Positions 1-64,000 of a stretch of 64,000 nucleotides of DNA are shown piece after piece. This DNA is from Hymenobacter volaticus. Lineage in GTDB: Bacteria; Bacteroidota; Bacteroidia; Cytophagales; Hymenobacteraceae. Under the pieces are notes generated by a model. It was not told where the DNA came from. It saw nothing but the letters and a program-made list of their open reading frames with translations, and made no database searches. Within the stretch, counting starts at the first letter, position 1. Each line of letters begins with the position of its first letter. The stretch lies in assembly GCF_022921055.1 (NCBI RefSeq), contig NZ_CP095061.1, positions 3,945,501 through 4,009,500 of the forward strand. Direction: 5' to 3'. The translations under genes and the position numbers were made by a program.

Positions 1-1212
1 CCGCGCTACAACGCCCGAGAAGTGGCTTTGATGATGGCCAATTTTCAGGGAGCCAAAACGCTACTAGGCTCCGCTACGCCCGCCGTTGAAACATTCTACC
101 AAACGCGTACTGGCCGCTACGGGCTTGTGTCGCTCACCAAGCGGTTTGGCGAGGCCGGCTTGCCAGAAATTGAGCTGGTCGACACGCGGAAGAGCCGGGA
201 GGCAAAGAAGATGCTCAATCACTTCACGCCCGAGCTACTAACGGCTATGGAAACCAAGCTCAGCCTTAAGGAGCAGGTGATTTTGTTTCAGAATCGGCGT
301 GGCTATTCTCCCTTCATCAACTGCATAGACTGCGGCTGGATTCCGAAGTGCATGAACTGCGCCGTAAGTTTGAGCTACCACAAACAAGCCCACGAGCTAC
401 GCTGCCACTACTGCGGCTACCACGACCGTATGCCCGTAGAATGCCCTGCTTGCGGCTCGCGCAATATCAAACCCGTTGGCTTTGGCACCGAGAAGATAGA
501 AGACGACCTGAAGGTGATGCTGCCTGCCGCCAACGTGCAGCGCATGGACCTGGATACCACCCGGGCCAAAAACTCCTATCAGCAAATCATCGGCGACTTC
601 GAACAGCAGAAAACCAACATCCTGGTTGGCACCCAAATGGTGACCAAGGGTCTAGACTTTGCTAATGTGAGTTTGGTGGGCATCATCAACGCCGACAGCA
701 TCATTCACTACCCCGACTTTCGGGCGCACGAGCGGGCCTTCCAGATGTTTGTGCAAGTGAGCGGCCGGGCAGGCCGCAAAGGCAAGAAAGGCAAAGTCAT
801 TATTCAGACGGCTGATCCGCAGCAAATCATCTTCGACAAGGTGATTCGCAACGATTATCTGGAATTCTACGACTACGAAATCACGCAGCGGCGCGAGCAC
901 GGTTACCCGCCATTTATGCGTGTTATTCGGCTTGTGGTAAAACACATGGATCAGCTTACCTGCGAGCGGGCAGCCATCTTGCTTACTGGTGAGTTAGTAG
1001 CTCGGCTTGGCCGCGAGGCGGTACTTGGCCCAGAAGCACCCTACATCTTCCGCATCCGTAACTTCTACCTGCAAGAAATCACCATTAAGCTCAGCCGTGA
1101 ACATACCGTTCTCAAGTCTGCTAAAGCCGATATTCTGGCGGCAATCAACGCGGTGAAAGACGAGAAGGACTACAAACAAGCCCGTTTCGTGGCTGATGTG
1201 GACCCGATGTAG
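1..1212 (+). CDS. priA: Primosomal protein N' (PriA), C-terminal part, truncated by window start
   Basis: PriA is the 3'-5' DNA helicase that restarts collapsed replication forks by loading the primosome. The open frame runs in from base 1 (first residues PRYNAREVALMMA, matching the PriA R-Y-x-A-R-x-V-A segment), so the true start lies outside the window and the GTG at 22 is only an internal codon. Visible parts are the cysteine-rich zinc-binding module at about nt 320-460 (CIDCG, CMNC, CHYC, CPACG, eight Cys), helicase motif V (GTQMVTKGLDF) and motif VI (QVSGRAGR), followed by the PriA C-terminal domain. About half of the normal protein of roughly 800 aa is present. Recognition is secure. 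Confidence 0.95.
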   Translation, partial: PRYNAREVALMMANFQGAKTLLGSATPAVETFYQTRTGRYGLVSLTKRFGEAGLPEIELVDTRKSREAKKMLNHFTPELLTAMETKLSLKEQVILFQNRRGYSPFINCIDCGWIPKCMNCAVSLSYHKQAHELRCHYCGYHDRMPVECPACGSRNIKPVGFGTEKIEDDLKVMLPAANVQRMDLDTTRAKNSYQQIIGDFEQQKTNILVGTQMVTKGLDFANVSLVGIINADSIIHYPDFRAHERAFQMFVQVSGRAGRKGKKGKVIIQTADPQQIIFDKVIRNDYLEFYDYEITQRREHGYPPFMRVIRLVVKHMDQLTCERAAILLTGELVARLGREAVLGPEAPYIFRIRNFYLQEITIKLSREHTVLKSAKADILAAINAVKDEKDYKQARFVADVDPM

Positions 1213-1254
1213 ACCTCATCTGATGAGAGTGTTTTTGTCGCTCTAACCATGAAC

Positions 1255-2031
1255 CTAACTGCCAGCTACAAGCAGTATCAAACCCAATAATATAGTGATT
1301 ACTCCTGCCAAAAGGAAACCTATTGGTGGGCCACCAAGTAAGCTTAATGCCAATATTAAAATACCTGAATACATTGTGATATAACCAAGCAGCTGTAATC
1401 CTGACTTACTTCTATGAACCCTGTGCTCGGCTGACCTCATAGAGGAATACAACTTGCTACTATCTTCACTGAGAGGCATTACAACAGGATTTTTAGCGGC
1501 TTGACGTGCCTCGCGCAACCGGCGTAGCCGACCATTTTTTCCTTGAAAGAAGAGCAGCGCTACTCCAACTAATACTACTAACAAAGCCCCCAATACTCCC
1601 ATAGCTTTGCTTATTCCCCCCCATTCCGTTTGCGGGGTATCGGCACTAGCCCTAGCAATTATAAACCCTAGGCCTGTAGCCGTCACAGCGCCTCCAATGC
1701 TATTTACAATGGTAGTTTTTGGATCGGATTTACCACTTAAAACCAAAGGCAACGTTTTGTTTAAGGACGTGTCGGGAGACAGCATAGGCAGTCTACCTAC
1801 AGGAAGTGCTGCAATGGGCTTTTGGTGTTGCATTGATAACTGAGGGGACTCTGAGCTCTCTTTCTTTGACAACACTGCCAACAATACTGGTTGTGTTTGA
1901 TCAGTAGAGGCTGTTGGCCTCTGTATTGCCTGCACACCATACTCATTGGCATCTGGTACTATAAACCGTGCACTCTGACAACTGCTGAGTAAGAGCAATG
2001 AAATCACGCCTAATTTAAAATAGAGTCTCAT
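1255..2031 (-). CDS. Putative membrane-anchored lipoprotein, unknown function (258 aa)
   Basis: I do not recognise the family. The ATG at 2031 is preferred over an upstream one at 2064 because it gives a short signal peptide ending in a lipobox (LLLLSSC, Cys18). A variable Ser/Pro/Gln-rich stretch follows. Then comes a hydrophobic segment (GALLVVLVGVALLFF) followed by a basic patch (GRLRRLREARQAAK), and two C-terminal hydrophobic segments ending LLGLILLVAGS. The layout of lipobox, low-complexity linker and C-terminal membrane hairpin is shared with the gene just upstream on the same strand (2177-2782), so the two may be distant paralogues. It lies convergent to priA with only 42 bp between them and no clear terminator. 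Confidence 0.6.
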   Translation of the reverse strand: MRLYFKLGVISLLLLSSCQSARFIVPDANEYGVQAIQRPTASTDQTQPVLLAVLSKKESSESPQLSMQHQKPIAALPVGRLPMLSPDTSLNKTLPLVLSGKSDPKTTIVNSIGGAVTATGLGFIIARASADTPQTEWGGISKAMGVLGALLVVLVGVALLFFQGKNGRLRRLREARQAAKNPVVMPLSEDSSKLYSSMRSAEHRVHRSKSGLQLLGYITMYSGILILALSLLGGPPIGFLLAGVITILLGLILLVAGS

Positions 2032-2122
2032 ATGTATCAGAAATAAGCTTGAACTAAGAAACATATATTAGTTGCAATAATATAGTATGTACAAATGTCT
2101 ATTCTCATGGCAACCGACAACA

Positions 2123-2156
2123 AAAAGCCCCAGCTGCTTCTGCAACCGGGGCTTTT
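2123..2156 (-). terminator. Rho-independent terminator of the 2177-2782 gene
   Basis: A 9-bp perfect stem, AAAAGCCCC / GGGGCTTTT, encloses a 16-nt loop. It sits 21 bp past the stop codon of the minus-strand gene, and read on the minus strand it ends in T residues. Confidence 0.65.
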
Positions 2157-2176
2157 AGTATATAGGAATGTGATGC

Positions 2177-2782
2177 CTATATCTCGTCGAGCAGGTATAG
2201 GATGATCAGTACTAAACCAATAATGGCCACGATAGCACCTAAGACATAAATCAGCCCGATGCCGGTGGCAGCACCTAGAATTTCGATCAGCAAACCAGCC
2301 AACAGCAAAATAACACCTTGCCGGAGCTTGCCTTCAAGACGGTTTGCACCCGCTGCTTCGCTATTCTTTTTGATTTTAACTTTTGCGGTAGCCTTGTCTA
2401 CCTGCTTCAGCACCTTGGCAACTGCTAACCGTTGTACCAAATTTAACTTGCGTGGTGCTGGCGTAGCAGCCGTTTCAACTGTCTTTGCCTTCGCTGGAGT
2501 TGCTGCAACTGGAGCTTTCGTGCGGGTAGTTGCAGGGCTAGTTACAGCTGGAGCCGCTACTACCGCGTTTTCAGCTGGTGCTTCAACGGCTGGTGCCTCG
2601 GTAGCAACTACTTTTTCGTTAGCAACTGCTGGTGCTGGAACGGTTTTGGTAGTGCCATAAGTAGCGTGGTAAGGCGTTGTCTTTGGCAACATAGCATACT
2701 CAGCGCGGTTGCAACTGCTGATACTCAGCGCTACAGCGGCAATAGCCGTCAATTTGGGAAGGATGTTGAAAAGGTGCTTCAT
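2177..2782 (-). CDS. Putative lipoprotein with Ala/Pro/Thr-rich linker and C-terminal membrane hairpin (201 aa)
   Basis: Function unknown. The start at 2782 gives a signal peptide with lipobox (ALSISSC, Cys24); longer in-frame starts up to 2860 would bury it. Residues about 35-115 are a low-complexity linker rich in Ala, Val, Pro and Thr with repeated APA and TPA units. A basic stretch (about 125-150) and two hydrophobic segments at the C-terminus follow (GVILLLAGLLIEILGA and IYVLGAIVAIIGLVLIILYL), ending in LLDEI. Short two-segment tails of this kind are common in small Bacteroidota membrane proteins. The neighbour at 1255-2031 has the same architecture. A terminator follows at 2123-2156. 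Confidence 0.65.
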   Translation of the reverse strand: MKHLFNILPKLTAIAAVALSISSCNRAEYAMLPKTTPYHATYGTTKTVPAPAVANEKVVATEAPAVEAPAENAVVAAPAVTSPATTRTKAPVAATPAKAKTVETAATPAPRKLNLVQRLAVAKVLKQVDKATAKVKIKKNSEAAGANRLEGKLRQGVILLLAGLLIEILGAATGIGLIYVLGAIVAIIGLVLIILYLLDEI

Positions 2783-2962
2783 AGGAAAGAAAGAATGTTT
2801 GAATGGTCGAAGAACGCAAATTTTACGCATCAGACTAAAAACAGGCGAAAAAAATAACACTAATGTTTCCTCAGCCTAACAGTAGTTGAGGCGTTAAAGC
2901 AGGCCGAACGCTTCTGCTAGTTAGGATGTTTACTTAAACACGATTTACTTGCACTCGTGCTT

Positions 2963-3757
2963 ATGTCTCACTCTTCTTTCTTCCGGACAGTTACACTTTC
3001 TGTCTTTTTGCTTCCAGCAGCTTGCACTCAAACTCCGATGGAAAGCTCCGCGGATATGGTTGCAGAACACCGAGTTTCAACCGACCAAGCTGATCAAGTC
3101 GAGGCGCCAGCCGACACCAGCGGTTACCGCTCAGCCCCGCCCCAAGACCCTAACGGCATTGGCAAATATTACCAGGGTCGTCAGATTGCGCATGTCATGG
3201 GCCATGAAGGTGCCGAGTGGCTGGAACGCGGCGACCGGCAGGAAGAAGAACGGACTGATGTGTTGCTGCGCGAGCTAAAGCTGAAACCTACCGACGTAGT
3301 GGCTGATATAGGTGCTGGTACGGGCTATTTCAGTTTTCGTATTAGTCCCTTGGTGCCGCGGGGCAAGGTATTGGCCGTGGACATACAGCCCGAGATGATT
3401 AAATACTTGAGCGACCACAAAGCAACCAACAAAGCGCAGAATGTACAGCCGATATTGGGTACGGTGCAGGATCCAAACCTGCCGGCTGGCAGCGTTGACA
3501 TGGTGCTCATTGTAGATGCCTACCACGAGTTTGATCATCCGCGCGAAATGATGCGCGCAATTCGTAATTCATTGCGACCTACTGGGCGAGTGGCGCTAGT
3601 AGAGTACCGTGGCGAAGACCCCAATGTGCCCATTAAGCGCATTCATAAGATGACCGAAGCCCAAGCCCGCAAGGAAATGGAGGCCTTGGGAATGGTGTTC
3701 GTGGAAAACATTAAGAGCTTGCCCCAACAACATTTACTGATTTTTCGGAAGTCGTGA
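2963..3757 (+). CDS. Class I SAM-dependent methyltransferase carrying a lipoprotein signal peptide (264 aa)
   Basis: The core (about residues 100-220) is a Rossmann-fold methyltransferase: SAM-binding motif I is VADIGAGTGYF at 113-123, followed by an acidic loop (VLAVDIQPEMI), a motif IV-like LIVDAYHEF and LRPTGRVALVEY. The ATG at 2963 is chosen over GTG 2957. The N-terminus is a hydrophobic signal with a lipobox-like LLPAAC (Cys21), then a 50-residue polar linker before the enzyme. The substrate cannot be told. An exported SAM-dependent enzyme is odd because SAM is cytosolic; the signal may instead be a membrane anchor. It is a single gene with its own terminator at 3801-3832. Confidence 0.8.
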   Translation: MSHSSFFRTVTLSVFLLPAACTQTPMESSADMVAEHRVSTDQADQVEAPADTSGYRSAPPQDPNGIGKYYQGRQIAHVMGHEGAEWLERGDRQEEERTDVLLRELKLKPTDVVADIGAGTGYFSFRISPLVPRGKVLAVDIQPEMIKYLSDHKATNKAQNVQPILGTVQDPNLPAGSVDMVLIVDAYHEFDHPREMMRAIRNSLRPTGRVALVEYRGEDPNVPIKRIHKMTEAQARKEMEALGMVFVENIKSLPQQHLLIFRKS

Positions 3758-3800
3758 GGTTAGGTCTTGCGCCCTCTTCTAGCACAATAAGCTCTTACTC

Positions 3801-3832
3801 AAATACGGTCTGCTGTGTAGCAGACCGTATTT
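3801..3832 (+). terminator. Hairpin terminator after the methyltransferase gene
   Basis: A 14-bp perfect stem (AAATACGGTCTGCT and its complement) with a 4-nt GTGT loop is followed by TGTTTT. It lies 44 bp past the stop codon at 3757. Confidence 0.75.
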
Positions 3833-3889
3833 GTTTTAGGTATTGCGAAGAATCCGCAGCTCCTTACTGATCTGGCTACTTTCGTAATC

Positions 3890-3897
3890 TACCTTTG
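3890..3897 (+). promoter_or_regulatory. Bacteroidota -7 box TACCTTTG directly before queA
   Basis: TACCTTTG matches the Bacteroidota primary-sigma -7 consensus TAnnTTTG exactly. The queA ATG at 3903 is only 5 bases further on, so transcription would begin at or next to the start codon (leaderless or nearly so). No convincing -33 TTTG is visible, so this rests on the -7 box alone. Confidence 0.4.
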
Positions 3898-3902
3898 TGG
3901 CT

Positions 3903-5146
3903 ATGCCCATTCCTGCTGCTGATCCACGCCTGCTTTCCATCCAAGATTATACCTATACGCTCCCCGTGGAGCGCATTGCGCCTGAGCCGCTGCCCGACCG
4001 AGACCACTCGCGGCTGCTCGTGTACCGCGGCGGCCACATCACCGACCAAATTTTCCGCAGCTTACCTACAGAGCTGCCTACGGACACGCTATTGGTATTT
4101 AATGACACCAAAGTGGTACAGGCCCGATTGTTTTGTCGCAAACCAAGCGGTGGACAAATCGAGTTATTCTGCTTGGAGCCAGTAGCGCCGCACAGCGCTA
4201 TCGAGCTAGCTATGCAGCAAACCGAGGAATGCGTATGGAAATGCTTGGTAGGGAACGGCAAGCGCTGGAAAAGTGGGCTCGTTTCGCTGGACTTTACTGC
4301 CCGAGGCCAAGCAGCAACGCTTACCGCCGAACGAGTGGAGGCCGCCGAGGGCTATTCTCTTATTAGATTTAGGTGGAACCCGGCTAGCCTCCCATTTGCA
4401 GAAGTGCTGCGCGGCGCTGGCCATCTGCCCCTCCCCCCTACCTCAATCGAGAAGATACGGAGGCCGATGCAGTCCGCTACCAAACAGTATATGCCACGCA
4501 TGAGGGTGCGGTAGCGGCTCCTACTGCCGGTCTGCATTTCTCGGATGCAGTAGTTGCTGACCTTGCTGCACGAGGCATAACCACAGCCCGCGTGACCCTC
4601 CACGTAGGAGCAGGCACTTTTCAGCCCGTAAAAGCCGCCCACATGGCCGACCACGCTATGCACGGCGAGCCATTTGTGGTGCAGGCAGAGGTATTGCGCC
4701 AACTGCTGGCTCACCGTCCGCGGCCATTGATTGCAGTGGGCACTACCAGCCTGCGCACTCTTGAAAGTTTGTATTGGCTCGGAGTGCAAGCTGCCGATGG
4801 CCAGCTTTCAACTGATACATTGCCCCATGTAGCCCAGTGGCAGCCCTACACGCCCGGCTCCGAACTTCCTACTGCAGATGCTTTGCAGGCTCTCCTTGAG
4901 TATCTGGAGGCACAGCAATTGGCAGCCCTACATGCGACTACGCAACTGCTGATTGCGCCTGGCTATCAGTTTCGCATGATACAAGGGTTGGTAACCAACT
5001 TCCACCAGCCCGAAAGCACTCTGCTTCTGCTGGTAGCCGCCCTGCTTGGCCCCGACTGGCGCCGCGTGTATGAGCATGCTTTGGCAAACGGGTACCGGTT
5101 CCTGAGCTACGGCGACAGTTCATTGCTGCTTCCTAGCGCATTATAG
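3903..5146 (+). pseudogene. queA: S-adenosylmethionine:tRNA ribosyltransferase-isomerase (QueA), interrupted by one missing base
   Basis: QueA transfers the ribosyl moiety of SAM to 7-aminomethyl-7-deazaguanine in tRNA, making epoxyqueuosine. The first frame (ATG 3903 to a stop at 4514) holds the QueA N-terminus (YTLPVERIAPEPLPDRDHSR, FNDTKVVQARL). The second frame resumes at LPPYLNRED and runs to 5146 with TAGLHF, VTLHVGAGTFQPV, VGTTSLRTLE and TNFHQPESTLLLLV. The frames join if the C6 run at 4433-4438 is read as C7, restoring about 414 aa. Everything else is conserved, so decay looks unlikely; a base missed in sequencing, or slippage in the C run, are the two readings. A GTG at 3897 is a less likely start. 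Confidence 0.85.
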
Positions 5147-5271
5147 AGGCGAATCTTAGTAGGCAAACAAATTAGTGAGGGGGCTATTTTTCTCATGCAT
5201 TCTTCATGGGTGAGAAGCTAGATTTCTTCTGTCAATTTTGACAGCCTCATCTAACTCTATTTCCAGAAGCC

Positions 5272-5502
5272 ATGAAAAAGGTAAGCCTGCTCCTAGTTGC
5301 TGTAGCCTGCGCCGCTACTGCATTCGCTCAAAACGAAGTGAAAACCACTTCGAAGAACGAAGCCACTGGAGCCAAGACGGAGAAGAAGACGGAGACGCGT
5401 GAGAACGGCACCGCCAAAACCACTACCATGCACAAAACCGGCCGCACCACCGCTGGCGAGAAAGTGCACAAAGCCCACATGAAGGCGAAGAAAGCCGCAT
5501 AG
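5272..5502 (+). CDS. Small secreted lysine/threonine-rich protein, copy 1 (76 aa)
   Basis: Unknown function. A clear Sec signal peptide (MKKVSLLLVAVACAATAFAQ, cleavage after AFA) is followed by a strongly basic, Lys/Thr/Glu-rich chain without predicted fold. It shares the motifs EATGAKT, R-x-NGT-x-K and GRT-x-AGEKVH with the next gene (5643-5960), so the two are tandem paralogues. It ends in a Lys-rich tail (KAHMKAKKAA). A terminator follows at 5527-5559, so the two are probably transcribed separately. Confidence 0.75.
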   Translation: MKKVSLLLVAVACAATAFAQNEVKTTSKNEATGAKTEKKTETRENGTAKTTTMHKTGRTTAGEKVHKAHMKAKKAA

Positions 5503-5526
5503 CTACAGCTCAGTATAACAGCCCGC

Positions 5527-5559
5527 AAACCCCTTGGACGTTTCAGCCCAAGGGGTTTT
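5527..5559 (+). terminator. Hairpin terminator after small secreted protein 1
   Basis: An 11-bp perfect stem AAACCCCTTGG / CCAAGGGGTTT with a 10-nt loop is followed by a T residue and G. It lies 25 bp past the stop codon. Confidence 0.75.
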
Positions 5560-5642
5560 GGTTGAAAAAGCGGGCTACTGCAACCTATTTCACTGGACTC
5601 GTATAAGGACCGGAGTTCAGATAACCAACTCCTCCCCAAATC

Positions 5643-5960
5643 ATGAAAAAGATCCTAATGTTGCTCGCGGCTGTAGCTTTCTCCACCGCAGCCTTCGCCC
5701 AGGGCGATAAAGTAGTAGTTAAAGACGACGCCACCGGTGCTAAGACCACTGCCACAGTACGCGACAATGGCACGGTAAAAACTGAATCGCGCACAGGCCG
5801 TACGAAAGCCGGTGAGAAAGTGCACAACACCAAAGAAGACGTAAAGGATGCCGGTCAAAAAACCGGTAAAGTCGTGAAAAAAGGTGCCCAGAAAACTGGC
5901 AAAGCTGTGAAGAAAGGCGCTAAGGCTGTAGAAACTAAAGCCAAAGACGTAGTTGACTAG
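5643..5960 (+). CDS. Small secreted lysine-rich protein with C-terminal repeats, copy 2 (105 aa)
   Basis: Paralogue of 5272-5502. The signal peptide (MKKILMLLAAVAFSTAAFAQ) and the shared motifs DATGAKT, RDNGTVKTE and GRTKAGEKVH are present. The C-terminal half is an amphipathic, Lys/Ala/Val-rich repeat region built on the pattern KTGK-V/A-VKKGA (two clear copies), ending KAKDVVD. This composition resembles LEA-like or periplasmic stress proteins, but that is only a resemblance. No domain is recognised. Confidence 0.75.
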   Translation: MKKILMLLAAVAFSTAAFAQGDKVVVKDDATGAKTTATVRDNGTVKTESRTGRTKAGEKVHNTKEDVKDAGQKTGKVVKKGAQKTGKAVKKGAKAVETKAKDVVD

Positions 5961-6025
5961 AACTACGAGTTCCACTGGAGGCCGAGACATTCAGGTTTCA
6001 GTGGTAAACTGAAGATCTACAACAC

Positions 6026-6065
6026 AAAACAAAAAGGCTTGCCAATTGGCAAGCCTTTTTGTTTT
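6026..6065. terminator. Strong bidirectional terminator (18-bp perfect stem)
   Basis: AAAACAAAAAGGCTTGCC pairs perfectly with its complement across a 4-nt AATT loop. It lies between the plus-strand gene ending at 5960 and the minus-strand gene ending at 6102. A-tract and T-tract flank the GC core on both sides, so it can serve both directions. Confidence 0.85.
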
Positions 6066-6101
6066 GCTTAAGAATAAGATTTCTTCCTTGGAAGCCGCAG
6101 T

Positions 6102-8708
6102 TTACTGCCCTACAAAGAACAGCGCGTTGCCGAATAGCAGTTTGCCGCCCTGCCAGAATCCGCGGAAAAGTGGGTTGTCGGCTAGGTAGATGACTTGACC
6201 GCGGCCCATATCTTGAGCACCAAGTACAAAGGTATCGGTGAGTTTGCGGCGTGCTTTGCGTCCCGCGAATCCCGCGGCGTAATTGTCGCGCTTCAATACA
6301 CCCACGTTCCAGCCGCCTTCTCCTAGAAAGCGGTAGTTGAGGGTATCGCGCACTAGGGCGTAGTAGGTTGGGCCGTAGCCGAAAGCTAGCGGGTGGGTGT
6401 TGTCGAGCTGCACACGGTAGACGCTACCTTGTACTCGCTCCCCAATTTGCTCTCGTTCGGCGCTGGCATAGGGGCGCAGCAAGCGGTAAGGACTGGCTTT
6501 CTTGTTGGCAGCCGAATCGGCGGGCTTGGCTTTCAACAGAAAGTCTTTCTTGCCGGAGAGAAAAGCCGCTGCCCCTTCTAGCGCAATAAGCCGGCCACCG
6601 CTCCGTACCCACGCTTTCAACGCTTCGAGGCTCCGCTCAGGGTATATATCCTCGTAGTTACCGTCAGGCAGAATCAATACATCAAACTTACTTAACGGCA
6701 CCGAGCCAAGGTAATCAGCTCCAAGCACGGTAACAGGGTAGCCAATCTGCTGCTCAAAGAAGTGCCACACTTCCCCAAATGCCGAAGGCGAAACACCTTC
6801 TCCGGTAACTACTGCAATATTGGGCTTGCCGATGCTGCGAACATAGCCCGAACCTAGATCTGCTCCGGAAGTCGAGAAACCTGACTTCACTGCTTGCACG
6901 AGTACCCCGACAGAATCAGCCTGGGCACGGATTAATTGGTCGAAGCGGGCGCCGAGAGCCTCGTTGCCGGTGCGCGTAATAACGAGTGTGCCCGGCTGGT
7001 ACTTCTGCCCCTCCGACTCGAAGGGCCGACTGGCCACCCGCACCTTCACCCGCTGCTGCAACAGCCGACTCAGAAACCGTATATCCTGTAAGTTATTCCA
7101 GCGTGCTACGTAGGCATAAGGCTTGTCAACAGTTGGCTGTTGGTTGACAACACCCGGGCTCTGCTTGCTTGCTGCTTGCGCGTTATCGGCTGTTACTTTC
7201 TCTCGCAGAGCATACGCTTTCAGACCGAAGGAGTATGGCAGAGCCCACGCTGTGATGTCATAGGTAAGTGAGTCCTCTAGCGCCGGGCGGGGCTCGAACA
7301 GCACCTTAACCAACGTTGACTTCGGCTGGTACATGCTTACCACTATGTCCTTGGCTTCCACTTGCACGCCTTCTTCCTTGCCCGAGACGTAGTTGAAACC
7401 ACGAGTGCGCAGCCGGCGCGGCGCATAGCCGTACTGAATCTGCTGACGCTCCAAATAGTCGGTGAAGGCCCGTAGCTGACCAGGGTCGCCGGCTCCGGCC
7501 ACTACAAACGCCTTATAAGGACCACGAGGCTTGGTGCGAGCGTTATCGAAATACTTCTGATACTCGGTTAGTAGCTCGTCATGCCGCTCGGCTGCTGCCC
7601 GGATGGTGGCCAGGCTGGTGGCGTGATGGTGCGAAATGCGCTGGGCCAGCGTCAGAGTGTCGCCGTCGGATTTGGCGTACTGAATACCGGCCCGGCCCGA
7701 ACCACCCTGCTCGTAAGTCATGCCAATAGCGCCGTTGAACGACGGATAGGTGTCACCGTAGCTCGGGTAGAACAAGTCGTAGGTTTCGCGGGTGAAGTAG
7801 AGCCAGTTGTTTTTATCGAACACTTGCCGGTTGTAGTCACCGATGGTGTTTTGAAACTTGCGCTGAAAGTCGGTTATGTCCTCGTGGTAGGGCTTGGCTG
7901 CGGGCGAGAAATAATAGGGGTCGTCAGGACCCATTTCGTGGAAGTCGGCGTGGACCTGGGGTAGCCACTGGTTGTAGAGCGTGAGGCGCTGCCGGCTTTC
8001 TTGCTGGGTTTGCCACGCCCAGTCGCGGTTCAAATCGAAATAATAATGGTTGTAACGGCCACCGGGCCAAGGCTCGTGGTGCTCCCAGGCGTAGGGCGAG
8101 GCGTTGGGCATGGAAGCGCGGGTACGGTTGTACCATTGCACGTACCGCTCCCGCCCGTCGGGGTTCACGCAGGGGTCAAGCAGCACAACTGTGTTCTGCA
8201 GCCACTCCTGGGTCTGCGTATTCTTTGGATCAGCTAAGTCGTAAAGCACCTGCATCACCGCCTCCGACGACACGGCTTCGTTACCGTGAATATTGTAGCT
8301 GAGCCACACAATAGCGGGCTGTTGCCGCTGCTTAGTGCCGCTTTCAAGTCCAGCGAGGCGCAGGTTGTTGCGCCGGATTTCGTCGAGGCGGCTTAGGTTG
8401 TCGGGCGTAGCCACTTGCACCACTTCCAGCCGACGGTTTTCATAGGTCTGCCCATAGTCTTGACGCTTCATCCGTCCTGGTGAATGGGCTACCACGTGGT
8501 CCACGTAGCGTAGTAGTTCGGAGTGAGGCGTGAAGCGGTTACCGAGCGGGTAACCCAGAAACTGGCTAGGTGTAAGGAGTGGCCCGGCTTCGTTGGCAGT
8601 GGCTGAAACCTGCTGTGCAACGCCCGGTAGATAAGTCAGCGGAAGCAGCAAGAGCAGTACCAGCGCCCGAAGACGGCTGGCAACTGCTGACCAATACAGT
8701 TCAAACAT
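6102..8708 (-). CDS. Secreted M14-family zinc carboxypeptidase (868 aa)
   Basis: A periplasmic or extracellular metallopeptidase of the M14 (carboxypeptidase A-like) class. The start at 8708 (MFELYWSAV) is chosen because it gives a signal peptide ending about GVAQ; an in-frame ATG at 8783 would add 25 residues. The zinc-binding HxxE is HGNE (His141, Glu144), the third ligand is likely His253 in VHADFHEMG, and GMTYEQGG (Glu333) supplies the probable catalytic Glu. The remaining 500 residues include a ThuA/GATase-like segment (VVTGEGVSPSAFGEVWHFFEQ, then FDVLILPDG). The length agrees with large Bacteroidota M14 proteins. It has no operon partner. Confidence 0.88.
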   Translation of the reverse strand: MFELYWSAVASRLRALVLLLLLPLTYLPGVAQQVSATANEAGPLLTPSQFLGYPLGNRFTPHSELLRYVDHVVAHSPGRMKRQDYGQTYENRRLEVVQVATPDNLSRLDEIRRNNLRLAGLESGTKQRQQPAIVWLSYNIHGNEAVSSEAVMQVLYDLADPKNTQTQEWLQNTVVLLDPCVNPDGRERYVQWYNRTRASMPNASPYAWEHHEPWPGGRYNHYYFDLNRDWAWQTQQESRQRLTLYNQWLPQVHADFHEMGPDDPYYFSPAAKPYHEDITDFQRKFQNTIGDYNRQVFDKNNWLYFTRETYDLFYPSYGDTYPSFNGAIGMTYEQGGSGRAGIQYAKSDGDTLTLAQRISHHHATSLATIRAAAERHDELLTEYQKYFDNARTKPRGPYKAFVVAGAGDPGQLRAFTDYLERQQIQYGYAPRRLRTRGFNYVSGKEEGVQVEAKDIVVSMYQPKSTLVKVLFEPRPALEDSLTYDITAWALPYSFGLKAYALREKVTADNAQAASKQSPGVVNQQPTVDKPYAYVARWNNLQDIRFLSRLLQQRVKVRVASRPFESEGQKYQPGTLVITRTGNEALGARFDQLIRAQADSVGVLVQAVKSGFSTSGADLGSGYVRSIGKPNIAVVTGEGVSPSAFGEVWHFFEQQIGYPVTVLGADYLGSVPLSKFDVLILPDGNYEDIYPERSLEALKAWVRSGGRLIALEGAAAFLSGKKDFLLKAKPADSAANKKASPYRLLRPYASAEREQIGERVQGSVYRVQLDNTHPLAFGYGPTYYALVRDTLNYRFLGEGGWNVGVLKRDNYAAGFAGRKARRKLTDTFVLGAQDMGRGQVIYLADNPLFRGFWQGGKLLFGNALFFVGQ

Positions 8709-8793
8709 TAGTGGAAGGTAAAGTGAAAAAGTTGGAGCAAGCAAAGAAGTATGCGGTGCAAATAAGGCAGATGCAGCCGACAATAGCGTGTAA

Positions 8794-8822
8794 AAAGCCC
8801 GTCGGTTTAAACCAACGGGCTT
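8794..8822 (-). terminator. Terminator of the 8854-9123 gene
   Basis: AAGCCCGT-C-GGTTT pairs with AAACC-A-ACGGGCTT around a short centre with one internal mismatch. The hairpin starts 32 bp past the minus-strand stop codon and ends in T residues when read on that strand. Confidence 0.65.
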
Positions 8823-8853
8823 CTAAAAACTATCAGGCTGTTGTGTCGCTACT

Positions 8854-9123
8854 TTAGAAACGTGGGACGTTGCTGTAGTCAAACAAAGTATCCTCTTCTT
8901 CTTTTTCGCGCACTTGATATAGCACGCTTTCCGCTACGCCCCGTCCAAATAAGCTCACGCCCGCATTGAATACACACAAAGCAACGGTGCCAGCTACCAC
9001 CCAATTGGTCGTAGGTTCGCCCCGTTCCTTTTTTGCGGACGCCCATTGCACTAGGCAGGAGCCCAAGCCGATGACCATTAGCCCGCTTGGGGCAAACAAC
9101 AACCATTTTTTCTTGTGGGTCAT
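8854..9123 (-). CDS. Small two-helix membrane protein, unknown function (89 aa)
   Basis: The ATG at 9123 (MTHKKKWLLFAPSG) gives a basic N-terminus followed by a hydrophobic segment (LLFAPSGLMVIGLGSCLVQW), a basic polar loop and a second hydrophobic segment (WVVAGTVALCVFNAGVSLFG). An acidic cytoplasmic-type tail (REKEEEDTLF) ends the protein. No family is recognised. Upstream ATG 9234 would add a non-hydrophobic extension with no support. Confidence 0.6.
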   Translation of the reverse strand: MTHKKKWLLFAPSGLMVIGLGSCLVQWASAKKERGEPTTNWVVAGTVALCVFNAGVSLFGRGVAESVLYQVREKEEEDTLFDYSNVPRF

Positions 9124-9237
9124 GATAGGAAAAGAATAGAATAGGTGAGAGTGCAGAGTGGAATTGTCACCAAGACAACGAGCGAAGATAACCCAGAACT
9201 GCTTCTGCACCGCATCCGCATCCGTTGTTTCCAATCG

Positions 9238-9245
9238 TACCTTTG
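9238..9245 (+). promoter_or_regulatory. Possible -7 box TACCTTTG upstream of the 9346 gene
   Basis: An exact TAnnTTTG match about 100 bp before the ATG at 9346. It overlaps the region upstream of the divergent gene at 9123. No matching -33 element is evident. Confidence 0.3.
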
Positions 9246-9345
9246 CCGCACGGAGTTGCAGGCCTTCTCCGTTTAGTCTGGATTTTCCGCCAATATATAG
9301 CTACGACTGTTACCGGTCGACCGATCTGTTTCTTTTTTCTCTCGC

Positions 9346-9813
9346 ATGTCTGCCTACCAAGAACTGCTACGCACTGCCTTTAGCCGCGTGGCCGAACCCA
9401 ACCGCTACCTTTCCGCCGCTACCCTAGCTGCCTACACCGATTTCGAGCGTGCCAATAAAGCGGAGTTACCCTTTCGCTTCGAGCGAGTGCGCTTGGGCGT
9501 AGCCATGAGTTTGCTGCAATTACTGGCAGACCTCGGCGACCATGATGAAAGCCGGCAAGTTCTCGCGGTGCTACATCGTGCCCTCGGCGCCCGTTCTACC
9601 TCCGAAATCGACTCTATCATTCAGAAAGACGCCAAGCTTTTCGACAAGTTTTACACCAACCTCTATGTCAACGAGGAAGGCGAGCAGCTACTGCACCTTT
9701 TCGAACGCACTCTCGATGCTGATACCAAGCCCCTCATGGACGAAGTTATTCATGAAGCATTGGCGTTGATTCCCGAGTTGGACTTCAATCACGATGAAGA
9801 AGATGAAGATTAG
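9346..9813 (+). CDS. Conserved-type cytoplasmic protein, unknown function (155 aa)
   Basis: No signal peptide or membrane segment. The protein is predicted largely helical (for example RLGVAMSLLQLLADLGDHDES and RQVLAVLHRALGA) and ends in a very acidic tail, DFNHDEEDED. I do not recognise a domain. It is a single gene with its own terminator at 9841-9873. Coding is supported by length, codon choice like its neighbours and isolation between other genes. Confidence 0.7.
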   Translation: MSAYQELLRTAFSRVAEPNRYLSAATLAAYTDFERANKAELPFRFERVRLGVAMSLLQLLADLGDHDESRQVLAVLHRALGARSTSEIDSIIQKDAKLFDKFYTNLYVNEEGEQLLHLFERTLDADTKPLMDEVIHEALALIPELDFNHDEEDED

Positions 9814-9840
9814 GTTTTGCCCGTGACCATCTCCCCAATA

Positions 9841-9873
9841 AAGCCAGCTTTTCCCTCCAAAGGAAGCTGGCTT
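9841..9873 (+). terminator. Terminator after the 9346-9813 gene
   Basis: A 10-bp perfect stem AAGCCAGCTT / AAGCTGGCTT with a 13-nt loop is followed by TTTCG. It lies 27 bp past the stop codon. Confidence 0.75.
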
Positions 9874-10007
9874 TTTCGTGTTTTCAAAAGCAAGAATAGT
9901 TGGCAAAACAGTACCTTTTTAGCAGTTTTTGATGTTGTACTTACATACCATAAGCTGCGCACTGGTATGACTACCACTGCTGGCTATGCTCCCCTTTTTC
10001 AATCTAT

Positions 10008-10919
10008 ATGACTCTCCTTTTTTTGGGCCTGCTGCTACTCCTAGTGGGCTTTAATGCTGGCAAGATTTCCCTGTCGCTGGAACGGTCGCGGGGTGTGTTG
10101 TTGCTGGGTGGTACCCTACTGGCCGTGCTTGGATTAGCGCTGAGCGCCGTGGTGCAGATCGAGCCCGGCGAAGTGGGGGTGCAAACGCTGTTCGGCAGCA
10201 TTCAACCGCGGATTCTAAACAGTGGCTTGAATGTGGTGAACCCCTTGGTTAACGTGACGGAATTCGACACTCGCACCCAAAACTATACTATGTCGGCTCA
10301 GCACGACGAAGGCCAGCAAGTCGGCGACGATGCCATTCGGGTGCTATCCGCCGACGGGCTGGAGGTTGTTATTGATCTGACGGTGCTCTACCGCGTGCAG
10401 CCCGACAAAGCGCCACAGATCCTAAAAACCATCGGCGAGCAGTACCAAGTTGCGGTCGTTCGGCCCATCACTCGTACCCGCATCCGCGACAACGCCGTTT
10501 ACTTTGATGCGGTGGCCCTCTACTCTACCCGCCGCGACGAGTTTCAAACTCGCATTTTCAACAGTATAGAGAAGGATTTTAAACAGCGCGGCTTACAGCT
10601 TGAGCAACTTCTGATTCGTAATATTCAGTTGCCAGCTTCGGTCAAGCGCAGCATCGAAAGCAAGATTTCGGCCGAGCAGGAAGCACAGAAAATGCAGTTT
10701 GTGCTTCAGAAAGAGCGTCAAGAAGCAGACCGTAAGCGTGTAGAAGCCCAAGGCATTGCCGACTACCAGAAAATCATCAATGCCGAACTAAGCGACAAGC
10801 TGCTGCAATACGAATCGATCAAAGCCAACCAGGCTATTGCTACCTCGGCTAACAGCAAGGTTATCATCATGGGCCAAGGTCGCGGTGCTACGCCACAAGT
10901 GCTACTGAGCGACAAGTAA
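10008..10919 (+). CDS. SPFH/prohibitin-family membrane protein (303 aa)
   Basis: Prohibitin-like SPFH proteins form membrane-attached rings that organise lipid domains or regulate membrane proteases. Two hydrophobic segments open the protein (residues about 2-18 and 29-49). They are followed by an SPFH domain (about 50-230: VQIEPGEVGVQTLFGSIQP, GLEVVIDLTVLYRV) and a charged coiled-coil (SIESKISAEQEAQKMQF, LQKERQEADRKRVEAQG) typical of prohibitins. The tail NSKVIIMGQG is the usual C-terminal strand. It stands alone between terminators, so no partner protease can be inferred. Confidence 0.88.
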   Translation: MTLLFLGLLLLLVGFNAGKISLSLERSRGVLLLGGTLLAVLGLALSAVVQIEPGEVGVQTLFGSIQPRILNSGLNVVNPLVNVTEFDTRTQNYTMSAQHDEGQQVGDDAIRVLSADGLEVVIDLTVLYRVQPDKAPQILKTIGEQYQVAVVRPITRTRIRDNAVYFDAVALYSTRRDEFQTRIFNSIEKDFKQRGLQLEQLLIRNIQLPASVKRSIESKISAEQEAQKMQFVLQKERQEADRKRVEAQGIADYQKIINAELSDKLLQYESIKANQAIATSANSKVIIMGQGRGATPQVLLSDK

Positions 10920-10938
10920 AGCGTGTCATATAAGAATA

Positions 10939-10971
10939 AAAAAGCCGCTTCAGAGTCTGAAGCGGCTTTTT
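10939..10971. terminator. Bidirectional terminator between the SPFH gene and the first susD
   Basis: AAAAAGCCGCTTCAG pairs with CTGAAGCGGCTTTTT around a 3-nt loop, giving 15 bp of perfect stem with A/T tracts on both sides. It lies 20 bp from each of the two convergent stop codons. Confidence 0.85.
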
Positions 10972-10991
10972 CGTTTATAAGCAGGTTGAGT

Positions 10992-12377
10992 TTAGTAGCC
11001 TGGGTTCTGCACTAAGGCGCTGTTAAGGTTGATTTCATGAATTGGAATAGGGAAGACAAGCAATGGGCTGTTCGAAGGCAAAGTGCCTACTGCCAATTGC
11101 CGACGACGCAAATCATGAATGCGGAAGCCTTCGAAAGCTAGTTCCAGCTGACGCTCCCGCAGCACATTGTCTATTGTGATGCTGGTAAGCGGGCTCAAAC
11201 CGGCCCGGTCCCGAATGATGTTTACGTCTTCGAGAGGGGCAGCCCCGATGCGGGTGCCTAACTCTAAATTAGCTTCGGCACGGGTCAGATACATTTCGGC
11301 TAGCCGTATCACAGGAATATTCTGTCCGAAGTTATTCCACTTACTAGTGCGAATACGGCCAGCACGACCGCCTTGATCCTCTACAAAGAGCAAATCTGCA
11401 GCAGGACCGCGCAAATCGGCAGCTTCGTAAAGATTCAGATAGGGAGCTAGTACAGCTACATCGCCACGACTGAACTCAGAAGGGCCGAAGAAAGTAGCTA
11501 ACCCGTCGTTGCTTGAACCCGCATTATATTGGTCGTTCTGCTGAATCTCGAATAAGGATTCCGATGAATTACGGGTTCGGAACGGGCCTGTTACCGTAGC
11601 CGTCAAATCTGCTCCGCTATTTTCAATAACGTCGTTGGCTAAGTCACGGGCCATTGCAAAGTTGCTTTGCTGCAGGTATACACGAGCCAGCAGAGCTTTA
11701 GCAGAGTACTTGTTTGCTCGGCCACTTCCACTGGTATTTTCTTCGGGCAACAATTCTTCAGCGGCGCGCAAATCTTGAATCACTTGTGCGTACACCTCCC
11801 CTACCGTGGACCGGGGCACTGGCTGAGATGCTTGTTCAGCAGTTTTGTTAGGATTTAGCGTTATAGGTACGCCCAGGTTGCTGGCTCCAGCTTGGTAGGG
11901 CAGCCCGTAGAGACGCACTAATTCAAAAAAGAGTGCACCCCGAATAAAGCGAGCCTCTCCTTCATACTGCTGCTTTAAATCGGCATCGGTTACCACAGAG
12001 AGGGCTTCCAGAATTAGATTAGCAAAGTTGATGGTCTGGTATGACTGCTGCCACGTGCGGTTAGCTTCCGCATTGTTGTTAACTATTTGCCGCTGAAAGA
12101 TGTCGCGGTAGCTCGTGAAAGTGCCTTGCCAGAGTACATAGTTGTCAGGAGCAAGCAGTTCGGGTAGAAGCAGAAAGTTGGTGCCATACAATGCTGGATT
12201 GTCGAGCTTGGCATAAGCACCGACAACGGCGCTTTCTACTTTTGCCGGTGAGTTGAGGGCAGTAGCAGCATCTACGGCTAGTTGGGGTTCTACGTCCAGT
12301 TGCTTATCGCAGGCAGCTAAACCCAGCGTGAGGAGCAGCCCCAGAGTAGCAGTGCGACCAAAGGAAAATATAGTCAT
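10992..12377 (-). CDS. SusD/RagB-family outer-membrane nutrient-binding lipoprotein, pair 1 (461 aa)
   Basis: The surface lipoprotein lid that hands oligomeric substrate to its SusC channel. The lipobox is LTLGLAAC (Cys22). SusD hallmarks are the helical repeat region with YQTINFANLILEAL, GEARFIRGALFFELVRLYG, a TRAEANLELG segment, and the C-terminal RERQLELAFEGFRIHDLRR followed by FPIPIHEINLN. This is the classical RagB/SusD type, unlike the shorter-motif SusD-like proteins at 38-54 kb. It begins 21 bp after its susC partner (12399-15460) and is followed by the bidirectional terminator. Confidence 0.92.
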   Translation of the reverse strand: MTIFSFGRTATLGLLLTLGLAACDKQLDVEPQLAVDAATALNSPAKVESAVVGAYAKLDNPALYGTNFLLLPELLAPDNYVLWQGTFTSYRDIFQRQIVNNNAEANRTWQQSYQTINFANLILEALSVVTDADLKQQYEGEARFIRGALFFELVRLYGLPYQAGASNLGVPITLNPNKTAEQASQPVPRSTVGEVYAQVIQDLRAAEELLPEENTSGSGRANKYSAKALLARVYLQQSNFAMARDLANDVIENSGADLTATVTGPFRTRNSSESLFEIQQNDQYNAGSSNDGLATFFGPSEFSRGDVAVLAPYLNLYEAADLRGPAADLLFVEDQGGRAGRIRTSKWNNFGQNIPVIRLAEMYLTRAEANLELGTRIGAAPLEDVNIIRDRAGLSPLTSITIDNVLRERQLELAFEGFRIHDLRRRQLAVGTLPSNSPLLVFPIPIHEINLNSALVQNPGY

Positions 12378-12398
12378 CTTGAGAAATCGTTTTACTGA

Positions 12399-15300
12399 TT
12401 AAAAGCCCAGGTTCAAGCCGAACAGAACAGTACGCGCCAGTGGCGGCGTGTAGAAGTCGTGGCCCAGAATGTAGTTGCCACTCTGTACACCAGCAGCAGT
12501 GTTGCCTCCCACATATCCTGTATTTACTTCTGGGTCGTAGCCTTTGTAGTTCGTGATGGTAGCTAAGTTCTGCCCAGTTACGTAGAAGCGGGCTGACTGC
12601 ATGAGCGCTTTCTTAGCCCATACTGTAGGAAGTGTGTAGCTCAGCGTTACCGACTTTATGCGGAAAAACGAACCATTCTCAATCCAGCGCGACGAAGTTT
12701 GGGTGCCGTTTGCATCACTGTAACGCGCTTGTGGCACGTTCGTGATGTCGCCCGGATTCTGCCAGCGGTTCAGCTGATCCGTGGTTTGGTTGTCGAAGTA
12801 GTCAGCGTTTACTGACTGATACACCCCGGCAATGTTGTAGATGTCGTTGCCATAAGTGAATTGCGTGAGGGCGTTCAACTCAAAGCCCTTGTAAGAAACG
12901 GTGTTGCTGAAACCGCCTGTGGATTTCGGATTTGGGTTGCCGAGCTTTTGCACAGCCCCTTGCGCATATACATTGGTTGTACTACCATCGGCAGTATAAA
13001 ACAGTGCATCACCGTTGGTAGGATCTACACCAGCGTATTTCACGCCGTAGAACACACCAATTGGTTCTCCTACTCGTACTCGACTCAGGTTACGACCTCC
13101 AGAAATGATTTCCTGCCCGTTCAAGTCCGTGACTTTGTTGCGGTTGAAGGAAATATTGAAGTTGGTAGTCCACCTTACTGCCTTATCGAGGTTAACAGTG
13201 TTCAGCGAGAGCTCCAAACCCCGGTTACGCATCTTGCCTAGGTTCTCATAGATGTTGTCGTAGCCCCCAGTGTATAACAGTTGGCGAGCCAGTAGCAGGT
13301 CGCTGGTTTTCTTCTCGTATATATCTACTTCACCGGAGATGCGGTTCTTAAGCACTCCAAATTCCAGCCCAATATCAGCTTGAGCAGTATTCTCCCAGGT
13401 CAGGAAGTTGTTGCCGAGTTGGGTGGGCCGGATGCCGGCTTGGTCGGCATAAGGAATAGCCTCGTACAGACCCCGAGAAGCATAGTTGGTGATTTCGGCG
13501 TTGCCTGTTAGGCCATAGGACCCGCGCAGCTTCACCAAACTCACAATGCTATTGTCTTTAAGGAAATCTTCGTTGGATATAACCCAACCGAGCGAACCAG
13601 CAGGGAACACGCCAGTGCGTTTGTCGCGGCCGAAACGCGACGATTTATCGGCCCGAAGGCTACCCGACACCAGATACTTCTCACGGAAGTTGTAGTTCAC
13701 ACGACCGAAGTACGATAGGAACACATACTCGCTTAGCTGTGAGTCGCCATCCGTAATCTTGGCTGCACTGGTAATCTTGCGAAACTCGTCGTTAGGAAAT
13801 GTTTGCCCTTCTGAAGATACCGATTTTTGATTGTAGCGCTGAAACGAGAAACCGGCCAGTGCTTCAACAGCGTGGTCTTCGTTGAAGCTTCGCGCATACG
13901 TAGCTGTATTGTTGGTGGTGTAGTTCACCACGTTGCCTTGGCTTTCGAAAGCATAGCCCCGGCGCCCCCGACCAGTTTCGGTTTCAATACCCCGATACAA
14001 CTCCTCATTGATATTAAGGAAGTCGCCACCTACTTCAGTGCGCAAAGTCAACGCCTTGATAGGGTTGAAAGACAAGAAGGCCGAGCTAATCGAACGGTAA
14101 TTACCCGACCGGTTGGTAGAACTCAGTTCCGCTAGGTTGTTGTAATATAGCGTACCGGAATTCACCTTCCCGTCAGGCAAATATTTGGCTTGCAGCGGTG
14201 GCAAAGCATTCAGCTGCACCGGATTGGCGAAATCGTTGTCATCCGCCACCCGATCATTTACCGATCGTACGAGCGATATGTTCACGCCTACCTTCAGCTT
14301 GTCGCTAATGCTATGATCGAGATTGGCGCGAAAGCTACCCCGACGATAGCGGTTGCCGATGATAATACCTTTCTGGTCGTTGAAGGTAGTACTGATGTAG
14401 AAGCGCGTTTTGGCATCGCCTCCATTCACGTTGAAATCGTACTGTGCTACCGAGCCTTTGCGGAAAGCAGCACCAGCCCAATCGGTATCTATCTCAGAAT
14501 TGTAATCGAGGCCGCCTTCTTCATCAAACACTTCTGCTACATCAGGATTAGCACCATAGTTGCGGAAGATATAACCGCCGCGGAAACCCGTGGCTGGATC
14601 GGCTACTCGGGCGGCGCTGTTTAGAATAGACTCGCTGAACAGCTCTTTGTATTGAGCTGAGTTCAGGAATTTACGAGTGCGGGTTGCTTTGCTAGTACCC
14701 CAATAAGCACCTACGTTCACACGGGTTTGGCCTTGCTTACCTTTTCTGGTAGTTACAAGTACCACACCATTAGACGCTCGGGAACCGTAAATGGCCGACG
14801 AAGCGGCATCCTTCAGAATCGAAATACTCTCAATATCATTGGGGTTGATATCAGCCAGTGGATTGCTGGATTCGCCGAACGCTACCCCGTGTCATTGGAC
14901 GTGACGGGAATGCCATCAATTACATACAAAGGCTGATTGGATGCCGTCACCGAAGAGGCGCCCCGGACCCGAATCTGAACTCCAGCTCCTAATTTGCCGG
15001 AGCCTTGGTTGATTTGAACCCCAGGAGTGCGGCCCTGGATAGCCTGCTCGAAGCTAACAGTAGGCACGTTCTGCACAGCACTTCCCGCAATTTGCGTTAC
15101 GGCACCAGTCACCTCAGATTTAGCTTGAGAGCCGTAGCCGATAACTACTGCTTCACTAAGCGCTACTGCATCTTCTTTCAGCGTCACGGCCACCGTTGAC
15201 CGGTCGCCAACTACCACTTTTTGCGTGGTGAAACCTACAGAGCTGACCACTAATGTGGCACTAGGCTGTACCGTCAAGGAGAAGGCCCCGTCCGGACCGG

Positions 15301-15460
15301 TGCTAGTACCGTTGGTGGTACCCTGCTCCAGTATAGTTACTCCCGGAATTCCAGCACCATCGGCACCCGTTATCCGGCCAGTAATGGCTCGAGTTTGGGC
15401 CCAGGCTGGCGCGGCCGCTGCAACGGTGCATACCAAAGGGATGAATAATTTTTTCTTCAT
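12399..15460 (-). pseudogene. SusC/RagA TonB-linked outer-membrane receptor, pair 1, interrupted by one missing base
   Basis: The TonB-dependent barrel of the first SusC/SusD pair. The N-terminal frame (start 15460) carries a signal peptide (AAAPAWAQ), a carboxypeptidase-regulatory-like domain (ITGRITGADGAGIPGVTI), a TonB-box-like EAVVIGYGSQ and the plug (IRVRGASSVTASNQPLYVIDG); it stops at 14882. The other frame continues [22 protein letters not shown] and runs through the barrel to the terminal [13 protein letters not shown] at 12399. Reading the C4 run at 14885-14888 (G4 on the coding strand) as five bases restores one 1020-aa protein. All other SusC landmarks are intact, so I expect a sequencing or slippage indel rather than decay. 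Confidence 0.88.
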
Positions 15461-15765
15461 TCAGTTTAACCCCTAAAGGCTTTTTAAAGTGAGTGCTAAG
15501 AAAAAGAAGGTGTGTGATGAACTAAATGCCCTAAAACCAATGAAAGCAGTTTGCAAATTAATGCCTAAGCCTGAAAAAACATCACTTTATTTGAAAATAC
15601 GTGCTAGTTATACATGCTATAATCCATTTTAGTGGCAAAAGCTCAATTTCTAATAAAGTTCAATATTGGGTTTGCTTGTTCGTCATGCCTACCTTTACTG
15701 GCATCACTGAAGTCTATATATAGCAGCGGATCATGCTGCGCACCGTCCTTCTCTTTCTCCTGTGA
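15461..15765. other. Divergent intergenic region between susC 1 and rnd
   Basis: 305 bp, clearly AT-richer than its flanks, with no credible ORF or hairpin. It must hold the promoters of both the minus-strand susC and the plus-strand rnd, but I see no exact TAnnTTTG box on either strand. Confidence 0.5.
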
Positions 15766-16937
15766 ATGTCTAACCCCATCCAGTACCTGACCACAGCGGC
15801 CGAGGTGCAACACGCCGCCGACATTCTGCGGACTGCTCCCCGTATTGCCATCGATTTGGAGTTCGATGATATGCGGCACCGTTACGGGCGCAACTTGGCC
15901 CTAATCCAGATTTTTGATGGGCAGACGCCTTACTTGATTGACCCACTGCCGCTCACCAATCCAGCACATGATCTGGAGCCTCTCTTCGCCATTCTGCGCG
16001 ACCCGGCAGTAGAGAAAGTGTTTCACAGCTGCAAGTCCGATATTCTTCTACTCGATGAGGTATATGGGGTGCACGTCCGTCACATCACCGATACCAGCGT
16101 GCAGTATACTCTGCTAGCAGAAGCAGACAACAATATTTCCTTGGGACGTCTGATTCAGGCTGAGCTTGGTATTGAGGTCGACAAAGGCGAACAGAAATCA
16201 AATTGGTTGAAGCGTCCTCTCACCGAGGCCCAGATGCAATACGCTGCCAACGACGTTCTGTATCTGTTTGAATTAGCCGACCGGCTGCGCGATAAACTGG
16301 CCGCCCTTGGCCGTACGCATTGGGCCGAGGAAGAAAACGCGGCGCTGGAAGATGTGCGTTACTCCCGCGACGAGCGGCCCTACCTACGCATGGCGGGCAA
16401 ATACCGCATCCTGCCCCAAGAACTGCCTTTATTTCGCGACTTGTATTTGCTCCGCGACCAAGTAGCTCGGCAGCTTGACCGCCCGCCGTACATGGTGTTC
16501 GCCAACGAGCGGCTGCCTGAACTAGTGCGGGACTTGCCACGCAACCTTAATGCTTGGAAAGCCGCCCGTGGTTTGCACCCTGAACTCAAGCGCCCGCCTT
16601 ATCTCGATCAGCTAGCGGCTCTTTCTGCCGAAGATTTTGTTCCGACCCCGAGCCGACTGTGCCTGCCGAGCAGCGTCGCTTTCCTTTCCGCCGGCGGCTA
16701 ACTGGCGAGAAAGCCGCACGCGCTGATGCCCGCGAACAACTGCTGACACAGCTAAAAACGCACATTACCGCCGATATCAATGGCTTCGTAGCCAACTTGG
16801 TACTTTCAAACCGCTTGGTAGCCGATATAGTAGAACTAGGCGCTGAGCAGGTGCTCCGTCCTTGGCAGAAAACTATCCTGCGCGAAACCGCGCAGCGCCA
16901 TAGCCTCGACTACGAGTTAGTGGCTCAACCCTTCTAA
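15766..16937 (+). pseudogene. rnd: Ribonuclease D-like 3'-5' exonuclease, interrupted by one missing base
   Basis: RNase D trims the 3' ends of tRNA and other stable RNAs. The exonuclease domain shows the DEDDy set: Asp30 and Glu32 in IAIDLEFDD, Asp92 in FHSCKSD, and Tyr159/Asp163 in YAANDVLYL. An HRDC-like helical region follows (PYMVFANERLPELVRDLP). The first frame ends at 16701; the second frame, ending at 16937, continues with VPAEQRRFPFRRRLTGEKA and the helical C-terminus. The two join as VPTPEPTVPAEQ if the C4 run at 16646-16649 is read as C5, giving 390 aa, the usual length. Confidence 0.85.
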
Positions 16938-17522
16938 TTCAAGGAGCTATACTGACTGGATTAGGAGAGATTCACTAGCAATTAGAAGTAGAGCGGCTTG
17001 TCGTATGGCAAGCCGCTCTTGTTTTATGTGCTACATATTCAATAACTGAGGATTTACTGAATTAGGACACATCTGCATCTGTAAGCTAGAGCAATTCTTC
17101 GTCGATATTTCTCTCAAACTATCGGTGCATTTCTGACGCAAGAGCTAAGGCAACAGGAGCTAGAACTCCGTTAAACTCTACGGACTAATATTCTATGCTT
17201 TCTGTAGCCCCAAGCTTCATGTAAGTGGAAGCAGTATTGAGTGGTTGAGAATTACTGGACGGCAGCCATGCGAGTTAAGTGTTGGCCACTGAGGGATTGA
17301 GCACAGACCTATCATTGGGTGATATTTCGAGCAAATATTCGCTAACCTCAGTGAATCTGCTCTTCTGCCTTTATTTGCGAGATTTCGAATTTTGTCCAAA
17401 ATAAACCCTCCGAAATTCTGTTCTTTGTAGCTAAGCAAGTAGGAGCTTTTGCTGTAGCTTCTACTTGCTCACAACTCCTGCTCCTACTCCCACCCGAAGC
17501 ACGTCTTCGTGTTTTACCGCCT
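16938..17522. other. 585-bp intergenic region between rnd and the XRE regulator
   Basis: It holds the rnd terminator at 16990-17019. The rest is AT-rich without a convincing gene; a 73-codon minus-strand ORF at 17217-17438 has no recognisable features and unlike codon use. No tRNA-like fold or -7 box was seen. Confidence 0.5.
16990..17019 (+). terminator. Terminator after rnd
   Basis: An 11-bp perfect stem AGAGCGGCTTG / CAAGCCGCTCT with an 8-nt loop is followed by TGTTTT, 52 bp past the rnd stop. Confidence 0.75.
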
Positions 17523-19012
17523 ATGCTAAGCCACGGTCAGGTTGTCCGATTGATATTTGGATTGAAACTGCGCGAACTACGCCAGGAACGGGGCTTTACC
17601 CCGGCTGAGCTAGCTCGGGCTTGTGACGTTTCGGTATCGTATCTAAATGAGATTGAGAAAGGCAAAAAGTACCCTAAGGCCGACAAAATTTTAAGCCTCA
17701 GCAAGGTATTAGGCGTTACTTACGACCAGCTGACTTCTCTAACCCTGAGTCGGCGATTGGAGCCTATTTCCGAGTTGCTGCAATCGGATGTGCTGAAGGA
17801 GTTTCCGCTGGAGATGTTTGGGCTGGACCCTGTCCGCATTGTGGAGCTGATTGCGGATGCGCCCGCCAAGATGAATGCCTTCATCAGCACGCTTTTCGAA
17901 ATAGCCCGCAACTACGAAATGCGGCAGGAAAACTTCTTTTTAGCTGCACTACGCTCCTACCAGGAGATGCACGACAACTACTTTGAAGACCTAGAGCAAG
18001 ATGTGCGCACCTTTTGCGTCGAGGAAAAGTTGACGACCACTGCCCCTTCGATACCACTCAATTAGAACGGGTGCTCGTTGAGAAGTACGGCTACACACTT
18101 AACCGTACCCGGCTCGCCGACTATGCCTCGCTGGGGCGGCTACGCTCCGTATTTCAGCCCAAAACTCGCTGCTTGCTGTTGCGGCCAGGCCTTTCAAAAG
18201 CACAAGAAGCCTTTGTGCTTGGCCGCGAGGTAGCCTTCAACTACCTCGGGCTGAAAGAGCGGCCGTACGTGAATGCAACATTTCCGGTGCGCTCTTTCGA
18301 TGAAGTGCTCAACAATTTTAAGGCCTCCTATTTTGCTGGCGCGCTGTTGATGGAAGAGGAAAATCTGGTGCGCGACCTGCACCAATTTTTCGAGTTGCCG
18401 AAGTGGCAGCCCGACAAGTTGCAAGCCCTCCTCACGCGCTACGACGTGTCGCCGGAGATGTTTATGCAACGCCTCACCAATTTGTTGCCGCGTCACTTCA
18501 ACCTGCAGAGCATGTTTTTCCTGCGCTTCGACCAAGTGCATGCCATGGACGACGGGTACAAGCTAAGCAAGGAACTGCACCTATCGCGCCTACACAACCC
18601 CCACGGCAATGAGCTCCACGAACATTATTGCCGCCGTTGGGTGTCGATTCGGCTGGTGCAGGAAGCCCGACTACAGGCCCTCACCAAAGCTCCTGCCTTT
18701 GTGCTCGGCGCTCAACGTTCCTGTTATCCCAACAACGACGAGTATCTGTGCTTGACGCTGGCCCGCGCGGCCGGGCCTACCGAACCAGCCGTCAGCGTAA
18801 CCGTGGGGCTGCTTTGCGACGATATCCTACGCCAGAAAATTCAATTCATTGATGATCCTGCCATCATTCAGAAAACGGTGAACGAAACCTGCGAGCGGTG
18901 CCACATTCCGAATTGCGAGGTACGGGCCGCTGAACCGGTAGAGTTGGAACGCCGCGCGCGTCGGCGCGAAACCGAAGCCGCTATTGATGCCTTGGTTAAC
19001 GCCGACAGGTAA
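17523..19012 (+). pseudogene. XRE-family regulator with Cys-rich ScfR-like C-terminal domain, interrupted by one missing base
   Basis: The N-terminus is a helix-turn-helix of the Cro/CI type (about residues 8-65: LKLRELRQERGFTPAELA, VSVSYLNEIEKGKKYPK). A long middle region and a C-terminal domain with CRRWVSIRL and CERCHIPNCEVRAAEP resemble short-chain fatty acyl regulators (ScfR/DUF2083), which sense acyl-CoA and control acetate or propionate use; this link is inference. The ImmA-type HExxH is absent (the matching site reads GREVAFN). The first frame stops at 18065. Reading the C4 run at 18043-18046 as C5 joins TTTAPFDTTQLERVL and gives a single protein of 496 aa, the usual size. Confidence 0.82.
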
Positions 19013-19215
19013 GAAAGCGGGGATAGAACGTTTCTACATCGTCTTTAATGCGCTGTAGCTTGTACGTGCCTTTACCAGCCATTGGGCGAGGTTCGCGTCC
19101 TGGCCTAATAGCCTTGGAAGTTTCAAGCTAGTCCTACGCTACTTGTTTTCACAGTACGATTACTGCACTCGACGGAAAGCCACTAACTGGCACTCCAGAA
19201 CTGCGCAGGCTATTT

Positions 19216-20331
19216 TTGGGTATAGTCACTCACGCTACTACCCGTTTTAATTACCAGAACCAATTCCTTTTGCCTACTACTGAAGCTGCTCACTCTTCTC
19301 GCCGTTTACTTTGGTATGTGCTGCTACTAGCCTTGCTGATAGGTAGCGGCCTATTTTACGGCGCTTGGCGCGTGCTTTGGGAGCCTAATGTGGCGGTTTC
19401 GCCCTACGGTGCAGCCTTCCTCTATATTCGGACGGGCACGGGCTATGCGGCCGTACTGGATTCGTTGCGGCAACATGAGCTATTGCGCAACCAGAGCACG
19501 TTCGAGTGGTTAGCTGAGCAACGAGGGTACCCTCGGTTGGTACGTCCTGGTCGCTACCGTCTCAATCCAACGTACGGCAACAACGACATACTGGACATGC
19601 TGCTCCAGGGCAAGCAAGACACCCTCGATTTCACGCTCAATGCCTTCAAGTACAAGCCGCAATTAACCCAGCAAATCAGCCGGCAGCTAGAGGCTGACTC
19701 TGTAGAGCTGCGGAAATTATTGAACGACAATACCTTCCTGACCCGCCGCTACCACCTCGACACTACCACGGTGCTAACGATGTTCTTGCCAGGGCCATAC
19801 CGCTTCTTTTGGAATACTTCAGCTCATCAGTTCCTAGATTCGGCGGCGGCCGTGCATCGTCGGTTTTGGACCCGCCAACGCCAACAACGAGCTGATTCTT
19901 TGGGTCTCTCGCCGGTGCAGGTGCATGTGCTGGCCAGCATCGTGCAGCGCGAAACCGCTATGAAAGAAGACAAGCCCGTTATTGCCGGTGTGTACCTGAA
20001 CCGGCTACGGCGGGGTATGCGCCTACAAGCCGACCCCACCTTACTGTGGGCCATTGGCAATTTCGGCGTGAAACGGGTGCTCAACAAAGACAAACTCGTG
20101 GATTCGCCCTACAATACCTATAAGCACAAAGGGCTGCCGCCCGGCCCTATCACTTCTGCCAATCGTCAGAGCTTAGACGCGGTGCTCAAGCCTGCTGCTC
20201 ACCAATACGTATTCTTCTGTGCCCGCCCCGACGGTAGTGGCTATTCCGATTTTGCCGAAACTTTCGCCGAACACAAGCAAAATGCCCGCCGCTACCAGCA
20301 CCGCCTCGACAGTTTGGGCATAAAGCGATGA
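19216..20331 (+). CDS. mltG: Endolytic murein transglycosylase MltG
   Basis: MltG cleaves nascent glycan strands in the inner-membrane side of the periplasm and sets glycan length. It has an N-terminal membrane segment (LLWYVLLLALLIGSGLFYG), a LysM-like region and the YceG catalytic domain: catalytic Glu246 in LASIVQRETA, LQADPTLLWA, and SPYNTYKHKGLPPGPI. There is no ATG before the domain. The TTG at 19216 gives 371 aa and a TTG at 19270 gives 353 aa; the second fits the family better, so the start is uncertain. It lies downstream of the XRE regulator with 203 bp between, and convergent to the gene ending at 20402. Confidence 0.9.
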   Translation: MGIVTHATTRFNYQNQFLLPTTEAAHSSRRLLWYVLLLALLIGSGLFYGAWRVLWEPNVAVSPYGAAFLYIRTGTGYAAVLDSLRQHELLRNQSTFEWLAEQRGYPRLVRPGRYRLNPTYGNNDILDMLLQGKQDTLDFTLNAFKYKPQLTQQISRQLEADSVELRKLLNDNTFLTRRYHLDTTTVLTMFLPGPYRFFWNTSAHQFLDSAAAVHRRFWTRQRQQRADSLGLSPVQVHVLASIVQRETAMKEDKPVIAGVYLNRLRRGMRLQADPTLLWAIGNFGVKRVLNKDKLVDSPYNTYKHKGLPPGPITSANRQSLDAVLKPAAHQYVFFCARPDGSGYSDFAETFAEHKQNARRYQHRLDSLGIKR

Positions 20332-20401
20332 ACTGCTGAAATGCGTCTTAACCGCACAAATGACGCGCCTCAAGCAAGCCTCAAACTCACAGCGTCACCT
20401 T

Positions 20402-21948
20402 TCACTGCAGGCGGTACAAACGAAGTTGAACGGAATCTTGACGAGCCGCGCGTTGCAACGCCAGCGTTTGCTCGTAGCCAAGTCCCGTGTACTCGGAATG
20501 TTCGAGAAACAGCAATGGCGAGGTAAGCAACGGTTCCGACAAGGTCACTAAGGCGGGCTGATGGCGAAGAGAATCGAAGTTAGGCGAGTTGGTGACGCGC
20601 CAATAGGAATCGAGCAGCACGTAATCGAACTGCTTTTTTCTCCACAATGGTAGCTCCTTTTCGTTTGTCACCACCACTACGGTATCAGTGGTTGCTAAGA
20701 AAGGACGCAGGCCAAGGCCAAGAGTGCTTACTACACGCACTGGTCCGGGCGTGCGGGCGTGTAGCAACCGGGCTACAGTGCCGTAGTGAGTCTGCATGTA
20801 GGCGTAGATTTCACGTTGTATCCGAAACAGGTTGAAAATAGTGCCAGCCAATACTACGCACGCCAAAATCCCGGTTGTGGCCGACGTAGTTAGCCGCATA
20901 TCTTGTATCAACCGACGCAACAGCAGAAACGTGAGAATATAGAACAGCGGATACACTAACAGCAACCCGCGCGGCGCCTTTAGCAGCAACGACATACCTA
21001 TCAGAAAACACCCCGCCCATACTCCCAAGTATGTGGGCAGATTAATAGGAAGCTTCCACCAAGACAAATGTTGTAGCCCGCGCCGTATTGCGAACAGCAT
21101 TCCAACAGCCAAGCCCAGCAGCAGCAACGGCGACTCGAAGTCCCAGAGGTAGCGCAGGTAGTATAGCCCGTCGAAGCGCAAGTGCCCAGTCCGACCAGCG
21201 GCATTGGCAGCCCCGGAAACACTAGATTGTAGTATACAGCCGGCCACCGGTACCAAGGCAAGCCACCTACCATGCCTAGCAAGCCCAGCACGATATAAGG
21301 GGCAAGCAAGCGCAGCAGAACCCGCGCCAGCATAGCAGGCTTCCATAGCAAGCCTTGGCTATAAAGCAGTTCCAGCATGCCCAGAATCGGCAAGGTGAGC
21401 AGAAACTTGTAGTTGACGCTCAAACCTAAAGCCAGCCAACCAGTCGTTTGCATTAGAAGACGCACGCTCGGCTGTTGCAGCCGCAGATAGTGAGTTCGTA
21501 GCAAGCCAACAAAAACGAGCAAACTCATAGAACCCATCGTGAAATCGCGACCCGAGAAGGTGAGAAACACGGAGGTGCCGGTGAAAAGCAGCAATAACGC
21601 GGCTTCCAATGCCGTTAAGCGCAGTTTCCTTTCTACAAATTGCACAAGCCACGCCAGGGCCGCTACGCCTAGCAAAGCATTGAGATGCTGGTATACCCGA
21701 TAGTCGGAGGTGAACCACGCTATAGGAGCCAGCACTAGGGAAAAAGCCGGGCTGCCGTGGTGAAATAGGTTACGCAAATTACCGTGTGCCACCTCCTGCA
21801 CGATCTGCCAGTTGCGCACCGAATCATAGTCCGGCAACGACACCTCACTTAGCCCATATAGGCGTATTGCCGTCACGGCTAGCAAAGCCAGAGCCGGCAA
21901 CAGCGCCGCACGAGGAGCAGACGAAGAGATACTAGAGCGCAAAGCCAT
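20402..21948 (-). pseudogene. Multi-pass membrane glycosyltransferase-like protein (PMT/ArnT style), interrupted by one missing base
   Basis: A polytopic protein of about 515 aa that resembles GT39/ArnT-type enzymes, which transfer sugars from polyprenyl phosphates. An early acidic periplasmic loop (SLPDYDSVRNWQIV) follows the first membrane segment, then about eight hydrophobic segments, then a C-terminal periplasmic-type domain (TDTVVVVTNEKELPLW). The ATG at 21948 is preferred over TTG 21951. The first frame runs out at 21001 in low-quality sequence (repeated Cys); the second, starting near LGHLRFDGLYYLRYLWDFE, joins if the CCC at 21185-21187 is read as four bases. The sugar substrate is unknown and the family call is by general layout only. 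Confidence 0.68.
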
Positions 21949-21974
21949 CAACTACGAATGAAGCCGCAAGATGC

Positions 21975-21982
21975 TAGTTTTG
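21975..21982 (+). promoter_or_regulatory. Possible -7 box TAGTTTTG upstream of dtd
   Basis: An exact TAnnTTTG match in the divergent region, 115 bp before the dtd ATG at 22098. No clear -33 partner is visible. Confidence 0.3.
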
Positions 21983-22097
21983 CCCGTGAGGCGAATTGCT
22001 TAAAGCTGTTTCTGCTTACTTATGCCATATCAGGTAGAGAGATGTGGTAATTCAAGCAACCATCTTCTTCCACAATATTCACTCACAGAACTGTTTT

Positions 22098-22547
22098 ATG
22101 CGCATCGTCATACAGCGTGTCCAACACGCTAGCGTCACCGTCGAGGGCCGCATTACGGGCCAAATTGGTCCTGGCTTGCTTGTACTGGCTGGCTTTGCCC
22201 CCGACGACACGGCCGCTTCGCTCGACTGGATGGCTCGCAAGCTGGTGCAACTGCGCATTTTCTCTGATGCCGACGGCAAGATGAATCTTTCCGTGCAGGA
22301 CATTGGTGGACAGTTGTTGGTGGTAAGTCAGTTTACGCTGCTAGCCGACGCGCGCAAAGGCAATCGGCCGAGCTACATCGGGGCTGCTCCGCCGCCTATT
22401 GCCATTTCGCTGTACGAGCAGTTCGTGCAACGCTTAGAGCAGCTTTTGGGGCAACCCGTTGCCACCGGTGAGTTTGGCGCCGATATGAAAGTGGAACTCC
22501 TCAACGACGGCCCCGTGACCATTGTGCTGGACTCCCCGGAAAAGTGA
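22098..22547 (+). CDS. dtd: D-aminoacyl-tRNA deacylase (149 aa)
   Basis: Dtd hydrolyses D-amino acids mischarged on tRNA. The ATG at 22098 gives the family start MRIVIQRVQHASVTV and the usual length; an upstream in-frame GTG at 22044 adds 18 unsupported residues. The two active-site motifs are present: SQFTLLA at 77-83 and the cis Gly-Pro motif GPVT at 138-141. It is followed 66 bp later by the MazG-type gene on the same strand, so a nucleotide/tRNA quality-control pair is plausible. Confidence 0.95.
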   Translation: MRIVIQRVQHASVTVEGRITGQIGPGLLVLAGFAPDDTAASLDWMARKLVQLRIFSDADGKMNLSVQDIGGQLLVVSQFTLLADARKGNRPSYIGAAPPPIAISLYEQFVQRLEQLLGQPVATGEFGADMKVELLNDGPVTIVLDSPEK

Positions 22548-22613
22548 GGTCGTGAAAACAACGCAATTAACTAGAGCTTTCACAGTTTCATTCCTCACAA
22601 CCTCTCCCTTGCC

Positions 22614-22940
22614 ATGACCATCGAAGAAGCCCAAAAAACGGTTGACAACTGGATTCAAACCACCGGCATTCGCTATTTCAACGAGCTAACCAACATGGCC
22701 ATGCTCACGGAGGAAGTAGGCGAAGTGGCCCGCATCATTGCCCGGCAGTATGGCGAGCAGTCTTTCAAGGAATCCGACAAAGACAAAGTGTTGGCCGACG
22801 AGCTAGCCGACGTGTTGTTTGTTGTTATCTGCTTGGCCAACCAAACCGGCGTAAACCTCACAGAAGCTCTCCAGCGCAATCTGGAAAAGAAAACCCTCCG
22901 CGACACAGACCGCCACCGTAACAACGAGAAGCTGAAGTAA
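22614..22940 (+). CDS. MazG-type nucleotide pyrophosphohydrolase (108 aa)
   Basis: Small all-helical NTP pyrophosphohydrolase that removes non-canonical or excess NTPs. The metal-binding pattern is visible as EEVGE (Glu33, Glu34, Glu37) and ELAD (Glu63, Asp66) on two helices. The length matches the single-domain MazG group rather than the two-domain E. coli MazG. It is co-directional with dtd and ends at a perfect terminator. Confidence 0.9.
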   Translation: MTIEEAQKTVDNWIQTTGIRYFNELTNMAMLTEEVGEVARIIARQYGEQSFKESDKDKVLADELADVLFVVICLANQTGVNLTEALQRNLEKKTLRDTDRHRNNEKLK

Positions 22941-22958
22941 GCGGCAGTAGTTTGTATA

Positions 22959-22998
22959 AAAAGCGAGGGGCATCAATTGCTTGATGCCCCTCGCTTTT
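22959..22998. terminator. Bidirectional terminator between mazG-like gene and comB
   Basis: An 18-bp perfect stem (AAAAGCGAGGGGCATCAA and complement) has a 4-nt TTGC loop. It lies 19 bp past the plus-strand stop and 21 bp past the minus-strand stop. Confidence 0.88.
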
Positions 22999-23018
22999 CA
23001 GTGCCAGCTAAACAATCT

Positions 23019-23750
23019 TCAACTCTGCACGGATTGCAATGCCGCCACAATTCGTCCTTCGCTGTACACAGGCACCACATCGTAGACATCTTGGCGCACG
23101 CAGAACTCCATGTCTTTGTGTGATTCCAAGCTATTGAGCCGCCGGACGTGCGCCGACTTCAATAAATAACTCGCTGCATCGGGCTGTGCTGCCTGCCACA
23201 AATCCAGGGCAGCTAGGGTAGCGTCGGAATCTGTGGTATTGAATTCGGTTGCTAAGTGATGCGCCAATGCGCCGCCAAACAGCGTATCTTCCAAGCAAAA
23301 GTTGCCCTTCCAGCCCGCACAAACCACTACCACATCTTTCTGCTGACGGCGCAAGAAATCCGCCACGGCGCTCAGGTTTAGAAATGCGCCTACTACCACC
23401 GTATCGGCAGTTTGCGACAAATGCAAAGCGCGCGTACCGTTAGTCGTAGTGATGGCCACAGCCCGGTCGCGCACTGCTACTATTCCATCCAAATAGCCAA
23501 ATGGAGAGTTGCCAAGATCCACGCCTTCCATTTGGCGACCGTCGCGCTCGGCGGCAGTCAGGTAGCCTTGCGCGGCCATGGCCTGGCACTCGGTCACTTC
23601 ACTTACGGGCACTAGGTGCGTCACCCCCTGGGCCAGCGCCGTCACGATGGAAGACGTAGCTCGCAACACATCTACCACCACCGCCACCCGACCGCGCAAG
23701 TCGTACAGCGTCAGCAGTTCCGGGGAAAAGCAAATATCAAGGGTAGGCAT
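23019..23750 (-). CDS. comB: 2-phosphosulfolactate phosphatase (ComB) family (243 aa)
   Basis: ComB removes phosphate from 2-phosphosulfolactate. It was defined in coenzyme M synthesis of methanogens, but is also found in bacteria without coenzyme M. The start at 23750 (MPTLDICFSPELL) matches the family N-terminus better than an upstream ATG at 23810. Diagnostic stretches are VAVVVDVLRATSSIVTAL, ERDGRQMEGVDLGNSP, AITTTNGTRAL and the VVVCAGWKGNFCLEDTLF block. No other sulfolactate gene is nearby. It follows gcvT on the same strand after a 137-bp gap. A role in sulfonate or sulfonolipid metabolism is a guess. Confidence 0.9.
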   Translation of the reverse strand: MPTLDICFSPELLTLYDLRGRVAVVVDVLRATSSIVTALAQGVTHLVPVSEVTECQAMAAQGYLTAAERDGRQMEGVDLGNSPFGYLDGIVAVRDRAVAITTTNGTRALHLSQTADTVVVGAFLNLSAVADFLRRQQKDVVVVCAGWKGNFCLEDTLFGGALAHHLATEFNTTDSDATLAALDLWQAAQPDAASYLLKSAHVRRLNSLESHKDMEFCVRQDVYDVVPVYSEGRIVAALQSVQS

Positions 23751-23887
23751 ACAGGTTTCAATCAACCAAAACGTCGTGCCGCGCTTGCCGAAGCTGCTTA
23801 GCACATGCAACCGTTTTTGCTAACGGCTACTGCCAAGGTGCTTCAGCAAGCGCAGCACGACGTTTTTTCTTTTTTGAGGTATGAAAA

Positions 23888-24994
23888 CTAGGCTTCTTCT
23901 GTGCCGGGAACGAAAGGCAGTTTCACTACCGTGGCCGGATGGTTTTTGCCGCGCACCTGAACGAAGATTTTGCTGCCGGGCGCACTGAACTCAGTTTGCA
24001 CATAGCCGAGCCCAATACCCTTGCTAAGTGAAGGCGACTGAGTGCCGCTCGTCACCTCCCCTATCTTCTCGCCAGCCTCGTTTACCAATTCATAGTGGCC
24101 GCGCGGAATGCCAGGTCCATCCATCAGGAAGCCTACCAGCTTGCGCGTAACCCCCGATTCTTTCTGCGTTTTCAGCTTGTCGGCGTTGGTGAAATCCTTA
24201 GTGAACTTCGTAATCCAGCCCAAGCCTGCTTCCAGCGGTGAAGTTTCGTCGTTGATGTCGTTGCCGTAGAGGCAGTAACCCATTTCCAGGCGTAGCGTGT
24301 CGCGGGCACCAAGACCGATGGGCTTCAGGCCGTAGGGCTGGCCGGCTTCCATCACTTTGTCCCACACCTGCCGCGCATGTTCGTTGGGCACGTACAGTTC
24401 GAACCCGCCCGCCCCGGTGTAGCCCGTAGCCGAGATAATAACGTTGGGCGCTCCGGCAAATGTGCCTTGCACAAACGAGTAGTAAGGAATCGAGCTTAAG
24501 TCGGCGTCCGTTAGGGTTTGCAGCGCCGCAATGGCCTTAGGGCCTTGTACTGCAAACAAGCTGATTTCGTCGGACACGTTTTCCATTTCCGCGCCAGCCG
24601 TGTTGTGCTGCTGAATCCAGCTCCAATCTTTGTCGATGTTGGAAGCATTCACCACCAAGAGGTAATCTTCCTCAGCTAGCTTGTACACCAGCAAATCGTC
24701 GACAATGCCGCCTTCTTCGTTGGGCAAACACGAATACTGCGCTTTACCAGGGGCGAGTTTGCTCGCGTCGTTGCTGGTTACGCGCTGAATCAGGTCGAGG
24801 GCCTGTGGGCCGCGCACCCGGAACTCGCCCATGTGCGATACATCGAAGATGCCAACCGCGCGGCGCACAGTGCGGTGTTCGTCGAGGTCGGAGGAGTAGC
24901 GCACGGGCATATTGTAGCCAGCAAAGGGCACCATTTTGGCGCCTAGCTGCTGGTGTACATCGTTCAAGACTACGGTTTTGAGGTCTTCGGCCAT
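23888..24994 (-). CDS. gcvT: Glycine cleavage system T protein (aminomethyltransferase, 368 aa)
   Basis: GcvT transfers the methylene group from aminomethyl-lipoyl H protein to tetrahydrofolate, releasing ammonia. The start at 24994 ([20 protein letters not shown]) gives the normal length; the ATG at 25063 is an unneeded extension. Typical segments are [28 protein letters not shown] (including the catalytic-site region), [12 protein letters not shown] and [20 protein letters not shown]. The other glycine cleavage genes are not in this window. It is divergent from the CZB gene. Confidence 0.97.
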
Positions 24995-25260
24995 TGGTAT
25001 AGGATCTTGTTTCGGGTTTTCAGGTGCAGTTCCGACGCATAAGAAGTTTCGGGAAGCTGTCAAACGAACAACTTTGCTTCTAACTGTGGTAAAACAACGT
25101 AGCGTACTAGGCGGCGAAATTAGCTAATTCTAACGGGCAGGCGGCTACTGTTATCTCTGCAAGGAAGCTGAACATTTGTTTCGCAGATAGTGTATAGCCA
25201 GATTCGTAGTTCCTTCTCTCTTACCCCTGACGTTGCGCCGCCTTTCGAGCGCCTTTCACA

Positions 25261-25626
25261 ATGACCGACGAACTGAAGCAAGACTTTGAATCGGGGATGG
25301 TGAAGCATTTGCTGTTCAAGTCCAAGCTTCGGTCCTATCTCTATGGCAGCAAGATCAACCAAGGGCCCATCCGCGACCCTCTGCAGTGTGCTTTAGGCCA
25401 CTGGATTCAGGATCGAGCGTTGGGTGCCTACGCTCATCTGCCTGAATCGCGCGAGCTAGACCGACTTCACCGGCATATTCATCAGGAAGCCAACCGCCTC
25501 ATGGATATGCACGACCGGGGCCAGACCGAACAGGCGCTAGCCGGCTTAGGTGCAGTGGAAAAGCTGGCCGACCATATCACGGCCATGATGCGAACAATGG
25601 AGCAGAAGCTGCGTACGGGCCTCTAA
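25261..25626 (+). CDS. Stand-alone CZB (chemoreceptor zinc-binding) domain protein (121 aa)
   Basis: CZB domains bind zinc with a His-Cys-His-His set and tune chemoreceptors or diguanylate cyclases. The family pattern is seen: His16 in KHLLFKSKLRSYLYG, Cys43 in QCALGHWI, and His70 and His74 in LHRHIHQEA. Here the domain is the whole protein, instead of being fused to a receptor. It is followed after 49 bp by a sensor histidine kinase and then a response regulator on the same strand, which suggests a zinc- or redox-responsive input to that kinase; this is inference from gene order. Confidence 0.82.
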   Translation: MTDELKQDFESGMVKHLLFKSKLRSYLYGSKINQGPIRDPLQCALGHWIQDRALGAYAHLPESRELDRLHRHIHQEANRLMDMHDRGQTEQALAGLGAVEKLADHITAMMRTMEQKLRTGL

Positions 25627-25675
25627 CCGTCTTCATAACTTTTCAGCTTACCGTTTCTTTCGCCGCCCCGCCCGC

Positions 25676-27211
25676 ATGAAGCTGAAGCTTTCCACCAAAC
25701 TCTTTGCTGGCTTTTTAGTCGTTTTGTTGCTGTTTGTGGGAGTGGTGATAGCCAACTACCAGCTCTCGCGCAAAGTGCTACGCAACGCCCGGCAGGTGCA
25801 GGCCTCTCAGCGCGTCTTTGCCGATGCGTCCATGCTTATGCGCAATATCATTGACATGGAAACCGGCTTTCGGGGCTACTTGCTTATTGGGAAAGAAGAA
25901 GTGCTAGAGCCCTACCACCAGGGGGAGCGGTATTTGCTGCGAAATTTCTCGCAACTGCTCAGCGAACTGGACCCTGAAAGTCCACAATACGCCCGCATTG
26001 TGCGCGCCCAAAAGATGTTTCGGGAGTGGCTCAACTACTCACACTTGCTTATCAGCGAGAAACGAGAAGCACAGCGCCGTTTTCCTAGCCAAGAAGGGCT
26101 TGATGGAGTGGAACATCGCAAGCTGGCTGAAAGCCTAGAAGGCAAGCTGATGATGGACCAGATTCGGGTATTGTTTGCTGGCTTCGATCAGGAAGAGCGA
26201 AAACAGCGGGACAAGCAGAGCACCCGGCTTCAGGAAAGCATTACTGAGACTCGGCTTATTTCCGTGGGCATTACGCTGTTGGCCATCGTGCTCGGGTTGA
26301 TTTGGGCCACTTACATTATCCGGCTCATTGGCCACCGCATCCATACCATGGTTAAGCTGTCGTCGCGGATTGCAGCCGGGCAGTACCGTACCAACATTCG
26401 GGATACGGAGGGCGACGAACTAAGCGAACTAACGGCCTCGCTCAATCAGATGGCCATGACGATCGACAACAACATCACGCAGCTAGAACGCCGCAACCAA
26501 GAGCTAGACCAGTTTGCCTACGTCGTGTCGCACGATTTGAAAGCGCCCCTGCGCGGCATTGAAAGTGCTTCGCGCTGGATTGAGGAAGACATGGGACAAG
26601 ACATTCCTGGCCATATCCGGGAGTTTCTGGTGCTGATGCGGGTGCGGGTAAAGCGGATGGAACAGCTGATTATGGGTATTTTGGACTTAGCCCGCGTGGG
26701 TAGGTCCCCACAAGCCGACGAGCCGGTATTCGTGCGCCAGCTGCTGCGCGAGATTATCGACTCGCTGAGTTTACCGGAAGGCTTCCAGGTGGAACTGCCG
26801 TTTTATTTGCCCACTCTGGTCACCAACCGGGTGCAATTGCAGCAGGTATTCACCAACTTGATCAGCAACGCCGTCAAATACCACGACCATCCCGAATCCG
26901 GCACCGTGTACATTGCTTGCAGCGAAGATCCACAGTTCTACACGTTCTCGGTTACCGACGACGGCCCTGGTATCGACCCCGAATATCACGAACGAATTTT
27001 TGTCATTTTCCAGACTCTTACGGAGCGCGATACGCTGGAAAGCACGGGGGTTGGCTTAGCTATTGTGAAAAAAATAGTGGAGCGCCAGGGTGGTACTGTG
27101 CAGGTTGAGTCAAAAGAAGGCGAAGGTGCCACGTTTCGTTTCACGTGGCCTCGCCAGAGCAGAACGGTTGTGGAGAACCGGGCCAGCACGGCTATTTCAA
27201 CACTTAATTAA
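25676..27211 (+). CDS. Membrane sensor histidine kinase (CHASE3-HAMP-HisKA-HATPase, 511 aa)
   Basis: Sensor kinase of a two-component system. Membrane segment 1 is at about residues 8-27. A periplasmic four-helix CHASE3-type domain follows (about 30-185, with the typical DMETGFRGYLLIGKEE). Membrane segment 2 (RLISVGITLLAIVLGLIW), a HAMP linker (RIAAGQYRTNI), the phosphoacceptor His286 in VVSHDLKAPLRG, and a HATPase with N box (NLISNAVKYHDH), G1 (DDGPGID) and G2 (STGVGLAIVKKIVERQGG) complete it. The HisKA/ATPase type is that of phytochrome-like kinases (ATP box FVIFQTL). It sits between the CZB gene and the receiver gene. Confidence 0.93.
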   Translation: MKLKLSTKLFAGFLVVLLLFVGVVIANYQLSRKVLRNARQVQASQRVFADASMLMRNIIDMETGFRGYLLIGKEEVLEPYHQGERYLLRNFSQLLSELDPESPQYARIVRAQKMFREWLNYSHLLISEKREAQRRFPSQEGLDGVEHRKLAESLEGKLMMDQIRVLFAGFDQEERKQRDKQSTRLQESITETRLISVGITLLAIVLGLIWATYIIRLIGHRIHTMVKLSSRIAAGQYRTNIRDTEGDELSELTASLNQMAMTIDNNITQLERRNQELDQFAYVVSHDLKAPLRGIESASRWIEEDMGQDIPGHIREFLVLMRVRVKRMEQLIMGILDLARVGRSPQADEPVFVRQLLREIIDSLSLPEGFQVELPFYLPTLVTNRVQLQQVFTNLISNAVKYHDHPESGTVYIACSEDPQFYTFSVTDDGPGIDPEYHERIFVIFQTLTERDTLESTGVGLAIVKKIVERQGGTVQVESKEGEGATFRFTWPRQSRTVVENRASTAISTLN

Positions 27212-27278
27212 GGCTCAGCCGTATAGCCGGTTACTTAAAAGTGAGTTTCGCCCTCATTCCACCTAACCGACACCTGCT

Positions 27279-27710
27279 ATGCCTAGTATTCTTTTGGTAG
27301 AAGACGACCAGATGGACATCATGAATGTGCAGCGCGAATTGCGCAAAAACAACATTGATTTGCCGCTTCACATTGCCCGCAATGGCCGTGAAGCACTCAA
27401 TATGTTGCGCGGCGAAGGAGGTCAGACCAAGATAGAATTGCCGCGCGTCGTGATGCTCGACATCAACATGCCGCGCATGAACGGCCTAGAATTGCTGGAG
27501 CAACTCCGCTCCGACCCCGAGTTTGTTGGGCTGAACGTGTTCATCATGACCACCTCCGACCTTGACACCGACCGGCTCAAAGCCAAAAACTTAGCCGTTA
27601 GTGGCTACATCATCAAGCCCTTGAACTTCGATAAATTCGGTGAAGGCGGCTCAACCGTCGACGGCTTTAGCTTATTCCTGGACTTGTTGATGTTAAAGGA
27701 CAATCAGTAA
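27279..27710 (+). CDS. Receiver-only response regulator (Rcp1-like, 143 aa)
   Basis: A single receiver domain with no output domain. The acidic pocket is Glu8/Asp9/Asp10, the phosphoacceptor is Asp61 (VVMLDINMP), the switch Thr is in IMTTS (91-93) and the conserved Lys is 113 (IIKPL). The ~14-residue insertion before the phosphorylation site (LRGEGGQTKIELP) is typical of Rcp1-like regulators paired with phytochrome-type kinases. It lies 67 bp after the kinase gene, its likely partner. Its output must be by protein contact or onward phosphotransfer. Confidence 0.93.
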   Translation: MPSILLVEDDQMDIMNVQRELRKNNIDLPLHIARNGREALNMLRGEGGQTKIELPRVVMLDINMPRMNGLELLEQLRSDPEFVGLNVFIMTTSDLDTDRLKAKNLAVSGYIIKPLNFDKFGEGGSTVDGFSLFLDLLMLKDNQ

Positions 27711-27726
27711 CCTGCGTACAACACTA

Positions 27727-27787
27727 AACAGCAAGTTGGGTGCTCTGGCGGCAATAACAAGCTACTGGGGCGCTCAACTTGCTGTTT
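27727..27787. terminator. Long-loop inverted repeat between response regulator and rnhB
   Basis: AAACAGCAAGTTG pairs perfectly (13 bp) with its complement across a 35-nt loop. It lies 16 bp past the plus-strand stop and 24 bp past the minus-strand rnhB stop. Probable bidirectional terminator. Confidence 0.6.
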
Positions 27788-27811
27788 TGTACAGTTACCA
27801 TAAAGGTTGTT

Positions 27812-28386
27812 TTACAATAGTCTGAAGCCCATTCGGTGGTGTTCAGTGGTACCATGAGCACGAATAGCGGACCGATGCTGAAGCGTTGGATAACCAGCAT
27901 TTTGCTCCCACCTGTATTCCGGGTGAAGTTCGGCTAGCTCCATCATTCGCTCGTCGCGGAAGGTTTTGGCCAGGATTGAAGCGGCCGCAATGTGCCGATA
28001 GTGCGCATCGCCTTTAATAAGGCACGTATGGTCTATCCCGCGTACGGCCGAAAACGGTTGCCATCAACTGCTAGATGAGTAGGCTGAACAGCTAACGCCG
28101 TAACCGCACGATGCATAGCCAAGTAGCTTGCTTGGGCAATATTGATAGAAGATATTTCATCCGGTGAGGCTTCTGCTACTGCCCATGCCACGGCCTCACA
28201 GCATATTGCACCACGCAGTTCGGTGCGCCGTCGGGCGCTCAGTTGCTTGGAATCATTGAGGTACTTCGGGTTGAAATCAGGAGGCAGAATGACGGCGGCG
28301 GCAAAAACCGGCCCGGCCAAGCAGCCCCGGCCTGCTTCATCAAGCCCGGCTTCAAGAGGGTGACCAGTATGGGAGGCGAGTAACAT
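27812..28386 (-). pseudogene. rnhB: Ribonuclease HII, interrupted by one missing base
   Basis: RNase HII removes ribonucleotides and RNA primers from DNA. The N-terminal frame carries GLDEAGRGCLAGP (catalytic Asp16, Glu17), LNDSKQLSARRR and HLAVDGNRF with a third acidic residue, then stops at 28033. Reading CCC at 28037-28039 (GGG on the coding strand) as four bases restores the rest: GIDHTCLIKGDAHYRHIAAA, SILAKTFRDERMMEL and the end at MGFRLL with the TAA at 27812-27814. The product would be 191 aa, a normal RNase HII. The second half is too short for an ORF list and is easily overlooked. Confidence 0.9.
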
Positions 28387-28425
28387 ACTGCAAAAGTATA
28401 GCAGACCCAGCAGCCAATCACGAAA

Positions 28426-28465
28426 AAAGGCATCCCCGGGAGCCGTAGCGGCCGGAGATGCCTTT
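28426..28465 (-). terminator. Terminator after the 28498-28740 gene
   Basis: AAAGGCATC pairs with GATGCCTTT around a GC-rich 22-nt loop that can itself pair (CCGG/CCGG). It is 33 bp past the minus-strand stop codon at 28498. Confidence 0.65.
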
Positions 28466-28497
28466 CAGAAACACTGAATACTATTTAATAGCAGGAT

Positions 28498-28740
28498 CTA
28501 CTTGTGGCTACCTGCTGTAGAGCCCGTGATAGGAGGATTTTCGCCGCGGCGCAAGCCTTGCTTGTCGCGTGGCCCCTCGTCAATTTCATCTTCTTCGTCG
28601 CTCGTGACGTACTCATTGCTGATCGGGCCAAGACCGCCCGTATTAGCACTCAATTCCGATTCTGCTTGTGCATGCTTAAGGTTGAATAATGGGTCACCAG
28701 GTTGCTGCTCGTTTTCCTGATTTTTTGACTTGTTAGCCAT
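28498..28740 (-). CDS. Small hydrophilic acidic protein, unknown function (80 aa)
   Basis: The ATG at 28740 opens MANKSKNQENEQQPGDPLF; the ATG at 28797 would add a region with no supporting feature. The chain is polar, Glu/Asn/Gln-rich with an acidic patch (TSDEEDEIDEGP) and no hydrophobic core, so it is probably disordered. No family is recognised. Its own terminator and its ordinary codon use favour a real gene. Confidence 0.5.
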   Translation of the reverse strand: MANKSKNQENEQQPGDPLFNLKHAQAESELSANTGGLGPISNEYVTSDEEDEIDEGPRDKQGLRRGENPPITGSTAGSHK

Positions 28741-28997
28741 AGACAACGACTGCCAACCGGAATGTGAACGGTCGACTATAGCTTGGTACGGCAGCACGGC
28801 ATGGCAGGTTGATGTAGAATCTTGGCTTAGAGTTGAGCTTCCACTAACTAGTTTTAAGCTATAACCTTAGCGTTAGCCTATCACAAAGAAAGTACCTAAC
28901 TCAATAGCAACACTTTGGCAGCTTTCACACAACCGCTGGTCAGAAACAGCAGAGCTTTCAACCTATCTGCCCAAACTTACTGCACCCGGAAAAAATA

Positions 28998-29033
28998 AAA
29001 GGGGCTGCCGCCTTCCAACGCAACAGCCCCTTT
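28998..29033. terminator. Terminator-like hairpin without an assigned gene
   Basis: A 10-bp perfect stem AAAGGGGCTG / CAGCCCCTTT with a 16-nt loop, flanked by A and T stretches. It is about 260 bp upstream of the minus-strand gene start and 270 bp upstream of the plus-strand gene start. Confidence 0.55.
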
Positions 29034-29043
29034 AAATATAATT

Positions 29044-29096
29044 GCGTCGGATGACCATAAAAATCATCCACCCTACTCCTAGGGTCATTCCGACGC
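29044..29096. repeat. REP-like inverted repeat (core GTCATTCCGAC)
   Basis: GCGTCGGATGACC at 29044-29056 is the near complement (one base short) of GGGTCATTCCGACGC at 29082-29096. The right arm runs on into GCGCGAGCGAAG. The same core, GTCATTCTGAC, occurs at 35026-35036 in another intergenic space, so this is probably a short interspersed palindromic repeat. Confidence 0.45.
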
Positions 29097-29302
29097 TGCG
29101 CGAGCGAAGCCTTCCTTTCCACAAATACCCACCCGCGCTATAATTGAGTATGACAAAACTACTTACTCTCAATCGGTTATCTACATACTTTTTGGTCAAT
29201 TGGCCGATTTACCCGGTCAACTAGCGATTCTGCCCGATGGACGCTAAAAAGAGACTACAGCCTTATCTTTAGCCTGAATTTCAATCTTTCTATCATCCTA
29301 CT

Positions 29303-29881
29303 ATGTCCACTTCCAAACCTCAACTAGACGAAAACCACAACCCTTGGCAGGTTCTAAGCACTGAAATAAAATATCATAATCCCTGGATTAGTGTCCGCGA
29401 AGACCAAGTAGTAAACCCGGGAGGTGGGCGAGGGATTTACGGCGTTGTTTCAATGAAAAACAAAGCTTTAGGTATTGTGCCTGTAGATGCTGAAGGCAAT
29501 ACGTGGTTAGTAGGCCAATATCGTTATCCGCTTAACGAGTACAGCTGGGAAATTCCTATGGGTGGCGGCCCGGTAGAACTAGATATCTTGGAGTCGGCGC
29601 AGCGAGAGTTGCGTGAGGAAACGGGCCTGTTAGCTCGTCGCTGGACTAACATCGCGCGTCTACATACCTCGAACTCAGTGACTGATGAGGAAGGCTTTGT
29701 ATTCTTGGCCGAGGACCTGGAGCATGGCGAGGTGGAACCAGAAGAAACCGAAGACCTCCGAATTTGGAAGCTCCCGCTAGCCGAGGCAGTGCGAATGGTG
29801 ATGAACGACCAGATAACAGACGCGGTAAGTGTAGCAGGTTTGTTGAAAGCAGAGAAAGTACTTGCCGGTCGGGCGAGTTGA
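29303..29881 (+). CDS. NUDIX hydrolase, ADP-ribose pyrophosphatase-like (192 aa)
   Basis: NUDIX enzymes hydrolyse nucleoside diphosphates linked to another moiety; this length and the EIPMGGG start of the motif fit the ADP-sugar pyrophosphatase group. The catalytic helix RELREETG is at residues 101-108 within the box at 87-109. The position 8 before the Arg, usually Glu in the G-x5-E pattern, is Leu, with a Glu one residue earlier; the metal-binding REUxEE core is intact. The region LGIVPVDAEGNTWLVGQYRYP is the usual N-terminal strand of the family. Confidence 0.9.
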   Translation: MSTSKPQLDENHNPWQVLSTEIKYHNPWISVREDQVVNPGGGRGIYGVVSMKNKALGIVPVDAEGNTWLVGQYRYPLNEYSWEIPMGGGPVELDILESAQRELREETGLLARRWTNIARLHTSNSVTDEEGFVFLAEDLEHGEVEPEETEDLRIWKLPLAEAVRMVMNDQITDAVSVAGLLKAEKVLAGRAS

Positions 29882-29987
29882 TAACAGCATGATTGGCTTG
29901 CGAATAGTGTTGTAGTATCGGTTCTGCTTATCAGGGTGCCTTGATGTCGCGCCCGAGCGTTCTTTCCAACAACGTCAGACAACTTCC

Positions 29988-29995
29988 TAACTTTG
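29988..29995 (+). promoter_or_regulatory. Bacteroidota -7 box TAACTTTG directly before plsC
   Basis: An exact TAnnTTTG match ending 4 bases before the plsC ATG at 30000, which predicts a leaderless or nearly leaderless mRNA for the plsC-gatC-TPR-ABC run. No clear -33 element is visible. Confidence 0.4.
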
Positions 29996-29999
29996 CTAT

Positions 30000-30859
30000 A
30001 TGCGGCACCTTCTGCGCTACATCGGCCATCGACTATACACTACTTGGGCGACCTTCTGGTTTGTGACGCCGTTTGTAGTTACGTATCCAGCGCAATGGGC
30101 ACTAAGTCGGCAGCCACAGTGGCACCGACATTTGCATAGCCTCAATCGGGGTTGGAGCAAGCTCTTCATCTGGATGTGGGGCATGCCTGTGGACATCGTA
30201 AAGAAAAACCCGTTACCAGCTGGTCAGCCATGCGTGTATGTAGCTAATCATAGCTCCTACATCGATATTCCGCTGTTGTTTAAAGCTATTCCCGGCTGGC
30301 TGAATATCATGGGCAAAAGCTCGTTGGCTAGAGTACCTGTATGGGGCCTATTTTCAGCCGGGCCTATATCGTCGTCGACCGGGACAACGCCATGAGTAGG
30401 GGCCGCGCGATGGTGCAGGCTCGTCGCTCGTTGGAAGCTGGCCGACCCGTAATTATTTTTCCAGAAGGATCTATATCTAAAAAGCCCGGTGAGCAGTTAG
30501 AAGAGTTCAAGGAAGGCGCTTTCCAGTTGGCCATTGCTGCGGGCGTACCCCTTGTACCAATCACGATGACGCTGAACCACCGGTTTATGCCTGATGTTGA
30601 AGGGCTGCGCGTACGCTACTCACCTTTGCAAATCATCTTACACGAACCTTTATCCACCACTAGCCTTACATCGGCTGATGCGCCTGCCCTCAAGCAGCGC
30701 GTTGCCGATATTATTGCTAGTGCATTCCGGCCGGAAGCCGCAGGTATTCCGGAGCGTAGCACTTGGCGTCAGCCTAAGTCACCCGGGGCCACTACTTCGG
30801 CAAAAACTTCGGCAACTTCAGCAGAAAATTCTTCTGAGTTGGCTTTGCCCAATTCATAA
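30000..30859 (+). pseudogene. plsC: 1-acyl-sn-glycerol-3-phosphate acyltransferase (PlsC-like), interrupted by one missing base
   Basis: PlsC adds the second acyl chain in phosphatidic acid synthesis at the inner membrane. The first frame has the catalytic H-x4-D motif NHSSYID (His84, Asp89) and stops at 30395. The second frame carries GPIFSRAYIVVDRDN, the glycerophosphate-binding FPEGSIS motif and VPLVPITM, ending at 30859 with an Ala/Ser/Thr-rich tail. Reading the G4 run at 30343-30346 as G5 joins VPVWGPIFSRAY and gives 286 aa. It is first in a tight run with gatC, a membrane/TPR gene and an ABC ATPase (gaps 26, 6 and 11 bp). Confidence 0.86.
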
Positions 30860-30885
30860 TTCTCAACTTGTAATCAACCATTCCC

Positions 30886-31173
30886 TTGAGTACTGACCTC
30901 GCTACCTTGCGCCAGCTAGCGCACCTTTCCCGCTTAGAACTCGACGAATCAAAAGAGCAGCAGATGCTGGGTGCCCTCAACGAAATCCTGGATTGGGTGG
31001 ATCAATTGCGCCAACTCGATACCAGCAACGTGGAGCCACTGGTACACCTGTCGCACGAAATCAACGTGCTTCGGCCCGACGAAGCTCACAACACCGTGAG
31101 CCACCAAGACGGGCTGCGCAATGCGCCACGCAAGGATTCGGATTATTTCCGCGTACCTAAAGTGCTGGAATAA
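30886..31173 (+). CDS. gatC: Aspartyl/glutamyl-tRNA amidotransferase subunit C (95 aa)
   Basis: GatC is the small scaffolding subunit of the GatCAB enzyme that amidates mischarged Glu-tRNA(Gln) or Asp-tRNA(Asn). The start is TTG at 30886 (TTG AGT ACT GAC CTC); no in-frame ATG precedes the conserved LRQLAHLSRLELDE. Family landmarks are ILDWVDQLRQLDTSNVEPLVH and the C-terminal R-x-DSDYFRVPKVLE. gatA and gatB are not in the window. It is the second gene of the plsC run. Confidence 0.93.
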   Translation: MSTDLATLRQLAHLSRLELDESKEQQMLGALNEILDWVDQLRQLDTSNVEPLVHLSHEINVLRPDEAHNTVSHQDGLRNAPRKDSDYFRVPKVLE

Positions 31174-31179
31174 CTGCTG

Positions 31180-34100
31180 GTGCCCACTACTACTTCCGCT
31201 TCTCGCGCTACTCCCCGGCGCAGTCCGTTTCTGCTAGGCCTGCTGGTGCTGGCTATTGGGGCTATCCTTTTAGCAACCTATCATTACTTCACTGGCGATG
31301 ATGCTGCATTGCCGGTACAGGCAGTGGCGCAGCTTAAGCCCGTGCCCACCACCTTGATAGGAGTGCGCGTGGGTCTTGCGGAATTGCCGCTCCGGGTAAA
31401 CAGTTATTTGCTTACCCAAACCCACGACATGGTAGGGCCTTACGTCCGCCCGGAAGCGGCGTGGGCACTACTAGGCTTGTTTGCGGTGGCGCTGGCGGCT
31501 TTTCTGGCAGTGGCTAGCATGTTAGAAAGGCCAGCATTTGTAGCGAGCATAGCAGGAGTGATTTTCCTGCTAATGTCGCTCAATGCCGACTTATTGGGTG
31601 TTTTCAACTCGCAGGAACAATATTTCTTGATTTTGACGCTGGCGATGCTGGGGTTGCCAGCCTACGCCTTCCATGCTTTCTGGACGGAGGTTCCACTGGG
31701 ATACCGCCTGCTTGTCTTTGGGGTGCTGGTTGCTGGCTTGAGCGCACTGCTATTGACTCGCTCCAACTTTTCGTTCGACGAAACGGCTTTACACCTCACC
31801 AGCTTTGCAACACTGGGTGGGGCCATAATAGTGGGCTTACTGGTGTTGTGGGTAGCATTTGAGAATATTCAGGGGCTGCTCTGGTTTAATACGCAAGCAG
31901 AAAATCCCGCTAGCCGCTTTGGCCTACTACCGTTTGTGGCCTCAAGCGTGCTCTACTTAGGCATTCTGGGGATGTATCTGTGGAATGGTGGGGGACTGCT
32001 GATTCTCCCCGGCGTACAGTTCGACCCCTTGGTGCTCCTATTACCGGCAGTGGTCATTGGGTGGCTGGGCCTGCAACGTCGGGCAGCTTCGTATGGCGAC
32101 TTATTTCCTTATTGGCCCGCCGCGGCGCACCTGTACTTGATATTTGTGGCATTGGCGGCCGGCTTTCTGGGCTACGCCTTTGCTACCGCCAACGACCCGC
32201 TGGTGCTAGCGGCTCGTCAGTTTACAGCCTTGGCGCTGCTAATCGGGGGAGCAGCCTTTCTGCTGTACGTGCTAGTCAACTTCGGGCCACTTATCAGGCA
32301 ACGGCTGCGCGTATACCGCGTCGTGTACGAGCCCCGCCGCCTGCCCTTGTACGCTGTGTATGTGCTGACCATAGCAGGCTTAGCGGCCCTGGAGTTTCGT
32401 TATAACTTCGAGACCCTGCACCAAGTGCAGGCCGGTTACTACAACAACCTCGGCGACCTGACCCGCTTGCAGAGCGAGCTCGACCCAAAGGGCGATGCGC
32501 TGGCCTTGCTAGCCGAACGCTACTATGCTGAAAGCGACGTGCTCGACGAGCACAACCACAAAGCCAGCTTAGGACGCGCCGCTTTGTACCGCTACCGACT
32601 GCAGCGCCAAAACGAGATTAACATTTTGCGGAGGGCCCTCAGCCGCCGGCCCTCCGAGAAGGTATCGTTGCGCCTCGCAGCACTTTACAACGAGCCCACC
32701 GATTTCTTCGATCGGCTGGCTGCTTTGCGGGAAGGTCTAAAAAGCACCCCAGCCAGCACCAGCCTCAACAACGACCTCGCCCAGCTTTACACTCGTTCCA
32801 CCCTCACCGACTCGGTGATGTGGTACTTAAATCGGGCGGAAGCTGTCGCTCCTAATAGTTCGGTAGTCCAAGCCAATCGGCTGGCTTATCTGTTGCAGCT
32901 CAAACAGTTTGGGGAGGCACAAAAGCTTGTACAACAGGAAAGCAAAGCAACAGATGCTGCTTGGCAAAGCAATGTATTGCTCCTAGGTCAACTGCATCCT
33001 ACGAGTACAAACCCCGTACCTGCGCTGACGCCCGACGCAGCTGCCAATCTAACCGTACCCGAGTTTGCTCGACTCTATCATGCAACTTTGCGCCAAGTAC
33101 AGCAGCAGGATACCAGCTATTTGAAAGCCCTCACGCAGTTAGCGCAACGCCCAAGCAATAGCGCGTACTTCGAGCAGCTAACTTTTCTGAAGGCACTCAT
33201 GCAACACTACGGTGGCCGAGCAGTGCCCGCTCAAGCTACCTTGTTGCCGCTGGCAGTGGGCGCTACGCCTAGCGCTGCCTATTACCAAAACGTGCAAGGG
33301 CTGTGGTTGCTTGAGCAACGAGCCTACGGCTCAGCCGCTACTCGTCTTGCCGAAGCAGGCCGCAATGGATACGCCGAGGCACGCTTGAATCGAGTGTATG
33401 CATTGGCCTTAAATCAGCAGCTAGATTCAGCACGTGCTATGGCGCAAGCAATAGCTCAAGGGCCGGATTCTAGCCTGCATCAGCCTGTGCAAGCACTGCA
33501 ACAGGTGCTAACACTAAATTTTAATTCACAATATGCCGCTGCTTCTGATTCCGTAAAAACACAATTTGTTGTATTACGCGGCAACTCTCCTTATCTTGAT
33601 AGTTTACTACATTATATTGTTAATCTAACAAATCCCTGGTACCGCGAAGTAGCCTTGCTTGCGCAGCTGCCTCGCGCAATTCAGGCCGGTCAGTTGGCCA
33701 CAGTTCAGCAACTCTTAACGCGCTTCCATCTCGAGAAAACGCAAGAGAAGACCGTTACTGCTTCCGCTTGGAATGTGGTGCGAGGTGAGTTGCTATTACG
33801 TCAGAAAAAAGCATCGGAATTGCGTCAATTAGCTGAGAAAGGCTTTTTCGCGCCAGTTAATCAGTCTAAACGTCTTTATTATCGGGCGGCGGCGGCAGTA
33901 TTGGAAAACCAATCAAAGCAAGCTCAGCAGCTATTCGCGCAGCTAGTGCGAGAGGCTCCGTTTGAGGAGGCCGGAATCTTAGCGGCTGCCGACTTCTATA
34001 CGCAGCAACAGGACTATCAAACCGCCTATTCAACTTTGCAAAGTGCAGTTGAATATAACCCTGAGTCTATTTCTTTGCTAAAGGCGTATACGTTAGCTGC

Positions 34101-34245
34101 TATTCCGATGGGGTTGACGGAGTATGCTACTACCTCCCTCGACAAGCTGCGTACATTGCTTTCACCCCCTGAATACGCTACCTTTCGTACCACTTATAAC
34201 GCCCGCCGTGCAACTCAGGACTCGGTGGTCGCTCCCTGGAACTAA
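31180..34245 (+). CDS. Large polytopic membrane protein with C-terminal TPR-like repeats, unknown function (1021 aa)
   Basis: I cannot assign a family with confidence. The GTG at 31180, 6 bp after the gatC stop, is the only plausible start. The first 400 residues contain about a dozen hydrophobic segments, beginning [20 protein letters not shown] and ending near [15 protein letters not shown]. From about 405 onward it is soluble and helical with TPR-like spacing: [52 protein letters not shown] and [19 protein letters not shown]. The likely role is a membrane scaffold whose repeats bind partners. Translational coupling with gatC and an 11-bp gap to the next ABC ATPase suggest co-expression, though gatC is probably just a passenger. 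Confidence 0.75.
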
Positions 34246-34256
34246 CCCGGCCGGCT

Positions 34257-34985
34257 ATGCTGCACCCCGTTATCGAAACCCATAACATCTCGAAGATGTA
34301 TCGCATGGGTACTGAGGAAATTCACGCTCTACGCTCAGTTACCATCACTATTCAACGTGGTGAGTACGTTGCCTTCATGGGCCCTTCCGGCTCAGGAAAG
34401 TCAACGCTGATGAATATCGTTGGCTGCCTTGATACCCCTACCAACGGAAGTTACATACTCAACGGCAAAGACGTGAGCCGCATGAGCGACAATCAGCTAG
34501 CTGATGTTCGTAACAAAGAGATTGGCTTCGTTTTCCAGACGTTCAACTTGCTGCCCCGTGCTACTTCGCTGGACAATGTAGCCTTGCCCCTCATTTATGC
34601 TGGCTACAACAAGCCCGACCGGGAAGAGAAGGCCATGCAAGCCTTGCGAAGCGTGGGCCTTGACACCCGCGCCAAACACCGGCCCAACGAGCTGTCCGGT
34701 GGTCAGCGCCAGCGCGTAGCAATTGCCCGTGCCCTCGTCAACGATCCTAGCATCATCCTAGCCGACGAACCCACTGGTAACCTTGATTCGAAGACCAGCT
34801 ACGAAATCATGGATCTCTTCGAAGCGTTGTATGCCAAAGGCAACACTATTATCATGGTAACGCACGAAGAAGACATTGCCCGCTATGCGCACCGCATTGT
34901 GCGCCTGCGCGACGGCCTTGTCGAGTCCGACCAAATAAATACTGATGTAGCCCTGCACCATGAGCAGGCAACCAAGCAACTATAG
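34257..34985 (+). CDS. ABC transporter ATP-binding protein, LolD/MacB type (242 aa)
   Basis: ATPase subunit of an exporter-type ABC system such as lipoprotein release (LolCDE) or MacB-like efflux. It has Walker [10 protein letters not shown] (42-50), Q-loop VFQTFNLLP, signature [15 protein letters not shown], Walker [14 protein letters not shown] and H-loop VTHEED. The Met-Tyr/IHALR N-terminal motif and short length fit LolD-like proteins. No permease partner is adjacent in the window; it follows the 1021-aa membrane protein by 11 bp, so the two could act together. It is the last gene of the run, followed by a REP-like element. Confidence 0.93.
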
Positions 34986-35024
34986 CAAACCTATATTGCC
35001 TTTGCTTACGGATAGTAGGCCGCT

Positions 35025-35126
35025 CGTCATTCTGACCCAGAAAAGACCTTTTCGTTGTTGGTGTGTTACCTTCCTTTACTTAGCACACTGACGAAGAAAA
35101 GGTTTTTCTTTGTTGGCATGACGTTT
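35025..35126. repeat. REP-like element bounded by CGTCAT / ATGACG
   Basis: About 100 bp between the LolD-like gene and the adenosyltransferase. The left end is CGTCATTCTGACCCAGAAAA and the right end is TTGTTGGCATGACG, which is an inverted copy of the core. The inside has two direct near-copies of the unit AGAAAAGR-CTTTTCGTTGTTGG / AGAAAAGGTTTTTCTTTGTTGG. The core matches the repeat at 29082-29096. Confidence 0.45.
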
Positions 35127-35197
35127 TCGTTTTTAGTCGCAAGCGCGAGCTTGAAACGCAGCGTTATGTGAGCGGCACTAGCGCTAACCTTTCTTTC

Positions 35198-35745
35198 ATG
35201 AAAATCTACACCAAAACCGGCGACCAAGGCCTCACCTCTCTCATCGGCGGAACACGGGTGCCTAAATCCAGTCTACGCATCGACTGCTACGGCACCGTCG
35301 ACGAGCTCAACTCCTATATCGGTTTGCTGCGCGACCAAGACGTAAATGCCACCCGCCGCAACTTGCTCAAGGAAATTCAAGACCGACTATTCACTATCGG
35401 GTCTTCTCTGGCTTCCGACCCTGAAAAGTCGAAGATGAAGATACCCGACTTGCATGCTACTGATGTGACGCTGCTGGAAGAGGAAATGGACCGGATGAAT
35501 GCGCAACTACCAGAGTTGCGGGTGTTTGTTTTGCCAGGGGGCATCAGTCGGTGTCATTTGCGCACGTGGCCCGGTGTGTGTGCCGCCGCGCCGAACGACT
35601 GGTCATTCATCTACGTGAAGACTCGTTTGTGGCCGACTTAGTGGTGATGTACCTGAACCGCTTATCTGACTACCTATTTGTTCTGAGCCGGCAGATGGCC
35701 CACGACTTGGGAGCCGAAGAAGTAACTTGGTTACCCCGGATGTAA
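35198..35745 (+). pseudogene. Cob(I)alamin adenosyltransferase, PduO type, interrupted by one missing base
   Basis: Adds the 5'-deoxyadenosyl group to cob(I)alamin to make adenosylcobalamin. The ATG at 35198 gives MKIYTKTGDQGLTSLIGGTRV, the PduO-type ATP-binding N-terminus, followed by GTVDELNSYIGLLRD. The first frame ends at 35641. The second frame continues HQSVSFAHVARCVCRRAERLV and YLNRLSDYLFVLSR to 35745. Reading the G5 run at 35537-35541 as G6 joins VFVLPGGHQSVS and restores 182 aa, a normal length. A cobalamin-dependent enzyme is implied but none is in the window. Confidence 0.88.
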
Positions 35746-35916
35746 ATAGTTGATTTTTAATTTTCGTTCAGTAGGTTCGTAACAACTGAACGATATACCA
35801 GAAATCGGAAACGAGAACTTCACTTACCTCGTTTCAATCGTATCCTAGCTGGTTCATTCAGCTCCTCGCTCCTCTCCTACAAAATTCCCATTCTTACCCC
35901 TTTTTCTTTGATTTTC

Positions 35917-36981
35917 ATGCTCGACACCCTCACCATCCGGACTCAGCGCACCACGGCCTCGCGCCTGCAACAGCTGGACCCCGAACGCCTCGAGTTCGGC
36001 AAAACTTTTTCCGACCACATGTTTGTGGTGGATTACCGCGACGGGGAGTGGCAGGACGCGCAGATTGTGCCTTACGGCGACATGCCGGTAAGTCCGGCCA
36101 ACTCGGCTCTGCACTACGGCCAGTCTATTTTCGAAGGCATGAAGGCCTATAAGAACACGGACGGTGACATTGCCCTTTTTCGACCCTACGACAACTTCCG
36201 CCGCTTTAATGCTTCGGCCGAACGGATGTGTATGCCACTGATACCCGAGGAGCTGTTTATGCAAGGTCTCAGTCAGCTTATTCGGGTTGACAATGCATGG
36301 GTTCCCGACGCAGCGGGCAGCGCCCTTTATATCCGTCCATTTATGTTCGCCACCGACGGTTTCCTTGGTGTGCGCCCTTCCGAATCGTACCGATTTGTTA
36401 TCATCACCTGTCCAGTGGGTCTGTATTACAATAAACCCTTGCGGGTGCGTTTCGAGGAGCGGTATGTACGCTCCGCAGAAGGTGGTGCCGGCTACGCCAA
36501 AAATGCTGGTAACTATGGGGCAGCCATGTACCCAACCAAACTAGCACAGCAGGAAGGCTACAACCAGCTGATTTGGACTGATGCATCCGAGCACCGCTAT
36601 GTCGAGGAGTCAGGAACGATGAATGCCATTTTTGTGGTCGATGGCAAGGTGGTAACGCCCGCTTTAAGTACCTCTATTCTCGATGGCGTTACACGTCGTA
36701 GTGTACTTGACCTAGCCCGCGACTGGGGTATGCCAGTTGAGGAACGCAAAGTATCGGCGGTAGAACTCATGGAGGCATTGGCAGCTGGCAAGCTAGAGGA
36801 AGCATTTGGAGTGGGCACTGCCGCTACCATTGCCCCTATTGCTGTGGTTGGCTACCAAGGTCAAGACTATGAGTTGCCAACTCCTGGCACCAACAGCTTT
36901 TCAACTCGGGCTACTACTGCGTTACATGCTATCCGTACCGGACAAGCACCAGACACTCACAACTGGATGGTAGCTGTGTAG
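35917..36981 (+). CDS. ilvE: Branched-chain amino acid aminotransferase (354 aa)
   Basis: A fold-type IV PLP enzyme that makes the last step of Leu, Ile and Val synthesis. The ATG at 35917 (MLDTLTIRTQRTTASR) is chosen over the TTG at 35908. The PLP lysine is Lys195 in GYAKNAGNYG. HYGQSIFEGMKAYK at 66-79, RPYDNFRRF at 89-97, EESGTMNAIFV and TPALSTSILDGVTRRSVLDL are the class IV signatures. This is the longer, eukaryote-like form common in Bacteroidota. A hairpin follows at 37010-37076. Confidence 0.96.
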   Translation: MLDTLTIRTQRTTASRLQQLDPERLEFGKTFSDHMFVVDYRDGEWQDAQIVPYGDMPVSPANSALHYGQSIFEGMKAYKNTDGDIALFRPYDNFRRFNASAERMCMPLIPEELFMQGLSQLIRVDNAWVPDAAGSALYIRPFMFATDGFLGVRPSESYRFVIITCPVGLYYNKPLRVRFEERYVRSAEGGAGYAKNAGNYGAAMYPTKLAQQEGYNQLIWTDASEHRYVEESGTMNAIFVVDGKVVTPALSTSILDGVTRRSVLDLARDWGMPVEERKVSAVELMEALAAGKLEEAFGVGTAATIAPIAVVGYQGQDYELPTPGTNSFSTRATTALHAIRTGQAPDTHNWMVAV

Positions 36982-37009
36982 CCTTTACAAGCTGCTTATC
37001 ATCATAAAC

Positions 37010-37076
37010 AAGGACTTCTTACGGATGCCTAGTAACCTATTGTACAAGGTTATGATGCCATCCATAAGAGGTCCTT
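37010..37076 (+). terminator. Imperfect long hairpin after ilvE
   Basis: AAGGACTTCTTACGGATG pairs with CATCCATAAGAGGTCCTT with one wobble and one mismatch. The apical part, TAACCT-ATTGTAC-AAGGTTA, pairs again. It lies 29 bp past the ilvE stop and is followed by TTCTTG. It may be a terminator or a small palindromic repeat. Confidence 0.55.
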
Positions 37077-37132
37077 TCTTGTGAACGAGCGAGAGCAAGC
37101 AGCCTTTCTCGGCTCTAAGCCACCAATCCGGC

Positions 37133-37140
37133 TACCTTTG
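37133..37140 (+). promoter_or_regulatory. -7 box TACCTTTG upstream of prfB
   Basis: An exact TAnnTTTG match 36 bp before the prfB ATG at 37177, giving a short leader. The -33 element is not evident. Confidence 0.45.
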
Positions 37141-37176
37141 TTTTTCTCATACCCATTCACGCATACTATATTCCCG

Positions 37177-38254
37177 ATGACCCAAGATCAGGTAAAGGAA
37201 TTGAAGGGCCGCGCCGAGGCCCTGAGGAGGTACCTTTGACTACGATAATCGCAAAGCTCAAGTAATAGCCACCGAGGCCCAAACCACTGCCCCTGGCTTT
37301 TGGGACGATTCTAAAGCCGCCGAGGCTACTCTACGCGAAGTCAAGGCTATCAAGACCTGGACCGACGACTACGAAGCCGTGCAGCAAGCCGTAGCTGATA
37401 CTGAGGTGCTGTTCGATTTCTACAAAGAAGGTGATGTGCCCGAAGCAGAAATGCAGGCGGATTATGACGCCACCATCAAGAAAATTGAGCAGTTGGAGTT
37501 CAAGCGTATGCTCTCCGACGAAGAAGACCAGCTCTCAGCTATCATCGACATCAACCCCGGTGCGGGTGGTACTGAAAGTCAGGATTGGGCCGAAATGCTG
37601 ATGCGCATGTACATCATGTGGGCAGAAAGCCATGGGTTTGGCGTGCGTCAAATTAGCTATCAACCTGGTGAAGGCGCCGGTATTAAATCGGCGTCTTTGG
37701 AAATAGACGGCGACTTTGCCTACGGCTATCTGAAAAGCGAAATCGGAGTGCATCGGCTCGTCCGCATCTCTCCTTTCGATAGTAGCGGCCGGCGCCATAC
37801 CTCCTTTGCCTCCGTGTTTGCTTACCCGGTAATTGATGATACTATCAACATCGAAATCAATCCTGCTGATATCAGTTGGGATACGTTTCGAGCGGGTGGA
37901 GCCGGTGGGCAGAACGTGAACAAGGTAGAAACGGCCGTACGCCTTACGCATGCCCCCTCTGGCATCATCATCGCCGTGCAGATCGAACGTAGCCAGCTCA
38001 TGAACAAGGAGCACGCGCTACGCATGCTCAAATCGCGTCTCTATCAAATAGAGATGGACAAGCGCCACGCCGAGCGCGACAAAGTGGAAGCCAGCAAGAA
38101 GCGTATCGATTTCGGCTCCCAAATCCGCAACTACGTACTTCATCCCTACAAACTCGTCAAAGACCTTCGCACTAGCATCGAGCGCACCGACGTGCAGAAT
38201 GTACTGGATGGAGATTTAGATGAGTACATCAAAGGGTACTTGATGCAGAGTTGA
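37177..38254 (+). CDS. prfB: Peptide chain release factor 2 with programmed +1 frameshift
   Basis: RF2 ends translation at UGA and UAA. The ATG at 37177 reads [20 protein letters not shown] and meets an in-frame TGA at 37237. The site is CTT TGA C with an AGGAGG at 37225-37230, three bases upstream: the classical recoding signal, in which low RF2 lets the ribosome slip +1 so that reading continues [15 protein letters not shown] to the stop at 38254 (358 aa). The mature part has the GGQ tip motif ([20 protein letters not shown]) and the SPF tripeptide region (RISPFDSS). The total span is 3n+1, as a +1 shift demands. A start at 37379 would lose the first 67 residues. Confidence 0.96.
37225..37240 (+). 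promoter_or_regulatory. prfB recoding signal: AGGAGG, slippery CTT, TGA C
   Basis: The SD-like AGGAGG (37225-37230) lies 3 bases before CTT (37234-37236), which is followed by TGA (37237-37239) and C. The spacing matches the E. coli prfB element. It makes RF2 synthesis self-regulating. Confidence 0.9.
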
Positions 38255-38399
38255 CATGCGAAGTTCTGTGCTAGGTAAGAGGTTGAAATCTTTCAATCAA
38301 TTCGCTCTAGATACTAGATATAAGTAACCATGTTAAGTTGTTTATAACAGGGCAAACAGTAAAAGCATTCTCTTGTGCTTTACAAAATACAACCTCATT

Positions 38400-38432
38400 A
38401 AAAAGCCCTCTGGAATTACCAGAGGGCTTTTT
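38400..38432. terminator. Bidirectional terminator between prfB and the SusC/SusD block
   Basis: A 14-bp perfect stem AAAAAGCCCTCTGG / CCAGAGGGCTTTTT with a 5-nt AATTA loop. It lies 25 bp past the minus-strand susD stop at 38457 and 146 bp past prfB. Confidence 0.85.
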
Positions 38433-38456
38433 TTACAAAAACATAGTTTGCTTCTA

Positions 38457-39920
38457 CTAGAATTTATCCCACCACAGTTTAGTAGTAAGTACATCAGAAC
38501 CTTGATTTGCTACAGCTGCTGTATAGCTAGTGTTGTTGGTTGATTGCTCATTCTGTGGATAGCGGAAGCGCACTGGAATTTTCCCTGCGGCAGCAGCAAC
38601 TGGGGAAGCTGCAACTTTCAAATTCGGGTAGTCCAAGCGTCGCCATTCTGACCAAGCTTCGATACCTTGGCCATAAAGCGCAATCCATTTTTGATTACCA
38701 ATAGCTTGCTTGTAATTAGCAGCAGTAATAGTCGCAGCTACTGAAGGCTGAGCTAAATAGGTTGCGGCATCGGTCGCGCTAATGCCATATTGATCTAAAG
38801 AAGCACGGATAGCATTATTGTACTCAGTTGTAGCATTTCCGGTCACTAAGCCTCGAGCAATTGCTTCAGACTTCAGAAACAAAACTTCGGAATACGTCAT
38901 CAGCACACCAGGTGCATCAGCGGCAGTGAAAGCGCTACCAACTTTGGAAGTAGACGAGAATGCGCCTAGAGCTGCGGCATCCGCATTCATAAGTCCATTA
39001 GGAACTCCACGGTAGAAAGCAGTGGAATCACCTGTTTCCGGATGATCAGCATATATTCCTAAACGCGGGTCATTAAGGCGTGACAGACGGGAGGTAATTG
39101 TCCGGCTAACCCGATGGTCGTCCCGAGTCAATCTGTTAAAATAGACAGGGTTTGTATTCGATGCACTAGCCAAAAAATCAAACTGCGCATTATCGCTATT
39201 GCTCGTCAGTAGCGGAGTAGTGCCATTAAGCACCTCACTAACAGTAGTGCGTGCAAGAGATGGATCCGCATCGATTATACGCATAGCCAAACGTAAGCGC
39301 AATGAATTAGCGAAGCGCTTCCATTTGGTCATGCTACCATCATAGATGACATCACCGCCGACCTCAGGTCCATTGGCCTGGATCAGTCCGTCAGCAGATT
39401 TGAGCTCAGCTAATATACCCGTATATACTTGTTGCTGAGTATCATACTTAGGAGTCAGAATATTTTCTGAGAGGCGAAGTGCTTCCGAGTATGGTATGTC
39501 ACCATACAAGTCAGTTAATACGGAGAAAAAATAGCTCCGCATGATCAGACCAACAGCTTGAATATTTGGGTTATTGGTTGCTTGGCCTTGTCGAATTAGC
39601 TCATTGAAGTCTTGCAAACCATTAGCATAAAACCCATCCCAAATACTCTGATAAGATCCTGGGCGGAAAGCATAACGGTCCTCATCCGTATACTGAACCT
39701 TGGCCCAGTGCTGGACAATAAGCAACGCGCCATCTTGGCTCGCTGGTACATCAAAAAGCCGGTATATGTTATCTTTCTCAGCGTTGGTAAGAATATATGC
39801 GGGATTACCAGCTGTTGCGTTGTTAGGATTTGTGTTAAGTGCGTCAAAGTCTTTTTCGCAGGCACCTAAGCTAAGTGCCACAGGAAGTGCCAAGAGGAGT
39901 TTGCTGTATTTAGAAAACAT
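38457..39920 (-). CDS. SusD-like outer-membrane lipoprotein, pair 2 (487 aa)
   Basis: Substrate-binding partner of the SusC at 39974-43156. Lipobox ALSLGAC (Cys21) and the typical start EKDFDALNTNPNNA. It contains LTDLYGDIPYSEAL, the MTKWKRFANSLRLRLAMRI block and EAWSEWRRLDYPNL that mark the SusD/RagB-like group with the GDIPY motif (Pfam SusD-like_2 type), distinct from the classical SusD at 10992-12377. The gap to its susC is 53 bp. The substrate is unknown; the group is often linked to non-starch glycans or peptides. Confidence 0.9.
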   Translation of the reverse strand: MFSKYSKLLLALPVALSLGACEKDFDALNTNPNNATAGNPAYILTNAEKDNIYRLFDVPASQDGALLIVQHWAKVQYTDEDRYAFRPGSYQSIWDGFYANGLQDFNELIRQGQATNNPNIQAVGLIMRSYFFSVLTDLYGDIPYSEALRLSENILTPKYDTQQQVYTGILAELKSADGLIQANGPEVGGDVIYDGSMTKWKRFANSLRLRLAMRIIDADPSLARTTVSEVLNGTTPLLTSNSDNAQFDFLASASNTNPVYFNRLTRDDHRVSRTITSRLSRLNDPRLGIYADHPETGDSTAFYRGVPNGLMNADAAALGAFSSTSKVGSAFTAADAPGVLMTYSEVLFLKSEAIARGLVTGNATTEYNNAIRASLDQYGISATDAATYLAQPSVAATITAANYKQAIGNQKWIALYGQGIEAWSEWRRLDYPNLKVAASPVAAAAGKIPVRFRYPQNEQSTNNTSYTAAVANQGSDVLTTKLWWDKF

Positions 39921-39973
39921 GTCAAGAAATTTAGAGAGTAATAGAGGCGCCGGACCAGCAACTCTATAATCAA

Positions 39974-42900
39974 TTACAGCGTGAGGTTTACGTTAAAACC
40001 AAGGCTACGAGTAGAAGGAATCTGAGTGGATTCTAAGCCTTGTGTATTGCCGTTATTGAATGAAGTTTCAGGATCGATGCCAGGAGCATGCGAACTAATC
40101 AGCCATAGGTTACGGCCTACGAATGAAACTCCAATGCCTTTCAGAAAAGTTTTCTCAACTAATGATTTTGGCAGTTGGTAGCCTAAGCGAACTTCACGCA
40201 GCTTTACAAAAGAGGCATCGTAAACCGAGCTTTCACGAGCGTTATAAGCATAGGCGTAGAAGTAGTTTTGAGCGCTAACTCGAACATCATTGGGCCGGTA
40301 GCTACCATCAGCGTTACGTATCACACCAGGAGCAATCAGTCCATCCTCACGCCCTTGGAGCGTCGACTCGAGTGCTCCCGAATACATCCCCCACATATTT
40401 GTTTCGCTCTGGAGCTCTCCTCCCTGACGCGTATCAATCGTAACACTCAGGTTAATGCCTTTGTAAGCGAACTGGTTAGTTAAGCCGCCAACCCAGTCAG
40501 GCGTATAATGGCCTAAAACTCTACGAGTCGGATCTACCAGTGGGGTTCCATCAGCACCGTTAACTATTTGACCGGCATATTCTCCGTCTGGCACTCGCAA
40601 AAAGGCATCACCAAACAGTGCTCCGTATTGTTCGCCTACCCGTGCTTCAACGTTTACGCCAAAGCCTGATTGGCCGATTACGTAGTTTTTGATTTGCCCG
40701 GCCTTGTCAAACTCTTTTACCCGGTTGCGGTTTGCAGCAAAATTAGCTGTCAGATTCCATTGAAAAGCGCTAGTTGGCGCTAGTGGGGCAACTGTCAAAA
40801 CAGCCTCGACACCACGGTTAGTCAGTGTTCCAGCATTAAGTACCGAAGCAGTATAACCAGAAGTAGCAGAAGTTAAAACCGTCAAGATTTGGTCGGTACT
40901 TGTTGCCTGATAAGCCGTAACATCAAGTCCAATACGGTCCTTAAGGAATCTTACTTCTACCCCTACTTCACTAGAACTAGTCCGCTCAGGCTTCAGATTG
41001 GGATTGTAACGAGTGTTGTATACTGTCTGCACAGGGCGAGTACCGAAGGCTGTGCCACTAGTATAAATATCTGTCAATCGGTAAGGGTCAGTGTCGTTAC
41101 CAACCTGCGCATAGCCGCCTCTAATCTTAGCAAATGATAGAGCTGATTCTTGCAAACCAAGCGCTTCCGTTAGAATGACCGAAGCATCAACAGAGGGGTA
41201 AAAGAACGAACGATTGGCAGCGGGTAGAGTTGATGACCAGTCGTTGCGTACAGTACCACCTAAGAAGGCAAAGTTCTTATAGCCAATTTTTGCCGAACCG
41301 TACACGCTGTTAATACGACGGTTTTGCTTTGGATTTAAAATTGCGGTGTTATTGCTATTTGCATTGATGTCAAAGTTATTGCCGGTAACCAACCCACCTG
41401 CAGCGTTGCCCAGTGTGAACAGACCGGGTACAGCCAAGTTAGGGGCAGCCACTTGGCTTCTATCAAGTTGATTATCCCGACGGTTGGCCCCTACTAATAC
41501 ATCAAGGTTGAAATCTTCTGAGAGGTTGCGATTAGCTGTTGCTAAAAACTCTGTATTGCGCTCTAATACTCGAATACGTTCCTCAGTATAATCATCCTGC
41601 TGTAGGTTGTTGATGGTTTCAGCAGGTACTCGACGCTGATTCAGTTGATTATACAGATCATTAGTTGTACGCGCAGTGAGGTTCAGCCAATCGTTTACAG
41701 CATATGTCAAAGTTAAATTACCAATTACCCGCTCACGCTTATCATCGTTGGTAGCTTCTCCTAAAATGAAATAAGGGTTGCTGTGGTAGTTGGAATTCCA
41801 GTTAACATTGCGCTGGCCACTTTCGTAAAGGCTCTTTAAGTCCCGAACATCAACTTGGCGGCCATACCACGTATACAACTGCTGCATTACGTTCAACTCG
41901 TCATAACCTTGACCAGGACGACGGCCGCGGGTTTCTGAATAGTTAACGTTGGTGCTGATCTTAAATTTATTTGTGATGTCGGCGCCTCCATTGACATTCA
42001 CAGTATTACGGCGCAGGAATGTATTATATAAAATACCCTTGCTGTCGAGGTTGGTATAAGAAACTCGAACGCCAGCTTTATCATTACCGCCCGATAAAGC
42101 TAAGCTGTTTGTGAGGGTGCGGCCAGTTTCAAAAAAATGCTTTCTAACGTTATCCTTTCCAGGGCTCACCCAAGGGGTAGCCTGGCGTACTCCATCAACT
42201 ACAGGAGAGTTGTACTGCGGGATTAAACGGCCATCTAATCGAGGGCCCCAGCTTTCATCTGCACCGTCATTGGTACCACCACCTGCACCATCTACGTATG
42301 CAAATTTACCATTACTGCCCTGACCATATTGATCTTGAATGTCGGGAGTTTTCAGAGGTGATTCAAACGAAGTAGTGCTATTGAAGGTAACACCAAGGCC
42401 CCGAGACTTACGCCCCGATTTAGTGGTAATGACAATTACGCCATTGGCCCCACGGGTACCATACAGAGCAGAAGCAGTTGCTCCCTTCAGTACCGTCATG
42501 GTTTCAATATCGTCGGGGCTAATATCTGAAACTGCATTGCCATAGTCGATACCACCACCTGAACCTGAGTTAGAAAAGCTCGAGTTATCAATCGGCTGGC
42601 CATCAATAACAAACAACGGTTGGTTGTTACCGGCAATGGATTTTGTACCTCGTATCACAATACGGGACGAACTACCTGCCGCCCCGGTGCTATTAGAAAC
42701 CTGGACCCCTGCAACTTTACCAGCAAGCGAGTTTACCACATTGGATTCGCGAGCTTGGGTTAGGTCAGCTCCCTGTACTTCCTGAACAGCATAACCTAAA
42801 CTCCGCTTTTGCTCTTCACGTCCAAGTGCTGTCACGACAACTTCACCGAGTTGCTTGGTGTCAGTAGATAGCCCAACGTCAACGGTAGAAGATTCGCCAA

Positions 42901-43156
42901 TAGGCCGCTCAAGAGTAGTGTAGCCTATAAAGCTAAATGTAAGCGTGGTCGCCGAAGCTGGAATGCTCAGCGAGTACGAACCATCGGCGTTAGTTGAGGC
43001 ACCAATCGTGGTGCCTTTGGCAAGAACTGTCACGCCAGGAAGGCCCTGACCAGTGGCTCGGTCGGTGACGCGGCCAGTAATGTTGCGATTTTGTGCTACC
43101 GCCTGCTGCATCAGGACTGGGGACACCAAAAGCGCGCTTAGAAGAAGTTTTCTCAT
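39974..43156 (-). CDS. SusC/RagA TonB-linked outer-membrane receptor, pair 2 (1060 aa)
   Basis: TonB-dependent importer. The start at 43156 (MRKLLLSALLVSPVLMQQAVA) gives the signal peptide; an upstream ATG at 43225 is an unsupported extension. A carboxypeptidase-regulatory-like domain (about 25-100) is followed by the TonB-box-like GEVVVTALG, the plug with RIVIRGTKSIAGNNQPLFVIDG and ALYGTRGANGVIVITTKSG, and the 22-strand barrel ending LGFNVNLTL. The first 109 residues are nearly identical to those of SusC pair 3 (100 of 109 residues). It is transcribed ahead of susD pair 2. Confidence 0.95.
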   Translation of the reverse strand: MRKLLLSALLVSPVLMQQAVAQNRNITGRVTDRATGQGLPGVTVLAKGTTIGASTNADGSYSLSIPASATTLTFSFIGYTTLERPIGESSTVDVGLSTDTKQLGEVVVTALGREEQKRSLGYAVQEVQGADLTQARESNVVNSLAGKVAGVQVSNSTGAAGSSSRIVIRGTKSIAGNNQPLFVIDGQPIDNSSFSNSGSGGGIDYGNAVSDISPDDIETMTVLKGATASALYGTRGANGVIVITTKSGRKSRGLGVTFNSTTSFESPLKTPDIQDQYGQGSNGKFAYVDGAGGGTNDGADESWGPRLDGRLIPQYNSPVVDGVRQATPWVSPGKDNVRKHFFETGRTLTNSLALSGGNDKAGVRVSYTNLDSKGILYNTFLRRNTVNVNGGADITNKFKISTNVNYSETRGRRPGQGYDELNVMQQLYTWYGRQVDVRDLKSLYESGQRNVNWNSNYHSNPYFILGEATNDDKRERVIGNLTLTYAVNDWLNLTARTTNDLYNQLNQRRVPAETINNLQQDDYTEERIRVLERNTEFLATANRNLSEDFNLDVLVGANRRDNQLDRSQVAAPNLAVPGLFTLGNAAGGLVTGNNFDINANSNNTAILNPKQNRRINSVYGSAKIGYKNFAFLGGTVRNDWSSTLPAANRSFFYPSVDASVILTEALGLQESALSFAKIRGGYAQVGNDTDPYRLTDIYTSGTAFGTRPVQTVYNTRYNPNLKPERTSSSEVGVEVRFLKDRIGLDVTAYQATSTDQILTVLTSATSGYTASVLNAGTLTNRGVEAVLTVAPLAPTSAFQWNLTANFAANRNRVKEFDKAGQIKNYVIGQSGFGVNVEARVGEQYGALFGDAFLRVPDGEYAGQIVNGADGTPLVDPTRRVLGHYTPDWVGGLTNQFAYKGINLSVTIDTRQGGELQSETNMWGMYSGALESTLQGREDGLIAPGVIRNADGSYRPNDVRVSAQNYFYAYAYNARESSVYDASFVKLREVRLGYQLPKSLVEKTFLKGIGVSFVGRNLWLISSHAPGIDPETSFNNGNTQGLESTQIPSTRSLGFNVNLTL

Positions 43157-43521
43157 AGAAAGTGAGCAAAAAATGATCAAAGAATATTTACTAACAAGAC
43201 TGCAAGTAAAGAAGAGTTTACTCACAATCTTAATGACATCGCCTAAATAATTAACAAAAAACTCATATTAATGGCAGTAAATTGGTCACTTTGATAGAAT
43301 CCAGCTATTTTTGGAACGCAACACATTCTAAGATAACCATTTAAGCAGATATAACATCTTAATTTAGTCACGTTTTACTCTAAAATGTTTTCATATCTTT
43401 CTACTAGATCAACAGTTTGCTGTCATCAGATGAGAGGTAAGTCCTAGGCTCGAATTCTTTTTCATAAAAAAAGGCTGCCTAAAATTGGCAGCCCTTTCTT
43501 TACATGCTTTGTTGCAAACGG
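43157..43521. other. 365-bp AT-rich region between SusC pair 2 and SusD pair 3
   Basis: It holds the terminator of SusC/SusD pair 3 at 43473-43493 and must hold the promoter of pair 2 on the minus strand. Apart from that, no ORF or exact TAnnTTTG box is visible. Confidence 0.5.
43467..43498 (-). terminator. Terminator after SusC/SusD pair 3
   Basis: AAAGGCTGCC pairs with GGCAGCCCTT with a 7-nt loop (7 bp of perfect GC-rich core). It sits 24 bp past the minus-strand stop at 43522 and is followed by a T-run on that strand. Confidence 0.65.
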
Positions 43522-45159
43522 TTAATCTACAACATCCCAGAAAACAGGGGTGTATTGGTCAACACCCTGCGGTAGGTTATCATTGTTGGTGTTGATTTCG
43601 CTCAACGGATAAAGCAACCGCTTAGGGAGTCTACCAGGAGTAGCAGCTTCTCTCGAAACTGTGAACTTTGGCTGTCCAGTACGACGGAAGTCAGCCCAGG
43701 CTTCAGTGCTGGCAATCGTATTTTCTGCCAGATATTTCTGGTAGATAATAACGGATTGCTTGCGTAATGATGAGCCATTGGTTGGAGCAAGATCATAGTT
43801 CACCAGAGGATTGGTCGCATTAGCAGTGATGTACGTATTGTACTGCGCTACACCTGGAGTAGATGCAACAGCCCCAGCTATAGTAGCGGTGGCAGGAACA
43901 TCACCTGTGCGGGCTGGTCTGATGTCAGTACCAGCTGTGCGGTAGAACTGCATGAAAGATGCCTTGATGCCATCCAAGTAATCTTGCTTGGCAGCAGATT
44001 CTCCGCCACCAAACAGGCCACGCGTTTCGGCTTCTGCCTCCAAGAAAAGTTGCTCGGATAGCAACATGAGCACAGTAGGAGCAGAAGCGCCTTTCAACAA
44101 TCCACCGTTGAGCAGAAAACGCGAAGAGATGTTATTACCAGTAACTGCAGGAGGATTAGCCTCACCCAAGTCTGTACCATAGTACCCTGGGGTAGCTACA
44201 TCGTTTACTAACTTGGTTCCTTGGCCATACAGTTGAGTAAGGCGCGGGTCGTTGTTGTCCTTGTACTGGTTGATGATGTAGTTAGTGGGCAAGATGAACG
44301 CCCGATCACCAGCAGCTGTCCCGGCAGCCGTTAACCCGTAGCGGGTGTAGAACGGATTTTGCTGGTTTGAGCTTTGCGCATAACCTGGCTGGGCTACCAC
44401 ATCAGCAGTAATAAAGCCATCTGGTGCCGTTTGCAAAGCTAGCAACTGTGTTGTTACGCTAGGGCTTGCATTAGGCGTCTGCGATTGACGCATCAGGATG
44501 CGCAGCTTCAGGCTGTTAGCAAATTGCTTCCACTTAGTCATATTGCCATTGAAGACAATATCTTCCGTTCCTACTGTCCGTGCAGTAGCATCGGTAGCAA
44601 CAGCGTTGATATCTGCAATAGCTCCTGTCAGTTGAACAAGCAGGTCAGCATAGATAGCAACGTCATCATCATATGCAGGCGTTGTTTCAGTAGCTCCCTG
44701 CAGTGCTTGAGTATAAGGGATATCGCCCCACTCATCAACCAGCAACAGGAAGTTATAGGCCTTCATGATACGAGCAATTGCCGCGTGGTTAGGATAAAGC
44801 GCCGCATTTTGTTGAATGAGCTGATAGTCATTCAAGTTGTCGTACGTGTTGACAAAAAGGGTTGCGTTATAGGAAGTCGAGTAGTTGTACGTACGCTCCT
44901 CACCGAATCCGCTAACACCTCCTGATTTGCCCCAATATCCTGCAGCAAAGCTGGTGTAAGAATTGTAGTTCTGCCCACCAGCCACACCAGGACCACCCGT
45001 GTAGTTAGCCGCTGTAGCGGCTAGTGCCTGCGCCAAAATAGCATCAGGTGTTACCGCCGTAGCAGCATTGGGGTTCTCATTGATGTCAATGAAATTTTCG
45101 CAACCCGTGGCGGACAGGACGAGTGCCCCAAGTGCGAGTATTTTAAACGATATTTTCAT
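43522..45159 (-). CDS. SusD-like outer-membrane lipoprotein, pair 3 (545 aa)
   Basis: Lipobox LVLSATGC (Cys20), then ENFIDINENPNAATAVTPDAI, the N-P-N-A-A-T opening shared with pair 2. It carries LLLVDEWGDIPYTQAL, NGNMTKWKQFANSLKLRILMR and AWADFRRTGQPKF, the same SusD-like_2 type as pairs 2 and 4. Longer than its neighbours. It follows its SusC partner by 11 bp. The substrate is unknown. Confidence 0.9.
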   Translation of the reverse strand: MKISFKILALGALVLSATGCENFIDINENPNAATAVTPDAILAQALAATAANYTGGPGVAGGQNYNSYTSFAAGYWGKSGGVSGFGEERTYNYSTSYNATLFVNTYDNLNDYQLIQQNAALYPNHAAIARIMKAYNFLLLVDEWGDIPYTQALQGATETTPAYDDDVAIYADLLVQLTGAIADINAVATDATARTVGTEDIVFNGNMTKWKQFANSLKLRILMRQSQTPNASPSVTTQLLALQTAPDGFITADVVAQPGYAQSSNQQNPFYTRYGLTAAGTAAGDRAFILPTNYIINQYKDNNDPRLTQLYGQGTKLVNDVATPGYYGTDLGEANPPAVTGNNISSRFLLNGGLLKGASAPTVLMLLSEQLFLEAEAETRGLFGGGESAAKQDYLDGIKASFMQFYRTAGTDIRPARTGDVPATATIAGAVASTPGVAQYNTYITANATNPLVNYDLAPTNGSSLRKQSVIIYQKYLAENTIASTEAWADFRRTGQPKFTVSREAATPGRLPKRLLYPLSEINTNNDNLPQGVDQYTPVFWDVVD

Positions 45160-45170
45160 GAATAGGTGGA

Positions 45171-48100
45171 TTAGAAAGTTGCGGAAAGAGTAGCCCCATA
45201 AAACTTAGTGGGCGGCGTCTGCAAGTTGGAATTCAGACCGATAGCGTTACCGGTAAGCAAGCTGAATTCAGGGTCGGTATAAATGTTCTCTTTAGGCACA
45301 GCAGTAAAGAGATTACGGCCGTATAAGTTCAATGCTAATCCTTTCACAAAACCGGTCTTCTGCAGTATGGCCGTTGGCAAAGCATAGCTGAGGGAAATTT
45401 CCCTGATCTTGAAGAACTTACCACTCGTGACGTAGTTTTCTGCTACCGTCCGGTTCCAAGTTGTGTTCTGAGCCCAGAACTCGGCACCACCGGGGGTCAG
45501 GCCGCTAGTATTAGGCACATAAGTTATAGTGCCAGCTGCGTCTGTCTGAGGAATAGCAGAGTTTGGGTACACAAAGTCCTGACGGCCATACATTGCGCTA
45601 CGAGCTCCAGTACCTGTGAAGTCAAGGTCTTCCCCAATACCGTTGTAGATAACATAGCCCGTCCGAAGTTCTGCCTGGCCAGCCAATGTAATGCCTTTGT
45701 AAGCAATGCTGGTATTAAAGCCATAACGGTGTTTAGGCTGAGTATTACCAAACTCTACGTTACCAGCCGCTTTTATGGGGTAGTAATAAACGGTTGGATC
45801 AGTTGGATCGTGCGAATTTCTGGTTGTTCCCATCTTCACACGACCATCTTCCGTACGCTCGTAGGCTGAGCCATACAACATGGGAAAAGGCTTACCCGGA
45901 ATAGCATAAAGCTGAGCGTTACCACCCGTAGATAGTGCTAGCTGAGTAAGACCATCTGGCAATGAAATCACCTCGTTCTCGTTGTAGTTGTAGTTACCAC
46001 CAACCGTAACAGTCAACCCATTTTCAAGACGAACTGGCGTAATGTTCAAGTCAAGTTCAACACCTCTGTTTTCTACCACCCCAGCGTTCTGTAACAGAGA
46101 GCTGTAACCAGAAGTTTGAGAGATACTCGCTGGTAGAGTTTGGTTGGTGCTTCGCTGTCTGTAATAGCTCACTGCACCTGCTACTCGACGCTGCAAGAAG
46201 CTAAGTTCTAGGCCTGCTTCGAGGGAAACGGTTTCTTCAGGCTTCAACCCTGACTGTACTAGACGGTTGTCAGCAGTAAAAGAAGCTGCTGATCCAAAAG
46301 GATAGCCTGCACCAAGTGCATACGTGGAATTCAGTTCGTAGGCACCAGCTGACTGGTACACTCCATAACCTCCCGTGAGGTTACCATTTCTAACTAGGTT
46401 TACTTGGCTAACCTTAGTAATACCTCCACGTATCTTACCATAATCTAAGAAAGACACCTCTTTCAGAGCTGGGATAGCATTGGTGAAGATAAATGATGCG
46501 TCAACACCAGGGTAGAAGAAGCTCCGGTTGTCAGGGTCTAGGATGGAAATATTGTCATTCCGGCCTGAGCCATGGATAAACAAGAAGTCCTTATAACCTA
46601 AAGTCAAATCAGCGTAGAAAGCATACACACGCGACCGGGCTGTAGCATCTCTACCATCTAGGTTACCAACACGGTTAGCCAAGTTAAACAAGCCTGGTGT
46701 AGCCAATGCAGTTGAAGCCACATAGTTATAACGGCTGTCATACTGCTGCACGTTGTTACCCACAATGGCCTGCACAGAAATATCGCCGAACGTTTTGTCC
46801 ATGCTCGCGAACAGGTCGGAGTTGATACGAGTTATACTGCTAGTCAAGTCGCGCACATATCCATTCCTTTGCAGAGTGGATGAATGGTTGGTGTTTGCAA
46901 GAGTATAGGCGTCGTACAAGAACTTGTCTTGAGTTGCCAAGCTCGCCTGATTGATGTTGGTAGTACCCAAGCGGTATTGTACACGCAACCAATCCGTTAC
47001 TTTATACCCTAAGTCAATGTTACCCAACAACGTGTTTTGACGGTCTTTCGTCCGGCTATTGTCGATGTTGAAGTAAGGGCTAGAGTAGAAAGCATTGTAA
47101 TAACCATTCGGATTAGCGAACTTATTGTTGCGCCAATCACTGTACGACGTGAGAGGAGCCATCGACGTTGTGTTGAACACAGCGAAGTATACCCCAGTCG
47201 CAGCATCTAAGTCGGAAGTCCGATCTACTGCCTGCAGCGCGTATGAAACGTTGAAACCAACCGACAAACGCCCTATCTCTGATGAAGCGTTAAGGCGGAA
47301 AGTATTGCGGTCATACTTGTCTTTAGGAACAATGCCGTTGTTGCGCACATTCTGATAAGAAGCATAAAATTTGCTCTTGTCAGTGCCTGCAGAAAACGCC
47401 ACGTTATTCTGCATTTGATAGCCAGTGTTGAAAAACTTACGCCGCTCGTTAGGGCGAGCTGAGTACGGTAGCATTTGTAGGCTACCATCAGCTAATGTTT
47501 CCCCAAAAGGGACCATGCGCCCATCATATCGAGGGCCAAACTGCTGATTTTCGTAACCAGTGTAGGCATTCACTTCAGGAATGTCTACTTCATTATTAGG
47601 ATTAAAGTCTAGGATGTCATCATTACCCGGACGGTTACCAGTCCAACCATTGGCGCCAGGACCAAATTCATTTTGGAATTTAGGCAGGAAAGAGATTGAC
47701 TCAAACTGTGAAGTCTGAGACAAAGTAACCGTCGGCGCGCCACCACCTTTTTTAGTAGTTACAATCAACGCACCGTTGGAAGCTTGCGATCCATACAATG
47801 CTGCTGCGTTGGCACCCTTAAGTACTGAAATAGACGCTATGTCATCGGGGTTAATCGAAGTCAACACCTCATTCTGCGAGATAACCCCGTCAATTACAAT
47901 TAAGGCCTGATTGTTACCAGTCAGCGAGCGACCACCACGCAGTGTAATATTAACAGTGGGGTTAACACCTGCGTTCAAGGTCTGAATTTGCAAACCTGAA
48001 ACTTTACCAGCCAAGCCGTTGGTCACGTTGGTTACTCGCGCCTGGTTGATTTCTTTGGTATCAAGGGTAGCGGTAGCATATCCTACCTGTCCAGACTGAC

Positions 48101-48446
48101 GCTGAATGCCGAGGGCGCCAGTCACTACTACTTCACCGAGTTGCTTAGTGTCAGTAGCTAGTCCAACGTCAACACTAGAAGCGTCACCAATAGGGCGCTC
48201 AAGAGTAGTATAGCCTATGAAACTAAATGTAAGGGTCGTAGCAGTAGCCGGGACACTCAGTGCGTAAGTTCCATCGGAGTTAGTTGAGGCACCAATCGTA
48301 GTACCCTTAGCAAGAACTGTCACGCCAGGAAGGCCTTGACCAGTGGCTCGGTCGGTGACGCGGCCAGTAATGTTGCGATTTTGTGCTACCGCCTGCTGCA
48401 TCAGGACCGGTGACACTAAAAGCGCACTTAAGAGAAGTTTTCTCAT
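45171..48446 (-). CDS. SusC/RagA TonB-linked outer-membrane receptor, pair 3 (1091 aa)
   Basis: TonB-dependent importer of the third pair. The signal peptide and the CarboxypepD-like domain match SusC pair 2 residue for residue for the first 56 positions. After GEVVVT the plug diverges sharply (GALGIQRQSGQVGYATATL, ITLRGGRSLTGNNQALIVIDG). The barrel ends LQTPPTKFYGATLSATF. The start is the ATG at 48446. The gene opens onto the 1-kb AT-rich region, with pair 4 leaving in the other direction. Confidence 0.95.
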   Translation of the reverse strand: MRKLLLSALLVSPVLMQQAVAQNRNITGRVTDRATGQGLPGVTVLAKGTTIGASTNSDGTYALSVPATATTLTFSFIGYTTLERPIGDASSVDVGLATDTKQLGEVVVTGALGIQRQSGQVGYATATLDTKEINQARVTNVTNGLAGKVSGLQIQTLNAGVNPTVNITLRGGRSLTGNNQALIVIDGVISQNEVLTSINPDDIASISVLKGANAAALYGSQASNGALIVTTKKGGGAPTVTLSQTSQFESISFLPKFQNEFGPGANGWTGNRPGNDDILDFNPNNEVDIPEVNAYTGYENQQFGPRYDGRMVPFGETLADGSLQMLPYSARPNERRKFFNTGYQMQNNVAFSAGTDKSKFYASYQNVRNNGIVPKDKYDRNTFRLNASSEIGRLSVGFNVSYALQAVDRTSDLDAATGVYFAVFNTTSMAPLTSYSDWRNNKFANPNGYYNAFYSSPYFNIDNSRTKDRQNTLLGNIDLGYKVTDWLRVQYRLGTTNINQASLATQDKFLYDAYTLANTNHSSTLQRNGYVRDLTSSITRINSDLFASMDKTFGDISVQAIVGNNVQQYDSRYNYVASTALATPGLFNLANRVGNLDGRDATARSRVYAFYADLTLGYKDFLFIHGSGRNDNISILDPDNRSFFYPGVDASFIFTNAIPALKEVSFLDYGKIRGGITKVSQVNLVRNGNLTGGYGVYQSAGAYELNSTYALGAGYPFGSAASFTADNRLVQSGLKPEETVSLEAGLELSFLQRRVAGAVSYYRQRSTNQTLPASISQTSGYSSLLQNAGVVENRGVELDLNITPVRLENGLTVTVGGNYNYNENEVISLPDGLTQLALSTGGNAQLYAIPGKPFPMLYGSAYERTEDGRVKMGTTRNSHDPTDPTVYYYPIKAAGNVEFGNTQPKHRYGFNTSIAYKGITLAGQAELRTGYVIYNGIGEDLDFTGTGARSAMYGRQDFVYPNSAIPQTDAAGTITYVPNTSGLTPGGAEFWAQNTTWNRTVAENYVTSGKFFKIREISLSYALPTAILQKTGFVKGLALNLYGRNLFTAVPKENIYTDPEFSLLTGNAIGLNSNLQTPPTKFYGATLSATF

Positions 48447-49488
48447 AAGAGCTGAGCTTAGGTGAGTGAAAGTGAATAAGAGAAGAAAGTTTATCCCAAA
48501 CTTAACAAATTAATTCTTCGCTTCCACGCTAAGTCCTACATGCTTACTTAAGACTATCTTATCATGCTCTTATGGATTTACCTCTTTATCAGCTTAACTC
48601 CAATCATTAAGCTCTGAAGTGACCTCCAGGCTTCAAAACATAAATGCGCTATTACTATATTTTATATTGATTTATTACATTTTTCACTATTTTTACAATT
48701 CTTTATTTCAAGATCTTCATTAAACACGGCCTAATGATTCATTATTTGTTTTTGTTATATTGAACAGATTCAGATACCAATATTAACGGGGGTGTAGAAG
48801 GACAAGCTATTTGAGCACAATAACTTTATTATAGCTAGTGGTAATCTAACTTATGCTTACGGTCATTGATTTGCACAATACAAATCAGTTTTTATCCTTT
48901 TTTTATAAACCATAAAGTTATTTAGTCTAATAATGCCAACAAGTAAGCAATCCCTATAGAGATTAGAGCTAGTGCTTAGTATACTACAGAACACGGTTAA
49001 GATAAACGGCTTAACGCTTTAGTTAACAAGCCTAACTGTAGTTCCATCAAGTTAGTATTGCCTTCCTTTAATAAGCTTTTGTAATTGTATCTGCACCCAA
49101 CTATTCTGACCAGCGTGGTATACATGTAATTATAAGAGCAAAACATTACTTTATAGGACACTACTATCTGTCCTCTTTAATATTATTTTCTCGCATCTAT
49201 ATAGTACTATCATAATAGCAAGATAGAGAATCAATTTTTATTGACAATAGCTAACACAGTTAATACGTGTACAGGATTTAATATAAATTAAAATTATATA
49301 ATATATTTAATCTAACAATATAGAGGAATTGTTCAAATCAACATATTTCTCAGTAGAGACATTAAAACTTATTACTCTCGTACTGTAAATGCTTTCTTTT
49401 TGAAATTATGGTTGTAAATTGTAGTTTAATTCTTTTCGTCATTGCCTATAGAATTGGTCATTTCTTCTTTTCACTCACACCTTAATTC
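48447..49488. other. 1042-bp AT-rich non-coding region between divergent SusC genes
   Basis: No ORF over 60 codons on either strand and many stop codons in all frames. Composition is far more AT-rich than any other part of the window (long stretches of TTTAT and TAATATA). No hairpin of terminator strength was found. It must carry the promoters of two divergent SusC/SusD operons. It may be a regulatory region or the remains of lost genes; the sequence does not decide. Confidence 0.65.
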
Positions 49489-52400
49489 ATGAATAAAACC
49501 TTACTCATGAGTCCCGTGCTCATGGTTGGCTTGTTACAACAGGTATCAGCTCAGGACCGAAGTATTTCTGGAAAAGTCACAGACCGGCAAAGTGGTGAAG
49601 GGCTGCCTGGAGTGACTGTGCTATTAAAAGGCACTACAAATGGTGTTTCGACCAACTCCGATGGAACCTTTGTATTAAATAATGTACCAGCTAGTGGTGG
49701 TACATTAGTTTTTAGCTCTGTTGGCTATGTTTCGGTAGAGCGCGCGCTCGGTAATGACAACAAACTTGATGTGGGTTTGGCAACAGACTCCAAGCAATTA
49801 AGCGAAGTAGTTGTTACGGCTCTTGGGATTGAGAAAAACACTCGTTCATTAGGCTATGCAACGCAAGAGATAAAGGCTGAGCAGATTTCTCAGAAGTCAG
49901 AGCCAAACGTTCTTAACGCATTGCAAGGCAAAGTATCTGGTGTTACCATTACTAATTCAAGTGGTTTGCCGGGTGCTTCTACTAACATCAACATACGGGG
50001 TATTACTTCTCTTCAAGGAAGCAACCAACCACTGTTCGTTGTTGACGGTATTCCTATTAGTAATAACCTTGACCGGACAAACGGTGGCTCCCTTGGAACG
50101 CTAGGCGGCGCACAAACTACCAACCGTGCAGTTGATATTGATCCAGAAACTATCGAGAGTATTAATATCTTGAAAGGACCAGCAGCTGCCGCCTTATATG
50201 GTTCGCGAGCAGCAGCAGGAGCAGTTATAATAACTACTAAATCAGGACGTGGTGTCAATAAAAAGCTCGAGGTTACAGTAACATCTGGCTTAGCATTGCA
50301 GCAAGTTTATGGCATTCCAGAATTCCAGAATGACTTTGGTCAGGGTTTAAATGGTATCAACCAAACTCAACTACCAGGCACCAATGGCCTTCCTCTATTG
50401 GGCGATATAAATACAGGTAGTACAGCCTCTTGGGGACCCCGCTTTGGTAGCACGCCTACTATTGAAAACGGATTGCTTCTTGCTGATCGTACTTTGCTGC
50501 CTTACCAAGCTTACGAAGACAACATCAAAGATTTTTACCGTACTGGTCGATTGCTGACCAATGGCGTTAACCTCCGTGGTGGCACTGCTGAGCAAAACTT
50601 TGTTCTCGGCGTTAATCACACAGATCAAAAGGGTATTGCTGCGTTCAATGAGCTGGAACGCCTAAACGTCAATTTGGGAGGCAATACGACACTAATCAAC
50701 AAACTCAAAGCCGGCGCTTCAGTAAATTTCGCTAGCGCAGACCAATTGGGTTCGTCAATTGGTAATGGCAGTAGCGCATTTGGCACTTTAGTTAACGTAC
50801 CACGTAGCTACGACTTACAGGGTCTTCCTTATAAGAACCCTATTACAGGACGTAGCGTTTTCTTCACTGGTACTGATAATCCACTTTGGAACCGGGAATT
50901 CGTACAGACTACATCAAAGCTAACGCGCTTCATTAGTTCAGCCAATGTCAACTATGACATCACTCCCTGGTTGAATATTCTGTACCGAGCAGGTTTGGAC
51001 ACTTACACTGATCGTCGTAAAGGTGTGTTTACACCAGGAGCTGCTCGCGTGCCGTCTGGGCAGGTACTCGATGAAGTGTACTACCGAAGTGAGTTTACTG
51101 GTGACTTTATTGCAACCTTAAAGAAGGAGAATATCTTAACAGAAGGCTTGAATGCAAGCTTGCTACTTGGCCAGCAAATAAACTCTCGCCGGTTTCAAAG
51201 AATATCATCTCAAGCTGATAACCTGCTAGTATCGGGTTTTCCAAATTCTTCGGTAGCTTCGGTTTACTCGAATGGAACAGGTGAGGAAACAAATCTTCGT
51301 CGTTTGCTAGGATACTATACCTCCTTAGATTTATCCTACAACAACTACTTGTTTTTGACCTTAACTGGTCGCATCGATGAGTCATCTACGCTGCCTAAAA
51401 AGAATAACACGTTCTTTTACCCCTCTGCGAGTGCGGCCTTTGTATTTACGGATGCCCTTGGTTTAGACTCTGACATACTCTCGTATGGCAAAATAAAAGG
51501 TGCGGCAGCTCAGGTAGGCCGTGACACAGACCCGTATAACTTAAATACAACGTACACAGTAGCTACATTCGGCAACAACGTTGCTAACCTGAATTTTCCT
51601 CTGAACGGACTAGGCGGTTTTACCTTAAGAAATCTTCAAGGCAATCCGAACCTTAAGCCTGAATTTACACGGTCATTTGAAGGTGGAATCAACTTAGGTC
51701 TCTTTAGCAACCGCCTTACTGTTGACGCTACTTATTTTTATCAGACGAGCCGTGACCAGATTATTCCACTCACTACGCCAGCTTCAACCGGCTTCACTCA
51801 GCGCACTGCTAACGCTGGTCGGCTAGATAATAAAGGCATTGAAGGATTGGTCACCCTTACTGCTGTGAAAGGTGATGACTTTGATAGCTTCAATTGGGAT
51901 GTCACATTGAATTATACCCGTATTCGTAACGAGGTAGTTTCGTTGATTGAAGGAGTCCAGCGGTCTTCTATCGATGGTAACGCCTTCACTGGTACTATTC
52001 CCTCTTTCGTAGTTGGTCAACCATACGGCGTTATTGTGGGCGGCAAAAAGCCAACATCTCCTGATGGGCGATACATTATAAATCCACTCACCGGCCTTTT
52101 TGCTCCGGATGTAGCAGGCGAAATCATTGCTAATCCGAACTTTGATTGGCAGGCAGGTTTAAACAACAGCTTGAGTTATAAAGGTGTTAACCTGACATTC
52201 CTGATTGATACTAACCAAGGCGGAGATGTTGTTTCGTTCACCAACAACTTTTATAAGAATAACGGTGCACTTAAAGAAACTGGCGTAGATCGTGAGCTTC
52301 CACGAGTCATTCCAGGGGTGATTGAAACATCCAATCCTGATGGATCTAAATCGTACCGCCCTAATAACATCCAAGTAAGTGCACAGGATTATTGGCGGTC

Positions 52401-52677
52401 TTTTGGCTTACAGAGTGACTTGGGGGTTTACGATGCGACAGTGTACCGTTTGCGTGAGGTAACGTTAGGCTATTCGCTTCCTAAGCCTGTGTTAGAACGC
52501 CTGCCTTTTGGTGGAGTTAACATTTCGCTTTCAGGACGCAACTTGTTCTACTATGCCCCCAATGCAAATTTCGACCCTGAGTTGAATACGCAAGGCGCTG
52601 GTAATATCCGTGGCTTAGATATACAAGGCCCACCAAATGCTCGCACCTATGGTGTAAACCTTCGCTTTACTCTGTAA
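49489..52677 (+). CDS. SusC/RagA TonB-linked outer-membrane receptor, pair 4 (1062 aa)
   Basis: TonB-dependent importer. Signal peptide MNKTLLMSPVLMVGLLQQVSA, a CarboxypepD-like domain (SISGKVTDRQSGEGLPGVTVL), TonB-box-like SEVVVTALG, a plug with INIRGITSLQGSNQPLFVVDG and AALYGSRAAAGAVIITTKSG, and a barrel ending in ARTYGVNLRFTL. It is related to pairs 2 and 3 but clearly diverged, including the signal peptide. It is followed after 14 bp by its SusD partner and then a lipoprotein gene. Confidence 0.95.
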   Translation: MNKTLLMSPVLMVGLLQQVSAQDRSISGKVTDRQSGEGLPGVTVLLKGTTNGVSTNSDGTFVLNNVPASGGTLVFSSVGYVSVERALGNDNKLDVGLATDSKQLSEVVVTALGIEKNTRSLGYATQEIKAEQISQKSEPNVLNALQGKVSGVTITNSSGLPGASTNINIRGITSLQGSNQPLFVVDGIPISNNLDRTNGGSLGTLGGAQTTNRAVDIDPETIESINILKGPAAAALYGSRAAAGAVIITTKSGRGVNKKLEVTVTSGLALQQVYGIPEFQNDFGQGLNGINQTQLPGTNGLPLLGDINTGSTASWGPRFGSTPTIENGLLLADRTLLPYQAYEDNIKDFYRTGRLLTNGVNLRGGTAEQNFVLGVNHTDQKGIAAFNELERLNVNLGGNTTLINKLKAGASVNFASADQLGSSIGNGSSAFGTLVNVPRSYDLQGLPYKNPITGRSVFFTGTDNPLWNREFVQTTSKLTRFISSANVNYDITPWLNILYRAGLDTYTDRRKGVFTPGAARVPSGQVLDEVYYRSEFTGDFIATLKKENILTEGLNASLLLGQQINSRRFQRISSQADNLLVSGFPNSSVASVYSNGTGEETNLRRLLGYYTSLDLSYNNYLFLTLTGRIDESSTLPKKNNTFFYPSASAAFVFTDALGLDSDILSYGKIKGAAAQVGRDTDPYNLNTTYTVATFGNNVANLNFPLNGLGGFTLRNLQGNPNLKPEFTRSFEGGINLGLFSNRLTVDATYFYQTSRDQIIPLTTPASTGFTQRTANAGRLDNKGIEGLVTLTAVKGDDFDSFNWDVTLNYTRIRNEVVSLIEGVQRSSIDGNAFTGTIPSFVVGQPYGVIVGGKKPTSPDGRYIINPLTGLFAPDVAGEIIANPNFDWQAGLNNSLSYKGVNLTFLIDTNQGGDVVSFTNNFYKNNGALKETGVDRELPRVIPGVIETSNPDGSKSYRPNNIQVSAQDYWRSFGLQSDLGVYDATVYRLREVTLGYSLPKPVLERLPFGGVNISLSGRNLFYYAPNANFDPELNTQGAGNIRGLDIQGPPNARTYGVNLRFTL

Positions 52678-52691
52678 CACTTTTCGCAGAA

Positions 52692-54209
52692 ATGAAATAT
52701 CCTTCTTTTGCTCGCTACATTGTAGTAGGAACTCTAGTCTTGGCTGCTACTAGCTGCGATAAAGACAAGTTCTTTGGAGATAATCTTAGCCCCAACAATC
52801 CGGCCACTGTGCCTCCAGGCGTATTACTCGCTTCCGTAGAAGCAAATACTGCTTTCACTTTTGGCAATACAATCGGCCGGGTAACAGAATCTTTTGTACA
52901 GCATTACGCCGGCGCTGAAGGCATACAAGCCCCTGCTTATGACCGGTATTCTATTCGGGGCGAATTTGACAATGAATGGCAATTCAACTTGTATGCTGGC
53001 TCGCTAGCTGATGCCCAAAACATTATTGACAATACAGCTACAACAGGGCCAGTTTTTACAGGTATAGCTAAACTTCTAAAAGCCTATAATTTCGGTCTAG
53101 TAACCGATCTTTGGGGGGATGTGCCATATTCGCAGGCACTGAAGATTACCGCCTTTGACAAGCCTCGTTTTGATAAACAAGAGGACATATATAAAGGTAA
53201 TGCTAGCTTAGAAATCCAGAGTTTGTTTGACTTAGTACGTGAGGGTCTAAATGACTTAGAGCAACCTCCGGGATTAATTGTTCCAACTGCAGCAGACGAT
53301 CCAATCTACGGAGGCAATGTAACCAAGTGGAAGAAGTTCGGTAATACGCTTCTTCTGAAGTTTGCGCTTCAAATAAGCAAGAAGGAGCCCGCACTAGCTA
53401 CTTCAATCATCAAAGAAGTATTGGATAAAGGCCCCAACCTTTATATGTCAGATAACGCTGATGACTTCCAACTAGCTTTTGGCACTACGGTAGGCAATAC
53501 AAACCCTTTTTACTCCTACAATATCACTAATCGTCCTGGCGACCAAATAGCTAGCCAGCGCTTTATTGATAGCCTAAATTTGCGTAAAGATCCACGTTTG
53601 CCGCGTTTTTATACCAATTCGCCTGCTAATGCCTTAGCAACTACCACAGATTTTGGCACTTTCACTGGTTTTAACAACGGCGGCAACGGTACACCAGCAG
53701 CTGTAGCAAACCGTTCACGTTACAATACTTACATTCTAGGTGCAAGTGGTGAAGCTCCTGTACGAATGCTGACAAATTTTCAAACCAAATTCATTTTGGC
53801 TGAAGCGGCACTGGTGTTAGGTACAGCTGGTAATCCGCAGGAGTTGTTTACGCAGGGCATTACTGCATCTATGACCAAAGCAGGAGTAGCAACGACAGAC
53901 ATAACTGCTTATCTAAGCAATCCGGCAAACGCCCGTTGGGTAACATTGGCAGGTACAGATGTGCAGAAAAGACAAAATAAAATCCTCACTCAAAAATGGA
54001 TTTCTCTGTTAGGCAATGGTTATGAATCCTGGAATGACTATCGCCGCACCGGCTTTCCACGTTTAGCTCCAGTTGAGAACCCAAGCACCGACAGTCCGGT
54101 TATCCCACGTCGTTTCTTCTATACACTCACCGAAGCGTCATCTAACGCTACTCAAATTCCGGCGCCACAACCGAACATCACTGCAGATGTATGGTGGGCA
54201 ACTAAATAA
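52692..54209 (+). CDS. SusD-like outer-membrane lipoprotein, pair 4 (505 aa)
   Basis: Lipobox VLAATSC (Cys23). It opens DKDKFFGDNLSPNNPATVPPG and carries LVTDLWGDVPYSQAL, GNVTKWKKFGNTLLLKFALQ and SWNDYRRTGFPRLAP, the same group as pairs 2 and 3. It is 14 bp downstream of its SusC gene and 30 bp upstream of the associated lipoprotein. Confidence 0.9.
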   Translation: MKYPSFARYIVVGTLVLAATSCDKDKFFGDNLSPNNPATVPPGVLLASVEANTAFTFGNTIGRVTESFVQHYAGAEGIQAPAYDRYSIRGEFDNEWQFNLYAGSLADAQNIIDNTATTGPVFTGIAKLLKAYNFGLVTDLWGDVPYSQALKITAFDKPRFDKQEDIYKGNASLEIQSLFDLVREGLNDLEQPPGLIVPTAADDPIYGGNVTKWKKFGNTLLLKFALQISKKEPALATSIIKEVLDKGPNLYMSDNADDFQLAFGTTVGNTNPFYSYNITNRPGDQIASQRFIDSLNLRKDPRLPRFYTNSPANALATTTDFGTFTGFNNGGNGTPAAVANRSRYNTYILGASGEAPVRMLTNFQTKFILAEAALVLGTAGNPQELFTQGITASMTKAGVATTDITAYLSNPANARWVTLAGTDVQKRQNKILTQKWISLLGNGYESWNDYRRTGFPRLAPVENPSTDSPVIPRRFFYTLTEASSNATQIPAPQPNITADVWWATK

Positions 54210-54239
54210 GGTGAGTCTGAGCTTAAAACTGCATTTGTC

Positions 54240-54842
54240 ATGAAAAAAAACATAATTCACTTTTTTGCCCTCCTCTTGTTGTCGGCAGGTGCCTTTTCCT
54301 GTGAAAAGGACTATGGCAATAAACTCGGGCCCCTTGAAGATAGTGTTGCTGATATTCCAGTAACCATATCTAATGCCACTTATTTTGAACGTGTACCCAT
54401 TATCACGACTTCAGTGGCTGCGGGTGGTCGGTTTGATATCACCTTACAAATTCCGGCTGGAAAAGGCAACATCAAAGAGATTACTCGAGTAGCAACTGGC
54501 ACTACCCTTGCTAATTTAAACTCGGCCGCTCCCTTTTCACTGAATTATAACACTACTACTCAAACTGCGAGCCCTATTGCAGGTAATGGTAGCAACGAGA
54601 TTACTTTTTCAACATCGTTAGCTGCTTATTCAGCTTATCGTACAAGGTTAACCTCAGTTTCTGGCTATTCTGCTGGTGTTAATTCGGCAGGTCCCGCTGC
54701 AACAGTAGCAATGTTAGGCACTGCTCCAAACCAAGTTGTTGACGAACGTACCCCAACTATTTTGCGCTATTGGTTCCTCGTTACTTTAGAAGACGGGACT
54801 GAAATTGTTACAACCGAAGTACGAGTACGCATTTTACCTTAA
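54240..54842 (+). CDS. SusE/SusF-position surface lipoprotein, unknown fold (200 aa)
   Basis: Lipobox LLSAGAFSC (Cys21), then a β-rich, Thr/Ala/Ser-rich chain without recognised domain (VPVTISNATYF-like start, TEVRVRILP end). Its place directly after the SusC/SusD pair is where Bacteroidota put auxiliary surface-binding lipoproteins (SusE/SusF). No sequence similarity to those is visible, so the role is inferred from position only. It is the last gene of the operon, ended by a 32-bp perfect hairpin. Confidence 0.75.
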   Translation: MKKNIIHFFALLLLSAGAFSCEKDYGNKLGPLEDSVADIPVTISNATYFERVPIITTSVAAGGRFDITLQIPAGKGNIKEITRVATGTTLANLNSAAPFSLNYNTTTQTASPIAGNGSNEITFSTSLAAYSAYRTRLTSVSGYSAGVNSAGPAATVAMLGTAPNQVVDERTPTILRYWFLVTLEDGTEIVTTEVRVRILP

Positions 54843-54847
54843 TCTTG

Positions 54848-54914
54848 ATAATATAGAGAGCAAAACAAAGCCCTAGTCAAAATGACTAGGGCTTTGTTTT
54901 GCTCTCTATATTAT
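54848..54914. terminator. Exceptionally long perfect hairpin (32-bp stem), bidirectional terminator
   Basis: 32 nt at 54848-54879 are perfectly complementary to 54883-54914, with a 3-nt AAA loop. The core is AAAGCCCTAGTCA and its complement, extended by GAGAGCAAAAC and ATAATATA arms. It overlaps the stop codon of the minus-strand SDR gene (54906-54908). Confidence 0.85.
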
Positions 54915-55640
54915 TTCCATCATCGATAACACAAGATTTTCGCTTTTTTTAATAGGCTGCTGCAACCAAGCTACTATCTTCTCCGCCGCGTCCTTAGGCT
55001 CTACTAATTTTCCTTCCAAATGTAAATGAGCAAACTTAGAAGCCTCGCTAAAGCTGGTTACATCTGCATCTCGGATGTGCTCTTGCATAGTTGTATCTAA
55101 TACACCTGGGGATAAGCTGCGTAAGCGGATGCCTGAACCACGAAGATCTTGTTCTTTTTGGGCGGTGCGGGTGATAGCATCGAGGGCCGCTTTGGAAGCA
55201 CTGTAAGCTCCCCATCCATCAACGGCACGCTGTGCAGCACCGCTACTGATATTCAGAATGGTGCGGGGAATGCCGGTCTGTGAGCCGTAAGCGCTGAGGA
55301 ACGTGTTCATCAGCATAGCAGGTGCAATTACATTGACGTTGAAGACAAACTCGAAATGCTCGTTTTTGTGCTCGCCTAAGTAGCCAATATCGCCTAGAAC
55401 GGCAGCATTATTAATCAAAGTAATGCTGGTAGCGTTAGGGCAATTTGGAAAGACTTTGTGCAGATTGTTTTCGACCGCTGTAATATCTGACAGGTCTAGG
55501 GGTTGGTGCTGATACCGCTCATGTTGGATGGTGGCATGGCGTGATACGCCGAGCACGTGCGTACCAGGTTGACTTAAAACGGTTTCCGCTAATGCTTTGC
55601 CAAGCCCGCGGCTTGCTCCAGTGATGATGTAGTAGTGCAT
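54906..55640 (-). CDS. Short-chain dehydrogenase/reductase (244 aa)
   Basis: Classical SDR with cofactor motif TGASRGLG (7-14), NNAA (78-81), catalytic Ser in NISSG (132-133) and YSASK (Tyr146, Lys150). The Arg-rich stretch after the glycine motif (GVSRHATIQ) suggests NADPH. It resembles benzil reductase or sepiapterin reductase-like enzymes, but the substrate is unknown. Its terminal codons lie inside a long hairpin. It is 93 bp of inverted repeat away from hslU on the same strand. Confidence 0.88.
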   Translation of the reverse strand: MHYYIITGASRGLGKALAETVLSQPGTHVLGVSRHATIQHERYQHQPLDLSDITAVENNLHKVFPNCPNATSITLINNAAVLGDIGYLGEHKNEHFEFVFNVNVIAPAMLMNTFLSAYGSQTGIPRTILNISSGAAQRAVDGWGAYSASKAALDAITRTAQKEQDLRGSGIRLRSLSPGVLDTTMQEHIRDADVTSFSEASKFAHLHLEGKLVEPKDAAEKIVAWLQQPIKKSENLVLSMMEII

Positions 55641-55651
55641 CCGTAAGAAAG

Positions 55652-55744
55652 GTAAAACAAGTAATGCCGCTCAACGGCAAGAAGAAGCCCCGCAATAGAT
55701 ACGCGGAGATTCAACTTGCCGTTGAGCGGCATCACTTGTTTTAC
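55652..55744 (-). repeat. 93-bp inverted repeat (30-bp arms) between hslU and the SDR gene
   Basis: 55652-55681 and 55715-55744 are complementary at 29 of 30 positions; the one exception (55663/55733) is a G-U wobble in minus-strand RNA. The 33-nt centre has a further partial pairing (CCGC / GCGG). It lies 19 bp past the hslU stop, so it may be its terminator, or a small mobile palindrome. The arm sequence contains GCCGCTCAACGGC. Confidence 0.65.
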
Positions 55745-55762
55745 TATTTCAGCAAAGGGCCC

Positions 55763-57178
55763 TCAGAGAATATATTGCGATACGTCGCGGTTGCGGACCA
55801 TGCTTTGCAGACGCTCATCAACCAATTCTCGGGTGATAAGGATGCGAGCGTTGGGACCGATAAGGTCCGGAACATCGAAGAGGATGTCATTGAGCAAACG
55901 GCTCATGACAGTATGCAAACGACGGGCTCCAATATTCTCAACCTCCGCATTCACTTCGAAAGCTATTTCTGCCAAACGCTCCAAGGCTGAATCTTCAAAG
56001 CTCAAAAACACTTCCTCAGCTTGTAGAAGCGCTTCATACTGCTTAGTAAGAGCATTTTTTGGGTCTTTGAGGATGCGAAAGAAGTCGTCCTTCGTCAGGC
56101 TTTGCAGTTCCACACGGATAGGAAAGCGACCTTGAAGCTCTGGAATCAGGTCGGAAGGCTTGGCGATGTGGAAGGCTCCGGCCGCAATAAACAGAATGTG
56201 ATCTGTGTTGATGATGCCATACTTGGTGCTCACAGCCGACCCTTCGACGATAGGCAATAAGTCACGCTGCACTCCTTCGCGGCTAACATCGGGGCCTCCC
56301 CCACCTTTAGCACTGCGGCTAGCTACCTTGTCGATTTCGTCGATAAAGATGATACCAGCGTTTTCGGCTTGCCGAATAGCTTCGTCCTTTACCTCATCCA
56401 TGTCGATGAGTTTGGCAGCTTCCTCGTCGAGCAAGATTTTACGAGCCTCAGCAATAGTGACTTTGCGTTTGCGGGTTTTCTTGGGCAACATGGAACCTAG
56501 CATGTCCTGCAAGCCAGCCAGGGAGGCCTCATCCATGCCGGGGGCACCGCCTACTACACCAATACCAGGTGCACCGCCTTGCTGCACTTTGATCTCAATT
56601 TTGCGATCGTCGAGTTCGCCGTTGCGGATCTTCTCACGGAATTTCTCGCGGGTACGCTCATTCAGTTCATAATCAGAATCGGGAACGGTAGAGTTATCGG
56701 TCATGCCGCCAAAACCGACGGAGGTCTTACTTACAGCCCCAGCACTGCTCACTGGCGGGATTAGAGCGTCCAGAATTAAGTCCTCAACAGCTTGCGCAGC
56801 CTGTACTTTCACGGCTTCCTTGCGACGTTGCTTCACTTGATTTACCGACTGCTCTACTAGGTCGCGCACCATGCTTTCTACGTCGCGACCTACGTAGCCT
56901 ACCTCCGTGAATTTGGAGGCTTCTACTTTAGTGAATGGGGCATCAGCAATTGCAGCTAAACGACGAGCAATTTCTGTTTTACCAACGCCAGTGGAGCCTA
57001 TCATCAAAATGTTATTGGGCACGATTTCGCGTTGCATGTCCGCAGGGGCATGCAAGCGGCGCCAACGGTTGCGAAGGGCAATAGCCACGTGGCGCTTGGC
57101 TTCGTGCTGACCAATAATGTACTTATCAAGTTCGGCCACAATTTGGGCCGGGGTAAGAAAGCTGCTGGAATCAAGCAT
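55763..57178 (-). CDS. hslU: ATP-dependent protease ATPase subunit HslU (471 aa)
   Basis: AAA+ unfoldase that feeds substrates to the HslV peptidase. The start at 57178 (MLDSSSFLTPAQIVAELDKYIIGQ) matches the family. Walker A is GSTGVGKTE (61-69), the pore segment GYVGRD is present, the I-domain (about 110-240) holds the usual charged insert, and Walker B is GIIFIDEIDK. The C-terminal end is YIL rather than the typical E. coli-type LIL; still close to the HslV-docking tail. The hslV gene is not adjacent; the upstream gene is porQ. Confidence 0.96.
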   Translation of the reverse strand: MLDSSSFLTPAQIVAELDKYIIGQHEAKRHVAIALRNRWRRLHAPADMQREIVPNNILMIGSTGVGKTEIARRLAAIADAPFTKVEASKFTEVGYVGRDVESMVRDLVEQSVNQVKQRRKEAVKVQAAQAVEDLILDALIPPVSSAGAVSKTSVGFGGMTDNSTVPDSDYELNERTREKFREKIRNGELDDRKIEIKVQQGGAPGIGVVGGAPGMDEASLAGLQDMLGSMLPKKTRKRKVTIAEARKILLDEEAAKLIDMDEVKDEAIRQAENAGIIFIDEIDKVASRSAKGGGGPDVSREGVQRDLLPIVEGSAVSTKYGIINTDHILFIAAGAFHIAKPSDLIPELQGRFPIRVELQSLTKDDFFRILKDPKNALTKQYEALLQAEEVFLSFEDSALERLAEIAFEVNAEVENIGARRLHTVMSRLLNDILFDVPDLIGPNARILITRELVDERLQSMVRNRDVSQYIL

Positions 57179-57282
57179 ATGAAAAGAGCGTCAACAAAAA
57201 AATAGAACAGCGTTCTGTCTCGCTTAGTGCTGAACAGAACTCTGGACTTACAAAACAAAATGCAGAGCCGAAATTACCGGGA

Positions 57283-58344
57283 CTACTGCGTTTTGGTGAA
57301 CAGCGTGTTCAAGTTGCGGGCTACCGTGAAGTAGTTAGCAGCCCCACTAGCGTGCAGCCCAGCACGGGTGTAATCGAGTTGAAACTGACTGATACGCAAC
57401 ATTACGCCAAAAGAGACGCCGGCCCCACCGCTCGTATTGTCTAAACGTAATTCACGGCGTTGCAGATGATTGTAGCCTACGCGTACATTCAGGTTTTTAC
57501 CGAGTATTAATTCTCCACCTACAGCGAAGTGACGGGCAATTTTGTCACCAAGCGTTTTTTTCTTTTTAATTTCCTCGCCACTTTCGTCGAGTTGGCCGCG
57601 CTGGTTAGGATCGAGGTAGACAATGTCGAGCTGCTGGAGATGGTGAGCCGTCAGAGAGAAGCGTAACGGCATATGCTCAGGCTTAATAGAAGCACCTATT
57701 TGCACATCGAGCGGCATAGGCTCCCGTCCTGCGCCTGCGTAGGACTTGAGCTGATAGCCTACGTTGCGTGCTGTCAAACCCACCGTAAAATCTTGCTCGG
57801 GGTGCTTGAACACGGCTCCTACATCGGCCAGCGCTGCCACTGAATGATTACCAGAAATGCCGGATATAGCCAGCCGGGCTGTACCAGCCAATGTGAAGTT
57901 GCCTTGGGTATAAGAATCGGCTACGCTCAAAGCGTATTCATTCACCGAAAATTCGCCGAGTGCATTGCCAGCCGCATCGTATTGTTGAAAATTGCCATAG
58001 CTCAGGTAGCTCAAACCTACCCCAAATCGTCCGGCCTTCTCGGTATTGAAAGTATACGCGGCTGTGCTTTGCTTTATATCAGCTAGATAATCAACGAAGC
58101 TTAGCGCCAACCGGCCATCCATTTCAGAATTGAGCAATGCCGGATTGCTCAAGAACATGGTGGGGTCAGAGTCGCGGGACGATACATTGACTCCACCCAA
58201 CGCGGCGGTTTTAGCGCCAGGCGGCAGGTTTAGAAAAGAGAAGGCCTGCTGCCCCCCAATCTGAGCCATTGCCGCCGGGGCAACACCCACTCCCAATCCT
58301 ACAGATAAAATAGCAATAGCTCGGCAATGTAGCAGTCGAATCAT
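57283..58344 (-). CDS. porQ: Type IX secretion system protein PorQ (353 aa)
   Basis: PorQ is an outer-membrane β-barrel of the FadL/PorV type needed for type IX secretion in Bacteroidota. Signal peptide ends about AAMAQ (residue 28). The diagnostic N-terminus of the group is visible: FLNLPPGAKTAALGGVNVSS followed by DPTMFLSNPALL. Alternating β-strand pattern runs to the end, NTLFTKTQ. It is 104 bp upstream of hslU on the same strand and downstream of lon's terminator. PorQ versus a PorV paralogue is decided by length and the N-terminal motif only. Confidence 0.85.
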   Translation of the reverse strand: MIRLLHCRAIAILSVGLGVGVAPAAMAQIGGQQAFSFLNLPPGAKTAALGGVNVSSRDSDPTMFLSNPALLNSEMDGRLALSFVDYLADIKQSTAAYTFNTEKAGRFGVGLSYLSYGNFQQYDAAGNALGEFSVNEYALSVADSYTQGNFTLAGTARLAISGISGNHSVAALADVGAVFKHPEQDFTVGLTARNVGYQLKSYAGAGREPMPLDVQIGASIKPEHMPLRFSLTAHHLQQLDIVYLDPNQRGQLDESGEEIKKKKTLGDKIARHFAVGGELILGKNLNVRVGYNHLQRRELRLDNTSGGAGVSFGVMLRISQFQLDYTRAGLHASGAANYFTVARNLNTLFTKTQ

Positions 58345-58425
58345 AAGAGCAAGATATAGCGTTTGCGAAGCATTCTAGGGCTAAGACGCTTCCTACGGCG
58401 TTTTATTGCACGCTCCAAACAAGTT

Positions 58426-58484
58426 GCTGGTGCTGGTTTCTAGTTGGTGCCTGTTAGGCACAACAGCCAGAAACCAGCACCAGC
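58426..58484 (-). terminator. Terminator after lon
   Basis: A 16-bp perfect stem GCTGGTGCTGGTTTCT and its complement surround a 27-nt loop that can form a second hairpin (TTGGTGCC / GGCACAA). It starts 3 bp past the lon stop at 58488. Confidence 0.75.
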
Positions 58485-58487
58485 ATT

Positions 58488-60947
58488 TTACTGCACTTCT
58501 ACGCTTGATACGGGAGCAGCCAACGGCTCATCTCGAACCACTAATTTTAGCGGGTGTTCGACCAATTCATCTAATAATGCCACTTTCAGCACCTCATCTA
58601 CTCGGTCGGCATAGTGTACCGTTACTTCCTTGAGGTATTCAGCTGGAATTTCAAGAATGTCTTTGCGGTTCTTGCTACACAAAATAATGTCGCGAATACC
58701 AGCACGCTTGGCAGCCAATATCTTTTCCTTGATGCCACCTACTGGCAGTACTTTACCCCGCAGTGTGATTTCGCCCGTCATGGCCAAGTGGCTACGAATT
58801 TTGCGTTGGGTGAACACCGAAGCTATGCTAGTGAATATGGCAATACCGGCGCTCGGCCCATCTTTCGGCACGGCTCCTTCGGGGAAGTGAATGTGTAAGT
58901 CGTACTGGTCGAATAAGCGGTAATCAATGCCGAGTTCCTCAGCCCGGCTGCGCAAATAACTTAGTGCCGTAATAGCCGATTCCTTCATTACGTCGCCAAG
59001 TTGACCCGACAGCGTGAGTTTACCCCGGCCGCGGCTTAGTAGGCTTTCAATAAACAGAATGTCACCGCCCACCGACGTCCAGGCCAAGCCCGTCACAACG
59101 CCGGCCGTTTCGTTGTCTTGGTAAATATCCCGGTCGAAGATGGCGGGGCCGAGAATTCGCTCGATGTCCTTAGGCTCTAGCGCCGCCGGAAAAGCTTCGT
59201 TCATGGCTTTGCTCTTGGCAATATTGCGTACTACCGCGCCTAGCTTACGCTCCAAACTACGCACGCCCGATTCGCGGGTGTAATCGTCGATTACGCGCTG
59301 CAACGCAGCCGTGGTGATGGCCGCATCCTTGGTGCTGAGGCCGTGGTCGGTGAGCAGCTTAGGCCACAGGTGTTTCTTGGCAATCTGGCTCTTTTCTTCC
59401 AGCGTGTACCCGGTAAGGTCGATGATTTCCATCCGGTCGCGCAGAGCGGGCTGAATGGTATCGAGCGAGTTGGCGGTGGCAATGAATAATACCCGGCTTA
59501 GGTCGTACTCCACTTCCAAATAGTTGTCGGTGAAAGTGGAATTTTGCTCGGGGTCCAGCACTTCCAGTAACGCCGATGAAGGGTCGCCGCGGAAGTCGGA
59601 GGCCAACTTATCAATTTCGTCGAGTACAATGACGGGATTGGAAGCACCGGCTTTCTTGATCTGCGAAATAATACGGCCGGGCATAGCGCCAACGTAAGTT
59701 TTACGGTGCCCGCGGATTTCAGCCTCGTCGCGCACGCCACCTAAGCTCATACGGACGTACTTGCGGCCCAGCGCCTTAGCAATGGAACGACCTAAGCTGG
59801 TTTTACCTACGCCGGGCGGGCCATACAGGCACAAAATAGGAGCTTTCATGTCTTGCTTCAGCTTAAGCACCGCCAAGTACTCGACAATGCGCTCCTTCAC
59901 CTTTTCCATGCCGTAGTGGTCAGCATCTAAAATCTTGCGAGTGCGCTTGAGGTTGAAGTTGTCCTTGGTTTGCTCGCCCCACGGCAAATCCAGCAGAAAC
60001 TCCACATAGTTAACCGTGAGTGGATATTCAGCGGCCTGCGGGTTTACGCGGCTCAGCTTATCCAACTCCTTGTTGAAATGCTTGGCAACCGCCTCGGGCC
60101 ATTGTTTCAGCTTGGCCCGTTGCCGAAACTTATCGACGTCCTGGTCGGGGCCTTCGGAACCGCCTAGCTCGTCTTGGAGGACCTTGATTTGTTGGCGCAG
60201 GAAATAGTCGCGCTGCTGCTGGTCGATGTCGGTGTGAACCTTGCTCTGGATTTCGTGCTTGATTTCCAGGTGCTGAATCTCCTTCATCATCATCTCCAAC
60301 AGCAAGGTACCACGCTCCACGCCGTCGTTGATTTCAAGCAGCTTCTGCTTCTGTCCTACCTCTACATTGATGTTAGAACTCAGGAAATGCGTAAGGAAGG
60401 CCGGCGACTCAATGTTGTCGAGAGCTACCTGGGCCTCTTGCGGAATTTCGGGGTTGAGGCGCAGCATTTTGGCGGCGGCATCTTTCAACGACGCTACCAA
60501 GCCCTTTACTTCCTTGGTATTCTTCGTTGGGAAAGTCTCCGAGAAATAGTTAACCCGAGCCGTGAGGTAAGGAGTGGCCTGAGTTTGCTCCTCGATATGA
60601 AAGCGGCTCTGCCCCTGAATGATGATAGTGGTATTGCCATCGGGCAGCACCAGCAGCTTCAGAATTCGGGCCATGGTACCCACTTCATACAAATCGGTGA
60701 GGCCTGGGTCGTCCTGCTGATTGTTTTTTTGGGCTACCACTCCTACTAGCTTATCACCGCGGTAGGCTTTGCGCACCAAACGCACGCTTTTCTTGCGGGT
60801 AACCGTGACGGGCAGTACTACCCCCGGAAATAGCACGGTATTGCGCACAGGCAACAAAGGCAGTGTAGAGGGCGCCTCCTGCAGCTCGAGAGGATTCTCA
60901 GGATCGGTTGCCACAATGGATACTACTTCAGCAGGGTTATCGGCCAT
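58488..60947 (-). CDS. lon: Lon endopeptidase (819 aa)
   Basis: ATP-dependent serine protease of cytosolic quality control. The ATG at 60947 is preferred over the TTG three bases upstream. It has an N-terminal LON substrate-binding domain ([19 protein letters not shown]), a helical middle domain, the AAA module ([26 protein letters not shown]) and the Ser-Lys protease domain ([10 protein letters not shown] with Ser699, [14 protein letters not shown] with Lys742). Full length for the family. It is divergent from the PorE-like gene. Confidence 0.97.
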
Positions 60948-61283
60948 CAATAAAAAAGACGAAGAAAAAGCGGGGGAATAGCGGACATAGCAACGTTGGG
61001 GAACGAAGAGCAGGAAGCGGTGCCAGAATGACAGGAATATGCAGGGTGACCTCGCTCATACGTAGTCGAACTTCCGAAGATACTAGTTTGACAAGTGTTG
61101 TGCCATGCTGCGCTGGTTAGGTGGTGGCAGGTGCCGCCTCAAATAGCTTACCTTATAGCCCGTCACTCCGGCAGATCAAGCACGCTGACCCTTACTAACA
61201 AGAATAAAAACGTGTGTACCTGAAAATTCCTATTTTTGATCTTTAGCGCGCCACGCCGTCTGGCTCCGGCGCAATTTATCGTT
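60948..61283. other. 336-bp divergent region between lon and the PorE-like gene
   Basis: No ORF of note. A -7-like box TATTTTTG at 61231-61238 precedes the plus-strand gene by 45 bp. A GTCATTCTG-like core in inverse sense is present near 61023-61034 but without a partner arm. Nothing else stands out. Confidence 0.45.
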
Positions 61284-63284
61284 ATGCTTCGTTCTCTACG
61301 TACATTTTTATTGTTGATGCTGATTGGGTTGCCGGGTGTGCTGTGGGCGCAAAAAAGCACCGCCCCCCTTCGGCAGCGTAAGTCTTCCGACCGCACCGTG
61401 CGGTCGATACGGCTGCGAGCCGATGCAACTCCAGTCTTTCCTAATATAAATCGCATTCCCTATTATGAGAACAAGAAGGAATTGCGGGCTATTCAGAAAG
61501 CGGAAAAGCGTCGTAATCTAGCGCAAGCTCGGGTATTGCTGGATGCTTACGTGCGCAAGTTCGGCATCGAGAACTTTGCCAAGGATACCCCTTTGCTTTG
61601 GCGCTTAGCTCAGCTCTGGGAAAAAGCCGGCAAAGAAGAGATAGCAAAAGCCTACTTCCGCCTTGCGCTCAAACATCACCGCCAAGACATCCAGAAGATT
61701 CAGCTTTACTACGACTCGTTGGAGCAAAAAACGGCTGACCTCTATGTGCCGTTGAAAACGTATTACAACTTGGTGGAATACCGCAAGGGTATCGTCGCCT
61801 TTCGGCCGCCCAAAGGGGTGTACACCAACATGGGCGACGCTATCAACTCGCAAGCCGAGGACTATGGTCCAACCCTGAATTCAACGGCTGGCATGATGCT
61901 GTTTTCCTCGAAGCGGAAGATGCGCGGCATTCATGGCGTAGTCGACGAGGATTTGTACGTATCGCGCAAGGACGGCGAAATGTGGACCGAAGCCGAACCA
62001 TTGCCTAAGCCCATTAATTCGCTTTACAACGAAGGCTCGGCCTGCTTCACCAAGGATGGCAAGACCATTTATTTTGCCCGTTGCGAGTGCCCAAGCTGCC
62101 ATGGCAACTGTGACCTGTTCACTTCTACCTTCAAAGACGGCCAGTGGACCGTGCCCAAAAGTTTGGGAGCCCAAGTGAATTCAACGGCGTGGGATTCGCA
62201 GCCGACGCTCTCTCTCAATGAAGACACGCTGTACTTCGCCTCCGACCGACTCGGGGGCTTCGGTTTATCGGACATCTGGTACACCTACAAAAACAAAAAC
62301 AACCAGTGGGTGAAAGCGGAGAACATGGGCCCGGTTGTGAATACGCGCGAAAGTGAGGTTAGCCCATTTTACCATCCCCTTTACAACGTGCTGTATTTCT
62401 CGTCGAGAGGGCAGTTGCTCAACTACGGCGACTTCGACATCTACAAGACGTACCGCGTGCAGGGCCGTTGGCAGGAACCCAAGAATATAGGCCCCCTCGT
62501 GAACGGTAAAGGGTCGGAATACTACTTCACCATCGACTCCGACTCGCAGAACCTATACTATGCCCGCTCCGAGGAAAAGGACATGAAGAACCTGGACCTC
62601 TACTCCTTCCCGTTGCCAATGGAAGCTCAACCGCTAGCCACTACGCACATCGAAGGTACCTTAGTCGATTCCGTTTCGCAGAAGCCTTTGAATGGCATTG
62701 TGACCATCATCGACACGGACGACGGCATCGAAGTAGCCGCTAAGTACCTCCGGCCCGACGGCACTTTCGACTTCGACCTGATTGAAGGCTCACACTACGT
62801 GATGCTAATTCAGAGCCCCGACTTTTTTAGCGTTGAGAAAAAGTTTGAATTAAAGGGTGATACCGTGTTGAAGCTCATGACGAACTCTATTGATTACGGC
62901 TTACCACTGGTTTTCAAAAATATCGAGTTCGACCAAGACAAGGCAGGCATTCGGCCGGCTATGCACCCTACTCTAGACCGGATTGCCCTGTTCATGGTCG
63001 ACCACCCGGAATTCCGCCTCAATATTTCCGGCCACACTGATTCCAAAGGCGACCCGGACTTCAATGAGAAGCTTTCGCAGGATCGGGCCGAAGCTATCCG
63101 CCGTTACATCGAACAAAAGGGCAAGCTACAACCCAACCGCATCGAGAATCAAGGGTTTGGCAGTACGAAACCGCTGAGGGAAGAAGTCACAGAAGAAGAC
63201 GCCAAAACCAACCGCCGCGTGGAGTTCCGCTTAATAAAGCCAGATGCCGGCAAGAAAGAAACTGGTGGGGCTGATTGGAAATAG
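61284..63284 (+). CDS. OmpA-family outer-membrane/peptidoglycan protein, PorE-like (666 aa)
   Basis: Signal peptide (MLRSLRTFLLLMLIGLPGVLWAQ) from the ATG at 61284. A TPR-like helical region (about 75-150: KAEKRRNLAQARVLLDAYV) is followed by PD40-type β-propeller blades (EGSACFTKDGKTIYFARC, DSQPTLSLNEDTLYFASDR), a CarboxypepD-like domain (IEGTLVDSVSQKPLNGIVT) and an OmpA peptidoglycan-binding domain (NIEFDQDKAGI, ISGHTDSKGD, LSQDRAEAIRRYI). This domain order is that of PorE of the type IX system, but general OmpA/PD40 proteins are common in the phylum, so I leave the symbol out. Confidence 0.85.
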   Translation: MLRSLRTFLLLMLIGLPGVLWAQKSTAPLRQRKSSDRTVRSIRLRADATPVFPNINRIPYYENKKELRAIQKAEKRRNLAQARVLLDAYVRKFGIENFAKDTPLLWRLAQLWEKAGKEEIAKAYFRLALKHHRQDIQKIQLYYDSLEQKTADLYVPLKTYYNLVEYRKGIVAFRPPKGVYTNMGDAINSQAEDYGPTLNSTAGMMLFSSKRKMRGIHGVVDEDLYVSRKDGEMWTEAEPLPKPINSLYNEGSACFTKDGKTIYFARCECPSCHGNCDLFTSTFKDGQWTVPKSLGAQVNSTAWDSQPTLSLNEDTLYFASDRLGGFGLSDIWYTYKNKNNQWVKAENMGPVVNTRESEVSPFYHPLYNVLYFSSRGQLLNYGDFDIYKTYRVQGRWQEPKNIGPLVNGKGSEYYFTIDSDSQNLYYARSEEKDMKNLDLYSFPLPMEAQPLATTHIEGTLVDSVSQKPLNGIVTIIDTDDGIEVAAKYLRPDGTFDFDLIEGSHYVMLIQSPDFFSVEKKFELKGDTVLKLMTNSIDYGLPLVFKNIEFDQDKAGIRPAMHPTLDRIALFMVDHPEFRLNISGHTDSKGDPDFNEKLSQDRAEAIRRYIEQKGKLQPNRIENQGFGSTKPLREEVTEEDAKTNRRVEFRLIKPDAGKKETGGADWK

Positions 63285-63335
63285 CCTAGAACTACCCCAC
63301 TTACTCAATATCTTATCGACTTACAGCGTTTGCTG

Positions 63336-63386
63336 TAAACCTAAAAGGGCCTCGCTACAGCTTGTAGCGAGGCCCTTTTAGGTTTA
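63336..63386. terminator. Bidirectional terminator, 24-bp perfect stem
   Basis: TAAACCTAAAAGGGCCTCG and its continuation (63336-63359) pair perfectly with 63363-63386 around a 3-nt loop. It lies 51 bp past the plus-strand stop and 30 bp past the minus-strand stop. Confidence 0.88.
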
Positions 63387-63416
63387 TACTTCTGCAAGAG
63401 GATCTTGCTTCACTTC

Positions 63417-63914
63417 TTACCAACTAATTTTCTGCTCTTGTTCTCCTTCTCGAAAAAGCACGCTTTGCTTTTTGCCACTCGCCTCTAGATTCACAATATT
63501 CATCTGATCGGGAAAAGCGGAGAGTAATAAAGAGTGGCGTAGGTTAACGCTAGTCACTGGCTTAGTTAACTTAACAGTGCAATACAACCAGTGAGCGTCA
63601 TTCTCCTTCTGCATACCTAGCAACTGCAACGGCAACACTTCCCCAGGCTTGGTCCCAAAAGCCACGGACTTACGCAGCAAATCGGTAGTCAGCTGCGTCA
63701 CCAACGGCTTAGGCGACTGGTCAAGGTCAATGGAGGCAGCACGACCAGCAGACAGAGCGGTTTCAAAATCGTCTGTGAAGACTTTAAGGGCAATTTCAAG
63801 TTGCTGCTTCTGCGCGTTGTAGCGCACATCCATAATACTAGCGTGGTAGGCATGCGCCCACGCCGTGAGAGTGGCAGCTAGCAGCAATGGAAGCAGGAGC
63901 AGTTTGCGGAGCAT
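63417..63914 (-). CDS. DUF6702-type secreted protein (165 aa)
   Basis: Signal peptide MLRKLLLLPLLLAATLTAWA, then the family opening HAYHASIMDVRYNAQKQQLEI and ALKVFTDDFETAL, which recall DUF6702 proteins of Bacteroidota. The function of the group is unknown to me. It is a single domain of β type (HWLYCTVKLTKPVTSVNL) ending QKISW. It is downstream of a minus-strand gene cut by the window edge. Confidence 0.75.
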   Translation of the reverse strand: MLRKLLLLPLLLAATLTAWAHAYHASIMDVRYNAQKQQLEIALKVFTDDFETALSAGRAASIDLDQSPKPLVTQLTTDLLRKSVAFGTKPGEVLPLQLLGMQKENDAHWLYCTVKLTKPVTSVNLRHSLLLSAFPDQMNIVNLEASGKKQSVLFREGEQEQKISW

Positions 63915-63937
63915 GAGTAAAGCGGGCAGCTAACTTT

Positions 63938-64000
63938 CTACTTTAGAAATACTTTGATCAGCGGCTTGAAAAGCACAAACACCATCAATGCCATAATCAT
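63938..64000 (-). CDS. C-terminal end of a truncated membrane protein gene
   Basis: The minus-strand frame runs in from the window edge for 20 codons and ends at TAG (63938-63940). The visible residues, IMALMVFVLFKPLIKVFLK, look like the last membrane segment of a polytopic protein. Nothing more can be said. Confidence 0.4.
   Translation of the reverse strand: MIMALMVFVLFKPLIKVFLK

Follow-up and report, generated by a model that had tools for sequence, protein, structure and literature searches.

Single-base losses in short G/C homopolymers split eight genes in a Hymenobacter genome assembly and very probably reflect assembly error

Eight protein-coding genes are each split into two overlapping reading frames in a window of 64 kb, the whole stretch of DNA analysed here (C1:3945501-4009500 of a 7.13-Mb, 10-contig genome with a completeness of 97.34%), and we attribute these breaks with high confidence to consensus errors of the assembly. 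The losses have a common direction and a common G/C context, they occur in all five sampled regions of the genome and in its rRNA genes, and they co-occur with the same kind of loss in a few other assemblies. Sequencing or assembly error is very probable because the shortage recurs in other regions of the genome and in the rRNA genes. The genes are most likely intact in the living strain, and the feature is very probably an ordinary artefact that corresponds to no real biological feature. The original prediction, made from the window alone, was that eight genes each lack one base inside a G or C run; it is right except for one coordinate and for the exception presented by prfB. In a comparison with named relatives, the closest matches to the gcvT gene of the window were from Hymenobacter, with a best identity of 90%.

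Eight split genes in the window

Stop-to-stop reading of the sequence revealed two overlapping open frames at all eight places at which a gene had been described as one base short, and the eight homopolymer runs proposed as the sites of loss all read in the sequence as claimed. To locate the breaks, each of the two frames was compared by alignment with intact ORFs of relatives, and the point at which the match switches from one frame to the other was bracketed, with no sequence being restored. Seven of the eight breaks were located against relatives in this way, each being one base short as predicted, and the susC break was bracketed through low-identity references. The position of the break agreed with the proposed run in six of these seven genes (Table 1). 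The exception was the glycosyltransferase gene, whose two closest relatives match one frame down to 21211 and the other frame from 21214; its break therefore lies in a C4 run, 26 bases from the C3 run (21185-21187) that had been assigned to it and that is present in the sequence.

Table 1. Split genes and programmed frameshift site in the window (positions are those of the window).
Gene	Position	Strand	Break or site
queA	3888..5146	+	split: frame ending 4514 and frame 4388-5146; break interval holds C6 4433-4438
susC-like TonB-dependent receptor	12399..15460	-	split; break near C4 14885-14888
rnd (ribonuclease D)	15766..16937	+	split; break near C4 16646-16649
XRE / IrrE-like (M78) regulator	17523..19012	+	split; break near C4 18043-18046
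membrane glycosyltransferase (name from the original prediction; no Pfam match)	20402..21951	-	split; break C4 21211-21214
rnhB (RNase HII)	27812..28464	-	split; break near C3 28037-28039
plsC-like acyltransferase	29991..30859	+	split; break near G4 30343-30346
cobalamin adenosyltransferase	35084..35745	+	split; break near G5 35537-35541
prfB (release factor 2)	37225..38254	+	CTTTGA at 37234 after GGAGG stretch; programmed +1 frameshift site

In five of the eight genes a Pfam domain runs on from the first piece into the second. The profile positions matched by the first and the second piece were, respectively, 2-144 and 139-322 of PF02547 in queA, 1-108 and 126-197 of PF01351 in rnhB, 3-61 and 66-131 of PF01553 in the plsC-like gene, 1-118 and 112-170 of PF01923 in the adenosyltransferase gene, and 2-70 and 72-107 of the Plug domain PF07715 in susC. 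In rnd the Pfam match was confined to the first piece, the two pieces of the XRE gene matched two different Pfam domains, and Pfam profiles gave no match in either piece of the glycosyltransferase gene. Both frames of each of these three genes are bridged by full-length ORFs of relatives. An intact rnd product of 390 aa (P0001), for instance, aligned to both pieces, with 96% identity over the first and 82% over the second; its source is a close relative, which does not imply the same species. The length of the protein was 384-425 aa in 119 of the best 120 rnd relatives out of 367 found. For susC, no relative passed the 40% identity filter. Three of seven references with 25-38% identity matched both of its frames and bracket the proposed run, the end of the first match falling at 14885-14909 and the start of the second no higher than 14870, and the gene model described below put the break at 14886.

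Frequency of breaks across the genome and in control genomes

The alignment of relatives was extended to a homology census in which the aligned coding sequence amounted to about 336 kb. Shadow ORFs of the relatives were kept out of the query set; when they were included, some extra-base junctions and several large offsets appeared. After 11 junctions with an offset above 7 had been dropped, 32 rows were left, of which 28 were kept at a junction score cut of 200, and all 28 correspond to one missing base. The four rows with scores under 200 comprised three extra-base junctions (own_1.0M 47606, window-relative -94591 and window-relative -7141) and one missing-base junction (31172, adjoining the end of gatC), so that the tally without the cut is 29 missing versus 3 extra bases. 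Among the genes broken outside the window are a polX relative and a gene that matched the PBP1A family best among the NCBIfam models, at a score below the cut-off of that family. The census also contained one gene in which three separate breaks occur.

A Markov gene model that tracks the reading frame, with this genome as its training set, found five of the eight breaks in the window and made no other calls there. Over 864 kb in five regions, one of them on contig C2, the model called 55 missing bases versus a single extra base. This extra-base call (C2 sample, offset about 28352) consists of a stop codon with an ATG close behind and was read by eye as a gene boundary. The model recovered 116 of 207 deletions planted in the main region (a sensitivity of about 56%), and the calls together with this sensitivity give an estimated true density of about 11 breaks per 100 kb, which amounts to about 7 in a stretch of 64 kb. 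The eight breaks of the window are thus ordinary, since the sampled rate predicts about seven. Along 464 kb the spacing of the calls appears random, the gaps having a coefficient of variation of 1.01, with one to seven calls per 64-kb bin. A local cluster of gene decay in the window was rejected in view of these gaps and of the near-expected count of the window.

In five control Hymenobacter genomes (G007, G012, G002, G006 and G034) the gene model called three missing bases and one extra base in 800 kb in total, so that the background for missing bases is about 0.4 calls per 100 kb. Of the deletions planted in control genomes, the model recovered 23 of 43 in G012, 38 of 51 in G002, 25 of 57 in G034 and 130 of 187 in G007. 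Four other genomes were analysed over 100 kb each, G005 and G202 being chosen from the 16S result given below, and G010 and G003 being added as members of the genus. The calls were 7 missing and 1 extra in G005, 11 and 1 in G202, 10 and 2 in G010, and 2 and 1 in G003. G010 was added for its completeness of 93%, and its gene-model run preceded the 23S search.

The control background bears on a mixed case, which overlaps with the best explanation and in which most breaks would be assembly errors and one or two of the eight would be true lesions. Missing-base calls do occur in the control genomes, and single sites are inseparable by these computations; however, the control background gives only about 0.2 calls in 64 kb, and the eight sites are alike in context and, where tested, in direction. 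We regard such a mixture as unlikely.

Sequence context and run length at the breaks

A G/C run of at least 3 bases was found in 27 of the 28 break intervals, whereas random intervals of equal length gave 6.2 (sd 2.2). The corresponding values for G/C runs of at least 4 were 21 of 28 versus 1.2 (sd 1.1), and for A/T runs of at least 4 they were 2 of 28 versus 1.8. The retained breaks show no A/T enrichment. The lone interval lacking a G/C run of at least 3 (window-relative 183195, outside the window) has a CCC a few bases away by eye and was still scored as a miss. The gene-model calls gave a similar picture, with a G/C run of at least 4 within 15 bases of 40 of the 55 calls (random, 11%) and an A/T run of at least 4 near 4 of the 55 (random, 17%). 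The excess of breaks over control genomes and random intervals is large.

When the longest G/C run in each interval was taken as the affected one, the break rate by inferred true length was 0.5% for runs of 4 (6 of 1326) and 5.7% for runs of 5 (14 of 244); from small numbers, it was 10.5% for runs of 6 (4 of 38) and 60% for runs of 7 (3 of 5). The overall spectra of G/C run length overlapped with those of the five control genomes and revealed no clear shortage of long runs in this comparison, the probability of a G/C run of at least 6 given one of at least 5 being 0.105 in this genome versus 0.092-0.149 in the controls.

Homopolymer runs are natural sites of slippage, and the location of the breaks in such runs would also be expected if the strain, or a mutator lineage to which it belongs, had truly lost these bases and the split genes were pseudogenes. 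Real slippage is nevertheless very improbable in view of the direction of the calls, 55 to 1, and of the A/T runs, which are not enriched at the breaks although runs of at least 5 are more common for A/T (614) than for G/C (266) in the same coding sequence. The occurrence of three separate breaks in a single gene, and the presence of the polX relative and the PBP1A-like gene (the latter below its family cut-off) among the genes hit outside the window, also argue against it, as do the rRNA copies.

Length differences among rRNA copies

The genome holds three full rRNA operons, with copies on contigs C1, C2 and C7. The 16S copy on C1 reads GACGGGGCCCGC, with a G4 run (C1:3726815-3726835), versus GACGGGGGCCCGC, with a G5 run, in the C2 and C7 copies. 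Likewise, the 23S copy on C7 reads CACGGGGATGCC (G4; C7:62588-62609) versus CACGGGGGATGCC (G5) in the C1 and C2 copies. This deficit in the rRNA genes is the strongest single result of the analysis. A second G run of the 16S gene also differs by one G, being short in C1 and C2 and long in C7, and was left out of the argument. Apart from these runs, the 16S copies differ in two columns, which have the look of a compensated stem, and 31 of the 32 differing columns among the 23S copies are substitutions, so that the rRNA copies are also truly divergent. This true divergence of the three copies counts against an artefact, as does the consideration that one defective operon of three could be borne.

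Among 200 genomes of the family, the short 16S form was found in three (this genome, G005 and G202) and the long form in 89, while the short 23S form was found in three (this genome, G202 and G010) and the long form in 37. The search was for exact matches, and the absence of the long form in 111 genomes for 16S and in 163 for 23S is uninformative either way; in those genomes the rRNA is presumably missing or divergent. Any genome with the short form at a site also carries the long form there. Neither short form was present in other genomes of low completeness among the 200, such as G201, G011, G203 and G205. The short rRNA forms are thereby tied to this genome, G005, G202 and G010 and to none other of the 200 assemblies, and G005, G202 and G010 are themselves rich in missing-base calls in the gene model. 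For bases truly lost by slippage, one would have to accept that a 16S copy and a 23S copy each became short where their sister copies are long, and that each short form is confined to three of 200 genomes. That these four assemblies truly carry hundreds of G/C-run losses in genes and rRNA, owing to a G/C-specific deletion mutator or a tolerance mechanism, is scarcely conceivable.

Proposed origin and comparison with published long-read errors

The systematic under-calling of G/C homopolymers that had been preferred from the start is supported by the genome-wide direction of the losses, their G/C context, their dependence on run length, the rRNA copies and the link to particular assemblies. In the proposed mechanism, the reads or the consensus step would have under-called by one base G/C homopolymers with a true length of about 4 to 7, at a rate that would have grown with run length. 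Accurate polishing that could have mended the lost bases would not have taken place, and every such loss in coding sequence would split a gene. We infer that the source was long-read data without short-read polishing, and the raw reads would be expected to carry the longer runs.

Published accounts of long-read errors describe similar patterns. According to Kastor, indels in homopolymers make up most of the errors in long reads, and deletions are most common after four to five identical bases (PMC12007338). The Pseudomonas assembly described there resembles the present one in its homopolymer deletions and in having many split genes although it is otherwise contiguous, but its deletions were about twice as frequent in A/T as in G/C runs, whereas the breaks located here lie in G/C runs (PMC12007338). 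The G/C bias is therefore not universal to such errors. In the nanopore study by Delahaye and Nicolas, run length tended to be underestimated, deletions increased with length, and long C/G runs were read worse than A/T runs (PMC8486125). The length-dependent deletion and the poorer reading of G/C runs are shared with our data, although that study measured reads and ours concerns a consensus sequence (PMC8486125). In a yeast MinION study, deletions were frequent in homopolymers, and at a run size of 4, C/G runs were read slightly better than A/T runs with R7.3 and worse with R9 (PMC5466710). The base bias thus depends on the chemistry.

Extrapolated to 7.13 Mb, the estimated density corresponds to roughly 800 breaks in this genome, each liable to mimic a pseudogene or two genes. 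Statements on gene loss, completeness or pangenomes that use this genome, G005, G202 or G010 would be off. The comparison of the G5 runs among rRNA copies provides a quick check for such assemblies and needs no reads.

Recoding and the prfB gene

The absence of extra bases claimed for the window held for the eight breaks, and prfB is the exception, with a programmed +1 frameshift site that we take to be the known autoregulatory frameshift site of this gene. It is the only genuine recoding site in the window and lies outside the artefact. Recoding thus does occur in this genome, and ribosomal frameshifting or transcriptional slippage might be thought to rescue the eight proteins as well, the short runs then being real and tolerated. 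This reading has next to no credibility, given that the untranslated rRNA has the same deficit and that no such repair of an rRNA gene is open to translation or transcription; recoding therefore does not explain the rRNA sites. Furthermore, at seven of the eight sites the break is spanned by an intact ORF in one or more relatives, susC being compared only at low identity; since these relatives are intact, and rnd is full length in nearly all of the best-listed relatives, the frameshifts are not conserved in orthologues. Conserved recoding was rejected on account of these intact relatives. The short G/C run was the only common feature noticed at the sites by inspection.

The prfB site resembles the eight breaks in that the protein carries on in another frame. 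It differs from them in that a base is skipped, which is the opposite sense, and in that it has a signal of its own, the CTTTGA with the upstream GGAGG, which is common to this genome and G007.

Missing-base breaks within and beyond the window

In the coding sequence of three other Hymenobacter genomes (G005, G202 and G010), frame shifts were mostly of the missing-base type, as in the window's own genome (G000), and each of the three carried one rRNA copy with a short G run. Upstream of the window, three separate missing-base breaks were found in a single gene, whose orthologue in the control genome G007 (region 368320-370105) gave no match at 1e-10 in an NCBIfam search. The CTTTGA at 37234 within prfB, a programmed +1 frameshift signal, is also present in G007.

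In one region of G010 (C1:1000001-1100000, L160-L164), G/C runs of exactly six bases were over-represented, reaching 600 per Mb vs 30-210 in other samples, perhaps reflecting a repeat array.

rRNA loci of the H. volaticus genome

Close to the start of the main contig lies a partial 23S rRNA covering model positions 1932-1988 and 2045-2912, separate from the three full rRNA operons of this genome. Two of these operons are held by small contigs, which may be either secondary replicons or chromosome pieces.

Locations of rRNA and protein-coding features in G000
Feature	Location	Remark
Full rRNA operon	G000:C2:23949-31610	small contig, 330 kb
Full rRNA operon	G000:C7:59326-66985	small contig, 147 kb
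Partial 23S rRNA	G000:C1:29993-30953	L145, L146
prfB	window 37225-38254 (+)	
Three-break gene	window-relative -153714 to -152795	within L102-L111
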